Shown in pieces: positions 1 to 64,000 of a stretch of 64,000 nucleotides of DNA. This stretch comes from Undaria pinnatifida (taxonomy: Eukaryota > Sar > Phaeophyceae > Laminariales > Alariaceae), in assembly GCA_012845835.1 (NCBI GenBank), contig JABAKD010000024.1, positions 3,655,374-3,719,373 of the forward strand, given 5' to 3'. The translations under genes and the position numbers were made by a program. The notes under the pieces are model-generated. The model saw only the letters and a list, made by a program, of their open reading frames with translations. It searched no databases and was not told the origin of the DNA. Position 1 is the first letter of the stretch. Every line of letters begins with the position of its first letter.

Positions 1-2785
1 GCTACGCGTGCATCCAGGAGTTTTTCGTGGCCCTAAATAAAGTCTTTCGGGGCCTTGTTCAGCATCCCGAAAGAGTTAAAATCTGTACTCGCAGGCGCTT
101 TTAATATTAGTCTAAACAGATTACAATCGTTTAATTAATGCTGAATTTTCCAGAACACGTTCATTTCAGACCTTCCCGAGAATTTCCGAGTAGTAGATGA
201 ACGAGTACGAACAAAAAATATGTTTTACGACGCTATATAGCACTACTAATGTCACCTTGTCCAAAGTAGTGTTATAATAATAGTGTTTTTGACAGTGTGC
301 AGTGTATAACGTGTCCCAGTATATTTTATTGTAGTATATAGTGGGTATATAGTAGACTATATACCTGGTAAGCTCGCACTCGTTTAGTGTATATGAGAAG
401 ATTTGTTTACAACAATGCATACACCCACGTACATCATGCAGCAGGCATGTGCGAACGATCCACAAAATAACACTTACTTGTGCAGCACCTATTTTGTTGC
501 TGCTTTTGTACGAATGCATACATATCACACGTTCTTGTGCATATCGGAACCCCCGCCATAAACTTTTTGTGTTCTGCTCGATCGAGCAATAAGTGTGAAT
601 GCCCACATTAATATACACAGCAATAAACTCCGCGACTCGTTAGCCCAGCTAAATGCAGTCAGAGAGCGGATCCACACACTCACTCTCGGACCTACCCGCG
701 GTAAAGAGACATTTGTTGTGGTTTTCGTGTGTTTTGCTGCTCGCGTAATACAACGGTGCCAGCAACAATGAACGCCGTTCGTTTGATTCGTTTATGAAGA
801 TCGACCTTTCATTTGGCACCATGAAATGCATGCCCATATTGGATGGATGGGTATTATAGTCACAGACTACTCACCTGTATTTTAAAACGTTTCTTTCAAT
901 AGCATCCATGTACCGCAAAAGAGCCGTTCGCTTCCAGCTCCGACAACGCCCCGGCTATACCTTGCCTTCTCGTACCGCCAGATGTACCCCCACAAGCCCT
1001 CAGAAAAGCATGCACAATGCGAGAGCATCGAAACGACCACTCGCTCCTCTTTGCGGGGCCGTACAGGTCGACCAGAGGATAACTCGACGCAATGTGTAGT
1101 GTAGATGGTAGACGAGCCCTGGGCAGGTGTCTCGAGCACCCGAGGGGTCCACGGAGTTGTCCCCTTGGTCGTTCGGAGTAGAAATAGTGCTGTGGCGCAC
1201 GGCCGCTAATTAGGATCGCGCTTTTGCTCGTGTACAAAACACATCTGATCATCCGACGCAACACAAACGTGTCCACTTGCCAGACACACAGAAAGTCGCG
1301 TCATCCATCATTTAGACGCGAATCCTATAGGGTGCTGCCTGCACCTAAAGCACAATCTCAGGCACGACTTCAGCCGTATACCGTCTGGAGCGTTCTGCAC
1401 ATACATGTGGCATCTAGCTAGAAGCGCACAACTGTAGTACACAACTCGTCGCAGTGTCGCAGTGTCACAGTAGGCACAAAAAAACAGATATAAACGCATA
1501 ATCTAGGGGTGCGAGGACTCACTGTAGCTACAAGTACCAGTATACGTCGTATATAGCTCTAGTCTAGTAGACTATATGCATACGTAAGTGCGTATCCACA
1601 CTGCTGTGAATGGCATGTACAGTACTAATAGTACGTTTTCACAAATCACATGGACGAATGGCATCGAACCTGCCCATTGGCTGAGGAGAGAGGTTCTTTG
1701 TGATATCATCCTTCTATGTATGTTGCTGGACTTTGCTTGTTGAAAGATAATACCTGGTACATTAATATCACTGTTAGTTTCCTGGACACATGACACATTC
1801 CAATCTTCTCGATCGGTTCCTTCGCCGTCTCTCCTCTTTATGGGGCAGCTAAATAAACCTGAACTTGTGGTCCGCATGGAACCAAACGGAGTTCAAACAA
1901 GCTGCCGTGCGCACAGCGCAACGTTCATCTTCGCAGGAGGGGCGCGATAGGATAAACATTTTAAGCAATATCAACAGCAGTGTTCTTCACTCACTCACTG
2001 GCTTCGCTCTCACAGAACGTCACCAGTATCATCTACTGCTACTCTAGCAAGTTGTGGGTGCAGGCAGGCGCTTTCTACAATACCGTGGCTTGCTTCGGCG
2101 AACAGCTACGGTATTGGCAGAGCCATCATCCCCACCACAAACTCAAGAGAGGCCCGGAGGCGGCCTTGTTAGGGAGAGGTGGGCGAAACGGACAGCTGTC
2201 ATTCAACGTGCAGTTCGCATTTAGTCTGGTGGCTTTTGTATTGTTTTATTTGCCTTATTAGCAGAATGCCCAGAGCCAATAATGTCAACTTGTTTGCAGC
2301 GAGCGCTTTGGAGTGGGTGTCTAATATACAACAATATCGATGCTAGCGCAGAGTACAACAATAATCGTCGCACGCAACGAAACACATTTTTCATAGCGCC
2401 TCGAGCGCTTGCAACTGGAACACGTTAGAGAAGGCGTGGCAAGGGTCATGGGGACAATCGACTAGCAGTGTATCTATGCGCCACATTGTTGGCAATGCGA
2501 GGTTGATGGTACAGCTACCTCGTCCGGCGCTATCGATGTCTACATCGCTACCCCTGTCCGTGTCAGAACACTTTTCGGTAATTGAAGGCAGATATCTCCC
2601 AAGCTTTTTACTCGACTTCCCGTCGGTGGCAATTATATCCGCCCGTCCCACCCTTTGTTAACATTACCATTCCGCTCTTACTTGACCATCGTATTTCCCT
2701 CTGTATACAATCACTCTACTCTCTTCTTGGCGCCACAGAACTCTGGACTAGCACACACACCCCACACCCCTAGGCGCAGCCATAC
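1..2785. other. 5' flank of the glycosyltransferase-like gene, no gene recognised
   Basis: Open frames on both strands here overlap each other and none shows a domain, a clear splice site pair or a strong coding signature. The promoter of the gene starting at 2786 must lie in this region or in an upstream exon, but no TATA-like or other motif stands out. Confidence 0.4.
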
Positions 2786-3397
2786 ATGTGGTACTACTCG
2801 TCCAGACGAGCAAGGGCATGGGTTATTCTCGTACTCGTCCACCTCTTCCTCGATGCCAATCATCACGCGGCCGGGAAACCACACAGACTAGAACCTGCCG
2901 AAGCGTGTGAAGAATTCGCAACCGGTTGGGGGGGCTACCCAGCACCCGCTTGGGCGCTTGAAGACTGCATGGAAGTTTGGACGCAATTCAGCGACACCCT
3001 ACCGCAAGGCCAACAGCGGCGTCTTCCCCACGTTGACCTCTGGCGTGAGACGGGTTTGGAACTGCGCCGCGCGGGGTCACCATGCCTTGCCGCGTCAAAT
3101 CCTAGTCGGGATGGGGCTGGGAGCTCAACTATTCGTCACCTGGCCTCTTGGATATTCGCGGAAGAGATGGGGTGTGATTGGGCGACACCCGATTGGGGGA
3201 AAAGGCACGTGGGGTCGGAGAATGGGACGGTCATGTACTGCCACAGGACTGCAACTGCGCAGGAGATGGACCATCCTGGCCCGACTGATGAGCTACAGGA
3301 GCTGCAGCACTGCTCGGTGGTGGACTGGCTTGCGTACTTTCAGTTCGATGTTCCGTCCGTTACCTTGCCTGAGGACGGAGCTGTCGCGGTCATTCAC
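2786..3397 (+). CDS. Glycosyltransferase-like gene, exon 1 (signal anchor and N-terminal domain)
   Basis: This 204-codon open segment starts at an ATG and ends in GTC-ATT-CAC before the donor GTGAGA. The start was chosen because it precedes a basic-hydrophobic leader (RRARAWVILVLVHLFL). Downstream are a Trp- and Cys-containing globular stretch and one N-glycosylation sequon (NGT) near residue 148. The reading frame shows protein-like composition up to the donor and then turns into low-complexity intron sequence. I do not recognise a named domain in this part. An acceptor upstream of the ATG cannot be excluded. Confidence 0.7.
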
Positions 3398-3725
3398 GTG
3401 AGAGCGTATAATATACTACCGCAAACAATTGTCATCATACATACGGAATATTATTCAAGCTACGTGTCGGTAGTTTGAATCCCAAACTCGCGTGTGAGCT
3501 AATCAGAGAACGGAGCTGTATCGGTCATCCACGCTAACAACGCTTGCTTATGGTGTTAACAAATTCCTGCACGACAGCAGTATGTCAAATAGTTTGTCCG
3601 CAAACGCACGACCGTTAGGTGAACGGAAGGCTGAGCTGTCAGTTATCCTAGCAAGCGTTGTTACAGGCAGTAACGACGGCAACAACACCACCACCACCAA
3701 CAACAACAACAACAACAACAACAAT

Positions 3726-3774
<49 letters not shown>

Positions 3775-6700
3775 GCAACAACAACAACAACAAGGCTACG
3801 GTGGGGGGGTCACTTTTTTTTTTCTGGCAGTCACCTCGGGGAAACTCGGTTGAATGACGAGTGACGAGTGATCCCTGCGAGTGACCCCCGCGTTCCATTT
3901 TTTGCGATCTTTATTAAGCTTGTCTGCAGATTTGTTTGTGTTATATAAATCCGCCATGGAACGGAAAGCTACGCTGCGCCCGAACCACTTTTTTTTCTTC
4001 AATTTTCCTCTGGTGGATGGACAACGACACCAACAACGACCAAGGCTACGGTAGGGGGGCTACCCCCATTTTCACTGGTGTGTTTGAGCCACTCGCACGA
4101 GTAGCTCTGTACCCTACAGATGAAGATGGTTTAGGAACTTGGTTTGCCGCAGCTTAGATCACCTTTGCATTGCGGATTGATTTCGTCAATGTAAAACATA
4201 AATAAAACGTAAGATTGCATAGGAACAAAGGGGTTACTCGCGCGAGTGACCCCTAGCCACTGAAACAAAAGCCCCAAAAGGGGACCCCCCTACCGTAGCC
4301 TGAGTCCAACGACACCAACAACAACGACAACAACAGACACCAACACCACCCACAACAACGACAACAACAACAACAACAGCTACGAACAGCAACAACAACA
4401 GCAACAACATCAGCAACAACAACAAACAATAGTAGTTGAAACATTTATTTATTTTTTTCACAAACTTCGAAGTATAGTCGAGTCTAGACTAATAATATAG
4501 TATTGAAAATACACACCAGCTGTGAGATCGAGGATTTTGTCGAAACTCATCTTTGCAAACTGTGTGTGTGATGCTCCGATCGCGCGTATCACGGGTTGTG
4601 TGTCCTCACGGGTTGTGTGTCCTCGCGGGTTGTGTGTCCTCACGGGTTGGGCATCCTCACGGGGTGTGTATCCTCATTAAGGTATGTATATAATCTATAC
4701 AGAGAGATACCGCAGACAAACTGCAAACATTATCCGACACCAATGTAAAGCTATTTGTACCACAAAGCCTGCCCGTTGGCTCTCCGGAGGATGGGACTGT
4801 AGCGTTCATGGTGGCAAGAAAAGTGTTTACTCAACTGCAAACACTATCTCTGCGCTTATTCGGAATGGTTTGCCCCAAAAACGTACGCGCATTTTTTCAC
4901 CCCTTTTACGACCGAAAAACGTATGCCACATTGAACGCAACGACTTTGCTATTAATAACACAAGGTGCGTCCGTACATACACCATATATATATCGGTTCA
5001 AGATCGAGGGGCGATGGGATTTAGTGAAAGATACTCTTGTTTCATGACGACAGCAACTATTTTTTACGTCAGAGGAAGTCGACAGAACAGAGCCATGGCC
5101 TAGGTATGCATTTCTTCAAACAAGTCTGCGAAAAAAGAATGCCATTCCAACGATATTAGGTTAGATGTCATTCCAACGATATTAGGTTAGATGTCATTCC
5201 AACGATATTAGGTTAGATGTCATTCCAACCATATTAGGTTAGATGTCATTCCAACGATATTGTGTTAAGAACTGAAGGATTTGTGCTACATCTAAGGCAG
5301 AACACTTCAATTATTCGTTGTGGAAGTTAGAGGGAGATGATATCCTGTACGAGTTCCAAGAACTCCCCCCCCCCACAAAACAAAAGTGTGATTAACGAGT
5401 ACGCGCGTCTAAGAGGTGGAGAGAAGGAGCAGTAGTAAACTTATTCAAGAAAGGAGAGAAGGCTGACCCGGGGAACTAACGAGAGACAACGGTATTGAGC
5501 ACCGTAGGCAAAACATTATGTAATATTTTGAACGATAGGATGGGAACAACGTTGGAGAAGGACGAAACAATAAGCGAAGGGCAAGCAGGAGTTAGGCCAA
5601 ACGTTACTAGTTGCTGCGTGTGTAGACCATGTGTACACATTAGCTGGAATAATTCAAGACAGGAAAACTCCGGGCTAACGACCTACTGTTTCTTCCTTGA
5701 TATGTACAGACGGCCTACGATACAGTATTATTGAGGAATGGGTTGTGGAAAAAATACGTGTGAAATTGGCATTATTAGAGGGAAGATGTGAAGAATTATT
5801 ATGAAAAATATTACGGAATTTGCTAAAAGTGCTGTGATGCCGGACGGGGTAATATCCACATCTATATGTTGATACTTCGATATTTCACAAGGAGTGCACG
5901 AGGATGTACACTATCACCCAAAATATTCAAGATATATAGACTGAATATTCCGCGCGCAGACTGACTAACATCAGATCAGGTATCACCCTTTTGACCCTGG
6001 TACAAGCTACACTCACTGTAGTTCCAGGGGGAGTCGCCGATCCATATCATTAATGAGGACACACACCCAGCAATAATACGCGCGATCGGAGCATCACACA
6101 CAGCTTGCAAAGAGTTTCGACAAAATCTTCGATCTCACAACCGGGAGTGCATTTTTATATTTATTTATAGAATATAGTCTAATATTATTAATGGCGTGAT
6201 AGTAGCAGTCGAAGCAGCGAAGCAAGCAGTCACGACGGGACGACGGGGGAAGATACGGTGTCGGGGTTGATGTTTGCGGATGATTTCGTGGGGATATCAC
6301 AAACACCCGAAGGATGGCAGAAACAGATAGAGAAAGCACCAGAGTACACTAGGAAATGGAGAGTGACAGCGAACGTTGAAAATATGCGAAGTAGTTGTAT
6401 GTAACGTAGATAACAAGGTGAATCCGGTAAGTTTCAGGTGGAAGTGCGGAGAAGATAAACTACCGACCATAGACCAGTATACGTACCTTAGCGTAGAGAT
6501 CTCAAAGGACTGCTAAGAGGAATAGATTAAATCGCAAGTAGGCGAGATGCATGCGATCGGAGCAGACTCACTCTCTCGCACATTGACCCTAGAATGAAAA
6601 AACATGTATCTTGATTAATCTGGTTGTTGTACCGAAGTTAGAGTATGTATGTGCTATCAGGCTTAGTTTGAGTAAGCCATTGGTTACCCTTTTGCAAGTG

Positions 6701-9700
6701 GTCAAACGCCACCAATACCTTAACAAATGGCGTCGTCGACAGGCCATGGGTTTTTTGGGCCGTGGGTTCGAGTCCCGAATCCACCATAATAAACTTGTAA
6801 CAAGCCCCTACATATCTTTGATCTCACAGCCGGAGTGTATTTGAATACTAAATGTGACCTAAACCTCCTACAAAATCTCCCCTCCCCCCCTACCCCTTCT
6901 CACTCTTCCTTGCTCAAACGCCCCACCTAATATCGAAATCCGCCAGATTAATAAACACTTCACGCACTGGATATCACCTCATTATCTTTCGAGAGCCATC
7001 CATGCCGCTGCTTCCCCCCTCCTCCCCCCCCCCCCCCCGCCCCGAACGCCCCCTTCTTCCCCACCACCCGCACCATCGCCTAGACCGAGCACCACCCGTA
7101 TAACAAACCCCTACATCTATACCACCTAAAGCCCTACCCTTCCCGCCCCCCCCCCCCCCCCCCCGCCCCCCCCCCACTCCATCCCACCCCATCGCACCCC
7201 CACCCCCTCGAACACTCCGCCCTCTCTCTACTCACTGATTGTACGACTTACCCCAGGAGATACATGATAAACTGATGCATTCTTTCCAAAACCGTCATAT
7301 TTATCCCCTTAAAATAATGTATAGTTTCCACGTACAGATTGAGCTGCCCCACCCACCCCACCCCCGCCCCACCCCCCCGCCCCCCCTATGATAAACTGGT
7401 GCATTTGTTTTTTTTTTTCCCAAAATCGTCATATTTATCCCCTTGAAGGATTTATAGCTTCCACACACAAATTACCCGCCCGTCCGCCCCCGCCCCCAGT
7501 CCCCCCCCCTCCCCCTTTCCTCCCCCCCTCTAACCCCGCTCGCTTTTGATCAAAACCAGGCCCCCACTGTTCGTAATCGTGGCGAACAAAGGAATCGATT
7601 ACCCACTGGCCTTCGTACACCTACAATTCCATTAGTCTATTACTACGCAATGCGGGTATTTGCCCACCGACAGAATCCAACCCTCTTACGTACCCCTCAC
7701 ATAGCCAGCGGGGAAAATGTATATATATCAAACCGGGAAGATGTAGACTTCGTTCCCCTTGCCTCCTCGGGAAGGCATGCTGCAAGGCATGCCCTAGCAG
7801 GCTTGTAGCGAGCGGGGGGTGTCTCTCTGGCGGGTGTAAGGCCGGACTCACCCTCAAGGAGTGATACCTTTTTGCTGCTGCGTGTGGCATCGAGGCTTAG
7901 GCGTGGCGGTAGAGTTAGGTCGTACGTGGTGCGTTAGGCATGGTCACCTACGATTCGCGCGTCTTTTCAGGCAGCAGCGGTGGAGCAGCAATGCTTAATC
8001 GGGATGCTCGTGCGCGGAGGCAGGCGCCACCACGAGCCACACTACGGCGCAGTCTCGGTTTGCGTCGAGGGAACTGCGCCGGTAGGAGGCTGGATTCGAC
8101 GGTGAAGGAGGAGGGCGACTGGCCGTCGACGGGCGGGGAAGAGACGGATTGAACTCTCCCTGAACAATAATTTTTGTTTTACAGGTCAGCACCGCAAGCT
8201 GCGTGGAGCATTTTGTATTTTTGGGACGAGGGAGAAGGGGAACCGATTGGAATTAAGTGTCAACAAGAGCAAGTGCGAAAGAGCGGGCCGAGTGAGCGAA
8301 GGCGATGAGGCGGCCATGGAGAACCACAGCAGGAGGATGGCGCACGGAAACCCACGACCCGCGCGTACACCATCGTCACGAGAGCAGCAATCGTCTTTTT
8401 TCAGCTATTTTTACGAGGCATTAGTACAACATGTTACTTACGTCACTGATTTTTGTAGAGTTTGTAGAAGAGTTGTATACCCTTCACGGGGAACGTTGTA
8501 TACCCTTCATTGGGAACGACCCCCCGCAATTTTCAATTTTCAGGCACGGGCGTCGTAGCTGCGCTGCAACCTGCCAGATAACCCGGGACGACGGGGCCAT
8601 TAGTGATACTTGTATATTGGTTCTTGGTTCGATTGCTCTTTTTTCACTGCATGCCGGCGGGTCGTCACTCTGGCAGCACTCCAGACAGCAGGCGCGTTCG
8701 GCTGTGCTCACGATTACCGCGCGGTTCGTACGGTGCAGGCAGCCCAAACGCTGTAGTTTGTAGCCGCGAGTTGGTTAGTTGTGGGGACGGGGGAACTCTA
8801 TGCTGTAGGTGAGTGGATACCCGCGGCCATGTGAGTTCAGTTTGCACATACATTGGATATTTTCACTCTTGTGCGCCTTCTTCTTCGTATCGTTCGTTTG
8901 TAGGCGGGAAAACTATGCACTCCTCCATAGTCAGGGAGTGCCCGAGCTTAAACTAGTCTGTATCACACCTTGGACCTGTAGCTCTGACTTTGCTCCCCTA
9001 CGCGCTCCGCGTGCAGGTCGTCGCCTACACAGCTGGGCCAGGTGTACCCAATGCTATCGCTCATATGACGATAAATTACCGCATTGATCTGATTGGTCAA
9101 ACTTCTTACGGACGTACAAAACCCATCGACAATGTACAGCAACAAGTTATGAAGATTTAGCACGTTATTTACTACACTTGAACACTGGGTTGCATGCTGC
9201 ATCTAACATCAAACCTTCTAGAATAGTAAACATTACCAGGCAGATGATGTAAAGGGATGTCTTCTTGCTACAATCGTCAGATATGTCCCCTTTAAGGATT
9301 TATGGTTTCCGCGGACATATTGAAAAGTCCTGCCCCCCGTCCCCCCCTCCCCTCCCCCGTCCCCGATCCGTCTTGTTAAAAAAAAACCCACCCCTTCCCC
9401 CCCCCCCCCACCCTCCCCCGATCCCTCCCCCCCCCCCCTTTTTTCTTTGTCCGCCTAGTTTGTCCAAACGCCCCACTCACAATCGAAATCGACCAGAGCA
9501 ATAAATAACCTTTATGGAGTTGGTATCAAGTCATTATCGCTCTGACCATCCATTCATTCATTCCCCCCACCCCCCTCAACCCCCCCCTCCAACGCCCCCT
9601 CTTTTCCCACCACCCGCACGATCGCCTAGACCTAGCACCACGCGTATAACAAGCCCCTACATATCTTTGATCTCACAGCCGGAGTGTATTTAATATTATT

Positions 9701-12700
9701 GGTGACCTAAACCTCCTAAAAAAGCTTTTTCGCTCTCCCTTGCTCAAACTCCCCACCTAATATCGAAATCCGCCAGATTAATAAACACTCCACGCACTGG
9801 ATATGGATATCACCTCATTATCTTTCTAGAGCCATCCATGCCGCTGTTTGCCGCCCCCCCCCCCGCCCCGAACGCTCCCTGCTTCCCCACCACCCGCACC
9901 ATCGCCTAGACTTACACGTATAACAAACCCCTACATCTATGCCACCTAAAGCCCCCCCTCCCTCCCCCCCCCCGCCCCATCCCCCACTTCCCCATCCCGC
10001 CCACCCCCACCCCCTACATCGTCGAACACTCCGCCCTCTACTCACTGATTGTACGACTTACTCCAGGATATATACATGATAAACTGATACATCCTTTCCA
10101 AAACCGTCACATTTATCCCCTCAAAATAATGTATAGTTTCCACGCACAGATTGAGCTGCTCCACCCGCCCCCCCCTGCCCCAACCCCCCTCTCGTCTATG
10201 ACAAACTGGTGCTTTTTTTTCCGAAACGGTCAGATTTATCCCCTTAAAGGATTTATAGCTTCCACGCACAAATTACCCGCCCGTCCGCCCCCGCCCCCAG
10301 TCCCCCCCCCTCCCGCCCCCCTTTTGATCAAAATCAGGCCCCCACGTCCTTAAAAACTCCGCCCTCCCCTCACCGGACATTCGACTTACAGGATTCACTT
10401 GATAAACTGATGCATTTCCTTCCACAGCTGTCAGATTTTGTCCCCCTCAGAAACAGGTTTTATAGTTTCCGCGCACAGACTGCCTAAAATCATCCTGTTG
10501 ACCCTGATAGCTACACTGTAGTTGTAAGGGGAGTCGCCGACCTATATCCTTAATGAGGACACACAACTCGTAATAATACGCGCGATCGGAGTATCACACA
10601 CAGCTTGCAAAGATGAGTTTCGACGAAATATTCGATATCACAGCTGGAGTGTATTTCAATTTTTATAATACTTCATTATTTGTTGATATTAAAAAAATAT
10701 AAATACACTCCAGCTGTGAGATCGAAGATTTTGTCGAAACTCATCTTTGTGCAAACTGTGTATGATACTCCGATCGCGCGTATCATTCGATGTTGTGTCC
10801 TCATTAACATCCTCTTCGGCGACTAATTATAAGTTGGAACTATTGTGGGTGGGATTCCCGATGGCTGAAAAAACTTTCTGGGTTTAAGCAAACCATAACT
10901 CCCAGCCTTAAAGCTCCACAACACACTTCAAATCTGTACAACAAGTATTATTGCAGTTCGAAACCGGAATGCGGCCAGAGCCTGGATTGTTACCTGGGAA
11001 AAGAGCCAATATTTCATTCAGTAAAAGGAGTAAATAGTTCACTATTTTATAAGAGTGGACAGTTTGTGAAGAATCACTTTGTTCACTAGCTTCAGTGTAA
11101 CGGCAAGAGTGCTAGGTAGGTGTAAAAAGTGTTCACTAACTTCAGTGTAACGGCGTCCGAATCTTTTTTTTTGACCCCAGTAAACACCAGGTTGCCCTTC
11201 TCGGCATTGCTCGGTTGTTCGCCCAGGGGTAGGCATTGTCGCCTGAAAGGTTTGTGCAACCACTGAGTATATCTGACGTCTGCTATAAGGCTTAGTTTGG
11301 GGAAGCTATTGGTTAACCAGTTGCAAGTGGTCAAACCGACTAATACCCCACTAATTCCTTAACAAATGGCGTCGTCGACAGACCATGGGTTTTTGGGTCG
11401 TGGGTTTGATGCCCACATCCACCATAATAAACTTTTTCAGATTTTCCCATGGCGAACTTGAAAAATACTCTCCCCGGTATACCCAGGAAATGAAACGGCT
11501 TGGATATATTGACAGGTCCGCCCGTATATCCGGCCGACCTGCTATCCCGCCGTTTCAGGGGGGGAGAGTGTTATAACGCTTAGTTCGGGTAAGCTATTGG
11601 TTAACCTTTTGCAAGTGGTCAAACGGACTAATACCCCACTAAAGTCCTTAACACGTCCCCAAGCTTAACCGCTGAACGGTTTTCCAGATCCAGATTTTTT
11701 CAGACTGCTATTATTGTGTACCTCTAAAATTTGGCATTATTAGTCTGGACCTATCACCCCATCCTATTTTGATTTTTTTTGGACAATTTTCCTCACGGAC
11801 GATGGCAACAGGAGGCGTGAAGTAGACTCAATGCGCACAACACGCAGGTTGCCAAACTATAAAGTTTCGAGAAATCCTCAATCTCAGCAACAACAGCAGT
11901 GTATATTATAAGAAATGAAAATACACTCCAGCTGTGAGATCGAAGATTTCGTCGAAACTCATCTTCGCAAGCTGTGTGTGATACTCCGATCGCGCACATT
12001 ACGAGTTGTTGTGTATAACTTTCAATCCCTAGTGTTTAATACATAAAACACGTCTTGATGTCTGTCTGCCTACCTGCCTGTCATCACGATCTCTGTAATC
12101 ATGGTCTCGCTCCCAGAGGGTTTTGGCGCCGTTTTTCCGTATGGGTAGGAAGGGTGAATGGCAAAACCAGCAGAACACAGGGTCCCGTGCCACGCTGAGT
12201 CGTGGCCGTGGCGTGCTGAGCATTTCCGACAATCCCGAGGCAGTCCTGACAGCCATCAAGCCAGCCTTGCTGCTGAAGAAAAATCTGATTGCCATTTTGG
12301 CTGCTGATTGGACTATCAAATCCACGTCAGATGCAGCCTGCTCTCTTCCAGAAGGGTTGGTGCTGAACACAAGTGTTTAACATTCCGGATTCCGACCATA
12401 GAACCACATCGAGGTTCCGCCGCAGGAGGGGATAAAAGGGTCCAATCCTCGGTTCCGGAATCTCTTCATACTCCATAGCTCCGACCAACTGGGGACGGAA
12501 ACGACTTTCCCCCGAGTCGACACCGTCCCACAAAGTATGGAAACCCCTCCACCCATCGGCTTATCGCCGATATGCTGTTGCTCGTGGAGCCAGTGGCGCC
12601 TGGGGAAGATATAGTCCCATCCCCAGAACAGAAATCCGTCCTAAAAATTACAATTCCAACAACCTCAAAGTCAAAACAGTGATCCCGCACGGTGTGGAAA

Positions 12701-15700
12701 GAAGATCCCCACCGGTTGATTGCTGAATGGTTCGGGACAATGTAATCAGCGCCCGGGTAAAAGTACCCGTTGGGCCAACGTCAAGGCCCCACAGCACCCG
12801 GGAAGTATAAGGCTCCATCCCCGGTTCAGAAACCCTTTCAAACCCTCACAACTCCAACAGAAAACAATGATCCCCCTAGTCGATACCGACTAGCACGGTG
12901 TGGAAGCCTCACCCACATAGGCTGATCGCTGATTCGCTGGGGCTCATGTAGCCAGTGCCCGTGGAGAATTAACCCTCGGGCCAACGTCGAGGTCTCACCG
13001 CACGCTAAGAGGATAAGGCCCCAAATCCCCGGAGCCGAACTCCGTGCATAAATCTACAAATCCGACAACCCGGGGGTGAAAGTGGTGATCCGCCGAGTCT
13101 ATACCTCCCCCTGCACGGTGTAGAAACCCCTACCCCCATGCGCTGATTGTTGTTTGACTGGGGTTCGTGGAGCAAGCGTGTGGCGAGAGTTTCTCCTCGT
13201 GGCCACGTCGAGGTGCCGCCGTGCCAGGGGAGGATAGTATCTTATTGCCAGATCAAATATCCTTCCACACTGTATTACTCCAACAATCCGGGTGACGAAA
13301 CCGGCGAAGTCTCGGGTCGGTAACGTCGATAACGCCCCGCATGGCGTGGACACCACACGTCCCTATCGGCTGATCGCTGATTATCGGGGGCTCATTGGGC
13401 CATCGTGCTGCGAGAGTCGCTCCGTGCATGTTCCTTATCACCCGACATACGTTAGATGCACGGGAGGTCGGACCAAAGCAGATGACGACGACGAACCAAA
13501 GCGTATATGCTGTTGTCTCGGTTGCTCGCGATGCTCTAGATTGCTGTCCAGCCAGGTAAAACCCCCCACCACATCCAGGGCAAATGCAAGAAAATGCACC
13601 TCATGTTTGTACAGCTCTTATTCTGTAGTATTGCATGCTTTTATTCGCCATCTGACAATGTGCAGAGTGGGTGTCAATAATGCGTAATACGCTAAAATAC
13701 CCGAAAGCCCAGACTACAAAGAGTAAATGCGCGAAACAGTTTGTCCAACCGCCAACAACTACGAATGCTAGATGTGCGCCCATGTCCCCCTGGCCCTACT
13801 ATCCTCTCGAGCTACCACCGCCAAGCCCCCCCTCATGTGGATGCGTGCTATGATAGAGGCAGCGCCTTTAACTAAAATATTTAGTGAATGACGCGGCCCC
13901 TTGACCCAAATTTGTCGGAATGTCACTCTTGTTTTCCAATATTGACGGGGGTTTTTTATCTAAGCCATGGGTGTGTCTACAGGTCGGTCTTAACGATACG
14001 TACAGCACTCCAGTCTTTGATGAAATTTCGGCGAACGTTTTATCGAAATATGCGAAGGTTGAATCTTCCCGAGAACGAGCCTCAGTTGGCCCGCAAAACA
14101 ATCGCCTACCCCGCAGAGAACCGTTACTACAGCAGCAATGCTGGCGGAAGACACCCGCGTGGTTGTCCCACAGGAGTCGGCCTTACTCGTAGACACGTGT
14201 CGGTGCCTTGGAGAGCGCAATCCGTCACCGACTCGTCGCGCCACAACGCCCAACGTGACAAACGTCTCAGCTATAATAGCCGTCAGCGAGCTCGTTCGAT
14301 CGTCCGCCTCGGTGCGATCACTTTGTCAACTCGACGATGAGAGCTCAGCAGCTCACTTGTGCATTCTGCGATCAGCCATGACTTGCCAATGACATTGGGA
14401 ACGGTCCTGCTGAGTCTCGTGCGCTCGCGAGTGGTGGCGCAGCTCGAGCCGTGCCTCTGCCCGATCCTCTACAGTTACACCCTTGCACTTAAATTTTAGT
14501 TTTTTCCATAAAAAAACTGAAAAGCCTAAAGGCCAGTTTTTTCCGGGGGTGACATGTTTAATTTTTTCCCGAAAAATTGAAAAACCGACAATGTCGGTAA
14601 AAACCGAAATATTAGTTTCGTCAGTAACGACCTTAAGTCGAATGATACTGTCAGGTTACTCGAAAATTTGTTTTTCGGTGAGTTTTGTAGCTCTTCAAAG
14701 GAGATAGGCTACGGTAAGGGGATGACCTTTTGGGGCATTTTTTTGCGGTCGCTCGGGGTCACTCGCGGCAGTAACCCTGTTCCTTTCGCGAGCTCACGCT
14801 TTCGCGCTGTTGTCGTTTTTTAATATGAATCAGCAATGGCATGGCAAGCTACGCTTTGGGAAAATGAAATCGCCTAGAGCCTACTTCTCCGTGACGTAAA
14901 GAACCATTCGTGCGAGTATTGAGTTGTTCTGCGGTAGCTCCGCCAACTATTCTTTGACCAAAGTGCCGGTTTTGAAAGCAGCTCCCGGCCGTATCTCTTG
15001 AAGTATGGTGTCCATTGACAACCCGACGTCGTCGTTCGATAGCCATATGCAGAACAAGAAAATGTAGGGAACCTTTTTGTAAATGGCACCCTTCGTCGTG
15101 TCGAGCAGGCGTGAAACGTTCGTTAAAGAAAACCGCTGGTTCGGGGGGGGGCTATCGTAGAATCAGTCTAATTATAGAATGATGGCTCAGACACGGTCCA
15201 GAAGATGGGGACGCGTGCTACGATAGAGGTATCATTTGTCGTGTCAAATTGGTTCCTAATGCCGGCGCCCCTTAACCCGAAATCGTCGGAAACAGAACGT
15301 TTTTTTTTGCATGATTTTTGTGGGTACCTCGGCCATGGGGTTTTTTCATGCGGTACCAGTTATATGTTTTCCCCAAATCAGTTTCTGGGAGAGGGCTCGA
15401 TCTCTTAAACCGAGGAACTTCGGAAAAAAATTGCGGTGCACCTCTATCGTAGCACGCGTCTGGGGTTATATCATAACACCCCCCCCAGTAATTGCATGCC
15501 GTCGCCTCAAGTGAGGTGCCGGTGCTTCAGATAAAAAATGGAGAAGCTCTCTCTGCCGTCGTAGCCTTTTTTCACCGCAGGTACTTCAGAACAAGCATCA
15601 AACGCCAACCGCTGTCTACATGAAACACTGGCTTTTGTGCTGCTGCGTGTATGTTTTGATGCGCGCGGAACGTTGTGAGGTGTTGCCGCCCGGATACTGC

Positions 15701-18700
15701 TATCATCGGTCGTGGAATGGAGAGCGTCCCCCGCCGTCTCGCTCTTCTGTGGCTCTAACCTCATCACCCCTCCCTTCGAACACGACTTCTCCCACCCCTA
15801 ACCATCGGTTCCATCCGACTCCCTTCCCCTCTATAATATGTCAAAAGGCCGACGTAAACCAACTCAGACTACGTGACTGCCCGCCATTTCCGCTATGTCA
15901 CACCCCACCGTGATCGCCTTTCAAAACGTGCAGACAGGACTGGGGTCGAAAACATCAATCGAGCGAATGAAGAGGACGCTCACGGCCGAAGGATTCGCGA
16001 AGAGCCGCTGGGATCACATTGTGTTCCGATTTGAGCCAACGTTTGCGAGCCAGCACCTCGCTTCTGTCGGAAATTGGGATTCGGCCAGGCGGGAAGTTGT
16101 TCGAAAAGTTCTTCAAGAGGCCAGGAAAAATTTCCACGTACACCCAAGGCCGTGGTGAGTACCGCCATAGGCGCCGCGTTAGATGTATGATGCTTAACAG
16201 TGCGCTAAGGTGCGCTTCGTCTTTTTTCCTGCGGCTCCTTTCATGAGCTCTCTCCCCCCCGCCTCATTCCACACGACAGAAAACACTTCGAGAAAAAGGT
16301 ACGTAGGCCTATCTCGATGAAGGCTTACAAGGCGGAGGCACAGAACGATAACGAGAGGATTCGGTAAGAGGCCCGGGTCACCCTAAGGGCTCATGGTTTC
16401 AGCGATACAGAGAGGAACCAGCGCGAGGGGCTGTACATGCCCGATGCCTTTATTTTGTTTCGGTTTCACGATGTGCCTGGTGTTTTAAAGCTATATCTAT
16501 ATCTATAGACTATCTATAGACTATTCAGGGCCGATTTTGAGCGTGGCTCGAATTCGGTATTGCAACTCGAGGTATAATACTATGACAATATTACCTACGG
16601 TAGTCTCACTCAAGAAAAAAAAAATTCAAGCACAAACGAGATTCCATGAATATTGGGTATACTAGGTATGAAGAGCTCCGTCGGTCAGACAGTTGTTTTG
16701 GGCAAGAAGTACAACAACGACTCTATCATAGCACGCGTTTACGTACAGGTTAGGCTCCAGTATCGACTGAATGTAACGATCACGTGTGTCACAGTTGCAT
16801 GTCCATACTTGGTATGTATGCGTGGCCTGGTTATCACAAGCAGTACAAACGGATACGACCATGTATCGATAAACATACGACAAAAAATTCGAGCCGTAAG
16901 CTCGACCAGTTAAGCGAGTGGGTATGTCACCTGGTTCTTCATAAACAGCACTATGATCAAACTGTGATAGCGTTTGGTCCTGTGCTCTCAGCCATATTCA
17001 GTGTTGTTTATTGGACCAAAGCCACTTACGGTGGAGGAGGTCTCTTTTAGGACCTCCTTGTGCAGTGAATCGATCGGGGTCACTCGCGCCAGTGACCCTC
17101 CTCTTCCTTGGGGTCTTAGACTCTCGTGCTGTTTGGGTTTTTCCAAATGAAAAGCCAGAACCGGATGGTTAGCTAGGCCGCGCGAGACAGATTGTCTAAG
17201 TTTTAACGCGGTTTTTGTCCGTGGGGCACAGAGTCTCGCGCGAGTATGATTGCTCAGACCCGGCAGTGTATCGAAAAAGGGAGTATGTTATAGCACAATA
17301 CTACCGTTGACTTGATATTTTCTGCATGTTTTCGTCCAGGAAAGCTCGATCCTGGAATACCTAGCTCTCCGACTTCCAATGAGCTTGCGCCGAGCTGCGC
17401 TGTCAGAGCTTGCATCGCAATCGGTCTTCTTGTGTGGTGTTCTTACTGTTTCAAGTCTGTGCCAGACCCAGGCTACGGTAGGGGGGTCCCCTTTTGGGCC
17501 TTTTGTTTCAGTGGCTAGGGGTCACTCGCGCGAGTAACCCCTTTGTTCCTATGCAATCTTACGTTTTCTTTATGTTTTACATTGACGAAATCAATCCGCA
17601 ATGCAAAGGTGATCTAAGCTGCGGCAAACCAAGTTCCTAAACCATCTTCATCCGAGTGGCTCAAACACACCAGTGAAAATGGGGGTACCCCCCCTACCGT
17701 AGCCTTGGTCGCCATACCTGCTACCTGGTCGGAATTTTGGTCGAGAGGACTTTTCGTTTTTCCGTGCTTGTAAATCAACCGGGAGACCCTCAGAATTTGG
17801 ATTGATGTGGTCGAGTTCTTGTCGTATTTCGGTGCTTTTGTAAATCATTTTGTGGCTTGTTGTGTGTTACTTTCTCATTTTCCGTGCTATTAAATAATTT
17901 CTTGGCGTGATCTAGGAGTTTTTATTTTTCCCTGCTTCGTCTTCTGTGGCGAATTTCGTCCGTGTCAACTGGAAAAACCGCCGAGTTTTGCGCCTTCCGT
18001 AAACGGTGCGATTCTAGCCTAGTGCACATCAAGCGTATCAAGGTACGCCCGGCGAAGCCACACAACCTCACACCACAATTACCCAATCGTTTATCAGATA
18101 CCTGGCGTTCGGTGACGAAAACAACAAGAATAGTAGCTGCTAAGGCATACCATATATAATCCTTCCAAGATAGGTATACCATCCCCATCACTAGTGGTGT
18201 GTTTCTCAGGGGGGGGGGGCGAGGCTTGAGCGGCGGGCATGGAATGGGTCGTTGACATGGCATAGCAGCTAGCTGCCGCTTCGTTGGCTGTGGAGCCAAT
18301 TTGCATCTACCTTTCTTTCAGTAATTATTCATTGAGGCAGGGATTAATCTAGTATTAATAACTATTTCACGGCTCCTTGGCATCGGAAATTGCCGTTTGC
18401 AGTACATGCGTGTTCATTCTTAGATCTGTCGATGTTAGCCTCGTTGGCGGCCCTGACTAGGCCGCCGTCCAAGACCCCTTGTACACGAGTACAACATTGA
18501 AACGCGTTGGATCAGGGTATACCATATGCGTATAATATATGGCTTCATCCCCATGGAAACATTTGGTTGGAAACGTGACGTTTGATCGTACACGCCCCGT
18601 TCCGTGTAGTCCTTTCACTCACAGCATCCCATCCTGCCAAGTGCAGCACAGTAGAGACATTGCAGCGGACCTCGACAACTAGCTTTGCATCTATAAATAA

Positions 18701-21700
18701 ATGCGTGAATGCATGCGGGTCTGTTTGCGTATTCGTTTATGACAATGTGCTGTTTACCCTCCGACAAAGTTCGATGCACGTTGCAATATAATACACTACC
18801 AGGTAGACGATACTAGTGCTTGCGTTGTTCAGCCTGAGACCATACAGGCCCACCCCACTCTTCAAGTAAGCTGAGAGACAAACGAAGTATAGAGATCTAC
18901 AAGCAGAAGATTCGTTTGATCATGAGTGCCTTCCCGATCACAAGGAAGAGAATAGCAGAACGGGACGGGGGGGTATAATCGGGCGGAGACAGGGCAAGAT
19001 GGTGGTGTCGTGAACGTCCGTGGTATGTACGGGTATGGCAATCCTTTTCTGATCCCACTCTCCATACAGCTGATAAAGTCGCTATGCGTCGTTATGTATA
19101 TACAAGAGTGTCAAGTTATACAATTAAGTGCCTGGTATACAATATGAAAATTAAAATACACTCCAGCTGTGAGATCGAATATTTTGTCGAAACTCATCTT
19201 TGCAAACTGTGTGTGATACTCCGATCGCGCGTATTACGGGTTGTGTGTCCTCATTGAGGATATAGGTCGGCGACACCCCTTGCAACTACAGTGTAGCTAT
19301 CAGGGTCAACAGGGTGATGTTAGGTAATCTGTGCGCGGAAACTATAAAACCCGTTTCTGAGGGGGACAAAATCTGACAGCTGTGGAAGGAAATGCATCAG
19401 TTTATCAAGTGAATCCTGTTCGAATAACCGGCGAGAGGAGGGCGGCGTTTTGAAGGACGTGGGGGCCTGATTTTGATCAAAAGGGAGGCGGGAGGGAGGG
19501 ACAGGTGGAGCAGCTCAATTTGTGCGTGAAAACTGTAAACCCCTTCTTGTGGGTGTGTGGCGGGGGGGGGGGGGCTTTAGGTCGCATATATGTAGGGGTT
19601 TGCTATACGCGTGGTGCTAGGTCTAGGCGATGGTGCGGGTGATGGGGAAGGAGGGGGCGTTGGGGGCGGGAGGGGGGGGAATTGCCGCAGCGGCATGGAC
19701 GGCTCTAAACCGATAGTGAGGCAATATCCACGGCGTGGAAGTGTTTGTTTCTCTGGCAGATTTCGATATTGGGTGGAGCGTTGAGCAAGAGAGAGCGAGG
19801 GGAATAAAAAAAGGGGGGGGGGGGAGGAGGGCGGAGATGAATTGGAGCTACGGCATGGGTGGCTAGAAGGATAATGAGATGATATCAGTTGGCTGGTAGT
19901 GTTTACTACTCTGGTAAATTTTTATTTCAGGTGGTGCGTTTGAACAAGAAAGATCGGGGGGGGGGGGGGGGTTAATATGTGCGCGGAAACAATAAACCCT
20001 CAAAGGTTACTAATCTGGCGGTTGTAGCAAGAAGACACTCCTTTATATCGCCCGCCTGGTAATGGTATTATTCTAGAAGGTTTGATGTTACATGTATTAT
20101 GCAACCCAGTTCTTAAGTGTAGTAAACAACGTGTCCAAAGCTTCATAATTTGTTTTGTAGGCACAATCATGTAGATACCAGTGCTTTCTGACATCGCTAA
20201 TCATATGTGCTGGTACTGCATGTATGCCATTATCTACCATATTCTTGTCTGAATTACTCTACCTGTATCTACTGTAAATATTGAACTCTTCTTGCAGCAC
20301 TCATAAACGACTGGTTACCAGTGGTGTCTTACAGAACAGGAGCGACAACACATATATATGTTATTGGCCATGTGTGGTGTACTGCCCGACTTATTTTCCC
20401 AACACTGAGAAGGCGCAAATTAACACATTGTTGTATGTCCGTTGCCGTCACTATCGTCTGGTCTATCTATAGCAGCGTGCAACTCCACATTTTTACGTTA
20501 CTTTTATTTATAGTGTTTTTTTTGCCTTTACGCCGTGTCATTTGACATGGAGATCCGTGAAAAAGCTTCAAATCTCTCCTAAATAAATACGAAGTATACC
20601 CATTACGTTTTCACTCGTGTATCGGACTCTATCGACAATAATATGGACATGTTCCTCATGCCGCGTATGTATTATATTGCTATTTATGAGGGCAAGATGG
20701 GTTAGGAAGTTTGTCAACTTTTTACGCGTAGCCAAACAGATGCCCGCATTTCCTATGTAATGCGTACATGTAACGTCGTCGGCAGGACAAACAACGAGGG
20801 AATCTTATGCCGTATTAACATTACTATGACCTGTTTTGTCCAGGTACGACGACAATCTGGAATGCGCCTTTGCCCGCGACCGGCTCAATTTTTCCGTGCA
20901 TGTTCGCATGGGCGATAGACGCGCGTTTCAGGCGGGAACGTTGGAATACTTCAATCTTTTGGAAGCTTTTATGGGCACCGTCTCCTCGGAGGTGGTAAAC
21001 AAAGGACTGGAGCCGCCGCTGTTCCACGTATTCTCTGAAACTTTAATGCCGTGTCCTTCGTCGGAAACGGGACTGTTCGACGAGTTCCCTTGGTGGCCAG
21101 TCGTGCGTGATCAGGTTTGAACGATGACACTCTTATGCGTGTTTTCCCTCTGACATGGTTCCGCAGCTCAACCCTGATCACTCCTGCGTCGTACGTATCA
21201 CATAATACAGGATTTATAGTTTCCGCTCACAGATTGAGTTGCCCCCCCCCCCCTCCTCCCCCCCGCCGCCCCCTCTTGTTCAAACCCAGCCCCCCATGCC
21301 CCTCGAACGCCCGCCCTCTCCTCACCGGTTATAAGACTTGCAGGATATAATTGATAAACTGATCAATTTTCCTTCCACAGCTGTTAGATTTTGTCCCCCT
21401 AAAAAAAACGTGTTTAATAGTTCCCACGCACAGACTGATTAGCATCACTATGATGACCATGGTAGAAGCTACACTGTAGTTCCAAGGGGAGTCGCAGACC
21501 TATATCCTTAATGAGGACACACACCCAGTAATACGCGCGATCGGAGCATCACACACAGCTTGCAAAGACGAGTTTCGACAAAATCTTCGATCTCACAGCT
21601 GGAGTGCATTTTATTTTTATGACAATATCTAGAAGAGCCAGTAAGAAAAAGACACCCCGAATAGAAAATGACCAAATAAATGAGCAAAATAGTATTTCTT

Positions 21701-22762
21701 CGATCAGTATATATTTCCTGTGTTTGGTCGACGTTTTGCACCACGTGTGCGCCTCCCTAGAGTGTACCTGGTACATGATTTCGCACGATTAGTGGTGTTT
21801 TCGTGGTTCATTGGCCATCTGATGATAGGTCCGCTGATCGTGTTGGCCTTCGAATACATGGGGATGGCCAACTTCGGATGGTTGTTCAACGAGACAGCAG
21901 GCTCGAGGAATGGGGTCGTTCCGTGCTCGCTTATACAACGGGGCTATGGGATGTCTACTGTTCACATCGTCGCTCGTAATCAACCAGTAATTAGAGCATC
22001 TAGCATACATAACTCGTGAAATACATGCTTGCTGATTCTATAAACGAGCACAGACTTTTTTTATGTTGTGGGTGCACACGAGGAGCTTTTCTACAACCGG
22101 AGACGTTCTCCCCAACATTGCGTGAATGATTTTTGTCATTTGTGCCATCCGACAGTGCGCGGCATAGGGTTCAACATCGATCACCTATGAACATTCTCAG
22201 AGACAAAAAAAAAAAAAAAAGCGCAACCAAGACCATAAAACTGCCGCTATGCACGAGGCATATCTCCCTTCTGCACCTAGCTTCAGTTACATTAGCACGA
22301 TCTAATCCGCCTGCTGCCCGTGATCTATCTTTTCAGATCCCGGTGTGCTTGGCGGCTGAGATACCTCTGGACTGCCCGCTAAAGCGAGCGGGCTACCCCT
22401 GCGGCCCGGAGCGGTCCGGGAATTTCCATGTACTTGGGAAGCCCATTGTACTCCACGTGGGGTCAGACGTGCAGAACGCGTTGTCGTGCATGATTCAATC
22501 AGACGGCCTGCTGATGGGGTGCAGCACATTTGGTCAAGTTGCGGGCCTCCTTACGAAGGGGATATCGTTTTTCTCGATGCACTGCAGTGGCGGTAGAACG
22601 CCAACGCAATACAAAACCATCCCTCCTCTGGCCGTTGCGGAAAGGGGACACTTGTGGGTTCCTGTTTCCGGGTCCTGGCGTGACCCGGTATTGACTTCAA
22701 CGGATATTTTGAGTTCAACTCTTGATACGTTCCTTTCTTCCAGAAGTGTGATACGGACTTGA
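2786..22762 (+). CDS. Glycosyltransferase-like protein (fucosyltransferase-type motif), spliced, five exons
   Basis: The model joins 2786-3397, 13983-14057 (tentative), 15934-16154, 20844-21114 and 22337-22762, in frame, for about 534 residues. The N terminus has a basic stretch followed by a short hydrophobic segment (residues 12-22), as in a type II Golgi membrane protein or a signal peptide. The fourth exon carries HVRMGDR, which fits the H-x-R-x-G-D motif that binds the donor nucleotide in GT-B fucosyltransferases (GT11, GT23 and GT37 families). The last exon has a DGLLMGCSTFGQVAG segment, like the 'S-S-F-x-x-W/A' region of those enzymes. Sugar transfer in the secretory pathway is therefore inferred; the donor and acceptor are not known. 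The third and fourth exons join through a split Trp codon (TG|G) that restores an uninterrupted W-Y-D-D, and the fourth and fifth join in phase 0. The first intron region exceeds 12 kb and is almost wholly repeats. The link between exon 1 and the later exons is the weakest point. Confidence 0.7.
3679..3793. repeat. (CAA)n microsatellite
   Basis: About 115 bp of near-perfect CAA/ACA repeat. It directly abuts the TIR of a truncated F3 MITE, and gives spurious poly-Asn and poly-Leu open frames. Confidence 0.95.
3788..3990. mobile_element. F3 MITE, truncated
   Basis: It starts with the F3 end (AACAAGGCTACGGTGGGGG), has the internal sequence ending GCGAGTGACCCCCG, and reaches the mid-element segment near 3990. 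The other terminus is missing. Confidence 0.65.
4038..4306. mobile_element. F3 MITE, intact with CAAC target duplication
   Basis: The ends are GACCAAGGCTACGGTAGGGG and its inverse; CAAC flanks both sides (4034-4037, 4307-4310). Subterminal near-palindromes of the form ACTCGCGCGAGT lie near each end. It inserted into a CAA/CGAC simple repeat. It is nearly identical, in the opposite orientation, to the copy at 17465-17710 apart from a ~22-bp deletion there. Confidence 0.9.
4307..4436. repeat. (CAA)n-rich simple repeat
   Basis: Interrupted CAA/CAC/CGA repeat that continues the simple sequence to the left of the F3 insertion. Confidence 0.85.
4486..4685 (+). repeat. F4 repeat terminus with internal 17-bp tandem units
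   Basis: The segment matches the common F4 end (ACACCAGCTGTGAGATCGAG and onward to CGATCGCGCG). After that, a unit like ACGGGTTGTGTGTCCTC is repeated about five times (near 4597-4672), whereas other F4 copies have it once. Confidence 0.8.
5143..5268. repeat. 26-bp tandem repeat, about five copies
   Basis: The unit begins CATTCCAACGATATTAGGTT and recurs at 5143, 5169, 5195, 5221 and 5247 with one or two changes, the last copy being partial. Confidence 0.95.
5410..6651 (+). pseudogene. LINE (non-LTR) reverse transcriptase remnant
   Basis: Translation in shifting frames gives pieces of a LINE reverse transcriptase: VVNLFKKGEKADPGN, TVGKTLCNILNDRM, ISEGQAGVRPN, GLTTYCFFLDM, then LMFADDFVGISQTPEG with the catalytic F-A-D-D box, YTRKWRVTANVE, DQYTYLSVEISKDC and LVVVPKLEYV. 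Stops and frameshifts are frequent. An F4 segment (about 5945-6190) interrupts it before the FADD box, and a TRIM long terminal repeat cuts it off at 6652. It lies in the large intron of the glycosyltransferase-like gene. Confidence 0.85.
5945..6190 (-). mobile_element. F4 repeat inserted in the LINE remnant
   Basis: The minus strand reads the F4 terminal sequence (CTCACAACCGGGAGTGCATTT on the + strand marks its end). The LINE reading resumes on the far side. Confidence 0.75.
6652..6795 (+). mobile_element. TRIM, 5' LTR and start of internal region
   Basis: The LTR (6652-6725, TGCTATCAGG...CCTTAACA) and the following tRNA-like segment with a perfect B box (GGTTCGAGTCC, near 6767) match the complete TRIM at 11281-11653. 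The rest is missing; F4 sequence follows. Confidence 0.8.
6796..7625 (-). repeat. F4 repeat copy with long C runs
   Basis: The segment matches, on the minus strand, the F4 interior seen at 19143-20210, including the 'drop-in' of a second F4 end (TTTGATCTCACAGCCGGAGTG). C homopolymers of 10-20 bp occur at several points. Confidence 0.75.
7626..9059. other. Intron sequence, GC-richer, no feature recognised
   Basis: Several overlapping open frames of 60-110 codons exist on both strands but none resembles a known domain or has matched splice phases with the flanking gene. Nothing further can be supported. Confidence 0.4.
9060..10680 (-). repeat. F4 repeat, composite near-full copy
   Basis: On the minus strand it follows the 19143-20210 copy from the ACACTCCAGCTG end, through several G-rich blocks, to the segment around ACATCAAACCTTCTAGAATA. 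It contains at least one internal duplication of the G-rich block. Confidence 0.75.
10550..10807. repeat. Inverted repeat made of two F4 ends
   Basis: The left arm (10550-10664) and right arm (10697-10807) are both the terminal ~110 bp of F4 in opposite orientation, with a ~32-bp AT-rich loop. They face each other at the conserved terminus. Confidence 0.85.
11281..11653 (+). mobile_element. Complete TRIM (miniature LTR element), 373 bp
   Basis: Two direct repeats of 84-85 bp (11281-11364 and 11569-11653) start TG and end CA. A polypurine tract (AGGGGGGGAGAG) sits immediately before the second. The flanks share CGTC (11277-11280 and 11654-11657). The internal region is about 200 bp and non-coding, and begins with a tRNA-like T-arm (GTGGG-TTTGATG-CCCAC) followed by CATCCACCA. 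A related copy with a perfect B box lies at 6652. Confidence 0.85.
11905..12015 (+). repeat. F4 repeat, short terminal copy
   Basis: Only the conserved end is present (ACACTCCAGCTGTGAGATCG to CGATCGCGC), as expected for a strongly 5'-truncated copy. Confidence 0.85.
12380..13430 (+). repeat. Satellite array A, about five ~200-235-bp units
   Basis: Recurring landmarks are CACGGTGTGGAA or variants, GGCTGATCGCTGATT, GGGCCAACGTCGAGGT and CCGGGG...GTGATCC. Units differ by many substitutions. The same satellite occurs in reverse orientation at 44715-46300. Confidence 0.85.
13838..13975 (+). mobile_element. F1 MITE, left half
   Basis: It starts with GATGCGTGCTATGATAGAGG, a two-base variant of the F1 end, and includes the CCTTGACCCAAATTTGTCGG and CCATGGG blocks. 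It stops just before the tentative exon 2. Confidence 0.7.
13983..14057 (+). CDS. Tentative exon 2 of the glycosyltransferase-like gene
   Basis: The segment starts after a TCTACAG acceptor and encodes VGLNDTYSTPVFDEISANVL followed by SKYAK, ending before a GTTGAA donor that is weaker than usual. It is exactly 25 codons, so it fits between the phase-0 end of exon 1 and the phase-0 start of the next exon. It lies just after a truncated F1 MITE. The support is only frame, phase and composition. The reading may instead continue past 14057. Confidence 0.35.
14921..15168. mobile_element. F14 MITE
   Basis: The ends are GAGTTGTTCTGCGGTAGC and, inverted, GACTGATTCTACGATAGCCC. The flanks are TATT and TAAT, a decayed 4-bp duplication. 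The interior matches copies at 31257 and 41313 (for example the CCCGGCCG...CTTGAAGTA block). Confidence 0.85.
15210..15460. mobile_element. F1 MITE, intact with TGGG target duplication
   Basis: The ends are perfect inverted repeats of at least 20 bp (GACGCGTGCTACGATAGAGG and its inverse). TGGG flanks both sides (15206-15209, 15461-15464). At 251 bp it is non-coding. Confidence 0.92.
15501..15894. other. Intron sequence upstream of exon 3
   Basis: Pyrimidine-rich towards 15840, with no repeat or domain recognised. It may contain the true acceptor for a longer exon 3. Confidence 0.35.
15934..16154 (+). CDS. Glycosyltransferase-like gene, exon 3
   Basis: The exon encodes TGLGSKTSIERMKRTL, then a segment with WDHIVFRFEPTF and an Arg/Lys-rich helix ending HVHPRPW, and stops at CCGTG|GTGAGT with a split Trp codon. 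The acceptor chosen is GTGCAG at 15928-15933. The same frame stays open upstream to an ATG at 15895 (MSHPTVIAFQNVQ) and looks coding there too, but no AG lies between the in-frame stop at 15874 and that ATG. Either the true acceptor is unusual, or this is an alternative start, or the upstream similarity to coding sequence is chance. Confidence 0.7.
17014..17310. mobile_element. F3 MITE, degenerate
   Basis: It begins GACCAAAGCCACTTACGGTG, carries GGTCACTCGCGCCAGTGACC and, in its second half, GGGCACAGAGTCTCGCGCGAG. The right terminus is worn away. Confidence 0.6.
17465..17710. mobile_element. F3 MITE, intact with GCCA target duplication
   Basis: The ends are GACCCAGGCTACGGTAGGGG and the inverse of GACCAAGGCTACGG. 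GCCA lies on both sides (17461-17464, 17711-17714). It is almost identical to the inverse of 4038-4306 but lacks a ~22-bp segment next to one subterminal palindrome, implying recent movement of this subfamily. Confidence 0.92.
17711..19142. other. Intron sequence, no feature recognised
   Basis: No domain or repeat shared with the rest of the window was seen in this 1.4-kb stretch. Overlapping short open frames look like chance. Confidence 0.35.
19143..20210 (+). repeat. F4 repeat, most complete simple copy (~1.07 kb)
   Basis: It starts at the conserved ACACTCCAGCTGTGAGATCG end, passes CTCATTGAGGATATAGGTCG, the TTTCTGAGGGGGACAAAATC block, several G-rich runs with TGTTTGTTTCTCTGGCAG-like spacers, and ends near ACATCGCTAATCATATG. 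It has no long open frame. It serves as the reference for the other F4 copies. Confidence 0.8.
20211..20843. other. Intron sequence before exon 4
   Basis: AT-rich with no repeat or coding signal, ending in the TTTTGTCCAG acceptor. Confidence 0.4.
20844..21114 (+). CDS. Glycosyltransferase-like gene, exon 4 with HxRxGD motif
   Basis: After a pyrimidine-rich GTCCAG acceptor the exon completes the split Trp codon and encodes YDDNLECAFARDRLNFSVHV followed by RMGDRRAF. H-V-R-M-G-D matches the H-x-R-x-G-D motif of GT-B fucosyltransferases, where the Arg contacts the GDP-sugar phosphates. The exon ends DEFPWWPVVRDQ before GTTTGA. The intron before it is 4.7 kb and contains F3 MITEs and a long F4 repeat. 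Confidence 0.85.
21205..21625 (-). repeat. F4 repeat copy in the last intron
   Basis: The minus strand shows the F4 end (CACAGCTGGAGTGCATTTTA on +) and about 420 bp of interior including the C-run and the GTTTAATAGTTCCCACG block. Confidence 0.8.
21792..21915 (+). other. Unassigned hydrophobic open segment in the last intron
   Basis: In frame it reads VVFSWFIGHLMIGPLIVLAF then EYMGMANFGWLFNETAG, which looks like a membrane helix. No good donor follows and it does not resemble the flanking exons. It may be a skipped or decayed exon, or chance. Confidence 0.2.
22337..22762 (+). CDS. Glycosyltransferase-like gene, terminal exon
   Basis: The exon follows a TCTTTTCAG acceptor, is in phase 0 and ends at TGA after 141 residues. 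It encodes a Cys-rich stretch, then GKPIVLHVGSDVQNALSCMI and DGLLMGCSTFGQVAGLLTKG, which resemble the C-terminal nucleotide-sugar region of GT-B enzymes. About the last 32 codons lie in the first unit of a degenerate ~158-bp tandem repeat that continues into the 3' flank, so the C terminus may be of recent origin. Confidence 0.8.
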   Translation: MPVCLAAEIPLDCPLKRAGYPCGPERSGNFHVLGKPIVLHVGSDVQNALSCMIQSDGLLMGCSTFGQVAGLLTKGISFFSMHCSGGRTPTQYKTIPPLAVAERGHLWVPVSGSWRDPVLTSTDILSSTLDTFLSSRSVIRT

Positions 22763-23175
22763 TTGGCAATTTTGGAATATGTTACCCGTATCGCGGTGTC
22801 GTGTTGGATATACATTTCCGGGTCTTGGTGTGACCTGGGTTTGACAACGGAGGTATTGGGGTCCACCCCTGATACGTGTATCTCTGCCAATATTGAATCA
22901 CTGATGTTGTAGCATGCGGTACGTGGTTGGTTTGTAGGTTTGACTACGTGTGAGCCCATCGAAGGGTCGTGTTGGAAATCGTTTCCGGATATTGGCGTTA
23001 CCCAGCTTTGACTTCCAGGGGATACTGAGTTCCACTCTTGATACGTGTCTCTCTGACAGGAACATATCACTACTGTTGCAGCGTATGGACTGTAGTTGGT
23101 TCGTAAATTTGATATGTCATCTCCGTCGAGCGTCGTGATTGAGATTGGCACGATACTTTCGCAGTAAGTACCTCC
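22660..23175 (+). repeat. Degenerate ~158-bp tandem repeat, three units, the first partly coding
   Basis: Landmarks TTTCCGGGTC...TTGAC...CTTGATACGT recur at about 22666, 22827 and 22982. The first unit encodes the end of the glycosyltransferase-like protein (VSGSWRDPVLTSTDILSSTL), and the second and third units lie in the 3' flank. Confidence 0.8.
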
Positions 23176-24693
23176 CACCCAATACCTGTCTATTCGATGT
23201 GAAGTGACACAGTCGACTGGCCCATGTAGCTAGTGCATTCTAAAAGCTTGACAATTTGACTCTGCCACCTCTATCGAGGGGTCGTATTATAATATATTGG
23301 TACACCTACTACAGTAGCACCAGTCAGTAGCCGCCTAGTCGCTGTTCAGTGGGACACGGTCGTTTGGTGCACATCTACACTTTGGAAACAGTCAGGTGTG
23401 CCCAGGGTACCGCCGTTATGTCTTCGTGCCCGTTACAAATCATATTGGGGCGTACATTATTTGAAGGGGAGTAATCTACCGGACGTTTGAATGGAGGCAT
23501 TTTACGAAATGCAGAAGTCGAGGCGCTTATTTCCGTCAGGCGAATGGTAGCATTTACACATATTTTTCCGGTTGGGCTTGGTCTTTGGGCTTGTGCGTAC
23601 AGGGGGCGGAGGTGCTGTCGAGTTGTGTGAGGATGACTGGACGGTTTCGTACGTTCCGACTGGCGCGTGCTGCCTTGTAATATGTGTGTCACTCCTTTGC
23701 GTACCGTCGTCGTAGCCTCAGCCGTTTCACTTGTCAGCAAAATGAGTGACTGTTGATGATTTCCAATGGCGACTGAGGATTTCACGTATTTGCTAATCAA
23801 TGCTGTTTGTGTCCAACGGCACAGTTGTATTTTATGGCAGACAACTTGCCTAACGCGCCAAGCAGGCACAATAACAAGCCACCCTGTAATTCCAGGCCAA
23901 ACACAAGCACGTTGCACCACGGTGGCAAAAAAAAATAAGCACTGCGGTTTACCCGGTAGCTCTGAGTGGGTTGACTAGTTTGGATAGGGATTAGGATATG
24001 CGCGACCAGGGAAGTTAGACGGCTTGATATAAGCTGGGAATAGCTGTCGCTTGAGGAGGCCAAATTGGATACCACGTAAAGGTTCGAATAGGAATCGCAT
24101 GTAACATGTTTACTAATAATGATCAGAAGGGTTTGAACGGATTCCTTGTAGTTTAGAGATGGTAATTTCTGTATGAAATTGCAGCGCATTCGATAAAAAA
24201 GGGGGGGGGGTGTTGTGCTTTGAGTACATATGTCATGTACGGTGTGGATTACATCCTTGGGTATGGCTTTGGCGTGGTGTCGGTTTCGGTGTCCATTCGT
24301 GCATCAAATTTGTTTGTGGTCGTGTTTTCCGGTTGCTGTGGTTGCGTTGATGCGTGTAAAATATGTTCCACTTTTGATGGATTTTCCTTGATTCTCTCTA
24401 GGGGGAAGAAAAAGTTTTGATTTCAACAGCATGGCAACGCTCTGTTTCTCGATGGAGGTGCCCGTAGCAATGAATGGCTACCTACTCCAACTGTATGTCC
24501 CTTGAGCTATCTCCCGACGACGACTCTTAGGGTTAGGGTATGTACCTGGGTTTTATACGTACGGAATATTGATTGTCACCTAATTTCGCCGCCGCAGACC
24601 GCTATCGGATTTCGCCCCTCACTGTGATGTGCTGATGGCATAACATATGTTGGTTAGAGTCTCGGTCGCGTTGACTGCCTATGTATGTGAATG
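23176..24693. other. Intergenic sequence, no feature recognised
   Basis: A 181-codon open frame on the minus strand (23375-23920) overlaps + strand frames and shows no domain. A short GGGTTAGGGT sequence occurs at 24530. Nothing else can be supported. Confidence 0.35.
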
Positions 24694-25003
24694 TGTTGAT
24701 AGCATGCTTGAATATGATACGGATACGAAGATGGTTGAGTATAGTAGGGGTTTCCAATAATCGCTTGCCTACATGGTAACGGGATCTCGGGATGGTGGAA
24801 ATATTCTGGTTATTTGGCCGCCTTTCTTCATGGCGAGCGCCCTGCTCGTTAGCTCTCCACGTTTTGCCCCTCCACGTTGCGCCTCGGCATGGAGCTGCGA
24901 TAATAATGAATATTAATCATGCATTTATCTACCTGCTGCTGGCCCACCGCCCCCAGGTTGATTGTGCAATGGGTGAGCCCTCTACGTTTCGTAGCGATTA
25001 GCA
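24694..25003 (+). repeat. 5' LTR
   Basis: It matches 30299-30624 throughout, from TGTTGATAGCATGCTTG to TCGTAGCGATTAGCA. The shared middle is ATGGTGGAAATATTCTGG and CTCCACGTTGCGCCTCGG. Confidence 0.85.
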
Positions 25004-25104
25004 CACGATAATTATCGCGTACGTGGTACTGTTCTTGTTCGAAGCAAGAAAGAGTGTCGCACAGCAATGGCCCTCCCTAGGAAAGGGAGCAAGCTGGGTG
25101 TCTG

Positions 25105-25690
25105 ATTTGAACTATGCCTGAGGGCGAGGTCAAAATGGGCGGAGTGGGCGTGAAAGCGTTGGTAGAGATAGCGGGGAGCGTTCAACGCGCCAATATGCGG
25201 GAGCTGAGAGAGCTGCTCGCAAGAAGGGATCGACTCGAGAAATAAATCGAGGGTGGTTGCTGTTATGGTTTTGGGACCATCGATCAGATTTCTGCCGGAT
25301 GGGATGAGTTATACAGAATCGAAGGTTGGATTGAGGAAAGAAAACTCATCATTTGCGAGTACTCCCAAGTACTCCTCGAGCTCTCCAGCTTCTCTTGTCC
25401 GACAGGAGCAAATGCGAGAATTTCGCAGCAACTCAGATGAAGGGGAGCGGGCGGGGCCAAGCGTGAGTCACAGCTCGTAATCCCACCACTTGAGACTGGG
25501 AGCGAGAGCACCGCACACCAGCAGCCGCAGGAGCAGCAGCTGCAGCAGCAATTCGAGACGGGGGAAAATGGGATCGTAGTTGATTCGGGCAGAGAGATGG
25601 TAGAATTGGAGACGAGGGAGGGAGAGCCGGAGGAGCTATTGCAGCTGCCACCGAAGCAGCATAGGCTTCAACCTCCGGTGGCGTAACTTC
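25105..25690 (+). pseudogene. Gag-like remnant of the LTR element
   Basis: Frames read PEGEVKMGGVGVKALVEIAG, RELRELLARRDRLEK, then after a stop WDELYRIEGWIEERKLIICE and QPQEQQLQQQFETGENG. This is a charged, helical and Gln-rich protein just downstream of the 5' LTR, as expected of Gag. Stops and frameshifts interrupt it. No zinc knuckle is visible. Confidence 0.5.
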
Positions 25691-27094
25691 CTGCGTAACC
25701 ACCGCCTACCACCGCTGTGAAGGACGCTGAGAGGCACGAGCACCCACGAGCACCCAGCCGGAAAACCCTTTCCGCCGTTTGGACCAGACAAAGGCGACAA
25801 TCAGGTCATATCACGTAGACGTTCTTTCCGTCTGGGCTTCGTCCTCATTCTAGAGTAGTACCCAGCAGGTATCATTGTGTAGTGGAGTTTTGCTGTGTGA
25901 ATAAACATCATATGAACTGCCGAGATATATGATACTGCTAAATATAGTCTACAGCAGCAGTATTTGACTGACGTAGCCATCACGTCTTATTCTTTGCTGT
26001 TGCGACTGTTTTTTCGCGTTATATCATAGAAAAGGGCGAATAGCTTGGGCAGAAGGACGGGCAGGGTAGATGCTTGTGCCTATCCCCCAACCCCTCGTGC
26101 CCCAATCTCCGCAACTGTGATTGGTTGTGGTGATATAGCTCTGCTGATCAACCGGTTACTATAATGCAGGATACAGGATGTTTGACAAGATGAATAATGG
26201 ATAGTGCCAGCCGTAGTCGCGCTTGATTGTGGCAGCCGTATTTCTGTCTGTCTTGTACTCCCACGTCTTCTGGGCTTCGTTCTCTACCACAGTTTGGGTT
26301 CATTCATTTTCAATCAACCATTTTCTCTGACATGCCAAAGAGGTAAGTTAAGGAATCGCCATCTCTTCGGAGTATATCTTTTTAATGTCGGTCGTGCCGT
26401 GTATTTTCCCATTAGAATTCCTGGTAAGAATATACTTCATCCCCGTCTTCGAGATACATTGGTGACGGTTCATGGCTGTAGGGGCGTGGTTAGTACCAAT
26501 AGCATGATATTTACGGTACGCACGAGAGGTGACGAATACCACATACGTGGCAACTTGGTTGTCCGATACATTGCTGGCTACTTCCAGAATAGTTGGTTGT
26601 CACCCTGAACGGGGATCTAGCATAGTGAGGTAATTTCAGCCTGGAAATACCCCACTAAAATTAGATACCGATAGTGTTAGGAACTATATTTATACTATCA
26701 CGTATTATAAGGCAATGTGTGGTGGATGTATGGGGATGTGTTCTTCTCGTTAAACTGAATGTTGCACCCTGATATTGCGCCGGTTGTTCATGCAGTATGA
26801 ATATTAAGTTATTGTGTGGCATGTTTTTTTTTTTCCACAATGATGGATGATAGTAATATGTTTAAGCCTGCACTCTGATGCTGTGCCCTCTTTAAAGCGC
26901 ATCGGGTAAGAGGTACGAGGTTGTAGTTTGACAACGATTGATTATAGTAATAGGTTCAAGCCCCCTCGCGCCCAAACCCCCTGCCCTTCCCATTCGTGTG
27001 TGCTTGCATGCACGTGTAATGTGTGGTGCCTGTGTGCCGTACAAAATGTACTGGTAATGAGCAGGGGGAGCAAAGGGTAGAAATAAGGTTTATA

Positions 27095-27645
27095 TTATTC
27101 ACAGGTGCTCAAATAGCATGTATGTACGTAGTACACGAGTATTTTGAGTACAGGAGACGAGAATGGCCAGTATTCCTGCGCTTGTCATGGAGTTTACCTG
27201 ATACCGCGTTCTATATAAGCAGGGTAGAAACAAGGACCATATGATCCACAGGTGCTCAAATAGTATGTACATAGTATACGAGCATTTGATTACCACAAAG
27301 TAAAGGAGGATGGCCTATATCCCTGCGATTGTCATGGAGTTTACTTGGTACCGTATTATATATACGCAGGGTATAAATAAGGCCTATATCATTCACAGGT
27401 GCTCAAATACTAAGTACATAGCATATGAGAATTTGAGTACCACAAAGAAGGATGGCCTAGACTCTATATTCCTGCGATTGCCATGGAGTTTACCTGGTAC
27501 CGTATTCCATATAAGCAGGGCAGAAACAAGGAACGTATTATCCACAGGTAGGTGCTCAAATTCTATGTACATAGTCTAGTATACGAGCATTTGAGTGCAA
27601 CAGACAAGGATGGCCTATATTCCTGCGTTTGTCATGGAGTTCAAA
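27095..27645 (+). repeat. 147-bp tandem repeat, about four units
   Basis: CAGGTGCTCAAAT recurs near 27102, 27249, 27396 and 27550, and each unit has ATGGCC...CCTGCG and CATGGAGTTTAC blocks. Spacing is 147, 147 and 154 bp. Confidence 0.92.
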
Positions 27646-28019
27646 CGGGTTTTACTCAAGCTTGCCAAACTGTTTGAACGATCGCTATTTCTTTATCACG
27701 GTATCATATCAAGTAGCAGCATGGATAAACACATCTGCAGCACTGTTATACTACGTGTCGCTCTTCCGGGAAGGAACATGCGGAATAACTTCACCCTCGA
27801 TAGAACAACCTCGTGACGCGTATCGAGTCGTTTTAGCTCTGATTTTAGGTACTCTGAAGCAGAAACAAACACGCGGTTGAACTCGTGCTATACCGGCATC
27901 AACCAGGTGTCGACTCAACCATGAGATATAATTATTTGTTACGGGATTTGCGGTGAATTGTGATATATGCGTTTGTTCGGGTAGGAGAAACCCGCTCGAG
28001 AAAGGTCTCAAACTGGACG

Positions 28020-28200
28020 AGTTCGGTAAGTCTGAACCCAAAGGCGACTGGCCTTTTCCGCGAGCTGGTCGGATGCATGATGTGGCTTGCTAACCAGACA
28101 CGTCCGGACATTGGGAAGGCAGTGAGAGCAGTGGCTAGGTACACGGCTTCACCGAGGAAGGTGCACTGGAAGACTGCAGTTGGTATTTTCGCTTTCACCA
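28020..28200 (+). pseudogene. Copia reverse transcriptase C-terminal fragment
   Basis: The frame gives NPKATGLFRELVGCMMWLAN followed by QTRPDIGKAVRAVARYTASP. This matches the 'Y-R-x-L-V-G-x-L-x-Y-L-x-x-x-T-R-P-D-I' signature just after the Copia catalytic domain. The EKGLKLDEFGKSE piece just before is in another frame. The catalytic YVDD box is not present. Confidence 0.85.
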
Positions 28201-28298
28201 GGATTATACGATGAACAACTGATTTTTGAGAATGTTGAAACATCTCATGATTTAATACGCAAAGGTTCGCTCCAGATGGCTATCTCCACCGCACCTGA

Positions 28299-28580
28299 GA
28301 TCAAGGCTACGGCAGGGGTAGGTACTCCATTTTCACTACCTGGTCTGAGCCACTCTCGAGACTCACGAGTGACTCTGTACCTCACCGACATAAACACGCC
28401 AGGCCATTTGTTTGGTGGACCGTAGCTAACCATTCAGTTGGGGACTCATATCGAAAGAATAAAAATGCACGAAAGAAAGCCTATGGCCGCAAGGAACAGG
28501 GGAGTCACTCCCGCGAGTGATCCCGAATCACTGCAGAAAAAGGCCCCGAGAGAGGTCCTGACCCCCTTAAGGGTCAGGTC
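28299..28580. mobile_element. F3 MITE inserted in a dispersed repeat
   Basis: It starts GATCAAGGCTACGGCAGGGG, has CACGAGTGACTC and CACTCCCGCGAGTGATCC, and ends TTAAGGGTCAGGTC. The flanking repeat (CTATCTCCACCGCACCTG on the left, CACGCATCCG on the right) is continuous at 42640-42700, showing the insertion. Confidence 0.8.
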
Positions 28581-28835
28581 TGGTTGACATCCTCACGCAT
28601 CCGTATACAACTATAATACTGTACAGCTTGCGCTGCCGGAGTAGTAACGGGGGCCGCAGGTGGGGACAGCTCGCGCTATCGCTATCGCTGGAACCGAAGG
28701 ACACGCCAGAAAACCAGCTGGATTGCGAATGCAATTGAGTTAAGTCGACACACGACGTGTATGAAAATACGTGGAAGTGTGGTGAGCTTACGCTTTATTG
28801 TTCCCCATCCGCCTGAGGATAATAAAACGTTCGCT
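28581..28835 (+). repeat. Dispersed repeat R7
   Basis: It matches 42640-42920 (CACACGACGTGTATG, GTGGAAGTGTGGTG and CCCCATCCGCC blocks) and, for its last ~70 bp, 62276-62345. The function is unknown; it may be the end of an LTR element. Confidence 0.75.
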
Positions 28836-28923
28836 GTTTCTACAGTTTGATAATGCTATTATTTGAGATTTTTCATTGTCATTTGAGAAATGAAACCCTG
28901 ATGATGGACGAAATGGCGTATGT

Positions 28924-29260
28924 ACCGGTCGCCCCGGTGCTATATCAGGTTATCCTCGAGCCTGGTATAGGTGAATTTTGTGAGTTCAAATCCCCCCGAG
29001 TGCATACTCCTATAAATACGTGGGGACTTTTCTTGCGCACAAATTGACTTGCGGAAACCGCGAGAGCGTGAGTTAGCAACACTCGGTGAAAACTCGACGA
29101 GCAGTTGGATTGCTGAATCCCACGCGCGAAAAAATCGAAGGCAAGAACCGGGTGGGGGGAAGGGCGACACCTGTGACCACGGCTTGTCCAGAAACTGGAA
29201 AGTAGATGTGTGTGAAATACTATATATATATTATAAAATATATATATATATAAATATATC
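28924..29260 (+). mobile_element. tRNA-derived SINE, copy 1
   Basis: It matches 61463-61769. It has the B box GAGTTCAAATCC and ends in a long AT tail. Its A box is mutated. Confidence 0.8.
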
Positions 29261-29504
29261 ATGAGTATATCACGAGCTGGAAGTATGACATTTTTTGGGG
29301 GGCTAGGGAACGGCAACGTTTTTGTTAAACTACCCGGGGTCAACCATGGGTAATCACGCTTTGGTTTTCTCAACGCAACCCATTGGTGAGATCCATCAGA
29401 GCCAAATCACTGAGAATCATCCTGCAAGAAAGGTTCATGCCCACCTGTCACCGCTTGGGCGGGGTAGGACTTGCTTGACCGTGCAGTAGATTCGGGAAGG
29501 CTCG

Positions 29505-29610
29505 TGAATTTCGAAAAAGGTCTCCAAGTCGACAAGTTCGAAATGTCTGAACCCGAGGGGAACTGCCTTTTTCGTGAGCTGATTGGGATTTCTATGTGGT
29601 TTAACTTTTG
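29505..29610 (+). pseudogene. Second Copia reverse transcriptase fragment
   Basis: The frame reads FEKGLQVDKFEMSEPEGNCL then FRELIGISMWFN, a diverged counterpart of the fragment at 28020-28200. Confidence 0.75.
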
Positions 29611-30298
29611 AAAGAAGATAAGGGTTCTGCGTATAATAGCTTCAATTTAGTACTTTTAGGAGTACATGATGTTTTGGGAGACGAGTAACAGTTTGTTGAC
29701 TTTTGAAAGAAAACGTTTTCGCGATTACGTTGTCTAGTATGACAATATTTTGTTCTGGATTTGGGCATTTAAAATCTGAACGAGTGTGTGGTATTTACTC
29801 AGTTGTCTAATTCAAAAGTGAGGTTTTGGACTGCTGGCCGAGCACACTTGTTGGCAGCCCTATTCCATGGAGACAGTAACTGTTTTGTAAGGAAGGCTGA
29901 GCGCTGATCATCGGACCAATGCTTGAGTTTTCATATTTTTTTAATTTTTACTGATTTGAAGTTTCGATCTATGGATTTCGGATTTGAGTTTTTTTCACTT
30001 TGGACTTGAGATTTTACAACTTAGATTTCAGGTTCGGGAAGATTGGTGTTGGATATTGCCCTGAATTGTGCCTCATAATCTACGGTGCTGCAATATTTAG
30101 GATTTTACGACTTAGATCTTAGGTTCGGGAAGGTTGGTGTTGGAGTTTGCCCTGAATTGTGTCCCAAGATCTACGGGGTTTATTTCTTGTCGCAGGAGAC
30201 TGGGACGATATTGATTGGCCGTATTTTTTAATGCACCGTTTTACCGTGATGATGTCATAAAATAGCATCATGCCGTATCATTTACGAAGCAGGAACGC

Positions 30299-30624
30299 TG
30301 TCGATTGTATGCTTGGGTATAATACGGATATGATGACGGTTGTGTATATTAGGGGTTTGCAATGATCCCTTGGCTACATGGTAGCGGGATGTATCCAGAT
30401 GGTGGAAATATTCTGGCTGTTTGGCTACCTTTCTTCCTGGCGAGCGCCTTCCGCGTTGGCTCTCCACCCTTTGCCCCTCCACATTGGCTCTCCACGTTGC
30501 GCCTCGGCATGGGGCCGTGGAAATAAAAATATATTAACCATGCAATTATCTACCTGCTGCCGACCCACCACCCCACGGCCGGTCGTACAATGGGTAAGTC
30601 CTCTACGCCTCGTAGGGATTAACA
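30299..30624 (+). repeat. 3' LTR
   Basis: Partner of 24694-25003, TG...CA, with an extra ~18 bp (an additional CATTGGCTCTCCA) relative to the 5' LTR. The flanks do not give a clean target duplication. Confidence 0.85.
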
Positions 30625-31206
30625 AATAGAATGCTTGACGCTACTAATGTGCCCTATTGTACCAAACTCATCGAAAGTAGACTGCGTGTTATGTGGTCTG
30701 CGGTGTCGACCAACTCTCATTAATGATAGCGCCATATCAGCTATAACTTAGGACTGATCGAGTGATTGGTTGATTGATAGATTGGTTGTGTCATGGAGAG
30801 CACATTACCAAGGAAGGCCCATGTGGCCCGAGTTCCGATTGCCATTTGGCCACGGCGTCACGGGTGAGGAACCAATCTCGTTAAACCCGCGCCTTGCCAT
30901 TCGTGTCCATACCAACTAACTGGTGACGAATTGCGTGATACCACGGCATAGCGTGCACGTAAGTTATACGATATCAGCAACGTTATCAGCGATTGCTTGA
31001 ATCTTAGCGTGTATACCTGATGCGAATATCTTTTATTCGCAGACTCATCACAGCCTCAGCTTGATCAGGATATACTCCTGCAGGACTGTCAAAACGTCTT
31101 TCGCGCTTTTTCGTTTGATACAATTCACAGTAGTCAAAGGGGTAAGAGTCATCCTGCACTTTCCTGGCTACCACGGAAATGATCTAATGTTTTGATCGGC
31201 GTTTTA

Positions 31207-31528
31207 GTGAGGTGCAGAGCCAATCGAACGATTAACCGCAGCGAAAAGGGGGGTAGGACTGACTCTACGATAGCCCCCCCCCAAAACCAGAGATTTCTTC
31301 AACGAACGTCGCATGGTGCTTGATACAAGGGATGATGCCCTGAAGAAAAAACTTCGTGTATTTCCTTGGTTGCGAGGGGCTATCGAACGATGACATCGAC
31401 GTGGCGAAGGGGCACCGTACTGCAGAAGACGCGGCCGGGAACTGGTTTCAAAACCGGCGATTTCGTTAAGTAAACGTTGGGGAGGCTACCATAGAACAAC
31501 TCGTACCCTCTCCATTGTAGCCTTGGTC
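31207..31528. mobile_element. F3 MITE right part with a nested F14 MITE
   Basis: The F3 sequence GTGAGGTGCAGAG...AAAAGGGGGGTAG is followed by a complete F14 element and then resumes with CCCTCTCCATTGTAGCCTTGGTC, the F3 right end. The F3 left part is missing. It lies just beyond the 3' end of the SDR gene. Confidence 0.75.
31257..31502. mobile_element. F14 MITE
   Basis: The ends are GACTGACTCTACGATAGCCC and, inverted, GAGTTGTTCTATGGTAGCC. Flanks are GTAG and GTAC. The interior matches 14921-15168 in reverse. Confidence 0.85.
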
Positions 31529-31653
31529 AGATGTTTCGTTATAAACTACCTGGTAGTGACCAGCTATTCACGGGTTCTGCCAGCTGTCCCTGTGTCGCAC
31601 GCGACCGAACCACGCCGTGCACAACACATTTACTCTCACGCAGCCCGCCATCC

Positions 31654-31749
31654 TCAGGCTTTAATGGACCAGCCGCCATCAACGAGATAAACGGAGCCGG
31701 TCACCATCGCAGCGTCGTCGGACGCCAGGAACGTCACCACCTTCGCAAT
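31654..31749 (-). CDS. SDR gene terminal exon
   Basis: The last 31 codons and stop encode [20 protein letters not shown] then [11 protein letters not shown]. The acceptor is CTTCAG. Confidence 0.93.
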   Translation of the reverse strand: MAKVVTFLASDDAAMVTGSVYLVDGGWSIKA

Positions 31750-34700
31750 CTGAAGATTGGGGGACAGCGAAACGGCCAGCGAAGGTTGACAAAACGCGTT
31801 ACCTACGAGAGCACTGCATGTGGTACAATATAGAGGACAGCTCCATAAACCGGGTAGAAGGTGCGAAGGGAAGAGCTGACAATACGCTGTTAGTCCGTAA
31901 CATGGTGCGTCCCGCACGCTCAAACCGCACAACGTGTCCTATCAGGGCCATGCACCATGTACATGCATATAGCTGATATCTACTTACTACCCAGGCAACG
32001 CAGTGTGCTCGACTAGGACCGTTGTCGTCTGCATACTACACCTAAGGGGGCCACAACAAGCGCCAAGCAACTCACCTACAAACCAGTGTTGTCGATAGTT
32101 GCTGCGGTAGAGGTGGCGCCCATTTTGTCGTTTTGTGGACAGACACAAGCTACGGTTGTAGAGGTGGGCTTTTGTTTTTTTCTGAGGTGCCTCACTGGTG
32201 GAGTTTATGCCTACACCAAAGCTTGATTTTTTTGGAGAAAGCGCTATCCGAAGAACGATCCCGTGGCCAACTATTTGGTATTCAACGAAAATTACTACTG
32301 CAACCAAAAATGTCGGAATGCAGGACGATTTTGGGTTAAGGAGCCCCAACATTCTGAACTCGTTTAAGCCAAAAACTGTTACATCTATCGCAGCACGCGT
32401 CCAAACACATGTCCGATCGACGGAGCTTGTCGACTGAGAAACTACAGCACCAACTGATATTGGAGTATCAACTGTGCTTTGCGTTACACTTCGTGGCATA
32501 CCCGCTGTAGACCGCGGGGACCAAAACGGGATCAACTCTATCGTACGTCGCTTCCGTCCACCATCTTCAATGGTGTGTATGACAGGTGCGAAGGGAGCCG
32601 TTCAGCATCAGCACGCTATCCATCCGTGTACTTCTCAGCAGGGTCACCATTAGCCGTACAGACAACCCCCACCCCTACTGTAGAATGTTTCACCCCCGCA
32701 AAGGTTGGCAAACGTTTCCCCTCTAAAGGCTACGCGAATCGAATTGGCGGCCAACAGGCACAACCTAATCACAACATGGCTTGTTATCGCCCGCCGTAGC
32801 ACAGACTTCGGCGACTCCACAACCCGCCCAAACGTTATGAATTCGGACTTCAAAATGGTTGAAGCAGTTCGGCTATTACCTCTTCGGGTTGCATGAGGCG
32901 CCCGATCAGCTGTGAAGCTTCGATGTTCCTCATGAGTTCTTCACGAGGTACTGGCGCCACGATTGGCGTATCCACATGCCCGGGCGCGACCGAATTAACA
33001 CGAACTCCAAACTCCGCACCCTGTGGAGTGCCACCCAAATGAACGCACCAGATAGGTCAAGAACGTTGGTCGGCACGCTAGCGCGAGGATAACTGTTACC
33101 AGATGCACATTATATTTGGGTTAGCTAAAATGGTTGGTCGTGTCTATACCCCCCCTTGAAGTTGGGTGGTGTTATCGCAGTATGATATAGAAGGTACCGT
33201 CAGAAGAAAACCGCACGCTGTGCAGTTTGCGAGAAATATGTACAGTAGTGCATATTGCCAGATGAAATAACAGTGATTACTACTTTAGAAAAACCCTCAA
33301 AACGGAAAAACGGTGCTCAACTTAATGGACCTTACATAAATAAGGGTAGCTGCATTCCCCATGTGGTGCGGCCACGAAGCAGGCCTTTGTCTCAGCAACA
33401 GTTACGCAATGCATTGGCCGTCGGTACTGTCTGTTCTCAAGCTCCAGACATTCTTTTCACACACGCTGTTCCAATAACAGTTCGTTGAGTACCCACTCGA
33501 TTCCAAGCACAGCTACACAATGCAATGACTGTCTCTGTTGTTTGTTCTCATCTCACAGCTATACATGCTGCATACGCGCGCTGATTCCATTACGGTTCAA
33601 TCGATATATACCAACCCGCTTGTACCAGGGTGGACTCATTGCCCCCAGCCGTCCAAACCCGAATCACCGCTAACCTCTATTGCGGCGTACTTTGCGAGCA
33701 TGTCGGCTCCCGCCTTTGTAGCCGCGTAGATGCCCAAACCCTTCATGGCCGGGAGGCTGGAAGCACGTGATCCTGCACATGAGGAATCGACGATAATTGA
33801 ACCCTTCCGTCCGCACTTCGCCATAGCAGGAATCTGCTGTCAGGGGGTAGGTACAGAGTAGCTTGGAGGTTGATTGAGGGTAAACCATGCGAGGCTGTGG
33901 CTCGAGCGCAGGGGCCACGAATGTAGCAGACCGCCATTTTGCGCAATTTGTTTCGAGACCACAGTCCGCATGGGGAATCGCGCGAAAACGTTCGACAACG
34001 CTAGCAACGACACGCCGGCAAGAACGGGTGCAGGACAACACCCCCCCCTCGCGCAGATACCGTATGTCTCTGTCTTACAGGTTCAAGGATGGTGTGGGGC
34101 GTATATTGGAAAAACCAGGGATAGCCGTGGCCTGCGTTACTGCATTGTTCGCGATGGGCTTTTCGTGCGGAAACGGCGCCACGCCATCACGACGCATTCT
34201 AACTGTAGTGCCCCCACTCGATGACTATAAAACGTAAAACCTAAGGTATTGCGCATTCAGCGATTCTGCACATGTATCCACTAGTTTGGCTAAACCACGA
34301 AACAGCGGTACACGTGCAACACTGATGCTTCTGTGATAAAAATGTGCACACAGCTACGTATGATATAGACGACATATGCTACGGTAAAAACGGACCTAAG
34401 ATTTCAGATAATACTCTCTTGAGGAGATCTATACCCCACCCAAAACTCTATTTTGACAACATTAAAAGTGCAGCGCGATGAAAGCTCCCGTGGTCTAGTG
34501 TTACCAAACAACCATCTTGCGAAACAAGAATGACATTCCGATGATTTTTGGTTGTGGAACATCGTCATTCAGAAACTGTTTTTCCCAAAAAGTGCTACTC
34601 CTATCGTAGCACGCGGCAGGCGCGCGACCAACATCATGCGGACCGCTTGCGACCAATACACATCCCGTCGCAGAATCGCCATACCGTGTATGTAACCGGC

Positions 34701-37700
34701 AAATTGAGAGCAGGCAGTGTACCTGGTACTTGAAGCAGAAGACTAGGGATTTGAAGTTGACGTCGATCATTTTGCTCGCCGACTCTTCAGTGATCTCGGC
34801 AAACGTTCCCTTCCCTATGGTTCCCGCGTTGTTGAAGGCCACGTGCAGCCCACCGAATCTCTCCACCGCCGCATCTACCATGCGTTTGCAGTCGGCCTCC
34901 TACGCATTGACAACGAGTGGAAAATGCAGCGGGAGCGACCAGCACGCTTTTTCGACGGAGTATTTTCAATGCAGCCCCGGGACTCCATCAGAAGGACGTG
35001 TTAAGGATACAAATCGTTCTCATTGAAAAAAACACGGTTCCATCACTCCGCATTTTGCTCCAATCAGAAACCGCTTTGCAAGCTATTTCCCACTTATACA
35101 CATCCAGCACCACTTGAAACAGCGGCTTTGCTGTCCGTCGTGTAAATCATGTCGCCGTGGACGCCAAGGCACGTCTTCCCAGAGGAATCAAACCGGGTAA
35201 ACACAGTCTTGTGGTGCAATTCGAACCGACGCTTGCCTTCCTACTAATAGAAGCCCCGGGTGGGGGGCGGTTCATCGATAATTCCGACAATCATTGGGAA
35301 ACCAATAACGACTACTCGGTTAAAACTGTTCACTTCCAAGGACCAAACCGACTTGTACCTCGCTGCAGGTTAATAGTATATCAGCAAATCAATCACCGAG
35401 AACACTTTAAATGTTCAATCTTGGGTAGAACTCCTACGCCTAAAACCACACTCTCTCTAGCTACCTGTTTATCATCAAGGGGGCGTATTGTATTATGAAA
35501 ATTTAGATCCATACACATCTTGTTGATGTGCAGTCACTACACCCGAATGTACCGTACTGGGCACATTTGTTGGGATATCGGATACATGCAATATGGGGGC
35601 GAGAACACGAGCTTGTTCCTGCTTTCGTCATTAGGCACTTTGTATAAAATCCCTGCAATCCACCTTCCTATATCGGGGTTTTGTGTCACTGCAAGGAACG
35701 TATCGTCCCCTGGCACTCATCAGAAAATGTTGTTTTAGGACGGTCTGTCCGCCAGTACAACACCGGGTAATAATACCTATACGAAATATGTGTTCTCCCC
35801 AAAATGACAAGGCCCTACTGTTTTCACTTCTTCATCTCCTGTTACCTTCCGCTTATCTTATTTGTTTCCACATTTGGCCAATTAAGCGTATCCCTATGCC
35901 ATGAAGCCCTTCACACTGCATGGGGCGGTCATCAGGCGGGGCTTTATATACAATGCTAAACCACGTCGCACACTGCGCCCGGTAGCTGCGGACAGAAACA
36001 CGACTACTAAACCACCTGTAGGAGGAGAAGCACGGCTGTCCTAGGCTTTGGCAGTGGCAGTATATGGCGGCCTTGTGCTGTGTGTTGCAAGATGCTGGTT
36101 TCCAGAAAAACACGGCCAAACAAAGACAACCCCCCCCGGAGACAAAGACAGAGGCGGTACGTAGAGATTACACAATACTTGGTAGGCGAGAAAAGGTGTA
36201 GGAACAACACTGCTGTGTATGAGACGAAGAGGATTATCCCTACATTTGTTGGTTGGGTTTGCTTAGGTTAGAGTCAGGGCTGGGGTTGGGGTTATATACA
36301 ATTCCGTGCATTCCAACCATTTTCTCGAATGAGTGGTGAGGATCGAAGCTCCGGTAGGGGGGTTCCTTTAGGGGCCCTTTTTTTCACTGGCTCGGAGTCA
36401 CTCGCGCTAGCGACCTACCTGTTCCCTGACGCGTGCTACGTTAGAGGTGCACCACTTTTTTTCTGAGGTTGCTCAATTTGGGAGCTTAAGTCGTCTCCCG
36501 AAAACCTGATTTGGAGAACATTAAAACTGCTACCCGTATAAAAACTCCCATGGCCTAGGTACACACGGAGAACCGTGCAAACCGAATGGCCTATTTCCGA
36601 CGATTGTGGGTTAAGGAGTGTCTTGAGTCATTCAGAAAACATTTCAGACGACAAGTGATACCTCTATCGTAGCATGCGTCCCTTGTGGTCTCAGGCTTCG
36701 AACTGTTTTACTTTTCGACATGAACCCCCAACGGGACGGCTTGCCACGCTGCGCCAAAGAAACCTCCTGACGAGTTTTTGTCTTTGAGGTACAGAGTGAC
36801 TCGTGTGAGTGGCTCGGAGACAGCAGTGAAAAAGGGGGTACCCCCCCCTACCGTAGCACGTGTCTAAGGTATAGGAGGAAACGGAATACCCATAATTGAC
36901 CAGTCTCCATTAGAGTCTCCCCGGCGAACTGTTTACGGCTTGTCAGGAAAACGGCGGTGGTATGTGATCGCTATCGTATGTGTTCCTCCAACATAGAGCT
37001 CGCCACCATCGATTTAGTGTGGGTTGCGAGCCGCGGAGGAACGTATATGACTTTTAAAACGAAGACATTGTCTACCCTGTCATATCATCATATGTCGTCG
37101 TTTGTCTTAATCACTATCTGGTACGAAGTAGTAAAAAACAAACGCCTCCGTAACTGTTGTTTTCCGTCTTTGTATGCGCTTGTGTGCGACACGTTAGAAA
37201 TGTAGTCATTTTAAGCCTTGGCCGCCCCACTCCCACGCATAATTAGAAGTCCCCTTCCGCCCCCGTGGGCTCGGTACCTTAGCGCCGAAAAAGTCGTGCG
37301 TGTGCTGTCAGCGAGGTTAGGGTTCCCCTTCTCGCTGGGACATCGGTGGGGCACCGTATTAATCCTTTACTCTGGTGTATGGCGATTTATGGACAGTAGA
37401 AGGAATAGAAGATTGTCGGGTTCTTCTTTCAGACTTCCATGCTACTATCTAGACGTACGTAATATAGACTAGAGAAAAAAAAAACTAAATCAAGCAGAAG
37501 AATGCTGTTCTGGGCAGAGTTGACAACGTTAGATTCTCATATGTGCATTATAAGATACGCTTTTGCTTTTTTATGCTGTTCCCCGGCTGCCGAGGAGTTT
37601 ATCTCGCCCTTTCGGCAGCGGGGCAAGCAAGGGGGCGGTCGGTACATTACGATGCATATCTGCATCCCGGCCGAGTTCCATGGCGGTGCTCTGGGCATTC

Positions 37701-40700
37701 AACGTCGCTGAGCTGGTACTTGTTTTCAAGGAGTTGCGTCCCGCCTCGCCGAGCCGAGTAGGTTCACGGAAAGCCTTTAGACTATATTTCGTTATTTCGC
37801 AATAGCCAGTCTCGCTCTCACATATGTTTATCCGCTCCGCTCTCCTGTCCCCTGTACGACATCCGCCCAATAGTTTCTGCCCATTCTGCTGCCTTTTACG
37901 ACGTAGCTACATGGCGTCATCATCAACAGCAGCAGCACATCTCTCCAGCATCATACGCACGTACCTGTTGCACCTCACGCTGAACATGTAAACCACGCTG
38001 CAAACCACACCCTGCCTGACTAAACTGCCTACCTCCATCCGTCTTCCTGGAAGATTGGCACCTAGCTACTATTTCTTAAGCTCTTGATGTGCTCCCACCA
38101 CGCATCTGGGACGTACTCGCACTGGGCAATACCCTTCGAGAAAGGCCCATAATGCCGCCTGCCTCGTTTCGCCGAGCCACGCAGGGCCCGTCGAAACCCA
38201 TGCCTTCGCATGTCTCTCACGCTGATGCTGCTGGCCTATTGCATCACACATTACCCTCCAGGTTCAGTACTTGTGACAGTCACGGTACAACAGCGGCCCC
38301 CTGTGAGACTTTTGCTTGGTGACTGCCACAGATCGTGCTTCTGTGTGTATGTGCATGTTTGTGCGCTTTTGTGTACCAGGTATGTATGCGCGCGTAGGGT
38401 GCGTGCTGTCACAAAATCGGTATACAGCAGCGGCGGCACAGCAGCAGCAGTACAACGGCTGCCGTGTTTCAACTTTTTGCTTTTGAGCCAGTAGTCACGG
38501 TATGTGTGGCTGGGCAAAGAAGGATATCGAACCACACGGCAGCATTTTTACGCCCAACGAAACAATCAAACACACGTCGTCAAACCTCATACCAGGTAAA
38601 TGAAGCTTACAGCGGTAGCAAAAGCAGTAGCGCATAGATGTCGTTGGAACGTCTGGGTTCCCCCTTTTCGGCTTGCGACGACGCCGGGATATCGAGGCAA
38701 CCCCATGCCGAAGGGGAACCTTGTAGAGACAAGGATATACATCATAGTGGCATGGACAAAAACAACCTTACGAGCTACCACCAACCATTGTCATTATCAG
38801 GTATGAAATTCTCCTATGTCAGCGAGAGGCACGCATACATCTGGATGGTGTGTGCGAGTAACACCGTACCAGTGATCATAAATACATCCATAGACTATAC
38901 GTGTGGACTGAACCGAGGCAGTTGCGGTTTAACATATTGTAGAGGGAACCAGAATGTTACTACGGTACGTCTAGCTATATGTACTGTGTGTATAGCTAGA
39001 GCTGTACCCCGCGGTTACACCGTTCAATGTTTCCACCTTTGAAACGTCGCCCACCACAACGACGGCTTCTCCTCCCTCGGCTTTGATCTCCTCGGCGACG
39101 GCGGAAAGCTTATCCTCCGTTCTCGCGGACAAAACCACCTGATTTGGCAAGGGGGAAAAATACGACGGATCCCCTTCAGTTGGCGCAAAAGTGCCATTGA
39201 TCGTCCAGTATTCACGGCCAGGAAGCTATACAATAACCCGATTATGACGGTTCTCACGCGCAAGTGTTGGTAGAGCGCTGGATTGAGAATGCACGTTTTG
39301 TTGTGAAAGCGGCCTGCACCTTGGTGTTGATCGATCCAAGGTTTATATAATGTGATTAGACTTCGCCCAGGTACACAATTCGACGCGAGTCGACGAGGGA
39401 AGAAAATGAAGGCGACTTTTCGCGATAAAAATGAAGGCGCGTACCGTGGGGAAGAGGGCCCGCTAGGTGACCCCGGATCTGAGTTACTACACTGGGAGGG
39501 AGAGCGAGAGTAGTGTGAGGATAATAAATGGGATGAAGAAGAAAAAAGAAAAAAGTAAATACAGCCAAACGAACAGGAGAGTGTGCTTTACAACAACAAG
39601 CTTTTACTCGCGACAGCTACGACTATATACCTCGTGCTAGGTTCTGCTGGACAACGTGCTGGGAAGAGACAGCATGCGGGCCAGAAATCAAACAATGTCT
39701 TCTTGTTGTTGCTGCGCGCTGCGCTAAACGAGGTCCACAGGATATACGCAAAAACTTCGCCCGCCGCTGAGCATCAAAGTTATCCCGTGCACCCATGCAA
39801 CATAACTGCATGTTCAGGTATAATTATTGGCGTTTGGCGTGTTACTCGTAGATGTTTCTGATGCACAACAGGGACGAAATGATATGTGCTTCGAAACTAC
39901 CATTTTATATGTGGGTATCCAGCATGTTCATCCGTCTGTTTCAACCCATTTAGGGCTGCGCCTTTGTTTCGGAGACGAATTACTTAGAATTTTAGTTGAA
40001 ACATATTTCTGTACACAGCCAGGTTTACGGTTCTAAAAGGGTTGGCATGACAATAACGTTTGAAAAACCACTTTCCTCTCTGTATCGACCACGGCTAAGG
40101 AATCACACTTGTTATAGGGTGTACTCATTTAATGACTGTGATAGGGCGGGGCGTAGTCATTGGTTGCGTGTGCCTTAGCCGTTCGACCCTTGACCACGCA
40201 CCACTATAGAGATGAAGCACTGTTGACAAAAGCTACGGTAGAGGGGATGTTAGTTCTGGTAGGGGGGGTGTTGGTTCTGGCAGGGGGGATGTTAGTTCTG
40301 GTAAGGGGGATGTTAGTTCTGGGGGATTTTTTTGCCGTGGCCCGGGGTCACTCGCGCGAGTGACCCCCCTATCCATTTGCGGTTTTAGGTTTCGTGCTGG
40401 AATATAATTCTGCTACATGAACCGTAATGGCATGGTTAGCCTCTCCGCGCCGGGCAAATCATATTGGAAGCATTTTCCGTCAGCGAGGTGCAGAGTCACT
40501 CGTGCGAGCGGCTCAAATCCAGCAGTAAAACAGGGGGGTACTCCCCTACCGAAGCGTTGGTCTGTTCCTACTCCGAACAGAGAGACACCGTAAAGTGTTG
40601 GGCGCTCAGCGCGCTTCTTCCACGTATTACATCAAACATTTCGCTCATCTTATCTCCTTTCCTGTTTTGCCGTCTGTCTGTGGCGAGACAATCTAAAATA

Positions 40701-43111
40701 AAAACAAAAATACACGCCATCTATCTCCTAGGATAGTTATCGTTTCCTCGCAACTACACGACGCGCCAAACTTCTCCATGCAACATCCGTCCAAGTTGAG
40801 CATCTGCTCCTCTTACGCATTCCGTTCCTCCTTGTACACTCCACATACATTCTCCAATTTAATGAGTTCTACTCTCGTCCGCGTTGCCATAAGGGCATGT
40901 CTGTGCGCGTTCTTCCTCCTCCACCCGACTACTGGTATACTGGGGGGGGGGGGACACTTTTTGGTCTTTGTATTTTAGCGTGTTAGGGCCATGCCTACTG
41001 GACAGAACCCTTCGTACTGCGCTGCAATTTTTGAGCTTTTTTTTCACTCCGTTGTGCTACGAAAAGGCTAGCACTTTCTTTGGCCTCATCATCTGAATGA
41101 CGGGTCTTCTTAACCTACTGTGTCGTCGGAATGTCATTCTTGTCTGACAATTCTACCGCATGCATGTTGTGTTTCTCGACCATGAGGCTGTTCGCCAGGT
41201 TGCGCTTTCATCTTCTTCTCTCAACTTTCGTGTTCGGGTGGGGTGTACAGCTCCTGGAGTCACCACCCTTCGGGGAAAAGAAGATGCACCGCTGTCGTAG
41301 CGTTCCTGTTGCGAGTAGTTCTACGGTAGCCCCCCAACGTTTCTTTTGGCGAAATCGCCGGTTTGGATCCCGGCCGAATCTCCTTAAATACGGTGCCCTT
41401 TGCCACCCCGACGCCATCATTCGATAGTCCTTTCCAAACAAGAAAGTATACTAAGATATCCTATTCATAGAATCCTTCCTCGTGTCGGGCAGCCATGATG
41501 ATGGAACGGTCGTTGAAGAAAATCGCTGATTCCGGGGGGAGGCTATATCGTAGTGTTCCTCTTGTACTCGCTGTATCGTAACGTGCCACCGTGCCCAAGA
41601 TAGAATTGTCTGCTACGCTGCTCGAAGTAAAAATGGGAGTATATTGCCCCCCCCCCCCTCCCCTTACTGTCGGCGTGGTCCTTATATCGTATCAGTATAG
41701 GCTGTCGTGGCGATCCCACGAGGTACCAGGAATGTATAATTCAACGCTCAATACGTGCCACTCAAGAGCCATAGCGTATGCAAGGGGAAATATGGAAAGT
41801 TGAACCTATGCGGTACTCATATACGTTTATTAGGAATTACGCGGTTTTTATTATGCCCACCCGACATCCAGGATACACCATCCACGTACTATTCTGATGA
41901 TGCGACAACAACAACTACTACTGCTACTTTACAGCAGGAGTCAGAAGTACCGGCGCGGCCGACTTGATTTCGGTATAGAACACACCCTGTCTCAAGTACA
42001 TATCCACAGCTTGCGCCAACATCTCTTTTCTTGGTGGATGTACTACTGTGCACGCATACCGTAGTAGCAGTAGGAGAGCAGTAGCCAGGGTTTCTAGTCT
42101 TCGCTTACTGAAACAGCATGCAACAGTAGTAGTAGGGGCATGTTGTGCTGGCAGCCCTACTGTCCAAAGTCGCCACACACCGTCGGGCCTACGTGCAACG
42201 CAGGTGGACTGTACTGCCTGCTGTACATGTAAAGTCACATACCGGGTACACACTAACCGAGGACCAACGCCTGAATGGGTAGAGTGAACCGTAACTGGAC
42301 CAAGGCCGGCGGACCGTAGAGCAGTAGGAGAGCAGTAGCCAGGGTTTCTAGTCTTCGCTTACTGAAACAGCATGCAACAGTAGTAGTAGGGGCATGTTGT
42401 GCTAACAGCCCTACTGTCCAAAGTCGCCACACACCGTCGGGCCTACGTGCAACGCAGGTGGACTGTACTGCCTGCTGTACATGTAAAGTCACATACCGGG
42501 TACACACTAACCGAGGACCAACCCCTGAATGGGTAGAGTGAACCGTAACTGGACCAAGGCCGGCGGAAGCCTGTTTTTATGGCCGGGGGTTTTATTAGTG
42601 GGTGAGCTTGCGCAAGTCCAACACTACCCGGAATGATGGCGTTCCGGGTGTCTATCTCCACCGCACCTGTTCCCCAGGGGTCATGTCGGGTCGAAATACC
42701 CACGCATCCGTACAAACGGAAGCTTGCACTGCTGAAGTAATAACGGGGACCGCCAGTAGGGACCGCTCGCGCTGTCGTTACCACGAGAACTGAAGGATAC
42801 GCCAGCTAACCAGCTTGATTGCGAATTAATTTTACGTAATAATTGAGTTAAAGTGACACACGACGTGTATGGAAATGCGTGGAGGTGTGGTGTGGGCTTG
42901 AGCTTTATTTTTCACCATCCGCCGGAGAATGAAAAATATATACCTAAGAGTAATGATAGTGCTAATAGGTAATGGATCTCTTCGTCTCGTTTTCAGATGT
43001 AGTTCGGCATACCTTTGCCCCTTCCCTGGCGAAATCGATCGCAGCAGCTCTCCCGATGCCAGTCGATGCTCCAGTCACGAGCGCCACCTTGCCTTCAAGC
43101 TTGCCCGGCAT
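31654..43111 (-). CDS. Classical short-chain dehydrogenase/reductase, six exons, 257 aa
   Basis: Exons in transcript order are 43111-43013, 39138-39037, 34899-34723, 33833-33675, 33020-32880 and 31749-31654. They join to 258 codons including the stop, with every intron in phase 0 and every boundary GT-AG. The product shows all landmarks of a classical SDR: the cofactor loop TGASTGIG (residues 13-20), NNAG (90-93), catalytic Asn115 (MIDVN), Ser144 (VDSS), Tyr162 and Lys166 (YAATK), and a C-terminal [10 protein letters not shown]. Arg39 at the end of strand beta-2 (VVLSAR) and the lack of an acidic residue there favour NADP(H). The Ser-to-Tyr spacing is about five residues longer than usual. 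The length is typical for the family, which oxidises or reduces alcohols and ketones; the substrate cannot be read. Introns of 3.9 and 4.1 kb are filled with MITEs, so under 7% of the gene is coding. Confidence 0.93.
32138..32401. mobile_element. F1 MITE, degenerate
   Basis: Left end AAGCTACGGTTGTAGAGG, then the CTGAGGTGCCTCA, GATTTTTTTGGAGAAA and GATTTTGGGTTAAGGAG blocks, and right end ATCTATCGCAGCACGCGTC. It lies in the last SDR intron. Confidence 0.7.
32880..33020 (-). CDS. SDR gene exon 5 (PG motif and substrate loop)
   Basis: The 47 codons encode [20 protein letters not shown], the variable substrate loop and [10 protein letters not shown]. The acceptor is CCACAG and the donor GTAATA. 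Confidence 0.93.
33675..33833 (-). CDS. SDR gene exon 4 (catalytic Ser, Tyr, Lys)
   Basis: The 53 codons run from [18 protein letters not shown] to AKYAAIE before GTTAGC, and carry the YxxxK pair in [11 protein letters not shown]. The acceptor is CAGCAG. Confidence 0.93.
34374..34613. mobile_element. F1 MITE, degenerate
   Basis: From TATGCTACGGTAAAAAC through CTATTTTGACAACATTAAAA and TCATTCAGAAACTG to CTCCTATCGTAGCACGCGG, it has the F1 layout with worn ends. It ends about 110 bp downstream of SDR exon 3. Confidence 0.7.
34723..34899 (-). CDS. SDR gene exon 3 (NNAG and catalytic Asn)
   Basis: The 59 codons begin [18 protein letters not shown], include NNAG and MIDVN, and end FKYQ before GTACAC. 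The acceptor is GCGTAG. Confidence 0.93.
34900..36340. other. SDR intron 2, proximal part, no feature recognised
   Basis: Short overlapping open frames only. No shared repeat was identified in this 1.4 kb. Confidence 0.35.
36341..36864. mobile_element. F3 MITE split by an F1 MITE
   Basis: The F3 ends are GATCGAAGCTCCGGTAGGGG and, inverted, GACACGTGCTACGGTAGGGG. Between its CGCTAGCGACC and CTCGTGTGAGTGGCTC blocks sits a complete F1 element (36428-36680), so F1 inserted after F3. Confidence 0.88.
36428..36680. mobile_element. F1 MITE nested in F3
   Basis: The ends are GACGCGTGCTACGTTAGAGG and the inverse of GACGCATGCTACGATAGAGG. Flanks read CCCT on the left and (C)CCTT on the right, consistent with a 4-bp duplication within one base. 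Confidence 0.88.
36865..39036. other. SDR intron 2, distal part, no repeat recognised
   Basis: GC-richer stretches near 37570-37870 and 38070-38320 hold overlapping open frames on both strands, none with a recognised domain. They may be worn element coding sequence. Confidence 0.3.
39037..39138 (-). CDS. SDR gene exon 2
   Basis: The 34 codons run from [20 protein letters not shown] to VVVVGDVSK, between an AATCAG acceptor and a GTGGAA donor. They supply beta-2 with Arg39 and beta-3 with the GDV motif that contacts the adenine ring. Confidence 0.92.
39373..39556 (+). repeat. Dispersed repeat R15, copy 1
   Basis: CGAGTCGACGAGGGAAGAAA, GATCTGAGTTACTAC and the AATGGGATG end match 62503-62672. 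Confidence 0.75.
40225..40562. mobile_element. F3 MITE, intact with TGTT target duplication and an expanded end
   Basis: The ends are GACAAAAGCTACGGTAGAGG and the inverse of GACCAACGCTTCGGTAGGGG. TGTT flanks both sides (40221-40224, 40563-40566). Next to the left end a ~26-bp unit (GGGGATGTTAGTTCTGGTA) is repeated about four times (40241-40325). It lies in SDR intron 1. Confidence 0.92.
41046..41303. mobile_element. F1 MITE, degenerate
   Basis: GTTGTGCTACGAAAAGGCTAGCAC on the left, then CTTCTTAACC, GTCGTCGGAATGTCATTC, and CACCGCTGTCGTAGCG on the right. It abuts an F14 element. Confidence 0.65.
41313..41561. mobile_element. F14 MITE
   Basis: The ends are GAGTAGTTCTACGGTAGCCC and the inverse of GAGGAACACTACGATATAGC. 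Flanks are TTGC and TTGT. Interior blocks CGAAATCGCCGGTTT and TCGTGTCGGGCAG match the other F14 copies. Confidence 0.85.
42067..42567 (+). repeat. Tandem duplication of a 247-bp unit
   Basis: Units 42067-42313 and 42321-42567 differ at only a few positions and are separated by 7 bp. They begin GCAGTAGGAGAGCAGTAGCC and end AAGGCCGGCGGA. Confidence 0.95.
42640..42920 (+). repeat. Dispersed repeat R7, uninterrupted copy
   Basis: Matches 28275-28298 plus 28581-28835, and so shows the pre-insertion state of the F3 element there. It ends 93 bp from the intron-1 boundary of the SDR gene. Confidence 0.75.
43013..43111 (-). CDS. SDR gene exon 1 (start codon and cofactor loop)
   Basis: The exon starts at the ATG of [20 protein letters not shown] and ends ...AREGAK before the donor GTATGC. 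The start sits seven residues before the first beta strand, which is normal for the family. Confidence 0.93.
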
Positions 43112-44714
43112 GATAGAGTTACTGTAGTACGACCTAGGTTCTGGCAGTCAGTGTTAAAGGCCACACTCGCTCGCTGCCAGGAAGCTGTCGGAGTAGAAAA
43201 TGGAGCGAGGGGGGAAGGAAGTTGCCCGTTCAATTTAGGGTAACGTGAAAACGACGTAATGAACCAGAAGAGCTCGCATGCATCCCTTTGAAAACGGAGG
43301 AACCGGAGCAAAAACAGAAAACAGAACTGCCCCTATAACCACAATGACGCTTCGTATAAGATAAACAGTACGACCCGTGCTGGGAAAGAGGCGTCACTTT
43401 TCGTCCGTAACGAATGGTTTCTGAATGAAGGGGCGTCTTAACCCAAAATCGTCGAAAATGACCATTGTTTTGGCTGATTGTTGTTGTGTTCCTAGGCCAT
43501 GAGATTTTTCATACGGTAGCAGTACCTGAAATGTATTGTTGTTGATACGCTATGTTGGTCTTGTCAACCCTGTTGCTATACGGACGGCGATCGACCGTGG
43601 ATTTTTTCTCGGGGAGAGGTGATATGATCAACACCGTGAAGCAGCAACGGTCAATACGGCGGAGTAATGGGTAGGTTCTATGGTCACCCTCACCTGCCCG
43701 TGTGTCGAAGTAATCATACAAGGAGTGATGCACACGAAACTTTCTGACTTTTGATGAGTATAGTTTCTCCCAGGTAATGCATGGTATTGCGGCGTTCTCG
43801 TGAAAGTGTTCAAACTCGAAACATTCAACGGCTCAATTGTTTCGCATGCCATACGCTCGTAGAGCTATCTATTTACTTTCAGTATGTCTGTCCGTACACT
43901 AAACCCACACAGTACGTACTATGTTGTGGTGTACTCTCAACAGATGCGTTATGGCGCGATTTGTCAGGATGGTATGTACGCCTACAAAGTAATATTTCCT
44001 ACGAAAAATGGCATACGGCGTAGTCGCGACAAGTCGAGACGGTTACAGCTCACAGCACAACACCTATATTCTCGAATTCAGCAGAAGCCCGTGGGGAGAA
44101 TCACTGCACAACTGGTTTGGTACACGGACCCCAATCGACTCCAAAGAGAGACAGCGGAGAGGAAATATATGCGCCATGGTCGGTGACATTTCCAGTTCTT
44201 TGTGTCGGTTGCATGCTACGGCTCGGATAAAACCATCCATGCCCACACACGCCTCTGTGCACGAACCCGAAGATACGCCCGGCGGGTGGTACAAGCTCCA
44301 CAGGTTTTTATACAGCAACGTACCGAATTGCCACCGGGTAGTGGCACGAAGGGGTCTCAGCACGTGAGAGATGCTGGGCACACGTCTACCTGTATCAAAC
44401 GGCGAGACCGACGTGGCGTGTCCTCCACGTGTACACGTTGCCCCGTGCTATTCCATCACAATTACGGATCCACTGCGAACTCCTCGTCAGTGCCTTGCCA
44501 GTCCAATCACCACATTTGTTTTGCGGAAGAAAGTGCTGCATCTGTCGACTCCGCTGTTGTCCTGTGGCTGCTGCTTCTGATTCCGTGCTGTGACTGACGC
44601 AGCCGCCGGCGGCGCTGTTGCTACTGCTGCCGCTACTATTCTGTAATCAATATCTCCTGCTGTCACGGGCGCATTTCGTGCCCGGGCTATGACATTGTAG
44701 GCGAATAGAACGAT
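43112..44714. other. 5' flank of the SDR gene
   Basis: The promoter of the SDR gene must lie here, but no motif stands out. 43395-43530 has F1-like blocks (TTAACCCAAAATCGTCG, CCATGAGATTTTTCAT). The overlapping open frames at 44000-44600 on both strands have no recognised domain. Confidence 0.35.
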
Positions 44715-46300
44715 TCATAATCCGGGTGTGAGACCCTATCCTCCCTAGGTGAGGTGGGGCCTCGGCTTTACCCCGAGTAGCAACCCCGCGCTGGCTCCAC
44801 GAACCTTACCCAATAATCAAACAAAGCCGATTGGGGGTGGGATTTCCACACCGTACGGGGCGTATCGACCAAGAAGATCACTGTTTTTGTCCCTGGGTTG
44901 CTGAGTGGTAGATGAACGGAAGAAGGTTTCATACAAAGATTGGACCTTATCCTCCCCTGGTGCGGCGGGACCTCGACTTTGCCCCGAGAGAAAACTACCA
45001 TAACGCGCTGGATCCACCAACTCCGGCCAATCAGTAATCAGTGATGTGACTGGGGGTCGGTATTGACCGAGAGGGTCGATGCCTTCGTTCTCGGGGTCCT
45101 GGTCTTACAAGAAATTAAAAAAGTATTTCTGATCCTGTATGGGTTCTTATCCTTTCCGGGTTAGACGGGACCACGATGTTGGCTCGGGGGGTAACTCTTG
45201 CCAAGCGCTGGATCCATGAGACCCAGCCAATCAGCGATCAGTCGATGGGGATGGGGTTTCCGCGCCGTTCGGGGTAATACCTTCCCGGGGGATCACTTGC
45301 TTGGTCCCCTGGTTGTTGGAGTTGTATACGTACATGAAATACTTCTTGATCTGGAGGTGGGGCTCTACCCAACCCAGGCGCCGCAGGATTTCGACCTTGG
45401 CCCGACGGGCAGATCTTCCCGTGCGCTTGGCCTATGAGCCGAAGCCAACAGACAATCAGCGGAAGGGGTTGGGGTTTCCACACCGTGCGCGTTGGGATCC
45501 AGGAGTCATCCCACGCTAGGGGTGCCACAAACGTTTCTGCGAGGTCCTAACGTATGGAGCTTATCATGTCACGCGAAACATGACTTCGAAGACATTCGTT
45601 CGCGCCATCCGACCGACATTCCTATGCACTAATCCTAAAAACAAAAATTGTACTCGTAAAGTATGATGCTAACCGATGGTTCCAAACGTTATGAACTCTA
45701 ACCAATCAGAAGATCAAAAACGTTTGACCCAAAAATGCAGCCCCTACTGTGCGATGACTCCGAGGGATCTCTATTTTTGTCCGCGGGCTGTCGTATACTT
45801 ATACATGTATGGAGAGATTTCAGATCCGGCGAGGGGATCTTGTCCTTCCCGGGTGCGGCGGGACCACGACGTTGACCAGAGGGTCAACTCTCCTCGCGCT
45901 CTACATCTATGAACCCCGATCAACCAGCGATCAGTGGATGGGGGTGGGATTTTCACACCGTGCCGGGCAATATCGACCTGGGGGGTCACGTTTTTGGTCC
46001 TCGGTTGTGTTGAGTTGTAGATGTTTTCAAGGCCTCCATATCTGGAGATGGCGCTCTATCCTCCCCGAGCGCGGCTGAGTCCCTGGGTCATTGCCTATCA
46101 GCGATCAGCCGATGGGGTCAGCGTTTCTACACCCTACGGGACGGTGTGGACCCAAAAGATTGCAGTTGTCGTCCCAGATGGGTCAAAGTTGTAGAGACAT
46201 GGAGGAATTTCTAAATCGGGGATATCACCCTCCCCTCCTCGCCAGCGGCCAAACCCCGATGGTTTCATGGCTCGAATATTGCTATTATTCAGCACCAACC
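44715..46300 (-). repeat. Satellite array B, reverse orientation of array A
   Basis: About six or seven ~175-215-bp units share (reversed) the same landmarks as 12380-13430: CCAATCAGCGATCAG, GGGTTTCCACACCGT, GACCTCGACTTTGCCCCGAG. An F2 MITE interrupts one unit at 45503-45760. Confidence 0.85.
45503..45760. mobile_element. F2 MITE inserted in the satellite
   Basis: The ends are GAGTCATCCCACGCTAGGGG and the inverse of GAGTCATCGCACAGTAGGGG. Flanks CCAG and CGAG are a worn 4-bp duplication. Interior CATGACTTCGAAGACATTCG is shared with the other two F2 copies. Confidence 0.88.
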
Positions 46301-46727
46301 TTCTAGAAAAGAGCCAGCGGCATGAGGCAGGGATTGACCAACGGCCACATGCTTAGTAAAAATAAAAATGAGCATGAAGATTGGGTCAATGGGCGTTAGA
46401 ATCTGCCTCGACATTATCGACAATGTTTAGCATGCCACGGCCACGACTCGGTGCGACACGACACCTAATAACAACCTGAAATAGAGGTGTAGGGTAAGGT
46501 TTTTTCAAAGGATGTGGTTTATCTTTTTTCGTGGAAAAATCGTCAAAAACAAATCTGATCGAACCTATTCCGCTCTTCCTTGATCATCATTGGACACAAT
46601 AATATAGGCGCCACGCGCGAAACGCTGCTTATATGCCTCTGCGTGCATAACCCAACATCACGATACAGTTTCCTTTCTCTAACCCATCATTATTTAAAGC
46701 ACGAGACAACCAATATATGCAACATTG
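46301..46727. other. Intergenic sequence, no feature recognised
   Basis: AT-rich; nothing recognised. Confidence 0.35.
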
Positions 46728-46998
46728 GACCCGGGGGATCCGTTTTGGGGGCTTTTTATGAGGTGGTCTGGAGTCACTCGCGCGAGTGATTCCGTGTTAT
46801 TTTGCGGTCTTAAGCTTTGGTGCCATATTAATTTCGCAACATGAATCCACAGTGCAATAGTTAGCCGCGCTGCGCCAAGCATATCGCGTAAAGAATTGTC
46901 GGCAGTGAGGTACAGAGTCACTCGTGTGAGTATGATACCTTAAATCCGTGAGTGAAAAGGGGGGCGTATTAGCATCCCCCTTAACGTAGCCTTGATCA
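46728..46998. mobile_element. F3 MITE
   Basis: Left end GACCCGGGGGATCCG, then GGAGTCACTCGCGCGAGTGA, GAGGTACAGAGTCACTCGTG and right end TTAACGTAGCCTTGATC. Flanks do not match. Confidence 0.85.
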
Positions 46999-47014
46999 TA
47001 TTTCTATTTCTCGG

Positions 47015-47435
47015 TAACGCTATTTACGACACCGGTGTCGTAAACTCTTATCCATGACACCGCGCTGTGCTTCCCCCACACACGACGGATCATCACGGAC
47101 CTCTCACGGCTTTGTTGGCCCGGTGTCGAGCTATCCTTGAAGCTTTCGTATGGCCGAAACGGCCCGGATATCCTTTATCTGCGTACTCGTGCAGATTGTG
47201 AAACCGGTGTCGTATAAATATTTCGCGTTGCGGTTGCACATTTTTGCTGGAGCAGGCGGATGCCAGATATCTCGTCCAGTACTGGGCCGGTTCGGGCACA
47301 CGATACCTTCCTTGATAGCTCCATACCACAAAAACCGCCCGTGGCAGCTCCGGGATGAACCGGCCCAGGTAGCGCAAAAGCACAGCGCCGTGTCGCGAAC
47401 AAGATTTTACGCCACCAGCGTCGTAAATAGCGTTA
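47015..47435. mobile_element. TIR element with 30-bp ends, ~420 bp
   Basis: TAACGCTATTTACGAC begins the left end, and its inverse closes the right end; 27 of 30 terminal bases pair. The interior is GC-richer, with minus-strand frames (for example AIKEGIVCPNRPSTGRDIWH) that could be captured coding sequence but are not recognised. No target duplication is visible. Confidence 0.75.
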
Positions 47436-47521
47436 TTACTCTCCAACTTTTATTTCATCATATGCGTGCCACCGCCAGGCACCACCAACCACCGCTACCA
47501 CCAGCAACAACCCTCCCTTGT

Positions 47522-47592
47522 AACACCACCACCAACACCACCAACACCACCACCACCACCACCACCACCACCACCAACAACAACAACCACAA
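47522..47592. repeat. (ACC)n/(AAC)n microsatellite
   Basis: About 70 bp of ACC repeat passing into AAC repeat. Confidence 0.95.
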
Positions 47593-48379
47593 CGTATCCT
47601 ATCATGTATATACATGCATATTTACCGCTTCGCTCTACTCTATCTCGCCGCTCTTGCCACATCATATGAACATGGCAGAAAGTCATCGGAGAACCAAAAG
47701 AATATCTGGCATTTCTGTCATATGCAGCAACTTACAACTTTGGTTCCTGGGTCTGTTGCACATTCACCCGTGATATTCTCGAAGTAGGAGGATCGTTTCC
47801 TCCCCCTGCTTCCCTACGGTACAAAATTATCACCCACAACTACCAACAACTCGAGAGTGCGCACACATATACCTTCTTCTCGTTCCTTTTGGTCGACCTC
47901 AGAAAGAGCGCCTACCTATTTACTTCGTTCACGGTCAGTCAATCCGTTCGCCGATCGATCTGGAACATAACCCCCTCCACCACCCCCGCTGACTCGTCTA
48001 ACCACCAGGTACACGTATACACACTTTTTAAACCTCTCATTCAACTTATCATGTTCTGATATGTACTGGTGGTGTGTAGGGACACTACGCACCAGCAAGC
48101 GTGCTCGGCGCAAATGGGGAGTGGGGGGCGGGGGTGACGCGCGGGCGAGGGTCTGTAACTCGGTTTGTACCTGGTATATGGTGTCCGGCAGGAATAATGA
48201 TAAAGGCTCTAGAACATTCGTATTGATGTTTACTTGTTGAAAGCTTGTTACACTTCGTATATTGACTCATCACATGGCATTTGGACGATTCGTCCATTTT
48301 TTTACCAGCACCTTATTTGGTAGCTTTGCCATCTAAGTTCGTACTAGATACATCGCTGCCACCATTTGTGCTGCATCTA
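47593..48379. other. Intergenic sequence, no feature recognised
   Basis: Short frames only; no shared repeat found. Confidence 0.35.
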
Positions 48380-48965
48380 CAATAATAAATTAAAATACCC
48401 CATCAATAGCTGTGACATCGAAGTTTTCGTCGAAAGTCATCTTTGCAAGCTGTGTGTCATACTTCGATCGCGCTTATTAGTGCATGTCCCCATTAAGGAT
48501 AGAGGTCGGCGACTCCCCTAGGAAATAGCTGCATCAGGGTCAACAGGGTGATGAAAAATCAATCTCCGTGCGGAAACTATAAAACCCGTTTTTTCGCGGG
48601 GGACAACATCTGACGGCTGTTAATGCACCAGTATATTATGTATGTAGTATGTAGTTGTATGACCGCTGAGGGAAGTGGGGCGGGTATAGGGGGGATAGGT
48701 CTCATAAATAAATAGGAGATTACTGCACGCGTAATGCTAGTAGGCGAAGGTGGGGGCGGCGGGGAAGGGGGGGGGTTAGTTGAAACTTGAAAACCAAACA
48801 AAAAAAATGGAGCTGCCTCGAAAGGTAAATAGTTCATGTAACCTGCCGGATGGTGTTTATTTTTCTGGCTGATTTTGAACTTAGGTGGGGCGGAGGGGGA
48901 CGAGAGGAGGAGGGGGCGGGGGGGGGGGATTGAGGGGTTGTTGGGGCGGGGGGGGGGTGGAATGG
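48380..48965 (+). repeat. F4 repeat copy
   Basis: Diverged F4 end (CATCAATAGCTGTGACATCG) followed by the TTAAGGATAGAGGTCGGCGA, AAACTATAAAACCCG and G-run blocks. Confidence 0.75.
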
Positions 48966-49144
48966 GGGCGAAAGAGTCTACCTCCATACTGAATGCAGAT
49001 GCTTAATATTTAAAGATAAAGGGAAAACTACGAGGTGGATAGGAGAAAAATATACGTCGTGTTGGTTTGACGTTAATATGATATGGTATTAATAGTTATT
49101 GTCTTTTGCTTTAAATATGAGCACCACGACCGGTACTTTTCGTA

Positions 49145-49635
49145 TGATGCTGTGTTGGTTTTTCTCTTTGTACCCTGTCACGAATTAAGTTAGAATCGTT
49201 TACACGAATATACGATGGTGTCACCTGGGCAACCTTTGAGGACCCTGGTAGAGATGTAAGTCGGCACGAGATAGTAAGCCGGCAACTAGTTGCTTCTGGT
49301 ATGATATGTTGGTTTTCTGTTTGTACCCTGACACGAAATAGTTGAGGATCGTCTACATGAATATACGATGGTGTCACCTGGGCAACCGTTGGGAACCTTG
49401 GTAGAGATGTGAGTCGGCACGACATGGTAAGTCGCCAACAAGTTGTTAGTGAGACAAATAGTTAGTTGTTTCCCGGAGGTGCCGACTCTCCGATTCATTG
49501 GATTTCGTGCCGTTGGGAACCTTGGTAGAGATTTGAGTCGGCACGACATGGTAAGTCGCCAACAAGTTGTTAGTGAGACAAATAGTTAGTTGTTTCCCGG
49601 AGGTGCCGACTCTCCGATTCATTGGATTTCCATAC
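49145..49635 (+). repeat. Nested tandem duplications (~155 bp and ~125 bp)
   Basis: 49145-49290 and 49300-49450 share ATACGATGGTGTCACCTGGG and GAGTCGGCACGA blocks. The stretch from CGTTGGGAACCTTGGTAGAG to TTCATTGGATTTC occurs twice in a row, almost unchanged, so this duplication is recent. Confidence 0.9.
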
Positions 49636-49639
49636 TTGT

Positions 49640-50680
49640 AGGAAGGGATGTTAAATGCTGGATACATGTTCCCATTTTTATGCGGGGTTCCCTCGGCTGG
49701 GGGGGGCTGATTGGGCTCGCGGCGCTCGCCTGTCTTATGTCGGCAACAGTCGGCTGGCCATCAGCTGGTTTCGCCAGCCAACTTGCCGACTAAAAAGCCA
49801 CTTAGTCATTTTACGGCACCTATCGATTAGTTATCAGTCGTGATTCGTGCCGACTCACAGCTCTAGACCTTGGCCATTTGGGTACACCTACGGTCAATCA
49901 AACAACCATGCCTGGTCAACACTGCTGTAGGATAGCTACGAAGGACAGAGATACTATTAGTATTAAATGTGTGTTCTTGACGTTAAACTCATATTCCACC
50001 CATCTGCATCCAGCACACGCAGTGTCGTGCCGATGCCTCCCACGAGAGCGACGAGCTTTGAAGCCACACACTATGAGACAGAGATGCACATTGCAAATAC
50101 AGCAAGGTGATTTAGTCATGCCATGCTACATGCAATGAGCACGAGGGGGAGAAATGTGCAATCCAGCACTCAGGCCTAATTTTTCAACGCATGTTTATTG
50201 CATGCACGCTCGGCTAGGTTACTTCGTTCGTCATACATTGGGCGGCGACCATGACGACGGTACGTACGCAGTACCCAATGCACTACTTTGGTGTGGTCTA
50301 CACAGCTTCACTGTTTCTGTATGTATGAGTAAGGAAGATTACCTCTGAGCGCTGAGGTGCAAGCGGCGGAACTACGCGCACTCTGAAACCGGTGCACTTT
50401 TAACTCTCCGCTCTACCGCTCGCCACCCGGCCCCTGGCGACCGCACGCCCGTGCCAAGCCCGCCCCACCCACAAGCCCTCGGTGTCCGCGCCGACGCAAC
50501 CGCCGACAAATCCCAACTCCGCGAGCGCGGGGCATGAAAAGCCTCTCCCGGGGACGGCTCGCGATCTTCCCCGAAAGGTAGAGAATCGTAAATAAAGTGC
50601 AAACCCCACCCAGCTCCTGGCGTATCAGATAGGACCACAAGTGTGCCGCTGCACTGCCGTATTGCTACTGTATGCTGCCG
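49640..50680. other. Intergenic sequence, no feature recognised
   Basis: A GC-rich block at 50380-50630 gives three overlapping minus-strand frames without recognised domains. The rest shows nothing. Confidence 0.35.
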
Positions 50681-50681
50681 T

Positions 50682-51860
50682 TATGGATTGGTCGGTACGT
50701 GCTGCTCCACTGATGTTGCACTGCTGTTGTACTGCTGTGAGGGTGGGGTGCGACCGTCCAACTCGCTCCGTACCGTTTCTTTCCCGTAGACATGTGCCTG
50801 TATTCTTGTCTTAACGAGTTCGTGTCGTACTCTTTGTCTTACCGAGTTAGGGTCGAAGTCCACCCCGTCGCCTAGCGACACCTTCTTTTTTTTTAGGCAA
50901 CAGGAGTTGCAGGAGTTGCCTAGCGGCACCTCCTTTTGACGGGGACTGCAACTGCAGCAAAAGTTTTCTCCATCGCACTCGTGTACCGTATGAGCCTCAG
51001 TTGCGGTATATTCTAAGTACCCGTCGACTCGCGGCCATTATGGATTGGTTGGTACGTGCTGCTCCACACTGCTGTTCTGCTGTTGTTGTCTGCTGTGCTG
51101 GTAGGGTGCGACCATCCAACTCGCTCCGTACCGTCTCTTTCCCGTAGACATGTAAACTATTCTATGTGCCTGCATTTTTGTCTTACCGTGTTCGTGTCGT
51201 ACTCTTTGTCTTACCGAGTTCGGGTCGAAGTCCACCCCGTCGCCTAGCGACACCTTTTTTTTTCAGTCAACAGGAGTTGCCTAGCGACAACTTCTTCTTA
51301 CGGTCACTGCAGCTTGCAGCAAAATTTTCATCGTACTCCGTACCGTATGAGTCTCAGTTGCGGTATAAAGTACCCGTCGACTCGCGGCAGCTTCTTCTCC
51401 TTGTAAGTATTATGTGCTTTTCTAATTTGGCAGTTTTGCGGTATTCCCATCGACTAGCGGCAGCTTCATCTTCAGAGTGTTGGGTGGTTCTTCAATGTCG
51501 CAGTCGACAAGAGTTGCCTAGCGCCAGCTTCTATTTAAGGTCACGTACTCGTACTGCATATGAAACCGGTTGCAACTTGTGAGCGTCTTTCGCTGTTCCG
51601 TACGAGTCTCGGTTGCGGTAGACTATACCCCTTCGCCTAGCGGCATTTTCTTCCATGTATTAGGTTGATCCTTAGTATCGCGGGCGACCGTTCAACTCGC
51701 TCCGTACCGTCTCTTCCCCGTAGACATGTGAATTCGGGTCGAAGTCCACCCCGTCGCCTAGCGACACCTTCGTTTATGTCAGTCAGTCAACAGGAGTTGC
51801 CTAGCGACACCTCCTTCTTACGGGTACTGCAGCTTGCAGCAAAAGTTTTTCCGCTTGCAA
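50682..51860 (+). repeat. ~355-bp tandem repeat, two full units and a deleted third
   Basis: ATTATGGATTGGT-GGTACGTGCTG at about 50684 and 51038, followed by CGACC-TCCAACTCGCTCCGTAC and GTCGAAGTCCACCCCGTCGC, recur; the third copy (from ~51690) has lost the middle. Shorter CAACAGGAGTTGCCTAGCG motifs repeat inside units. Confidence 0.85.
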
Positions 51861-52379
51861 AAAAACTACGAGTATTGGTTTTCTTTATTGGCCTTCGTTA
51901 ATACATGCTTTTTAAACTTTCAGAGATGACTCCGTCTCCGGCCGGCATGCCGCCCTTCCGAGGTTTGCCCGCTTCGTCGGCGCCGACATAGTTCTCTCCC
52001 AAAATATCATCTTCAACACAAATTTCACATCAACAACCTCTTGGTAGAAGTCATTACTATTCACCTTTCTTTACTCTCCTCTTCCTCACAGCAGTATCTT
52101 TAAAAATAATCATGAGGGTGGGGCCGCCGACGGCGGCGCCGCCCGATCCTTGTAATTGCTACAATCAACTGAAAGGCGTGAGTAATCAAGCTATTTTTAG
52201 GCTTGCTTATTTTAAGCATAATCCAAGCAATATTGTCTGGCTTATTTGCTTAAACGCAAACAACCGTACTTAGCTAAAACAACCAACATTATGAGTAGGT
52301 TTTTATTATCCGTATTTGCATATTTTGTAGTGACGTAATCAAACCTTTTTTGGCTTGCTTATTAGGGCTCGAATTAAAA
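51861..52379. other. Intergenic sequence, AT-rich, no feature recognised
   Basis: Repeated GCTTGCTTATTT-like and AAGCAA words occur, but no defined element. Confidence 0.3.
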
Positions 52380-54064
52380 AGGGCCCGAATTAACGAGGAA
52401 CTTGCCAAATCGAATTTCGATTTTTTTATTTAATTCATGAAAAATTCACGAAAAATTCAAATTTGATTCTTATCAAGGAACGGCGCAGTGCGTTCTAGGA
52501 AATAAAAAAATTCAAAAAACGCAAAAGGGTCAACGAACACCCGTGGGCAACGACCGAGGCGAGCGATGGCTCGCGTCCTCCCCGGAGCGCTGCGGCTAGC
52601 CGCAGAATCTTTTGGCCGGCAGCGGCTTGGAGGCTATGGCTCTAGGTGTCTCTTGGATGGGCTGGCGCCACCCCGCCGCCCGACACGGGCAGCAGCGACG
52701 GGGATATACCGGTCGAACTTCTGAGCGAAGTCATCATATGGTAGTTGGTCGTGTAACTTTCGAGGTGCAGGGCGACGAAAATCTGGGTTTGCGGCGGTCT
52801 CGGTTGTTTTCGAAGCGTCGCAGGCGGTCCAGGCTGTGCTAAGGACCTTCGGAGGCTGCGCTGCGGCTGCTCTGGTGGTCCTACCTCTCGCAATGGTGGC
52901 TTCTCGCCTCTCAATCAGCCGACGACATGGCACCAATTCGCGTGGCCGGCTTCGGTTACACAGAACAAGCCATGTCTAGGTGGACAAACTCCCCAAATTC
53001 AATTTCGATTTTCGACTAAATTCGACCGAGAAAGTCTTTTTTTGCTTCTTTGTTGGATTTGATTTTTCGTAATGATTCTGAGAATGCCTGCTTGGTGATT
53101 CATTTCTTGACCAATCAGATGCAAATTAAATTCAATTCAATAAAAAAAAATCGAAATTCGATTTGGCAAGTTCCTCGTTAATCTGGCCTAAATTCAATTC
53201 AATAAAAAAAAATCGAAATTCGATTTGGCAAGTTCCTCGTTAATCTAGCCCAGATTAAACCAGATTAACGAGGAACTTGCCAAATCAAATTTCGATTTTT
53301 TTTTATTGAATTGAATTTAATTTGCATCTGATTGGTCAAGAAATGAATCACCAAGCAGGCATTCTCAGAATCATTACGAAAAATCAAATCCAACAAAGAA
53401 GTAAAAAAAGACTTTCTCGGTCGAATTTAGTCGAAAATCGAAATTGAATTTGGGGAGTTTGTCCACCTAGACATGGCTTGTTCTGTGTAACCGAAGCCGG
53501 CCACGCGAATTGGTGCCATGTCGTCGGCTGATTGAGAGGCGAGAAGCCACCATTGCGAGAGGCAGGACCACCGAAGCAGCCGCAGCGCGGCCTCCGAAGG
53601 TCCTTAGCACGGCCTAGACCGCCTGCGACGCTTCGAAAACAACCGAGACCGCCGCAAACCCATATTTTCGTCGCCCTGCACCTCGAAAGTTACACGACCA
53701 ACTACCACATGATGACTTCGCTCAGAAGTTCGACCGGTATATCCCCGTCGCTGCTGCCCGTGTCGGGCGGCGTGGTGGCGCCAGCCCATCCAAGAGACAC
53801 CTAGAGCCATAGCCTCCAAGCCGCTGCCGGCCAAAAGATTCTGCGGCTAGCCGCGGCGCTCTGGGGAGGACGCGAGCCATCGCTCGCCTCGGTCGTTGCC
53901 CACGGGTGTTCGTTGACCCTTTTGCGTTTTTTTTTTTTTTTTTCCTAGAACGCACTGCGCCGTTCCTTGATAAGAATCAAAGTTGAATTTTTCGTGTATT
54001 TTTCATGAAATAAAATAAAAAAAACCAAATTCGATTTGGCAAGTTCCTCGTTAATTCGGGCCCT
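52380..54064. mobile_element. Head-to-head inverted dimer of a TIR element with a GC-rich core
   Basis: The left arm (about 52380-53188) and right arm (53262-54064) are near-perfect inverses of about 805 bp. Each arm is itself bounded by inverted ends of about 45 bp (GAATTAACGAGGAACTTGCC). An extra 62-bp copy of the end lies between the arms. The ends are AT-rich, the core (for example 52540-52950) is GC-rich, and in the left arm a 100-codon minus-strand frame is open (RKLHDQLPYDDFAQKFDRYI) that is broken by TAG in the right arm. No transposase is visible. Confidence 0.9.
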
Positions 54065-54209
54065 TAGTCTAATTAATGTTATGCATAATTCAAGCAACTT
54101 TGTCTTGCTTTTTTTGTGTAAAAGCAACTACGTAACCGTAATCCACTAAAAAAGCAACCAAATTAGTTGATTTTAATTATGTGTATAGAAGTTATATTCG
54201 TTGTTTATA

Positions 54210-54412
54210 GGGTCGTGTCACGGCTGCACACCTCCGTCAGCGTGACACAGGCCGCCCTACTCGTAAGCTTCAATAGCATGGATGGGGAGACGAGGTAGAT
54301 GTCCACAAAAGGTCCAAGGAACGTTGTCGGAGGTCCGTGGAGCTGTGCGATGACTACCTCGCGAAAAAACTTGGCCGCCTCCGACAGAAACACTCCCCCC
54401 ACTGATGAGGGC
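54210..54412 (-). CDS. Unassigned coding-like segment
   Basis: After a CATCAG acceptor the minus strand reads VGGVFLSEAAKFFREVVIAQ and LHGPPTTFLGPFVDIYLVSP then SMLLKLTSRAACVTLTE. The composition is protein-like and hydrophobic/charged alternation suggests a folded domain. I do not recognise the family. With the segment at 54676-54790 it may be part of one gene or element on this strand. Confidence 0.35.
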
Positions 54413-54675
54413 AGGTGGCAAAGCACTCCCTACTGACATTACGAGTTGGCTCATGGGACGAGCGTGCCATTGAGATCCATGTGCGGCGCGTAAACGTGGG
54501 GATTATTGTGAGGTGTGGTACCTATTGACTCGTTATACGCGCTCTCATCGGCGTCAAAGAAATGACGTTGGGGGAGGAGTTCGACGACAGTGTGCAGCAG
54601 GTGGTGGCGTGGCTCGACTCAATGAAATGTCTGGAATTTTGTGCTTACTTCGACCAGATCAACAGAGTGCAGTAG

Positions 54676-54790
54676 CTGACTCTCCTCCAACCGCTCACCT
54701 TTGTCTGCGAGATTTTTCCACCAAGCAAGAGCAACGTGGCCGACGAGTATTCTCCAGCTGTTGACTGTTGTGGGCAACGATTTCGAGCAT
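54676..54790 (-). CDS. Unassigned coding-like segment with a good donor
   Basis: The minus strand reads SWRILVGHVALAWWKNLADK then GERLEESQLLHSVDLVE, followed by GTAAGC. The phase does not match the acceptor at 54412 directly, so another exon would be needed between them. The family is not recognised. Confidence 0.3.
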
Positions 54791-55047
54791 ACTGCTGACG
54801 GAATCACAACTTGTTCTCCAGGGGCGAGAGAACAGATGGTTCTGACCTGTGTGTTGGAGTACTCTTCCTAGTTTTGCTCAGGTGGGTGTGTATTTGGGTG
54901 GGTGCAACGAGTGTTTCGCGCCTCCGTGTTTTTCGATCTGGTATGACCATGTTTCGTGCCTTTATAGTTCTGGGCACCGGAAAAACAAAGTCGGGAGCGT
55001 ATTATACTGAGTTAAAGTTTTAACACATAACATATTTGTTTTTTAGC

Positions 55048-55265
55048 GTTGACTGGTACAAGGGTCAGGTTAACGGACAGTACCAATATGCCCACCGGAG
55101 AGGTGATGACGCGGCGTTAGCGGGCGGCATGCTTAGTTGTGCCTGGTATGCGCAGAAGGTTCGGGGACTGAGGAATTCGGGGGCGGCTTCGCTGCGATTT
55201 CTATGGAATGTCAAACGCACTACGAACACACGCGTTCGAAACAGGACAACTAACCTGTGCATTTT
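55048..55265 (+). CDS. Unassigned coding-like segment, cut by an F2 MITE
   Basis: After a TTTTTTAG acceptor-like site the frame reads VDWYKGQVNGQYQYAHRRGD and DAALAGGMLSCAWYAQKVRG. It stays open up to the F2 element at 55266. It may be an exon or a piece of an element; the family is not recognised. Confidence 0.3.
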
Positions 55266-55546
55266 GAGCCATACCACCGTAGTGGTGCAGCAGATTCTGA
55301 GAAGTTTCTGAGATACGGACATATGAGGGGAGCTAGCTTGATAACCCGACAAATGACTTCGAAGGTATTCGTTCGTACAACGCGAATTAGTACCTATACG
55401 CTTTCGCCCTAACAAAAAACAATAATTCTCTCGGAAAATAACTAGACTAATGACTACGCGGCAGTTCTCCACTTGAGGAGTTCAATCAGACAGAGAGTAT
55501 ACCTATTTTTGGGACAAAAATGGCAACCTCTACCGTGGGATGACTC
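55266..55546. mobile_element. F2 MITE
   Basis: The ends are GAGCCATACCACCGTAGTGG and the inverse of GAGTCATCCCACGGTAGAGG. Interior AATGACTTCGAAGGTATTCG and TTGAGGAGTTCAATC match the copy at 57951. Confidence 0.85.
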
Positions 55547-55567
55547 GGTTATATCGTACTGGTATAG

Positions 55568-55825
55568 AATTGTGTGTTAGGATAGAGGTGCACACACTTT
55601 TTTTCTGGGGTACCTCAACTTGGGAGCTTAGAACATGTCCTTCTTAACCCAAAACCGATTTGGAGAAAACTAGACTGCTACCGGACGAAACTCCCCGTGT
55701 GCTACTACGGTACACGACGAGGATAGGGCAAAACAAACGGCCGATCTTCGACCATTTTTTAGGCTCGTCATTCAGAAAAAAAAATAGCCAAGAAGAGGTA
55801 TCCCTCTATCATCGTAGAACGCGTC
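55568..55825. mobile_element. F1 MITE with worn left end
   Basis: GTGTTAGGATAGAGGTGCAC on the left, then CTTGGGAGCTTAG, CGATTTGGAGAAAACTAGAC, and right end CTCTATCATCGTAGAACGCG. Confidence 0.75.
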
Positions 55826-55965
55826 TAAAATATTGATTGAAGTACAGCACGAGCGTGCCTACCAGGGAGGAGGCGCGGTATGGCGGCGGATGGCACGCAC
55901 TAGGTGCGACCAAAGCTACGGCAGGGAGGTATGCCCGTTTTTCACTACGGGGTCTAAGCCGTAAT

Positions 55966-56630
55966 ACCATAATACCACAATATTATAATACTATAATACT
56001 ATAATACTAAAATACTAAAATACCATAAAAATACCATAATAATACCATAATACTATAATACTATCATACTATCATACTAAAATACTAAAATACCATAATA
56101 ATACCATAATATCATAATACTATAATACTATAATACTATAATACTAAAATACTAAAATACTATAAAAATACCATAAAAATACCATAATACTATAATGCTA
56201 TAATACTAAAATACTAAAATACTAAAATACCATAAAAATACCATAATACCATAATACCATAATACTATCATACTATAATACTAAAATACTAGAATACCAT
56301 AATAATACCATAATACCATAATACTATAATACTATAATACTACAATACTAAAATACTAGAATACCATAAAAATACCATAATACCATAATACTATAATGCT
56401 ATAATACTGTAATACTAAAATACTAAAATATCGTAAAAATACCATAATAATACTAAAATACTATAATACTATAATACTGCGCGCGATCGGAGTATCACAC
56501 ACAGCTTGCAAAGATGAGTTTCGACGAAATCTTCGATCTCACAGCTGGAGTGTAGTTTCATTTTTTATAATACTAAAATACTATCATACCATAATACCAT
56601 AGTACTATCATGCTATAATACTATAACACT
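55966..56630. repeat. ATAATACTATAATACC-type minisatellite inside F3
   Basis: Irregular repeats of AATACTAT, AATACCAT and AATACTAA, with one F4 end inserted at 56479-56571. Confidence 0.95.
56479..56571 (-). repeat. F4 terminal fragment inside the minisatellite
   Basis: GCGCGATCGGAGTATCACAC to CACAGCTGGAGTGTAG is the F4 end. The AT repeat continues directly on both sides. Confidence 0.88.
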
Positions 56631-56840
56631 CGCACGAGTGACTGTACCTCGCGGACGAAAAGACGCGACGATATGCTTAGCGCATCGTGGATAATTTTTG
56701 CGTTGCGGATTCACGTCGCAAAATAAAAATAGCACCAAAGATTTAGACCGCAAACGAACGAGGGGTCACTCACGCGAGTGACTTCGGGCCACTGAAGAAA
56801 TTCCCCAAACATTACTCCCCAACCGTAGCCTGGGTCGTGC

Positions 56841-57554
56841 ACAGGAGGGAGAGGAAGGCGCAGACGCGCTGTGTGTGGTGGATGATACAGTACAATACAC
56901 ATTTTTCTTATGTTCTTCATTTTTGTTTGTAATATTTATTGTCAGAAACGGTTTTCAATTTCACCACAAAAATGTGTTACGTTTTCCTATTTACAATATT
57001 GAATAACAAAAAATGCACGTAGGTCAGCGCTGTGGGTTCGACCGGTAAGATGGTCGGCACTCTATTTTTTAAGCTACGTAATGCATGACGCATGCGTGAT
57101 GCGTGATGCATTCACAATTTGTTTCCAATACATCAGCAGTACGTTCGCCCAGATAGATGAGTGTTTGGTTCTCAACTTTGCAAGAACTTTACTTGTGCAG
57201 AATCAACCAGCAACTTATCGCTCGCAAAACAAGGATGAACACAATAATTTAAAGTATAGTCTATGTCCCACTGTAATGCACTCAACGATATGTGATGCCC
57301 GGTTGTTTCTCTGTGTATTTTTCGTCCTCGGTACAGGGCGTAATTCCGCACGGTAAGTGATAAAAATACTCGTAGCTAATTTCCCTCGGATTTCGCACAG
57401 TTACGCGTCACCGATTGATCCACATCCAACGTCTCACACAGCCAGTGCGGCAGGAAGAAATTAGGGAACTTGGTGGCACTCACTAAACTGTGCAGTCTGC
57501 TCTAAACGTACAGCAGCAATCCGTAGTAGACAAAGTATTAACGCGGATAGAGAA
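56841..57554. other. Intergenic sequence, no feature recognised
   Basis: AT-rich; the open frame at 57081-57356 shows no domain. Confidence 0.35.
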
Positions 57555-57950
57555 CCGGGCGTCGAGATATAACGGAGTCTTCAGAGGGTCTGGGTGTGCT
57601 TCCAGCGGTACAAGATGGAAATATGTGACCGCCCGCGTGTGCGCTTGTGGCTGAGGGTGTTGATGCTGGAAGCCCCTGATGGAGACGTTACTCCACGGGT
57701 GCGTGACGTGGAGCCCGAACAATCCTGACAACGACAGGCTACAGCTAGTTCACCACTCCATGCACCTCCGATGCCTCGGCTGGCGGCAACGAAAACGCGA
57801 CGACCACAGCGACGACACCGTCTCGAACACAAACGCGCTGGCGAAGACAGACTTCGAGGGCCGTGAGGTGACGGTGCGGAAACGAGGGATTTATTCGCGT
57901 AATTCGTTGCACATCTGGGAAAGGAGCGCCTGCCGCAGAGAATAGTGTTT

Positions 57951-58236
57951 GAGCCATCGCACGCCATAGGGGTGGAGCAGATTTCAATCTGAAAATTTTC
58001 TGAGCTGCTAACATGAGTATTTGGCTGACCATCTCGCCAGAAACATGACTTCGAATGAGGCATTCGTTCGTGCCACCCGACCAACGCGTCGTCCACGGTC
58101 TAGTCTATCTAGTCCTAAACCAAACGTGCTCCTAAAAATGATTAAACTAACCGGCAGTTCCTGGCTTGAGGAGCTCAACCGGAGAGGTACAATATTGGTT
58201 AATCCAACAACTGAAACTCCTGCCGTGGGATGACTC
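57951..58236. mobile_element. F2 MITE with GTTT target duplication
   Basis: The ends are GAGCCATCGCACGCCATAGG and the inverse of GAGTCATCCCACGGCAGGAG. GTTT is at 57947-57950 and 58237-58240. The LINE reading frame across the site proves the boundaries. Confidence 0.95.
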
Positions 58237-58426
58237 GTTTGGGGAGCTGATTGAGGTCAAGGGCTACTCCGGGGGGGCAAGAAAACTATTGGACGACCAG
58301 TGTGCGTAGAGGAACATGACATAATCTGGCATCAAGTTACAAGGTGCGGCGAAATGCTGAACAGATGGCCGGCGAATGGGTTCGGCGGGTCGTGGAGGGG
58401 GCGCGGAGTCATTCATGCGGAAAAGG

Positions 58427-58677
58427 GACGCATGCTACGATAGAGGTAGCACTTTTTGGCTGTTTTTTTTTCTGGATGACGGGGCTCCTTAACCCTAAAT
58501 CGTCGGAAACGGGCAATTTTTTGTTTTGCGCGATTCTCGTTTACCTAGCAGGTCATGGGATTTTTCATCCGGTCAGTAGTTTTCATTTGCTCCAAATCGG
58601 TTTTTGGGAGAGGTCTTAAGCTCCCAAGTTGAGGAGTCTCAGAAAATAAGTAGTGCACCTCAGTCGTCGCACGCGTC
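58427..58677. mobile_element. F1 MITE with AAGG target duplication
   Basis: The ends are GACGCATGCTACGATAGAGG and the inverse of GACGCGTGCGACGACTGAGG. AAGG is at 58423-58426 and 58678-58681. The LINE frame continues across the site. Confidence 0.95.
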
Positions 58678-59243
58678 AAGGCATGACGCGGAGAGTCGCA
58701 GACGTGCAGAGCGGAATATGAAGACCGCGGCGGCGCCACCCACCGGTGACATCAATAAGCGGCGGAGAGGATCGGGTGGAGGAGGGGTGGGGGAGGGGGC
58801 GTCCTGCCCGAGAGACTTAAGTATGGGTCAAGGGATCATCTTCTTCATGTGTGTGCCTTCCCATGGCTGTACATAGCTACTACGGAGGCCGTCCGGACTT
58901 CTTCGGCTTGCTGTGTTCTCCCCTCAGTGCCTTTTATGAACTTGATGCCTTCTATGTGCCCAACGTCTTCTTCTGTCAGTCTCCAGGATGTATGTGCTCT
59001 TCTGGTGTTGTGCCTTTCCTTTTTTTTCCTTCCTCTGCCTTCTTTTATTTTCTTAGCTCCTTTTGCTTTAAAATACGTCGGGTCTTTCGTACACATGCGA
59101 ATTGATAGCGCTGGCTAGTTATTTGGTTGCAACTTTTCGCAACGCCCCCCGTGCTGGCGAGCTCACGTATTTGCTTACGACGTGTAATAATACGTGGTTT
59201 CCCTTATGTTTTGCCTCGTATATTTGACGCGTATTACTAAAAA

Positions 59244-60400
59244 AATTAAAATATACTACAGCTAGCTGTGAGATCGAATATTTCGTGGAAACATATTATA
59301 AAAATTAAAATACACTCCAGCTGTGAGATCAAAGATTTCGTCGAAACTCATCTTTGCAAGCTGTGTGTGATACTCCGATCGCGCGCATTACGAGTTGTGT
59401 GTCCTCATTAAGGATATAGGTCGGCGACTCCCCTTACAACTACAGTGTAGCTATCAGGGTCAACAGGATGATTTTAGTCAGTCGGTGCGCGGAAACTATA
59501 AAACCCGTTTCTGAGGGGGACAAAATCTGACAGCTGTGAAGGGAAAGGGGGGCCTGGTTTCGATCAAAAGCGAGCGGGTTTGGAGGGGGGCGGGGGGGGG
59601 GGGGGAAGGGGCAATTGGTGCATGTAAGCTATAAATCCTTTCGAGGGGATAAATCTGACGGTTTTGGCACCAGTATATTATATATACAGTATATATTTTT
59701 GCAAGCTGTGTGTGATACTCCGATCGCGCGTATTTCGGGGTGCGTGTCCCCATTAAGGAGATAGGTAGGCGATTCTCCTTGCAACTACAGGTAGTGTAGC
59801 TATCAGGGTCAACAGGGTGGTGTTAGTCCGTCTGTGCGCGGAAAGTATAAAACCCGTTTCTGAGGGGGACAAAATCTGACAGCTGTGGAAGGAAATGCAT
59901 CAGTTTATCAAGTGAATCCTGTAAGTCGAAAAACCGGTGAGGGGTTGGCGGAGTTTTGAAAGACTTTCGGGCCTAATTTTGATCTAAAGGGGGGCGGGGG
60001 GGGAGGGGGGGGGGCAGGTGGAGCAGCGTACTTTGTGCGTGGAAACTGTAAATCCCTCTTGTGGGGGAGGGGGAGGGAAGGTTGGGGGGGGGGGGGCGGG
60101 CTTTAGGTGGCATAGATGTAGGGGTTTGCAATACGCTTGGTGCTAGGTCTAGGCGATGGTGCGGGTGGTGGGGAAGGAGGAGGCGTTGGGGGCGGGGGTG
60201 GGTGGGAATTGCAGCAGCGGCATGGACGGCTTTAGACTGCTAATGAGGTGATATCCAGGACGTGGAAGTGTTTATTACTCTGGCGGATTGCGATAATAGG
60301 TGGGGCGTTTGAGCAAGAGTGAGCGAGGAAAAAAAAAAATGGGGGGGGGGGGGGAAGGGTTTTCAAGAGGTTTAAGTCACATATAAAATTTTTACTACAC
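59244..60400 (+). repeat. F4 repeat, composite copy
   Basis: Two F4 ends in a row (59247 and 59312), then the full interior with G runs, and an internal restart near 59695 (TTTGCAAGCTGTGTGTGATA). Confidence 0.8.
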
Positions 60401-60780
60401 TCCAGGTATGATATCAAGGATTTGGTCGAGACTTATCTTGGGAAGGTTGTGTGTGATACTTCGATCGCGCGTAGTAATCACATATGTAGGGGGCTTGCTA
60501 TACGCGCGGTGCTGGGTCTAGGCGACCGTGCGGGGTGTGAGGGAGGAGGGGGCGTTGGACGGGGGGAGGGGGGATGAATGAAAGCTACGCCATGGATGGC
60601 TAGAAAGATAATGACGTGATATCGATTGCGTAGAAGTGTTTATTACTCTGGCCGATTTCGATTGTAAGCGGGGCGTTTCAAAGAACTGGGCGGGGAACAA
60701 AAGGGCGGGGGGGGGGAAGGAGGGCGGAGATGAGTTGGAGCTATGGCATGGATGGCTAGAAGGATAATGAGGTGTCTGAC
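60385..60780 (+). repeat. F4 repeat, diverged copy
   Basis: A worn end (ACTCCAGGTATGATATCAAG) is followed by the CTAGGCGA..GTGCGGG and TTTATTACTCTGGC blocks and G runs. Confidence 0.7.
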
Positions 60781-60852
60781 GCGTATTATATAATAGATTT
60801 TTTTTTCGTTGCGTTCTGATAATATATGTATTCGTCGTTCGCCATCTATCAC

Positions 60853-60963
60853 CTGCTCAATCAATGCTCCATGCTCGAGGGCAACACCAGCACGTTTATA
60901 GTATATCTCTCTCTTACGACAAACAAGCAAAACCTCCTCCGTGGTACCCCTCAAACTCATCAT
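60853..60963 (-). CDS. Unassigned coding-like segment with a donor
   Basis: From two ATG codons the minus strand reads MMSLRGTTEEVLLVCRKREI then YYKRAGVALEHGALIEQ, followed by GTGATA, for 37 codons in phase 0. It could be a first exon, but no partner exon was found before the F4 repeats begin. The family is not recognised. Confidence 0.3.
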
Positions 60964-60969
60964 GCACTA

Positions 60970-61450
60970 CCAATATCCCACCGCCAGGTTGACAGCATAC
61001 ATGGGGAGACGCTCGTTGCTGCTACACTGCTCTGCTCGGCGCCACTTATGACACGAACCGACGAAACCCAAACGCCGAAGGCACGACTGCGGTGTGGTCC
61101 GGTACCTGTGGTATCTTCACTGTATGCTGTACGGTGCTCTGCTACGGGTGTGCGCTGGTTCGATGTGTTTGCGGGCTGTCTGTGGTGGGCGTGTGCCGTG
61201 TGCCGACCCCGGCACAAAACCGCCTTCCATTTCACTAGACCTACATATAAGTACATTTCACTGAAACCAACAGAGAAGGAAATTAACACATTAACCAAAT
61301 AAGCATGCTAAACTAAAAAGCAAATTACTGTAAACTTGATTACTCACGACACCTGCTAAAAGAGCAACTCTTAATACAACAACAGTAACATGCAACTCTT
61401 CCCCCATCAAACATGCAAGAACTCAATCCCCATTTTTGTTAATTGCCAAC
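60970..61450. other. Intergenic sequence, no feature recognised
   Basis: Open frames on both strands overlap; no domain or repeat recognised. Confidence 0.35.
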
Positions 61451-61462
61451 ACTGATTAGATG

Positions 61463-61769
61463 GCCCGGTCGCCCCATTAGCGTATCAGGTTATCCTCGAG
61501 CCTGGTATAGGTCAGTTTCGTGAGTTCGAGTCCCGCCAAGTGCATACTCGTATATATTCGTTGGGACTTTTCCTTGTGCACAAATTGACTTGCGGAAGCG
61601 CGAGAGCGTGAGTTAGCAACACTCGACACAAAAAGTCGACGAGCAGTGGGATTGCTGAACCCTATGCGCGATAAGAACTGAAGGCAAGAACCGGGGGGAA
61701 GAAGGGACGACACCTGTGACCACGGCTTGTCCAGAAGCTGGAAAGTAGAAGTGTGAGAAAAAAAAAAGC
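61463..61769 (+). mobile_element. tRNA-derived SINE, copy 2, with A and B boxes
   Basis: TAGCGTATCAGG (61478-61489) fits the Pol III A-box consensus TRGYNNANNNGG, and GAGTTCGAGTCC (61522-61533) fits the B box at one mismatch. The body matches 28924-29211 and ends in an A run. Confidence 0.85.
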
Positions 61770-62275
61770 ATGCGATTGTTCGCCCTGTTCTTTCCATGGA
61801 GTCGAAGATGTTGCGGGCCTGTAGATGTGTCGCGCCCAGTTCTGATGCTCGGTGCTCACAGAAACCTTGCCCTAGCATGCAGTGGCTTTTCCCTCCATCC
61901 ATATCACATCAGGTGGTAGAATATAACAACGCAACAATGCTTCAAAAATGACAATGAAAATCCTCTCCCTCACCTGATACAGAGGAGACGCGGCGCGGAG
62001 ATTGCTCTGTATACCAACGGTCAGGATCAAGTTATCGAGCAGTGCACTTGGTTTTTACTACAGCTCCTCACTCCACCAAAGACACTGTAGGCATGCGTTA
62101 GGCCCAGTTCGCCGATGCCCAAAACCAATTGCAAGGAGGGGGTGTGGTGCGCGAACGCTGTACGAGTAGTAATGAAATGCACTGCAGCACTCGATTACCC
62201 TGTCTCTCGGTCTGTTTGTTCTTGCGTTCGATAAACTGTTATTTTGGCAATGGGCAGTTTCGCACATTTTAGGTT
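61770..62275. other. Intergenic sequence, no feature recognised
   Basis: Nothing recognised between the SINE and the R7 fragment. Confidence 0.35.
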
Positions 62276-62345
62276 TTGAATACGTGGAAGTGTGGTGAGC
62301 TAAAGGTTTATTTTTCCCCATCCGCCGGAGGATTAAAAAAATAAA
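62276..62345 (+). repeat. R7 fragment
   Basis: AATACGTGGAAGTGTGGTGA and CCCCATCCGCCGGAGGAT match the end of R7 at 28770-28835 and 42860-42920. Confidence 0.75.
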
Positions 62346-62502
62346 GATAAAAAAAAAAACCAAGCGATATTTAGACCATTATACTACTATCTTGGTGCTG
62401 ACTTAGAGGGAATCTTACTTTTCTTGTAAATATTTACCTGGTACACAGGGCTTATAGGTTTCATCCAATAGTGATAGAGGGGTTTTAGTGTACAGTTAGC
62501 CG

Positions 62503-62672
62503 CGAGTCGACGAGGGAAGAAAATGCTGATTTATTCTCGCAACAAAAATGAAAAGGCACGTATATACCGTACGTAGTAGGGGAGGATGTGACCCCAGATC
62601 TGAGTTACTACTGGGAGGGGGCGCGAGAGTTTTGCCAGGAAATTAATGGGATGGAACAAAAACAAAAAACAC
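62503..62672 (+). repeat. Dispersed repeat R15, copy 2
   Basis: Matches 39373-39556 (CGAGTCGACGAGGGAAGAAA, ATCTGAGTTACTAC). Confidence 0.75.
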
Positions 62673-62866
62673 AACAAGTGTGCGGACATCGAACATCCGC
62701 AACGAACTTGGTTTCGGGGTGGGTTGTTACATAATATATGCTTTGGTTGGTTTTCTGGATTTTTTTTGGCGTATGGTTGTTTGAAATTGGATTTCGAATA
62801 CGTACGCAGTGTTTTATGAGAGAGGCGATTCTCCATTTTCAATTTGGGTAATTATGTATCACGTTC

Positions 62867-62895
62867 ACTAACCCTAACCCAAACCCTAACCCCAA
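62867..62895. repeat. Short interstitial telomere-like tract
   Basis: ACTAACCCTAACCC and CAAACCCTAACCCC read as about four degenerate (CCCTAA) units. Confidence 0.6.
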
Positions 62896-63159
62896 TCCTA
62901 AGCAAGGTTGTTTAGTGAAGATGAAGCTACGCTCTTTCGAAATGACCCATGCTCCTAACGGCAGGGTCGGTCGGTGTACGAGGTGGATGTCTTTCATTAT
63001 TTGTTGTTAACATAACATGGGTGTACCGCGAACACATCAGCCAACACATGCGATCATTCGAAGTTCCACCTCATAATATATATGACAGCGCTATTTTACA
63101 AGTTTGTGTATTTTTTAAGGTGTCAGACATTATTGTTTTTTTCTGCGATACACGTCGTG

Positions 63160-64000
63160 TGACTCGGGCTGTCAACGGGCTGGAATGGTACGGAAGGTAG
63201 TACGAATCCATAGCTCTGTACCACGTTACGCGCGAACAGGGTACCCTGGTCGCCCCCCGGCCCTCGGCTGAGGAGGGCGTCGGCAGGGCGAAATCGAACA
63301 ACGACGAAAAAGCGACAGCCCTGCGCCTCAGATAGCGGCGTTTTACCCGAGCCCTGGGCCGGCACTGAGCAGGGGATTCGGCAGGACAAAAATAAAAATA
63401 AAAATGGAAAGAACTGCTCCAAAACCAGACGAAGATCCTCATGACACTACGAACAACCCAAAGACAAAGACTCAAACCTCATAACCTCAACACATGGAGA
63501 ACTATCGAGGATCGGTGACGGCTTGAAAGTCAACTGGCTACGCCCACGCCTCGAGATTCGTCTGTTACGTTGGATTCCCCGAGGAAACGCACTGGCGATG
63601 TGAACTTGCAGTCACCAAAAGCCTCGTACGGCTCCCGTCGAAGTCGTGTAGCGCGCCGGGGGAAGAGAAAGTTTAATCGGTTCTGGGTCGTCCAGAAAGC
63701 GGACCAGGGGTACCTTGTCCTCGGTAATGCTCGCGCTGGATTTTTCAAGCCACCATAGCCCATCGTCTCTCTTGTACCAAAATTGAGCTCCCTTAGGAAG
63801 CACTGTGTCGTGGTAGCGACGGAGCCAATCGGCGCGGGGAACACAGGCGTAGTCTAGCGATAGGAAACGTTCCCCGTTGTGGCGGGAGAGCTCGCGCTGT
63901 GCCACCCCGCTCCGCATTCGGCGGTAGAGGCGGTTGGTTTGGCGGTGCTGGCTCGGGGTTCCGGCCCAATAATGCAAGATGTGGGAGCGTGAGAGGTGGA
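63160..64000 (-). pseudogene. Retroelement-like coding fragment running off the window
   Basis: The minus-strand frame from 63977 reads RMRSGVAQRELSRHNGERFL, VLPKGAQFWYKRDDGLWWLE and VPLVRFLDDPEPIKLSLPPA then RYTTSTGAVRGFW before a stop at 63609. The 'W-Y-K-x-D-D-G-L-W-W-L' and 'R-F-L-D-D-P-x-P-I-K-L' blocks look like a small beta-barrel (SH3 or chromo-like) module next to a retroelement integrase or polymerase. A second open stretch (63123-63422) follows in another frame. I classify it as a mobile-element remnant by this impression only. Confidence 0.45.

Follow-up and report, generated by a model that had tools for sequence, protein, structure and literature searches.

The stretch of DNA analysed here (the window, 64,000 nucleotides) carries copies of four families of short repeats, F1, F2, F3 and F14, and raises the question of whether several families of non-autonomous DNA transposons (MITEs) can be mobilised by one and the same enzyme. 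The consensus ends of the four families, with consensus lengths of 248, 249, 249 and 269 bp, have a common end, GASNNNNNCYACGRTAG, in a fixed register: both termini take the form GA(C/G)-5 bp-CYACGRTAG-N-SS, in which the 5-bp step (positions 4-8) varies from family to family and the core (positions 9-17) is common to all four. The core YACGRTAG occurs 19 times in the window, compared with a mean of 5.97 in shuffled sequence and with 19 or more in 0 of 100 shuffles, and the 20-mers of the individual families, with up to 3 mismatches allowed, matched 11 (F1), 4 (F2), 11 (F3) and 3 (F14) times (shuffled means 0 to 0.01). The single terminal pattern suggested for the four families in the initial annotation is thus borne out by the excess of the core in the window and by its abundance in the genome (see below); the step, which had been described as variable between 5 and 7 bp, is instead a constant 5 bp in the family consensus ends.

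Altogether, 16 elements of the four families were recognised in the window, 14 of them by pairing of ends and the other 2 by reading the sequence; the strand of F3 elements is given as plus when the GACCAAGG-type end comes first:

4038..4306, plus strand, F3, 269 bp, duplication CAAC
14921..15168, no strand given, F14, 248 bp, flanks TATT/TAAT (3/4)
15210..15460, no strand given, F1, 251 bp, duplication TGGG
17465..17710, minus strand, F3, 246 bp, duplication GCCA
31257..31502, no strand given, F14, 246 bp, flanks GTAG/GTAC (3/4)
32142..32401, no strand given, old F1, 260 bp, flanks GACA/CAAA (2/4), family assigned by eye
34371..34617, no strand given, F1-like, 247 bp, flanks AGAC/AGGC (3/4)
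36341..36864, minus strand, F3, 524 bp including an insert, flanks TGAG/TAAG (3/4), interrupted by F1
36428..36680, no strand given, F1, 253 bp, flanks CCCT/CCTT (3/4), nested in F3 36341..36864
40225..40562, minus strand, F3, 338 bp, duplication TGTT, with a 21-bp tandem repeat inside
41313..41561, no strand given, F14, 249 bp, flanks TTGC/TTGT (3/4)
45503..45760, no strand given, F2, 258 bp, flanks CCAG/CGAG (3/4)
55266..55546, no strand given, old F2, 281 bp, flanks TTTT/GGTT (2/4)
55908..56836, plus strand, F3, 929 bp, duplication GTGC
57951..58236, no strand given, F2, 286 bp, duplication GTTT, identified by eye
58427..58677, no strand given, F1, 251 bp, duplication AAGG

An internal AT-rich tandem array extends the F3 element at 55908..56836 to 929 bp, and the F2 element at 57951..58236 was missed by the end scan because a 2-bp insertion breaks its left core. 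Single or broken ends (e.g., 3788, 13840, 14701, 16739, 28299 and 46978) were left out of the count; the end at 3788 stands alone, is F3-like but degenerate and lies next to a CAA microsatellite. The ends at 13840 and 16739 do not delimit a 2.9-kb element, their flanks being TGTG and TACG, respectively; the variant common to these two ends could be a CpG-to-TpG change. A minus-strand open frame resembling a short-chain dehydrogenase overlaps, in its downstream part, with the F1-like element at 34371..34617.

A perfect 4-bp target duplication flanks 7 of the 16 elements, and the remaining 9 agree at 3 of 4 positions (7 elements) or at 2 of 4 (2 elements). The duplications named in the initial annotation, CAAC, GCCA, TGTT and GTGC for F3, TGGG and AAGG for F1 and GTTT for F2, are all present, and its claim of a 4-bp target duplication holds beyond the window: among 97 sampled genome pairs, identity between the end of the left flank and the start of the right flank was found in 28, 4, 3, 52, 0, 0 and 1 cases for lengths of 1 to 7 bp, that is, 52 perfect duplications at 4 bp and 0 at 5 bp, where by our estimate about 0.4 of the 97 would be expected to show 4-bp identity by chance. 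In an earlier sample, 35 of 83 pairs were perfect at 4 bp, as against 0-1 when one flank was shifted by 1 or 2 bp. Most of the sampled loci were fetched through end matches, so that well-kept ends are over-represented. By family, perfect duplications amounted to 6/22 (F1), 11/20 (F2), 28/35 (F3) and 7/20 (F14); the low share in F1 and F14 we read as age. The duplicated sequences are 51 % AT (35 duplications), and base counts over 52 duplications are mixed, with no fixed pattern. Nested copies were also seen elsewhere in the genome, namely an F3 element (TTAT) within an F1 element (GGGA) at locus L031 and an F2 element (CAAA) within an F1 element whose own flanks do not match at locus L065.

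In the 511-Mb genome, exact GASNNNNNCYACGRTAGNSS has 20,552 matches compared with 232 for the reversed control. With up to 2 mismatches, the same genome yields 21,246 matches to the F1 20-mer (control, 0), 7,752 to that of F3 (control, 3), 5,653 to that of F2 (control, 0) and 5,473 to one end type of F14 (control, 1). Genome-wide consensus ends lacking a common core had been named as the outcome that would speak against a shared system; the ends share the core throughout the genome and exact 4-bp duplications occur in each family, so that this outcome was not observed. Exact family 20-mers (F14 in its genomic form) gave 0 matches in viral_contigs, the exact F1 20-mer gave 0 in genome_contigs, and neither the F1 element searched against phages nor the F3 element against plasmids gave a match, all of these being collections that may lack records close to the genome of the window. 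Rfam at gathering scores produced no match, and a literature search with four core 12/13-mers retrieved a single paper, which its title shows to be on another subject.

With consensus lengths of 248-269 bp, ends of near 20 bp, a target duplication and high copy number, the four families are best described as MITEs not assigned to a superfamily. They resemble MITEs as a class in their size of about 250 bp, ~20-bp TIRs, target duplication, thousands of copies and the absence of credible coding sequence among those seen, but differ in that what is common to all four families is a core inside the end and not the complete outermost sequence. Under the Repbase grouping rule, which considers positions 1-11 and allows one mismatch (PMC4455052), the families differ from each other by 3-6 mismatches and none are grouped together, which speaks against a shared transposase. 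The shared ends are unusually clear; otherwise, these are ordinary MITEs.

We consider it likely, with a probability of roughly 0.8, that F1, F2, F3 and F14 are mobilised in trans by one transposase or by a few close relatives. A cut-and-paste transposase supplied in trans to these MITEs of about 250-270 bp would recognise GA(C/G)-5 bp-CYACGRTAG-N-SS at both termini, with the core as its putative binding site, excise the element and insert it into a target cut with a 4-bp stagger; the 4-bp duplication, which shows no marked preference for any sequence, would then arise by repair. Family-specific positions 4-8 next to a common core at 9-17 make one transposase, or a small related group, the most likely arrangement; a single enzyme and several related ones would give the same picture. 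The shared core and the 4-bp duplications agree with the suggestion of one transposase serving several families; the single enzyme itself is something that we infer, as the search brought up no coding element bounded by these ends.

The search for such a coding partner covered several routes. Among the places listed, filters for F1 or F3 ends that continue into other sequence revealed no recurrent larger element; since each filter lets through only an estimated 10-24 % of interiors unrelated to these families, a rare parent may have been missed. For F3 ends with a foreign interior, 322 passed the filter, and most of the 100 listed were, by eye, F3 3' ends or indel variants; the sequence GGATGYTAATACGC, which follows the F3 end in 6 of these 100, was assigned to a variant of F3, given that the copy at 46978 in the window reads on as F3 (by eye). 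Further filtered searches returned 6 places, 1 place and 21 F1 ends, among which inspection by eye showed no recurrence. When 20 of the 131 window frames of at least 95 aa were compared with Pfam, the outcome was a single match that fell short of its cut-off. Individual candidates for long coding elements dissolved on inspection: C1:314143/316381 consists of two F14 copies (the far end of the first placed by eye); C19:3552978/3558822 (5.9 kb) of two F2 copies facing each other, with flanks AGAA and TTTT; C1:12843750/12867864 has flanks AGTT and CGAT; and C1:7236766 does not pair with 7287066 because its own partner lies 268 bp away with TTCA on both sides, making it an ordinary F3 copy. Likewise, L024, where an F3 end seemingly departs from the family sequence after 28 bp, proved by eye to be a copy of F3 that carries a further insertion, L058 contains tandem F3-like ends, and L057 is a variant of F3 (CGCT/CACT) that lies upstream of an open frame of 2,010 aa; by eye, the repeats of this frame resemble IPT/TIG and not a transposase.

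Several known superfamilies disagree with these data. Tc1/mariner elements duplicate TA and Harbinger elements 3 bp, and here exact flank matches pile up at 4 bp; piggyBac, Kolobok and Sola-3 target TTAA, and the 52 duplications are of mixed sequence. The piggyBac-type domain PF13843 has 5 matches in the 511-Mb genome; a scan of these loci with at most 1 mismatch showed a single end pair, which falls in two loci that overlap and is flanked by mirror-image sequences and not by a duplication. For EnSpm/CACTA the picture is less clear: its ends begin with CAC and those described here with GA, and Transposase_21 (PF02992) had no match in the 511-Mb genome, but none in 14 control genomes either. 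Sola-type transposases are DDD enzymes. Sola-2 also produces 4-bp duplications, but those described for it are AT-rich (AWWT and the like; PMC3627910), unlike the 51 % AT without a fixed pattern found over 35 duplications here. TcMar-N1_Ec32 of Ectocarpus, a 217-bp non-autonomous element that far outnumbers its coding partner, offers a parallel in scale, but is described as a Tc1/mariner MITE with a known parent (PMC12477816).

Sola-1, to which the initial annotation had pointed, is the superfamily that we would tentatively entertain, with odds somewhat against it. The families described here duplicate 4 bp with no AT preference, and a 4-bp duplication is also described for the Sola-1 element SrosS of Salpingoeca, the ends of which are 32 bp (PMC6875170). 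Sola-1 is further reported from the brown alga Ectocarpus, where the one Sola-1 family listed, at 21.5 kb and 1,989 copies, carries a methyltransferase gene (PMC12477816). The match to Sola-1 lies in duplication length only, and that to Sola1-1_Ec32 in its presence in a brown alga (PMC12477816); literature searches on Sola1 terms found no Sola-1 terminal sequence, and no coding element was found here. The methyltransferase domain PF01555 had no match in the 511-Mb genome compared with matches in 11 of 14 control genomes, a result with which a Sola-1 enzyme is still compatible. That each family instead has its own, different transposase, all having converged on or inherited the same core, seems improbable: positions 4-8 do differ among families, and F1 and F3 each conserve their own version (for F2 only 4 ends bear on this, and F14 mixes two end types), a pattern that family-specific details of recognition would produce, but register, core and duplication length are identical in all four.

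It is rather unlikely, if a little less so, that some or all of the families are one old MITE lineage that diverged with its ends kept and not independent deletion products that one transposase serves. The interiors look largely unrelated, as originally proposed, although alignments compared with shuffles give inconsistent hints that F1 is related to F2 and F2 to F3. Global alignment of interiors gave z 4.5 for F1b-F2 and z 3.0 for F1-F2 (each 0/200 shuffles), larger samples gave z 2.7 for F1-F2 (3/300) and z 3.8 for F2-F3 (0/300), the consensus lengths are close, and an imperfect palindrome lies 49-66 bp from each end in the F2 and F3 consensus. The palindrome is missing from F1, however, and stricter local scoring lowers F1-F2 to z 0.7 and F2-F3 to 1.4 at most, with local F1-F2 on larger samples at z 2.0. 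Values of z 2-2.6 are also attained by other pairs in one test or another, namely F1-F3 (2.6) and F3-F14 (2.0) in the global alignments, F1-F14 (2.4) under strict local scoring and F1-F3 (2.4) in the larger-sample test, where F14 stays at z 1.5 or less; values near 2-3 are therefore within the noise of the 66 comparisons made (12 strict local, 30 global and 24 on larger samples).

A speculative and, in our view, improbable extension of the shared-transposase reading is that the common end defines an undescribed superfamily or an unrecognised branch of Sola-1, with a transposase that reads a bipartite end composed of the family-specific 5-bp step and CYACGRTAG. If this were true, changes in the step would allow MITE families to persist in parallel under one enzyme, and the parent that encodes it may be extremely rare, of great length or no longer present. 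Repeats of the 'Unknown' class make up 36.1 % of the Undaria pinnatifida assembly (PMC7058681). Should the host be a kelp, many repeats in its genome probably still lack a classification. The 17-bp end rule combined with the 4-bp duplication offers an easy means of classifying some 40,000 ends and of tracking down the enzyme. A group of MITE families all served by one enzyme would make a clean system in which to study how much variation transposases accept in the ends that they recognise.

The four families F1, F2, F3 and F14, which have the features of MITEs, share a terminal block. When the consensus ends of the families are aligned, with F3 and F14 each represented by two variants, columns 1, 2, 9, 11-13 and 15-17 are identical, position 10 is C or T and position 14 is A or G, the core CYACGRTAG occupying positions 9-17. 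The initial annotation placed a variable step of 5-7 bp before this core; because the register is constant across the family ends, the step is instead fixed at 5 bp (positions 4-8). Inside F1 and inside F3 the step is well kept (that sample includes only four F2 ends, and two end types are mixed in F14); it therefore appears to be a family-specific component of the end, as opposed to a random spacer. A typical F3 copy combines one CAAGG end with one CCAGG end, and an F14 copy one GAGTYGTTC-type end with one GACTGATTC-type end.

Target duplications were scored on pairs from the window and 90 loci of the whole genome, with redundant pairs removed on the basis of their flanks. A pair was accepted if each of its ends fitted the same family with no more than 5 mismatches and the two were separated by 201-344 bp; two named longer copies were added. 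Among the 97 pairs, the left flank's final k bases were identical to the initial k bases of the right flank in 28, 4, 3, 52, 0, 0 and 1 cases for k from 1 to 7, so that the 4-bp duplication claimed from the window is borne out, with 52 perfect pairs at 4 bp and none at 5 bp. By family, perfect 4-bp duplications flank 6 of 22 F1, 11 of 20 F2, 28 of 35 F3 and 7 of 20 F14 pairs. These proportions should not be read as genome-wide rates, since most loci were retrieved through matches to the ends, often exact ones, and this favors well-preserved ends. In an earlier, looser sample, 35 of 83 pairs had perfect duplications, and a shift of one flank by 1 or 2 bp reduced this number to 0-1. No clear pattern is apparent in the duplicated target sequences, whose AT content in the looser sample is 51 %.

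Within the window (GC content 48.6 %), a scan found the end sequences of all four families far above chance. Pairing of ends in inverted orientation yielded 14 elements covering approximately 6.8 % of the window, with the nested one counted once, and reading of the sequence added an F2 element at 57951-58236 with GTTT flanks and an old F1 element at 32142-32401. Seven of these 16 elements have a perfect 4-bp duplication, another seven match at three of the four positions and two at two of the four; single or broken ends (e.g., at 3788, 13840, 14701, 16739, 28299 and 46978) were left out of the count. The window also contains the following features:

34504-34899, minus strand: open frame, part of which resembles a short-chain dehydrogenase by eye, with its downstream part overlapped by an F1-like MITE
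52371-54065: large palindrome consisting of a 688-bp inverted repeat (97 %), its arms separated by 63 bp, with further inverted copies flanking it
4516-6144, 9663-12014, 19136-21620 and 56475-59895: another, longer repeat family that contains a stretch resembling CGCGCGATCGGAGTATCACACACAG, seen in many other loci of the genome and without obvious relation to the four MITE families

Several copies are nested. At the sampled locus L031, an F3 copy with TTAT flanks lies inside an F1 copy with GGGA flanks; removal of the insert and one TTAT gives an F1-consensus alignment score of 310.5 versus 308.5 when both are kept, and the same procedure for an F1 inside an F3 in the window gives 253.5 versus 251.0, the differences being small in both cases. 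Locus L065 carries an F2 with CAAA flanks inside an F1 whose own flanks are mismatched. At approximately 1529-1870 of locus L024, another small inverted-repeat element, with GTGTTTGCGAAAGTAC-like ends, is seen by eye inserted in an F3 copy.

The interiors, compared with shuffled sequences after removal of the terminal bases, had been described as unrelated, and the majority of family pairs indeed score like shuffles; however, F1-F2 and F2-F3 exceed them in some tests. F1b-F2 reached z 4.5 and F1-F2 z 3.0, each matched by 0 of 200 shuffles, and larger samples gave z 2.7 for F1-F2 (3 of 300 shuffles) and z 3.8 for F2-F3 (0 of 300). Because F1-F2 drops to z 0.7 under stricter local scoring and 66 comparisons were made over three analyses, with several other pairs at z 2-2.6 in one of them, these values are only a hint of possible kinship. 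The F2 and F3 consensus sequences contain an imperfect palindrome 49-66 bp from either end. Over copies, it pairs at 7.7 of 9 positions in F3 (6.0-6.4 shuffled), its place fixed in most copies, and at 7.3-7.8 in F2 (6.3-6.4 shuffled), its place scattered; F14 shows a slight excess at one end only (7.0 vs 6.3), and F1 lacks the palindrome.

The genome containing the window comprises 511,146,479 bases in 68 contigs; the published Undaria pinnatifida assembly is given as 511,280,173 bp in 114 scaffolds with a GC content of 50.14 % (PMC7058681). The generic end pattern GASNNNNNCYACGRTAGNSS has 20,552 exact matches there, versus 232 for the reversed pattern. With up to 2 mismatches, we counted 21,246 F1 ends (control 0), 7,752 F3 ends (control 3), 5,653 F2 ends (control 0) and 5,473 ends of one F14 type (control 1). 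From this sum of about 40,000 ends and the element lengths, we estimate some 20,000 elements with a combined length of about 5 Mb, roughly 1 % of the genome. Median divergence from the consensus is 5.2 % for F3 (31 copies), 10.9 % for F14 (5) and 16.3 % for F1 (17), which makes F3 the youngest of the three; the F2 sample, two copies, was too small. On contig C1 (13778465-13779045), an F1 end has turned into a tandem array of ten exact 20-mers, all on one strand at a spacing of 62-63 bp.

A Pfam scan of 20 of the 131 window frames detected no transposase, the one weak match being below its cut-off. The coding element with matching ends that the initial annotation advised looking for was sought genome-wide with patterns requiring the end and forbidding the family interiors; no transposase was found among the matches listed (100 of 322 in one such search). 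Few places were recovered, and those listed included no recurrent family except an F3 variant, so that a coding parent with such an end is rare, or has longer shared arms than the filters allow, or somewhat different ends. Genome searches for piggyBac, EnSpm and a methyltransferase domain, the last chosen because an Ectocarpus Sola-1 element is known to carry it, gave nothing usable. Contig C27 (15751221-15752969; loci L042/L043) carries two oppositely oriented pieces of piggyBac-type transposase, between which F1-like ends lie in mirror-image flanks, and at 517-6546 of locus L057 a 2,010-aa open frame with IPT/TIG-like repeats (by eye) begins shortly after an F3 element.

Among the matches listed, judged by titles or abstract starts from literature with most subscription papers and Repbase entries outside its scope, we found no paper related to 12/13-mers of the core (titles only) and no description of Undaria or kelp MITEs. 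The duplication is at odds with Sola-2, the TTAA-targeting superfamilies, Tc1/mariner and Harbinger. The named superfamily with the best fit is Sola-1, the agreement being one of duplication length only; the initial annotation had given it as an example of a superfamily with 4-bp duplications. Sola-1 is reported in Ectocarpus, where a further 51 DNA-transposon families are listed as unknown (PMC12477816). We do not file F1, F2, F3 and F14 as Sola-1. The Repbase rule for non-autonomous elements, which requires equal duplication length and allows a single mismatch at most in positions 1-11 (PMC4455052), would not join any two different families, as the block they share is located at positions 9-17. 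This outcome counts against grouping them by convention, not against shared recognition.
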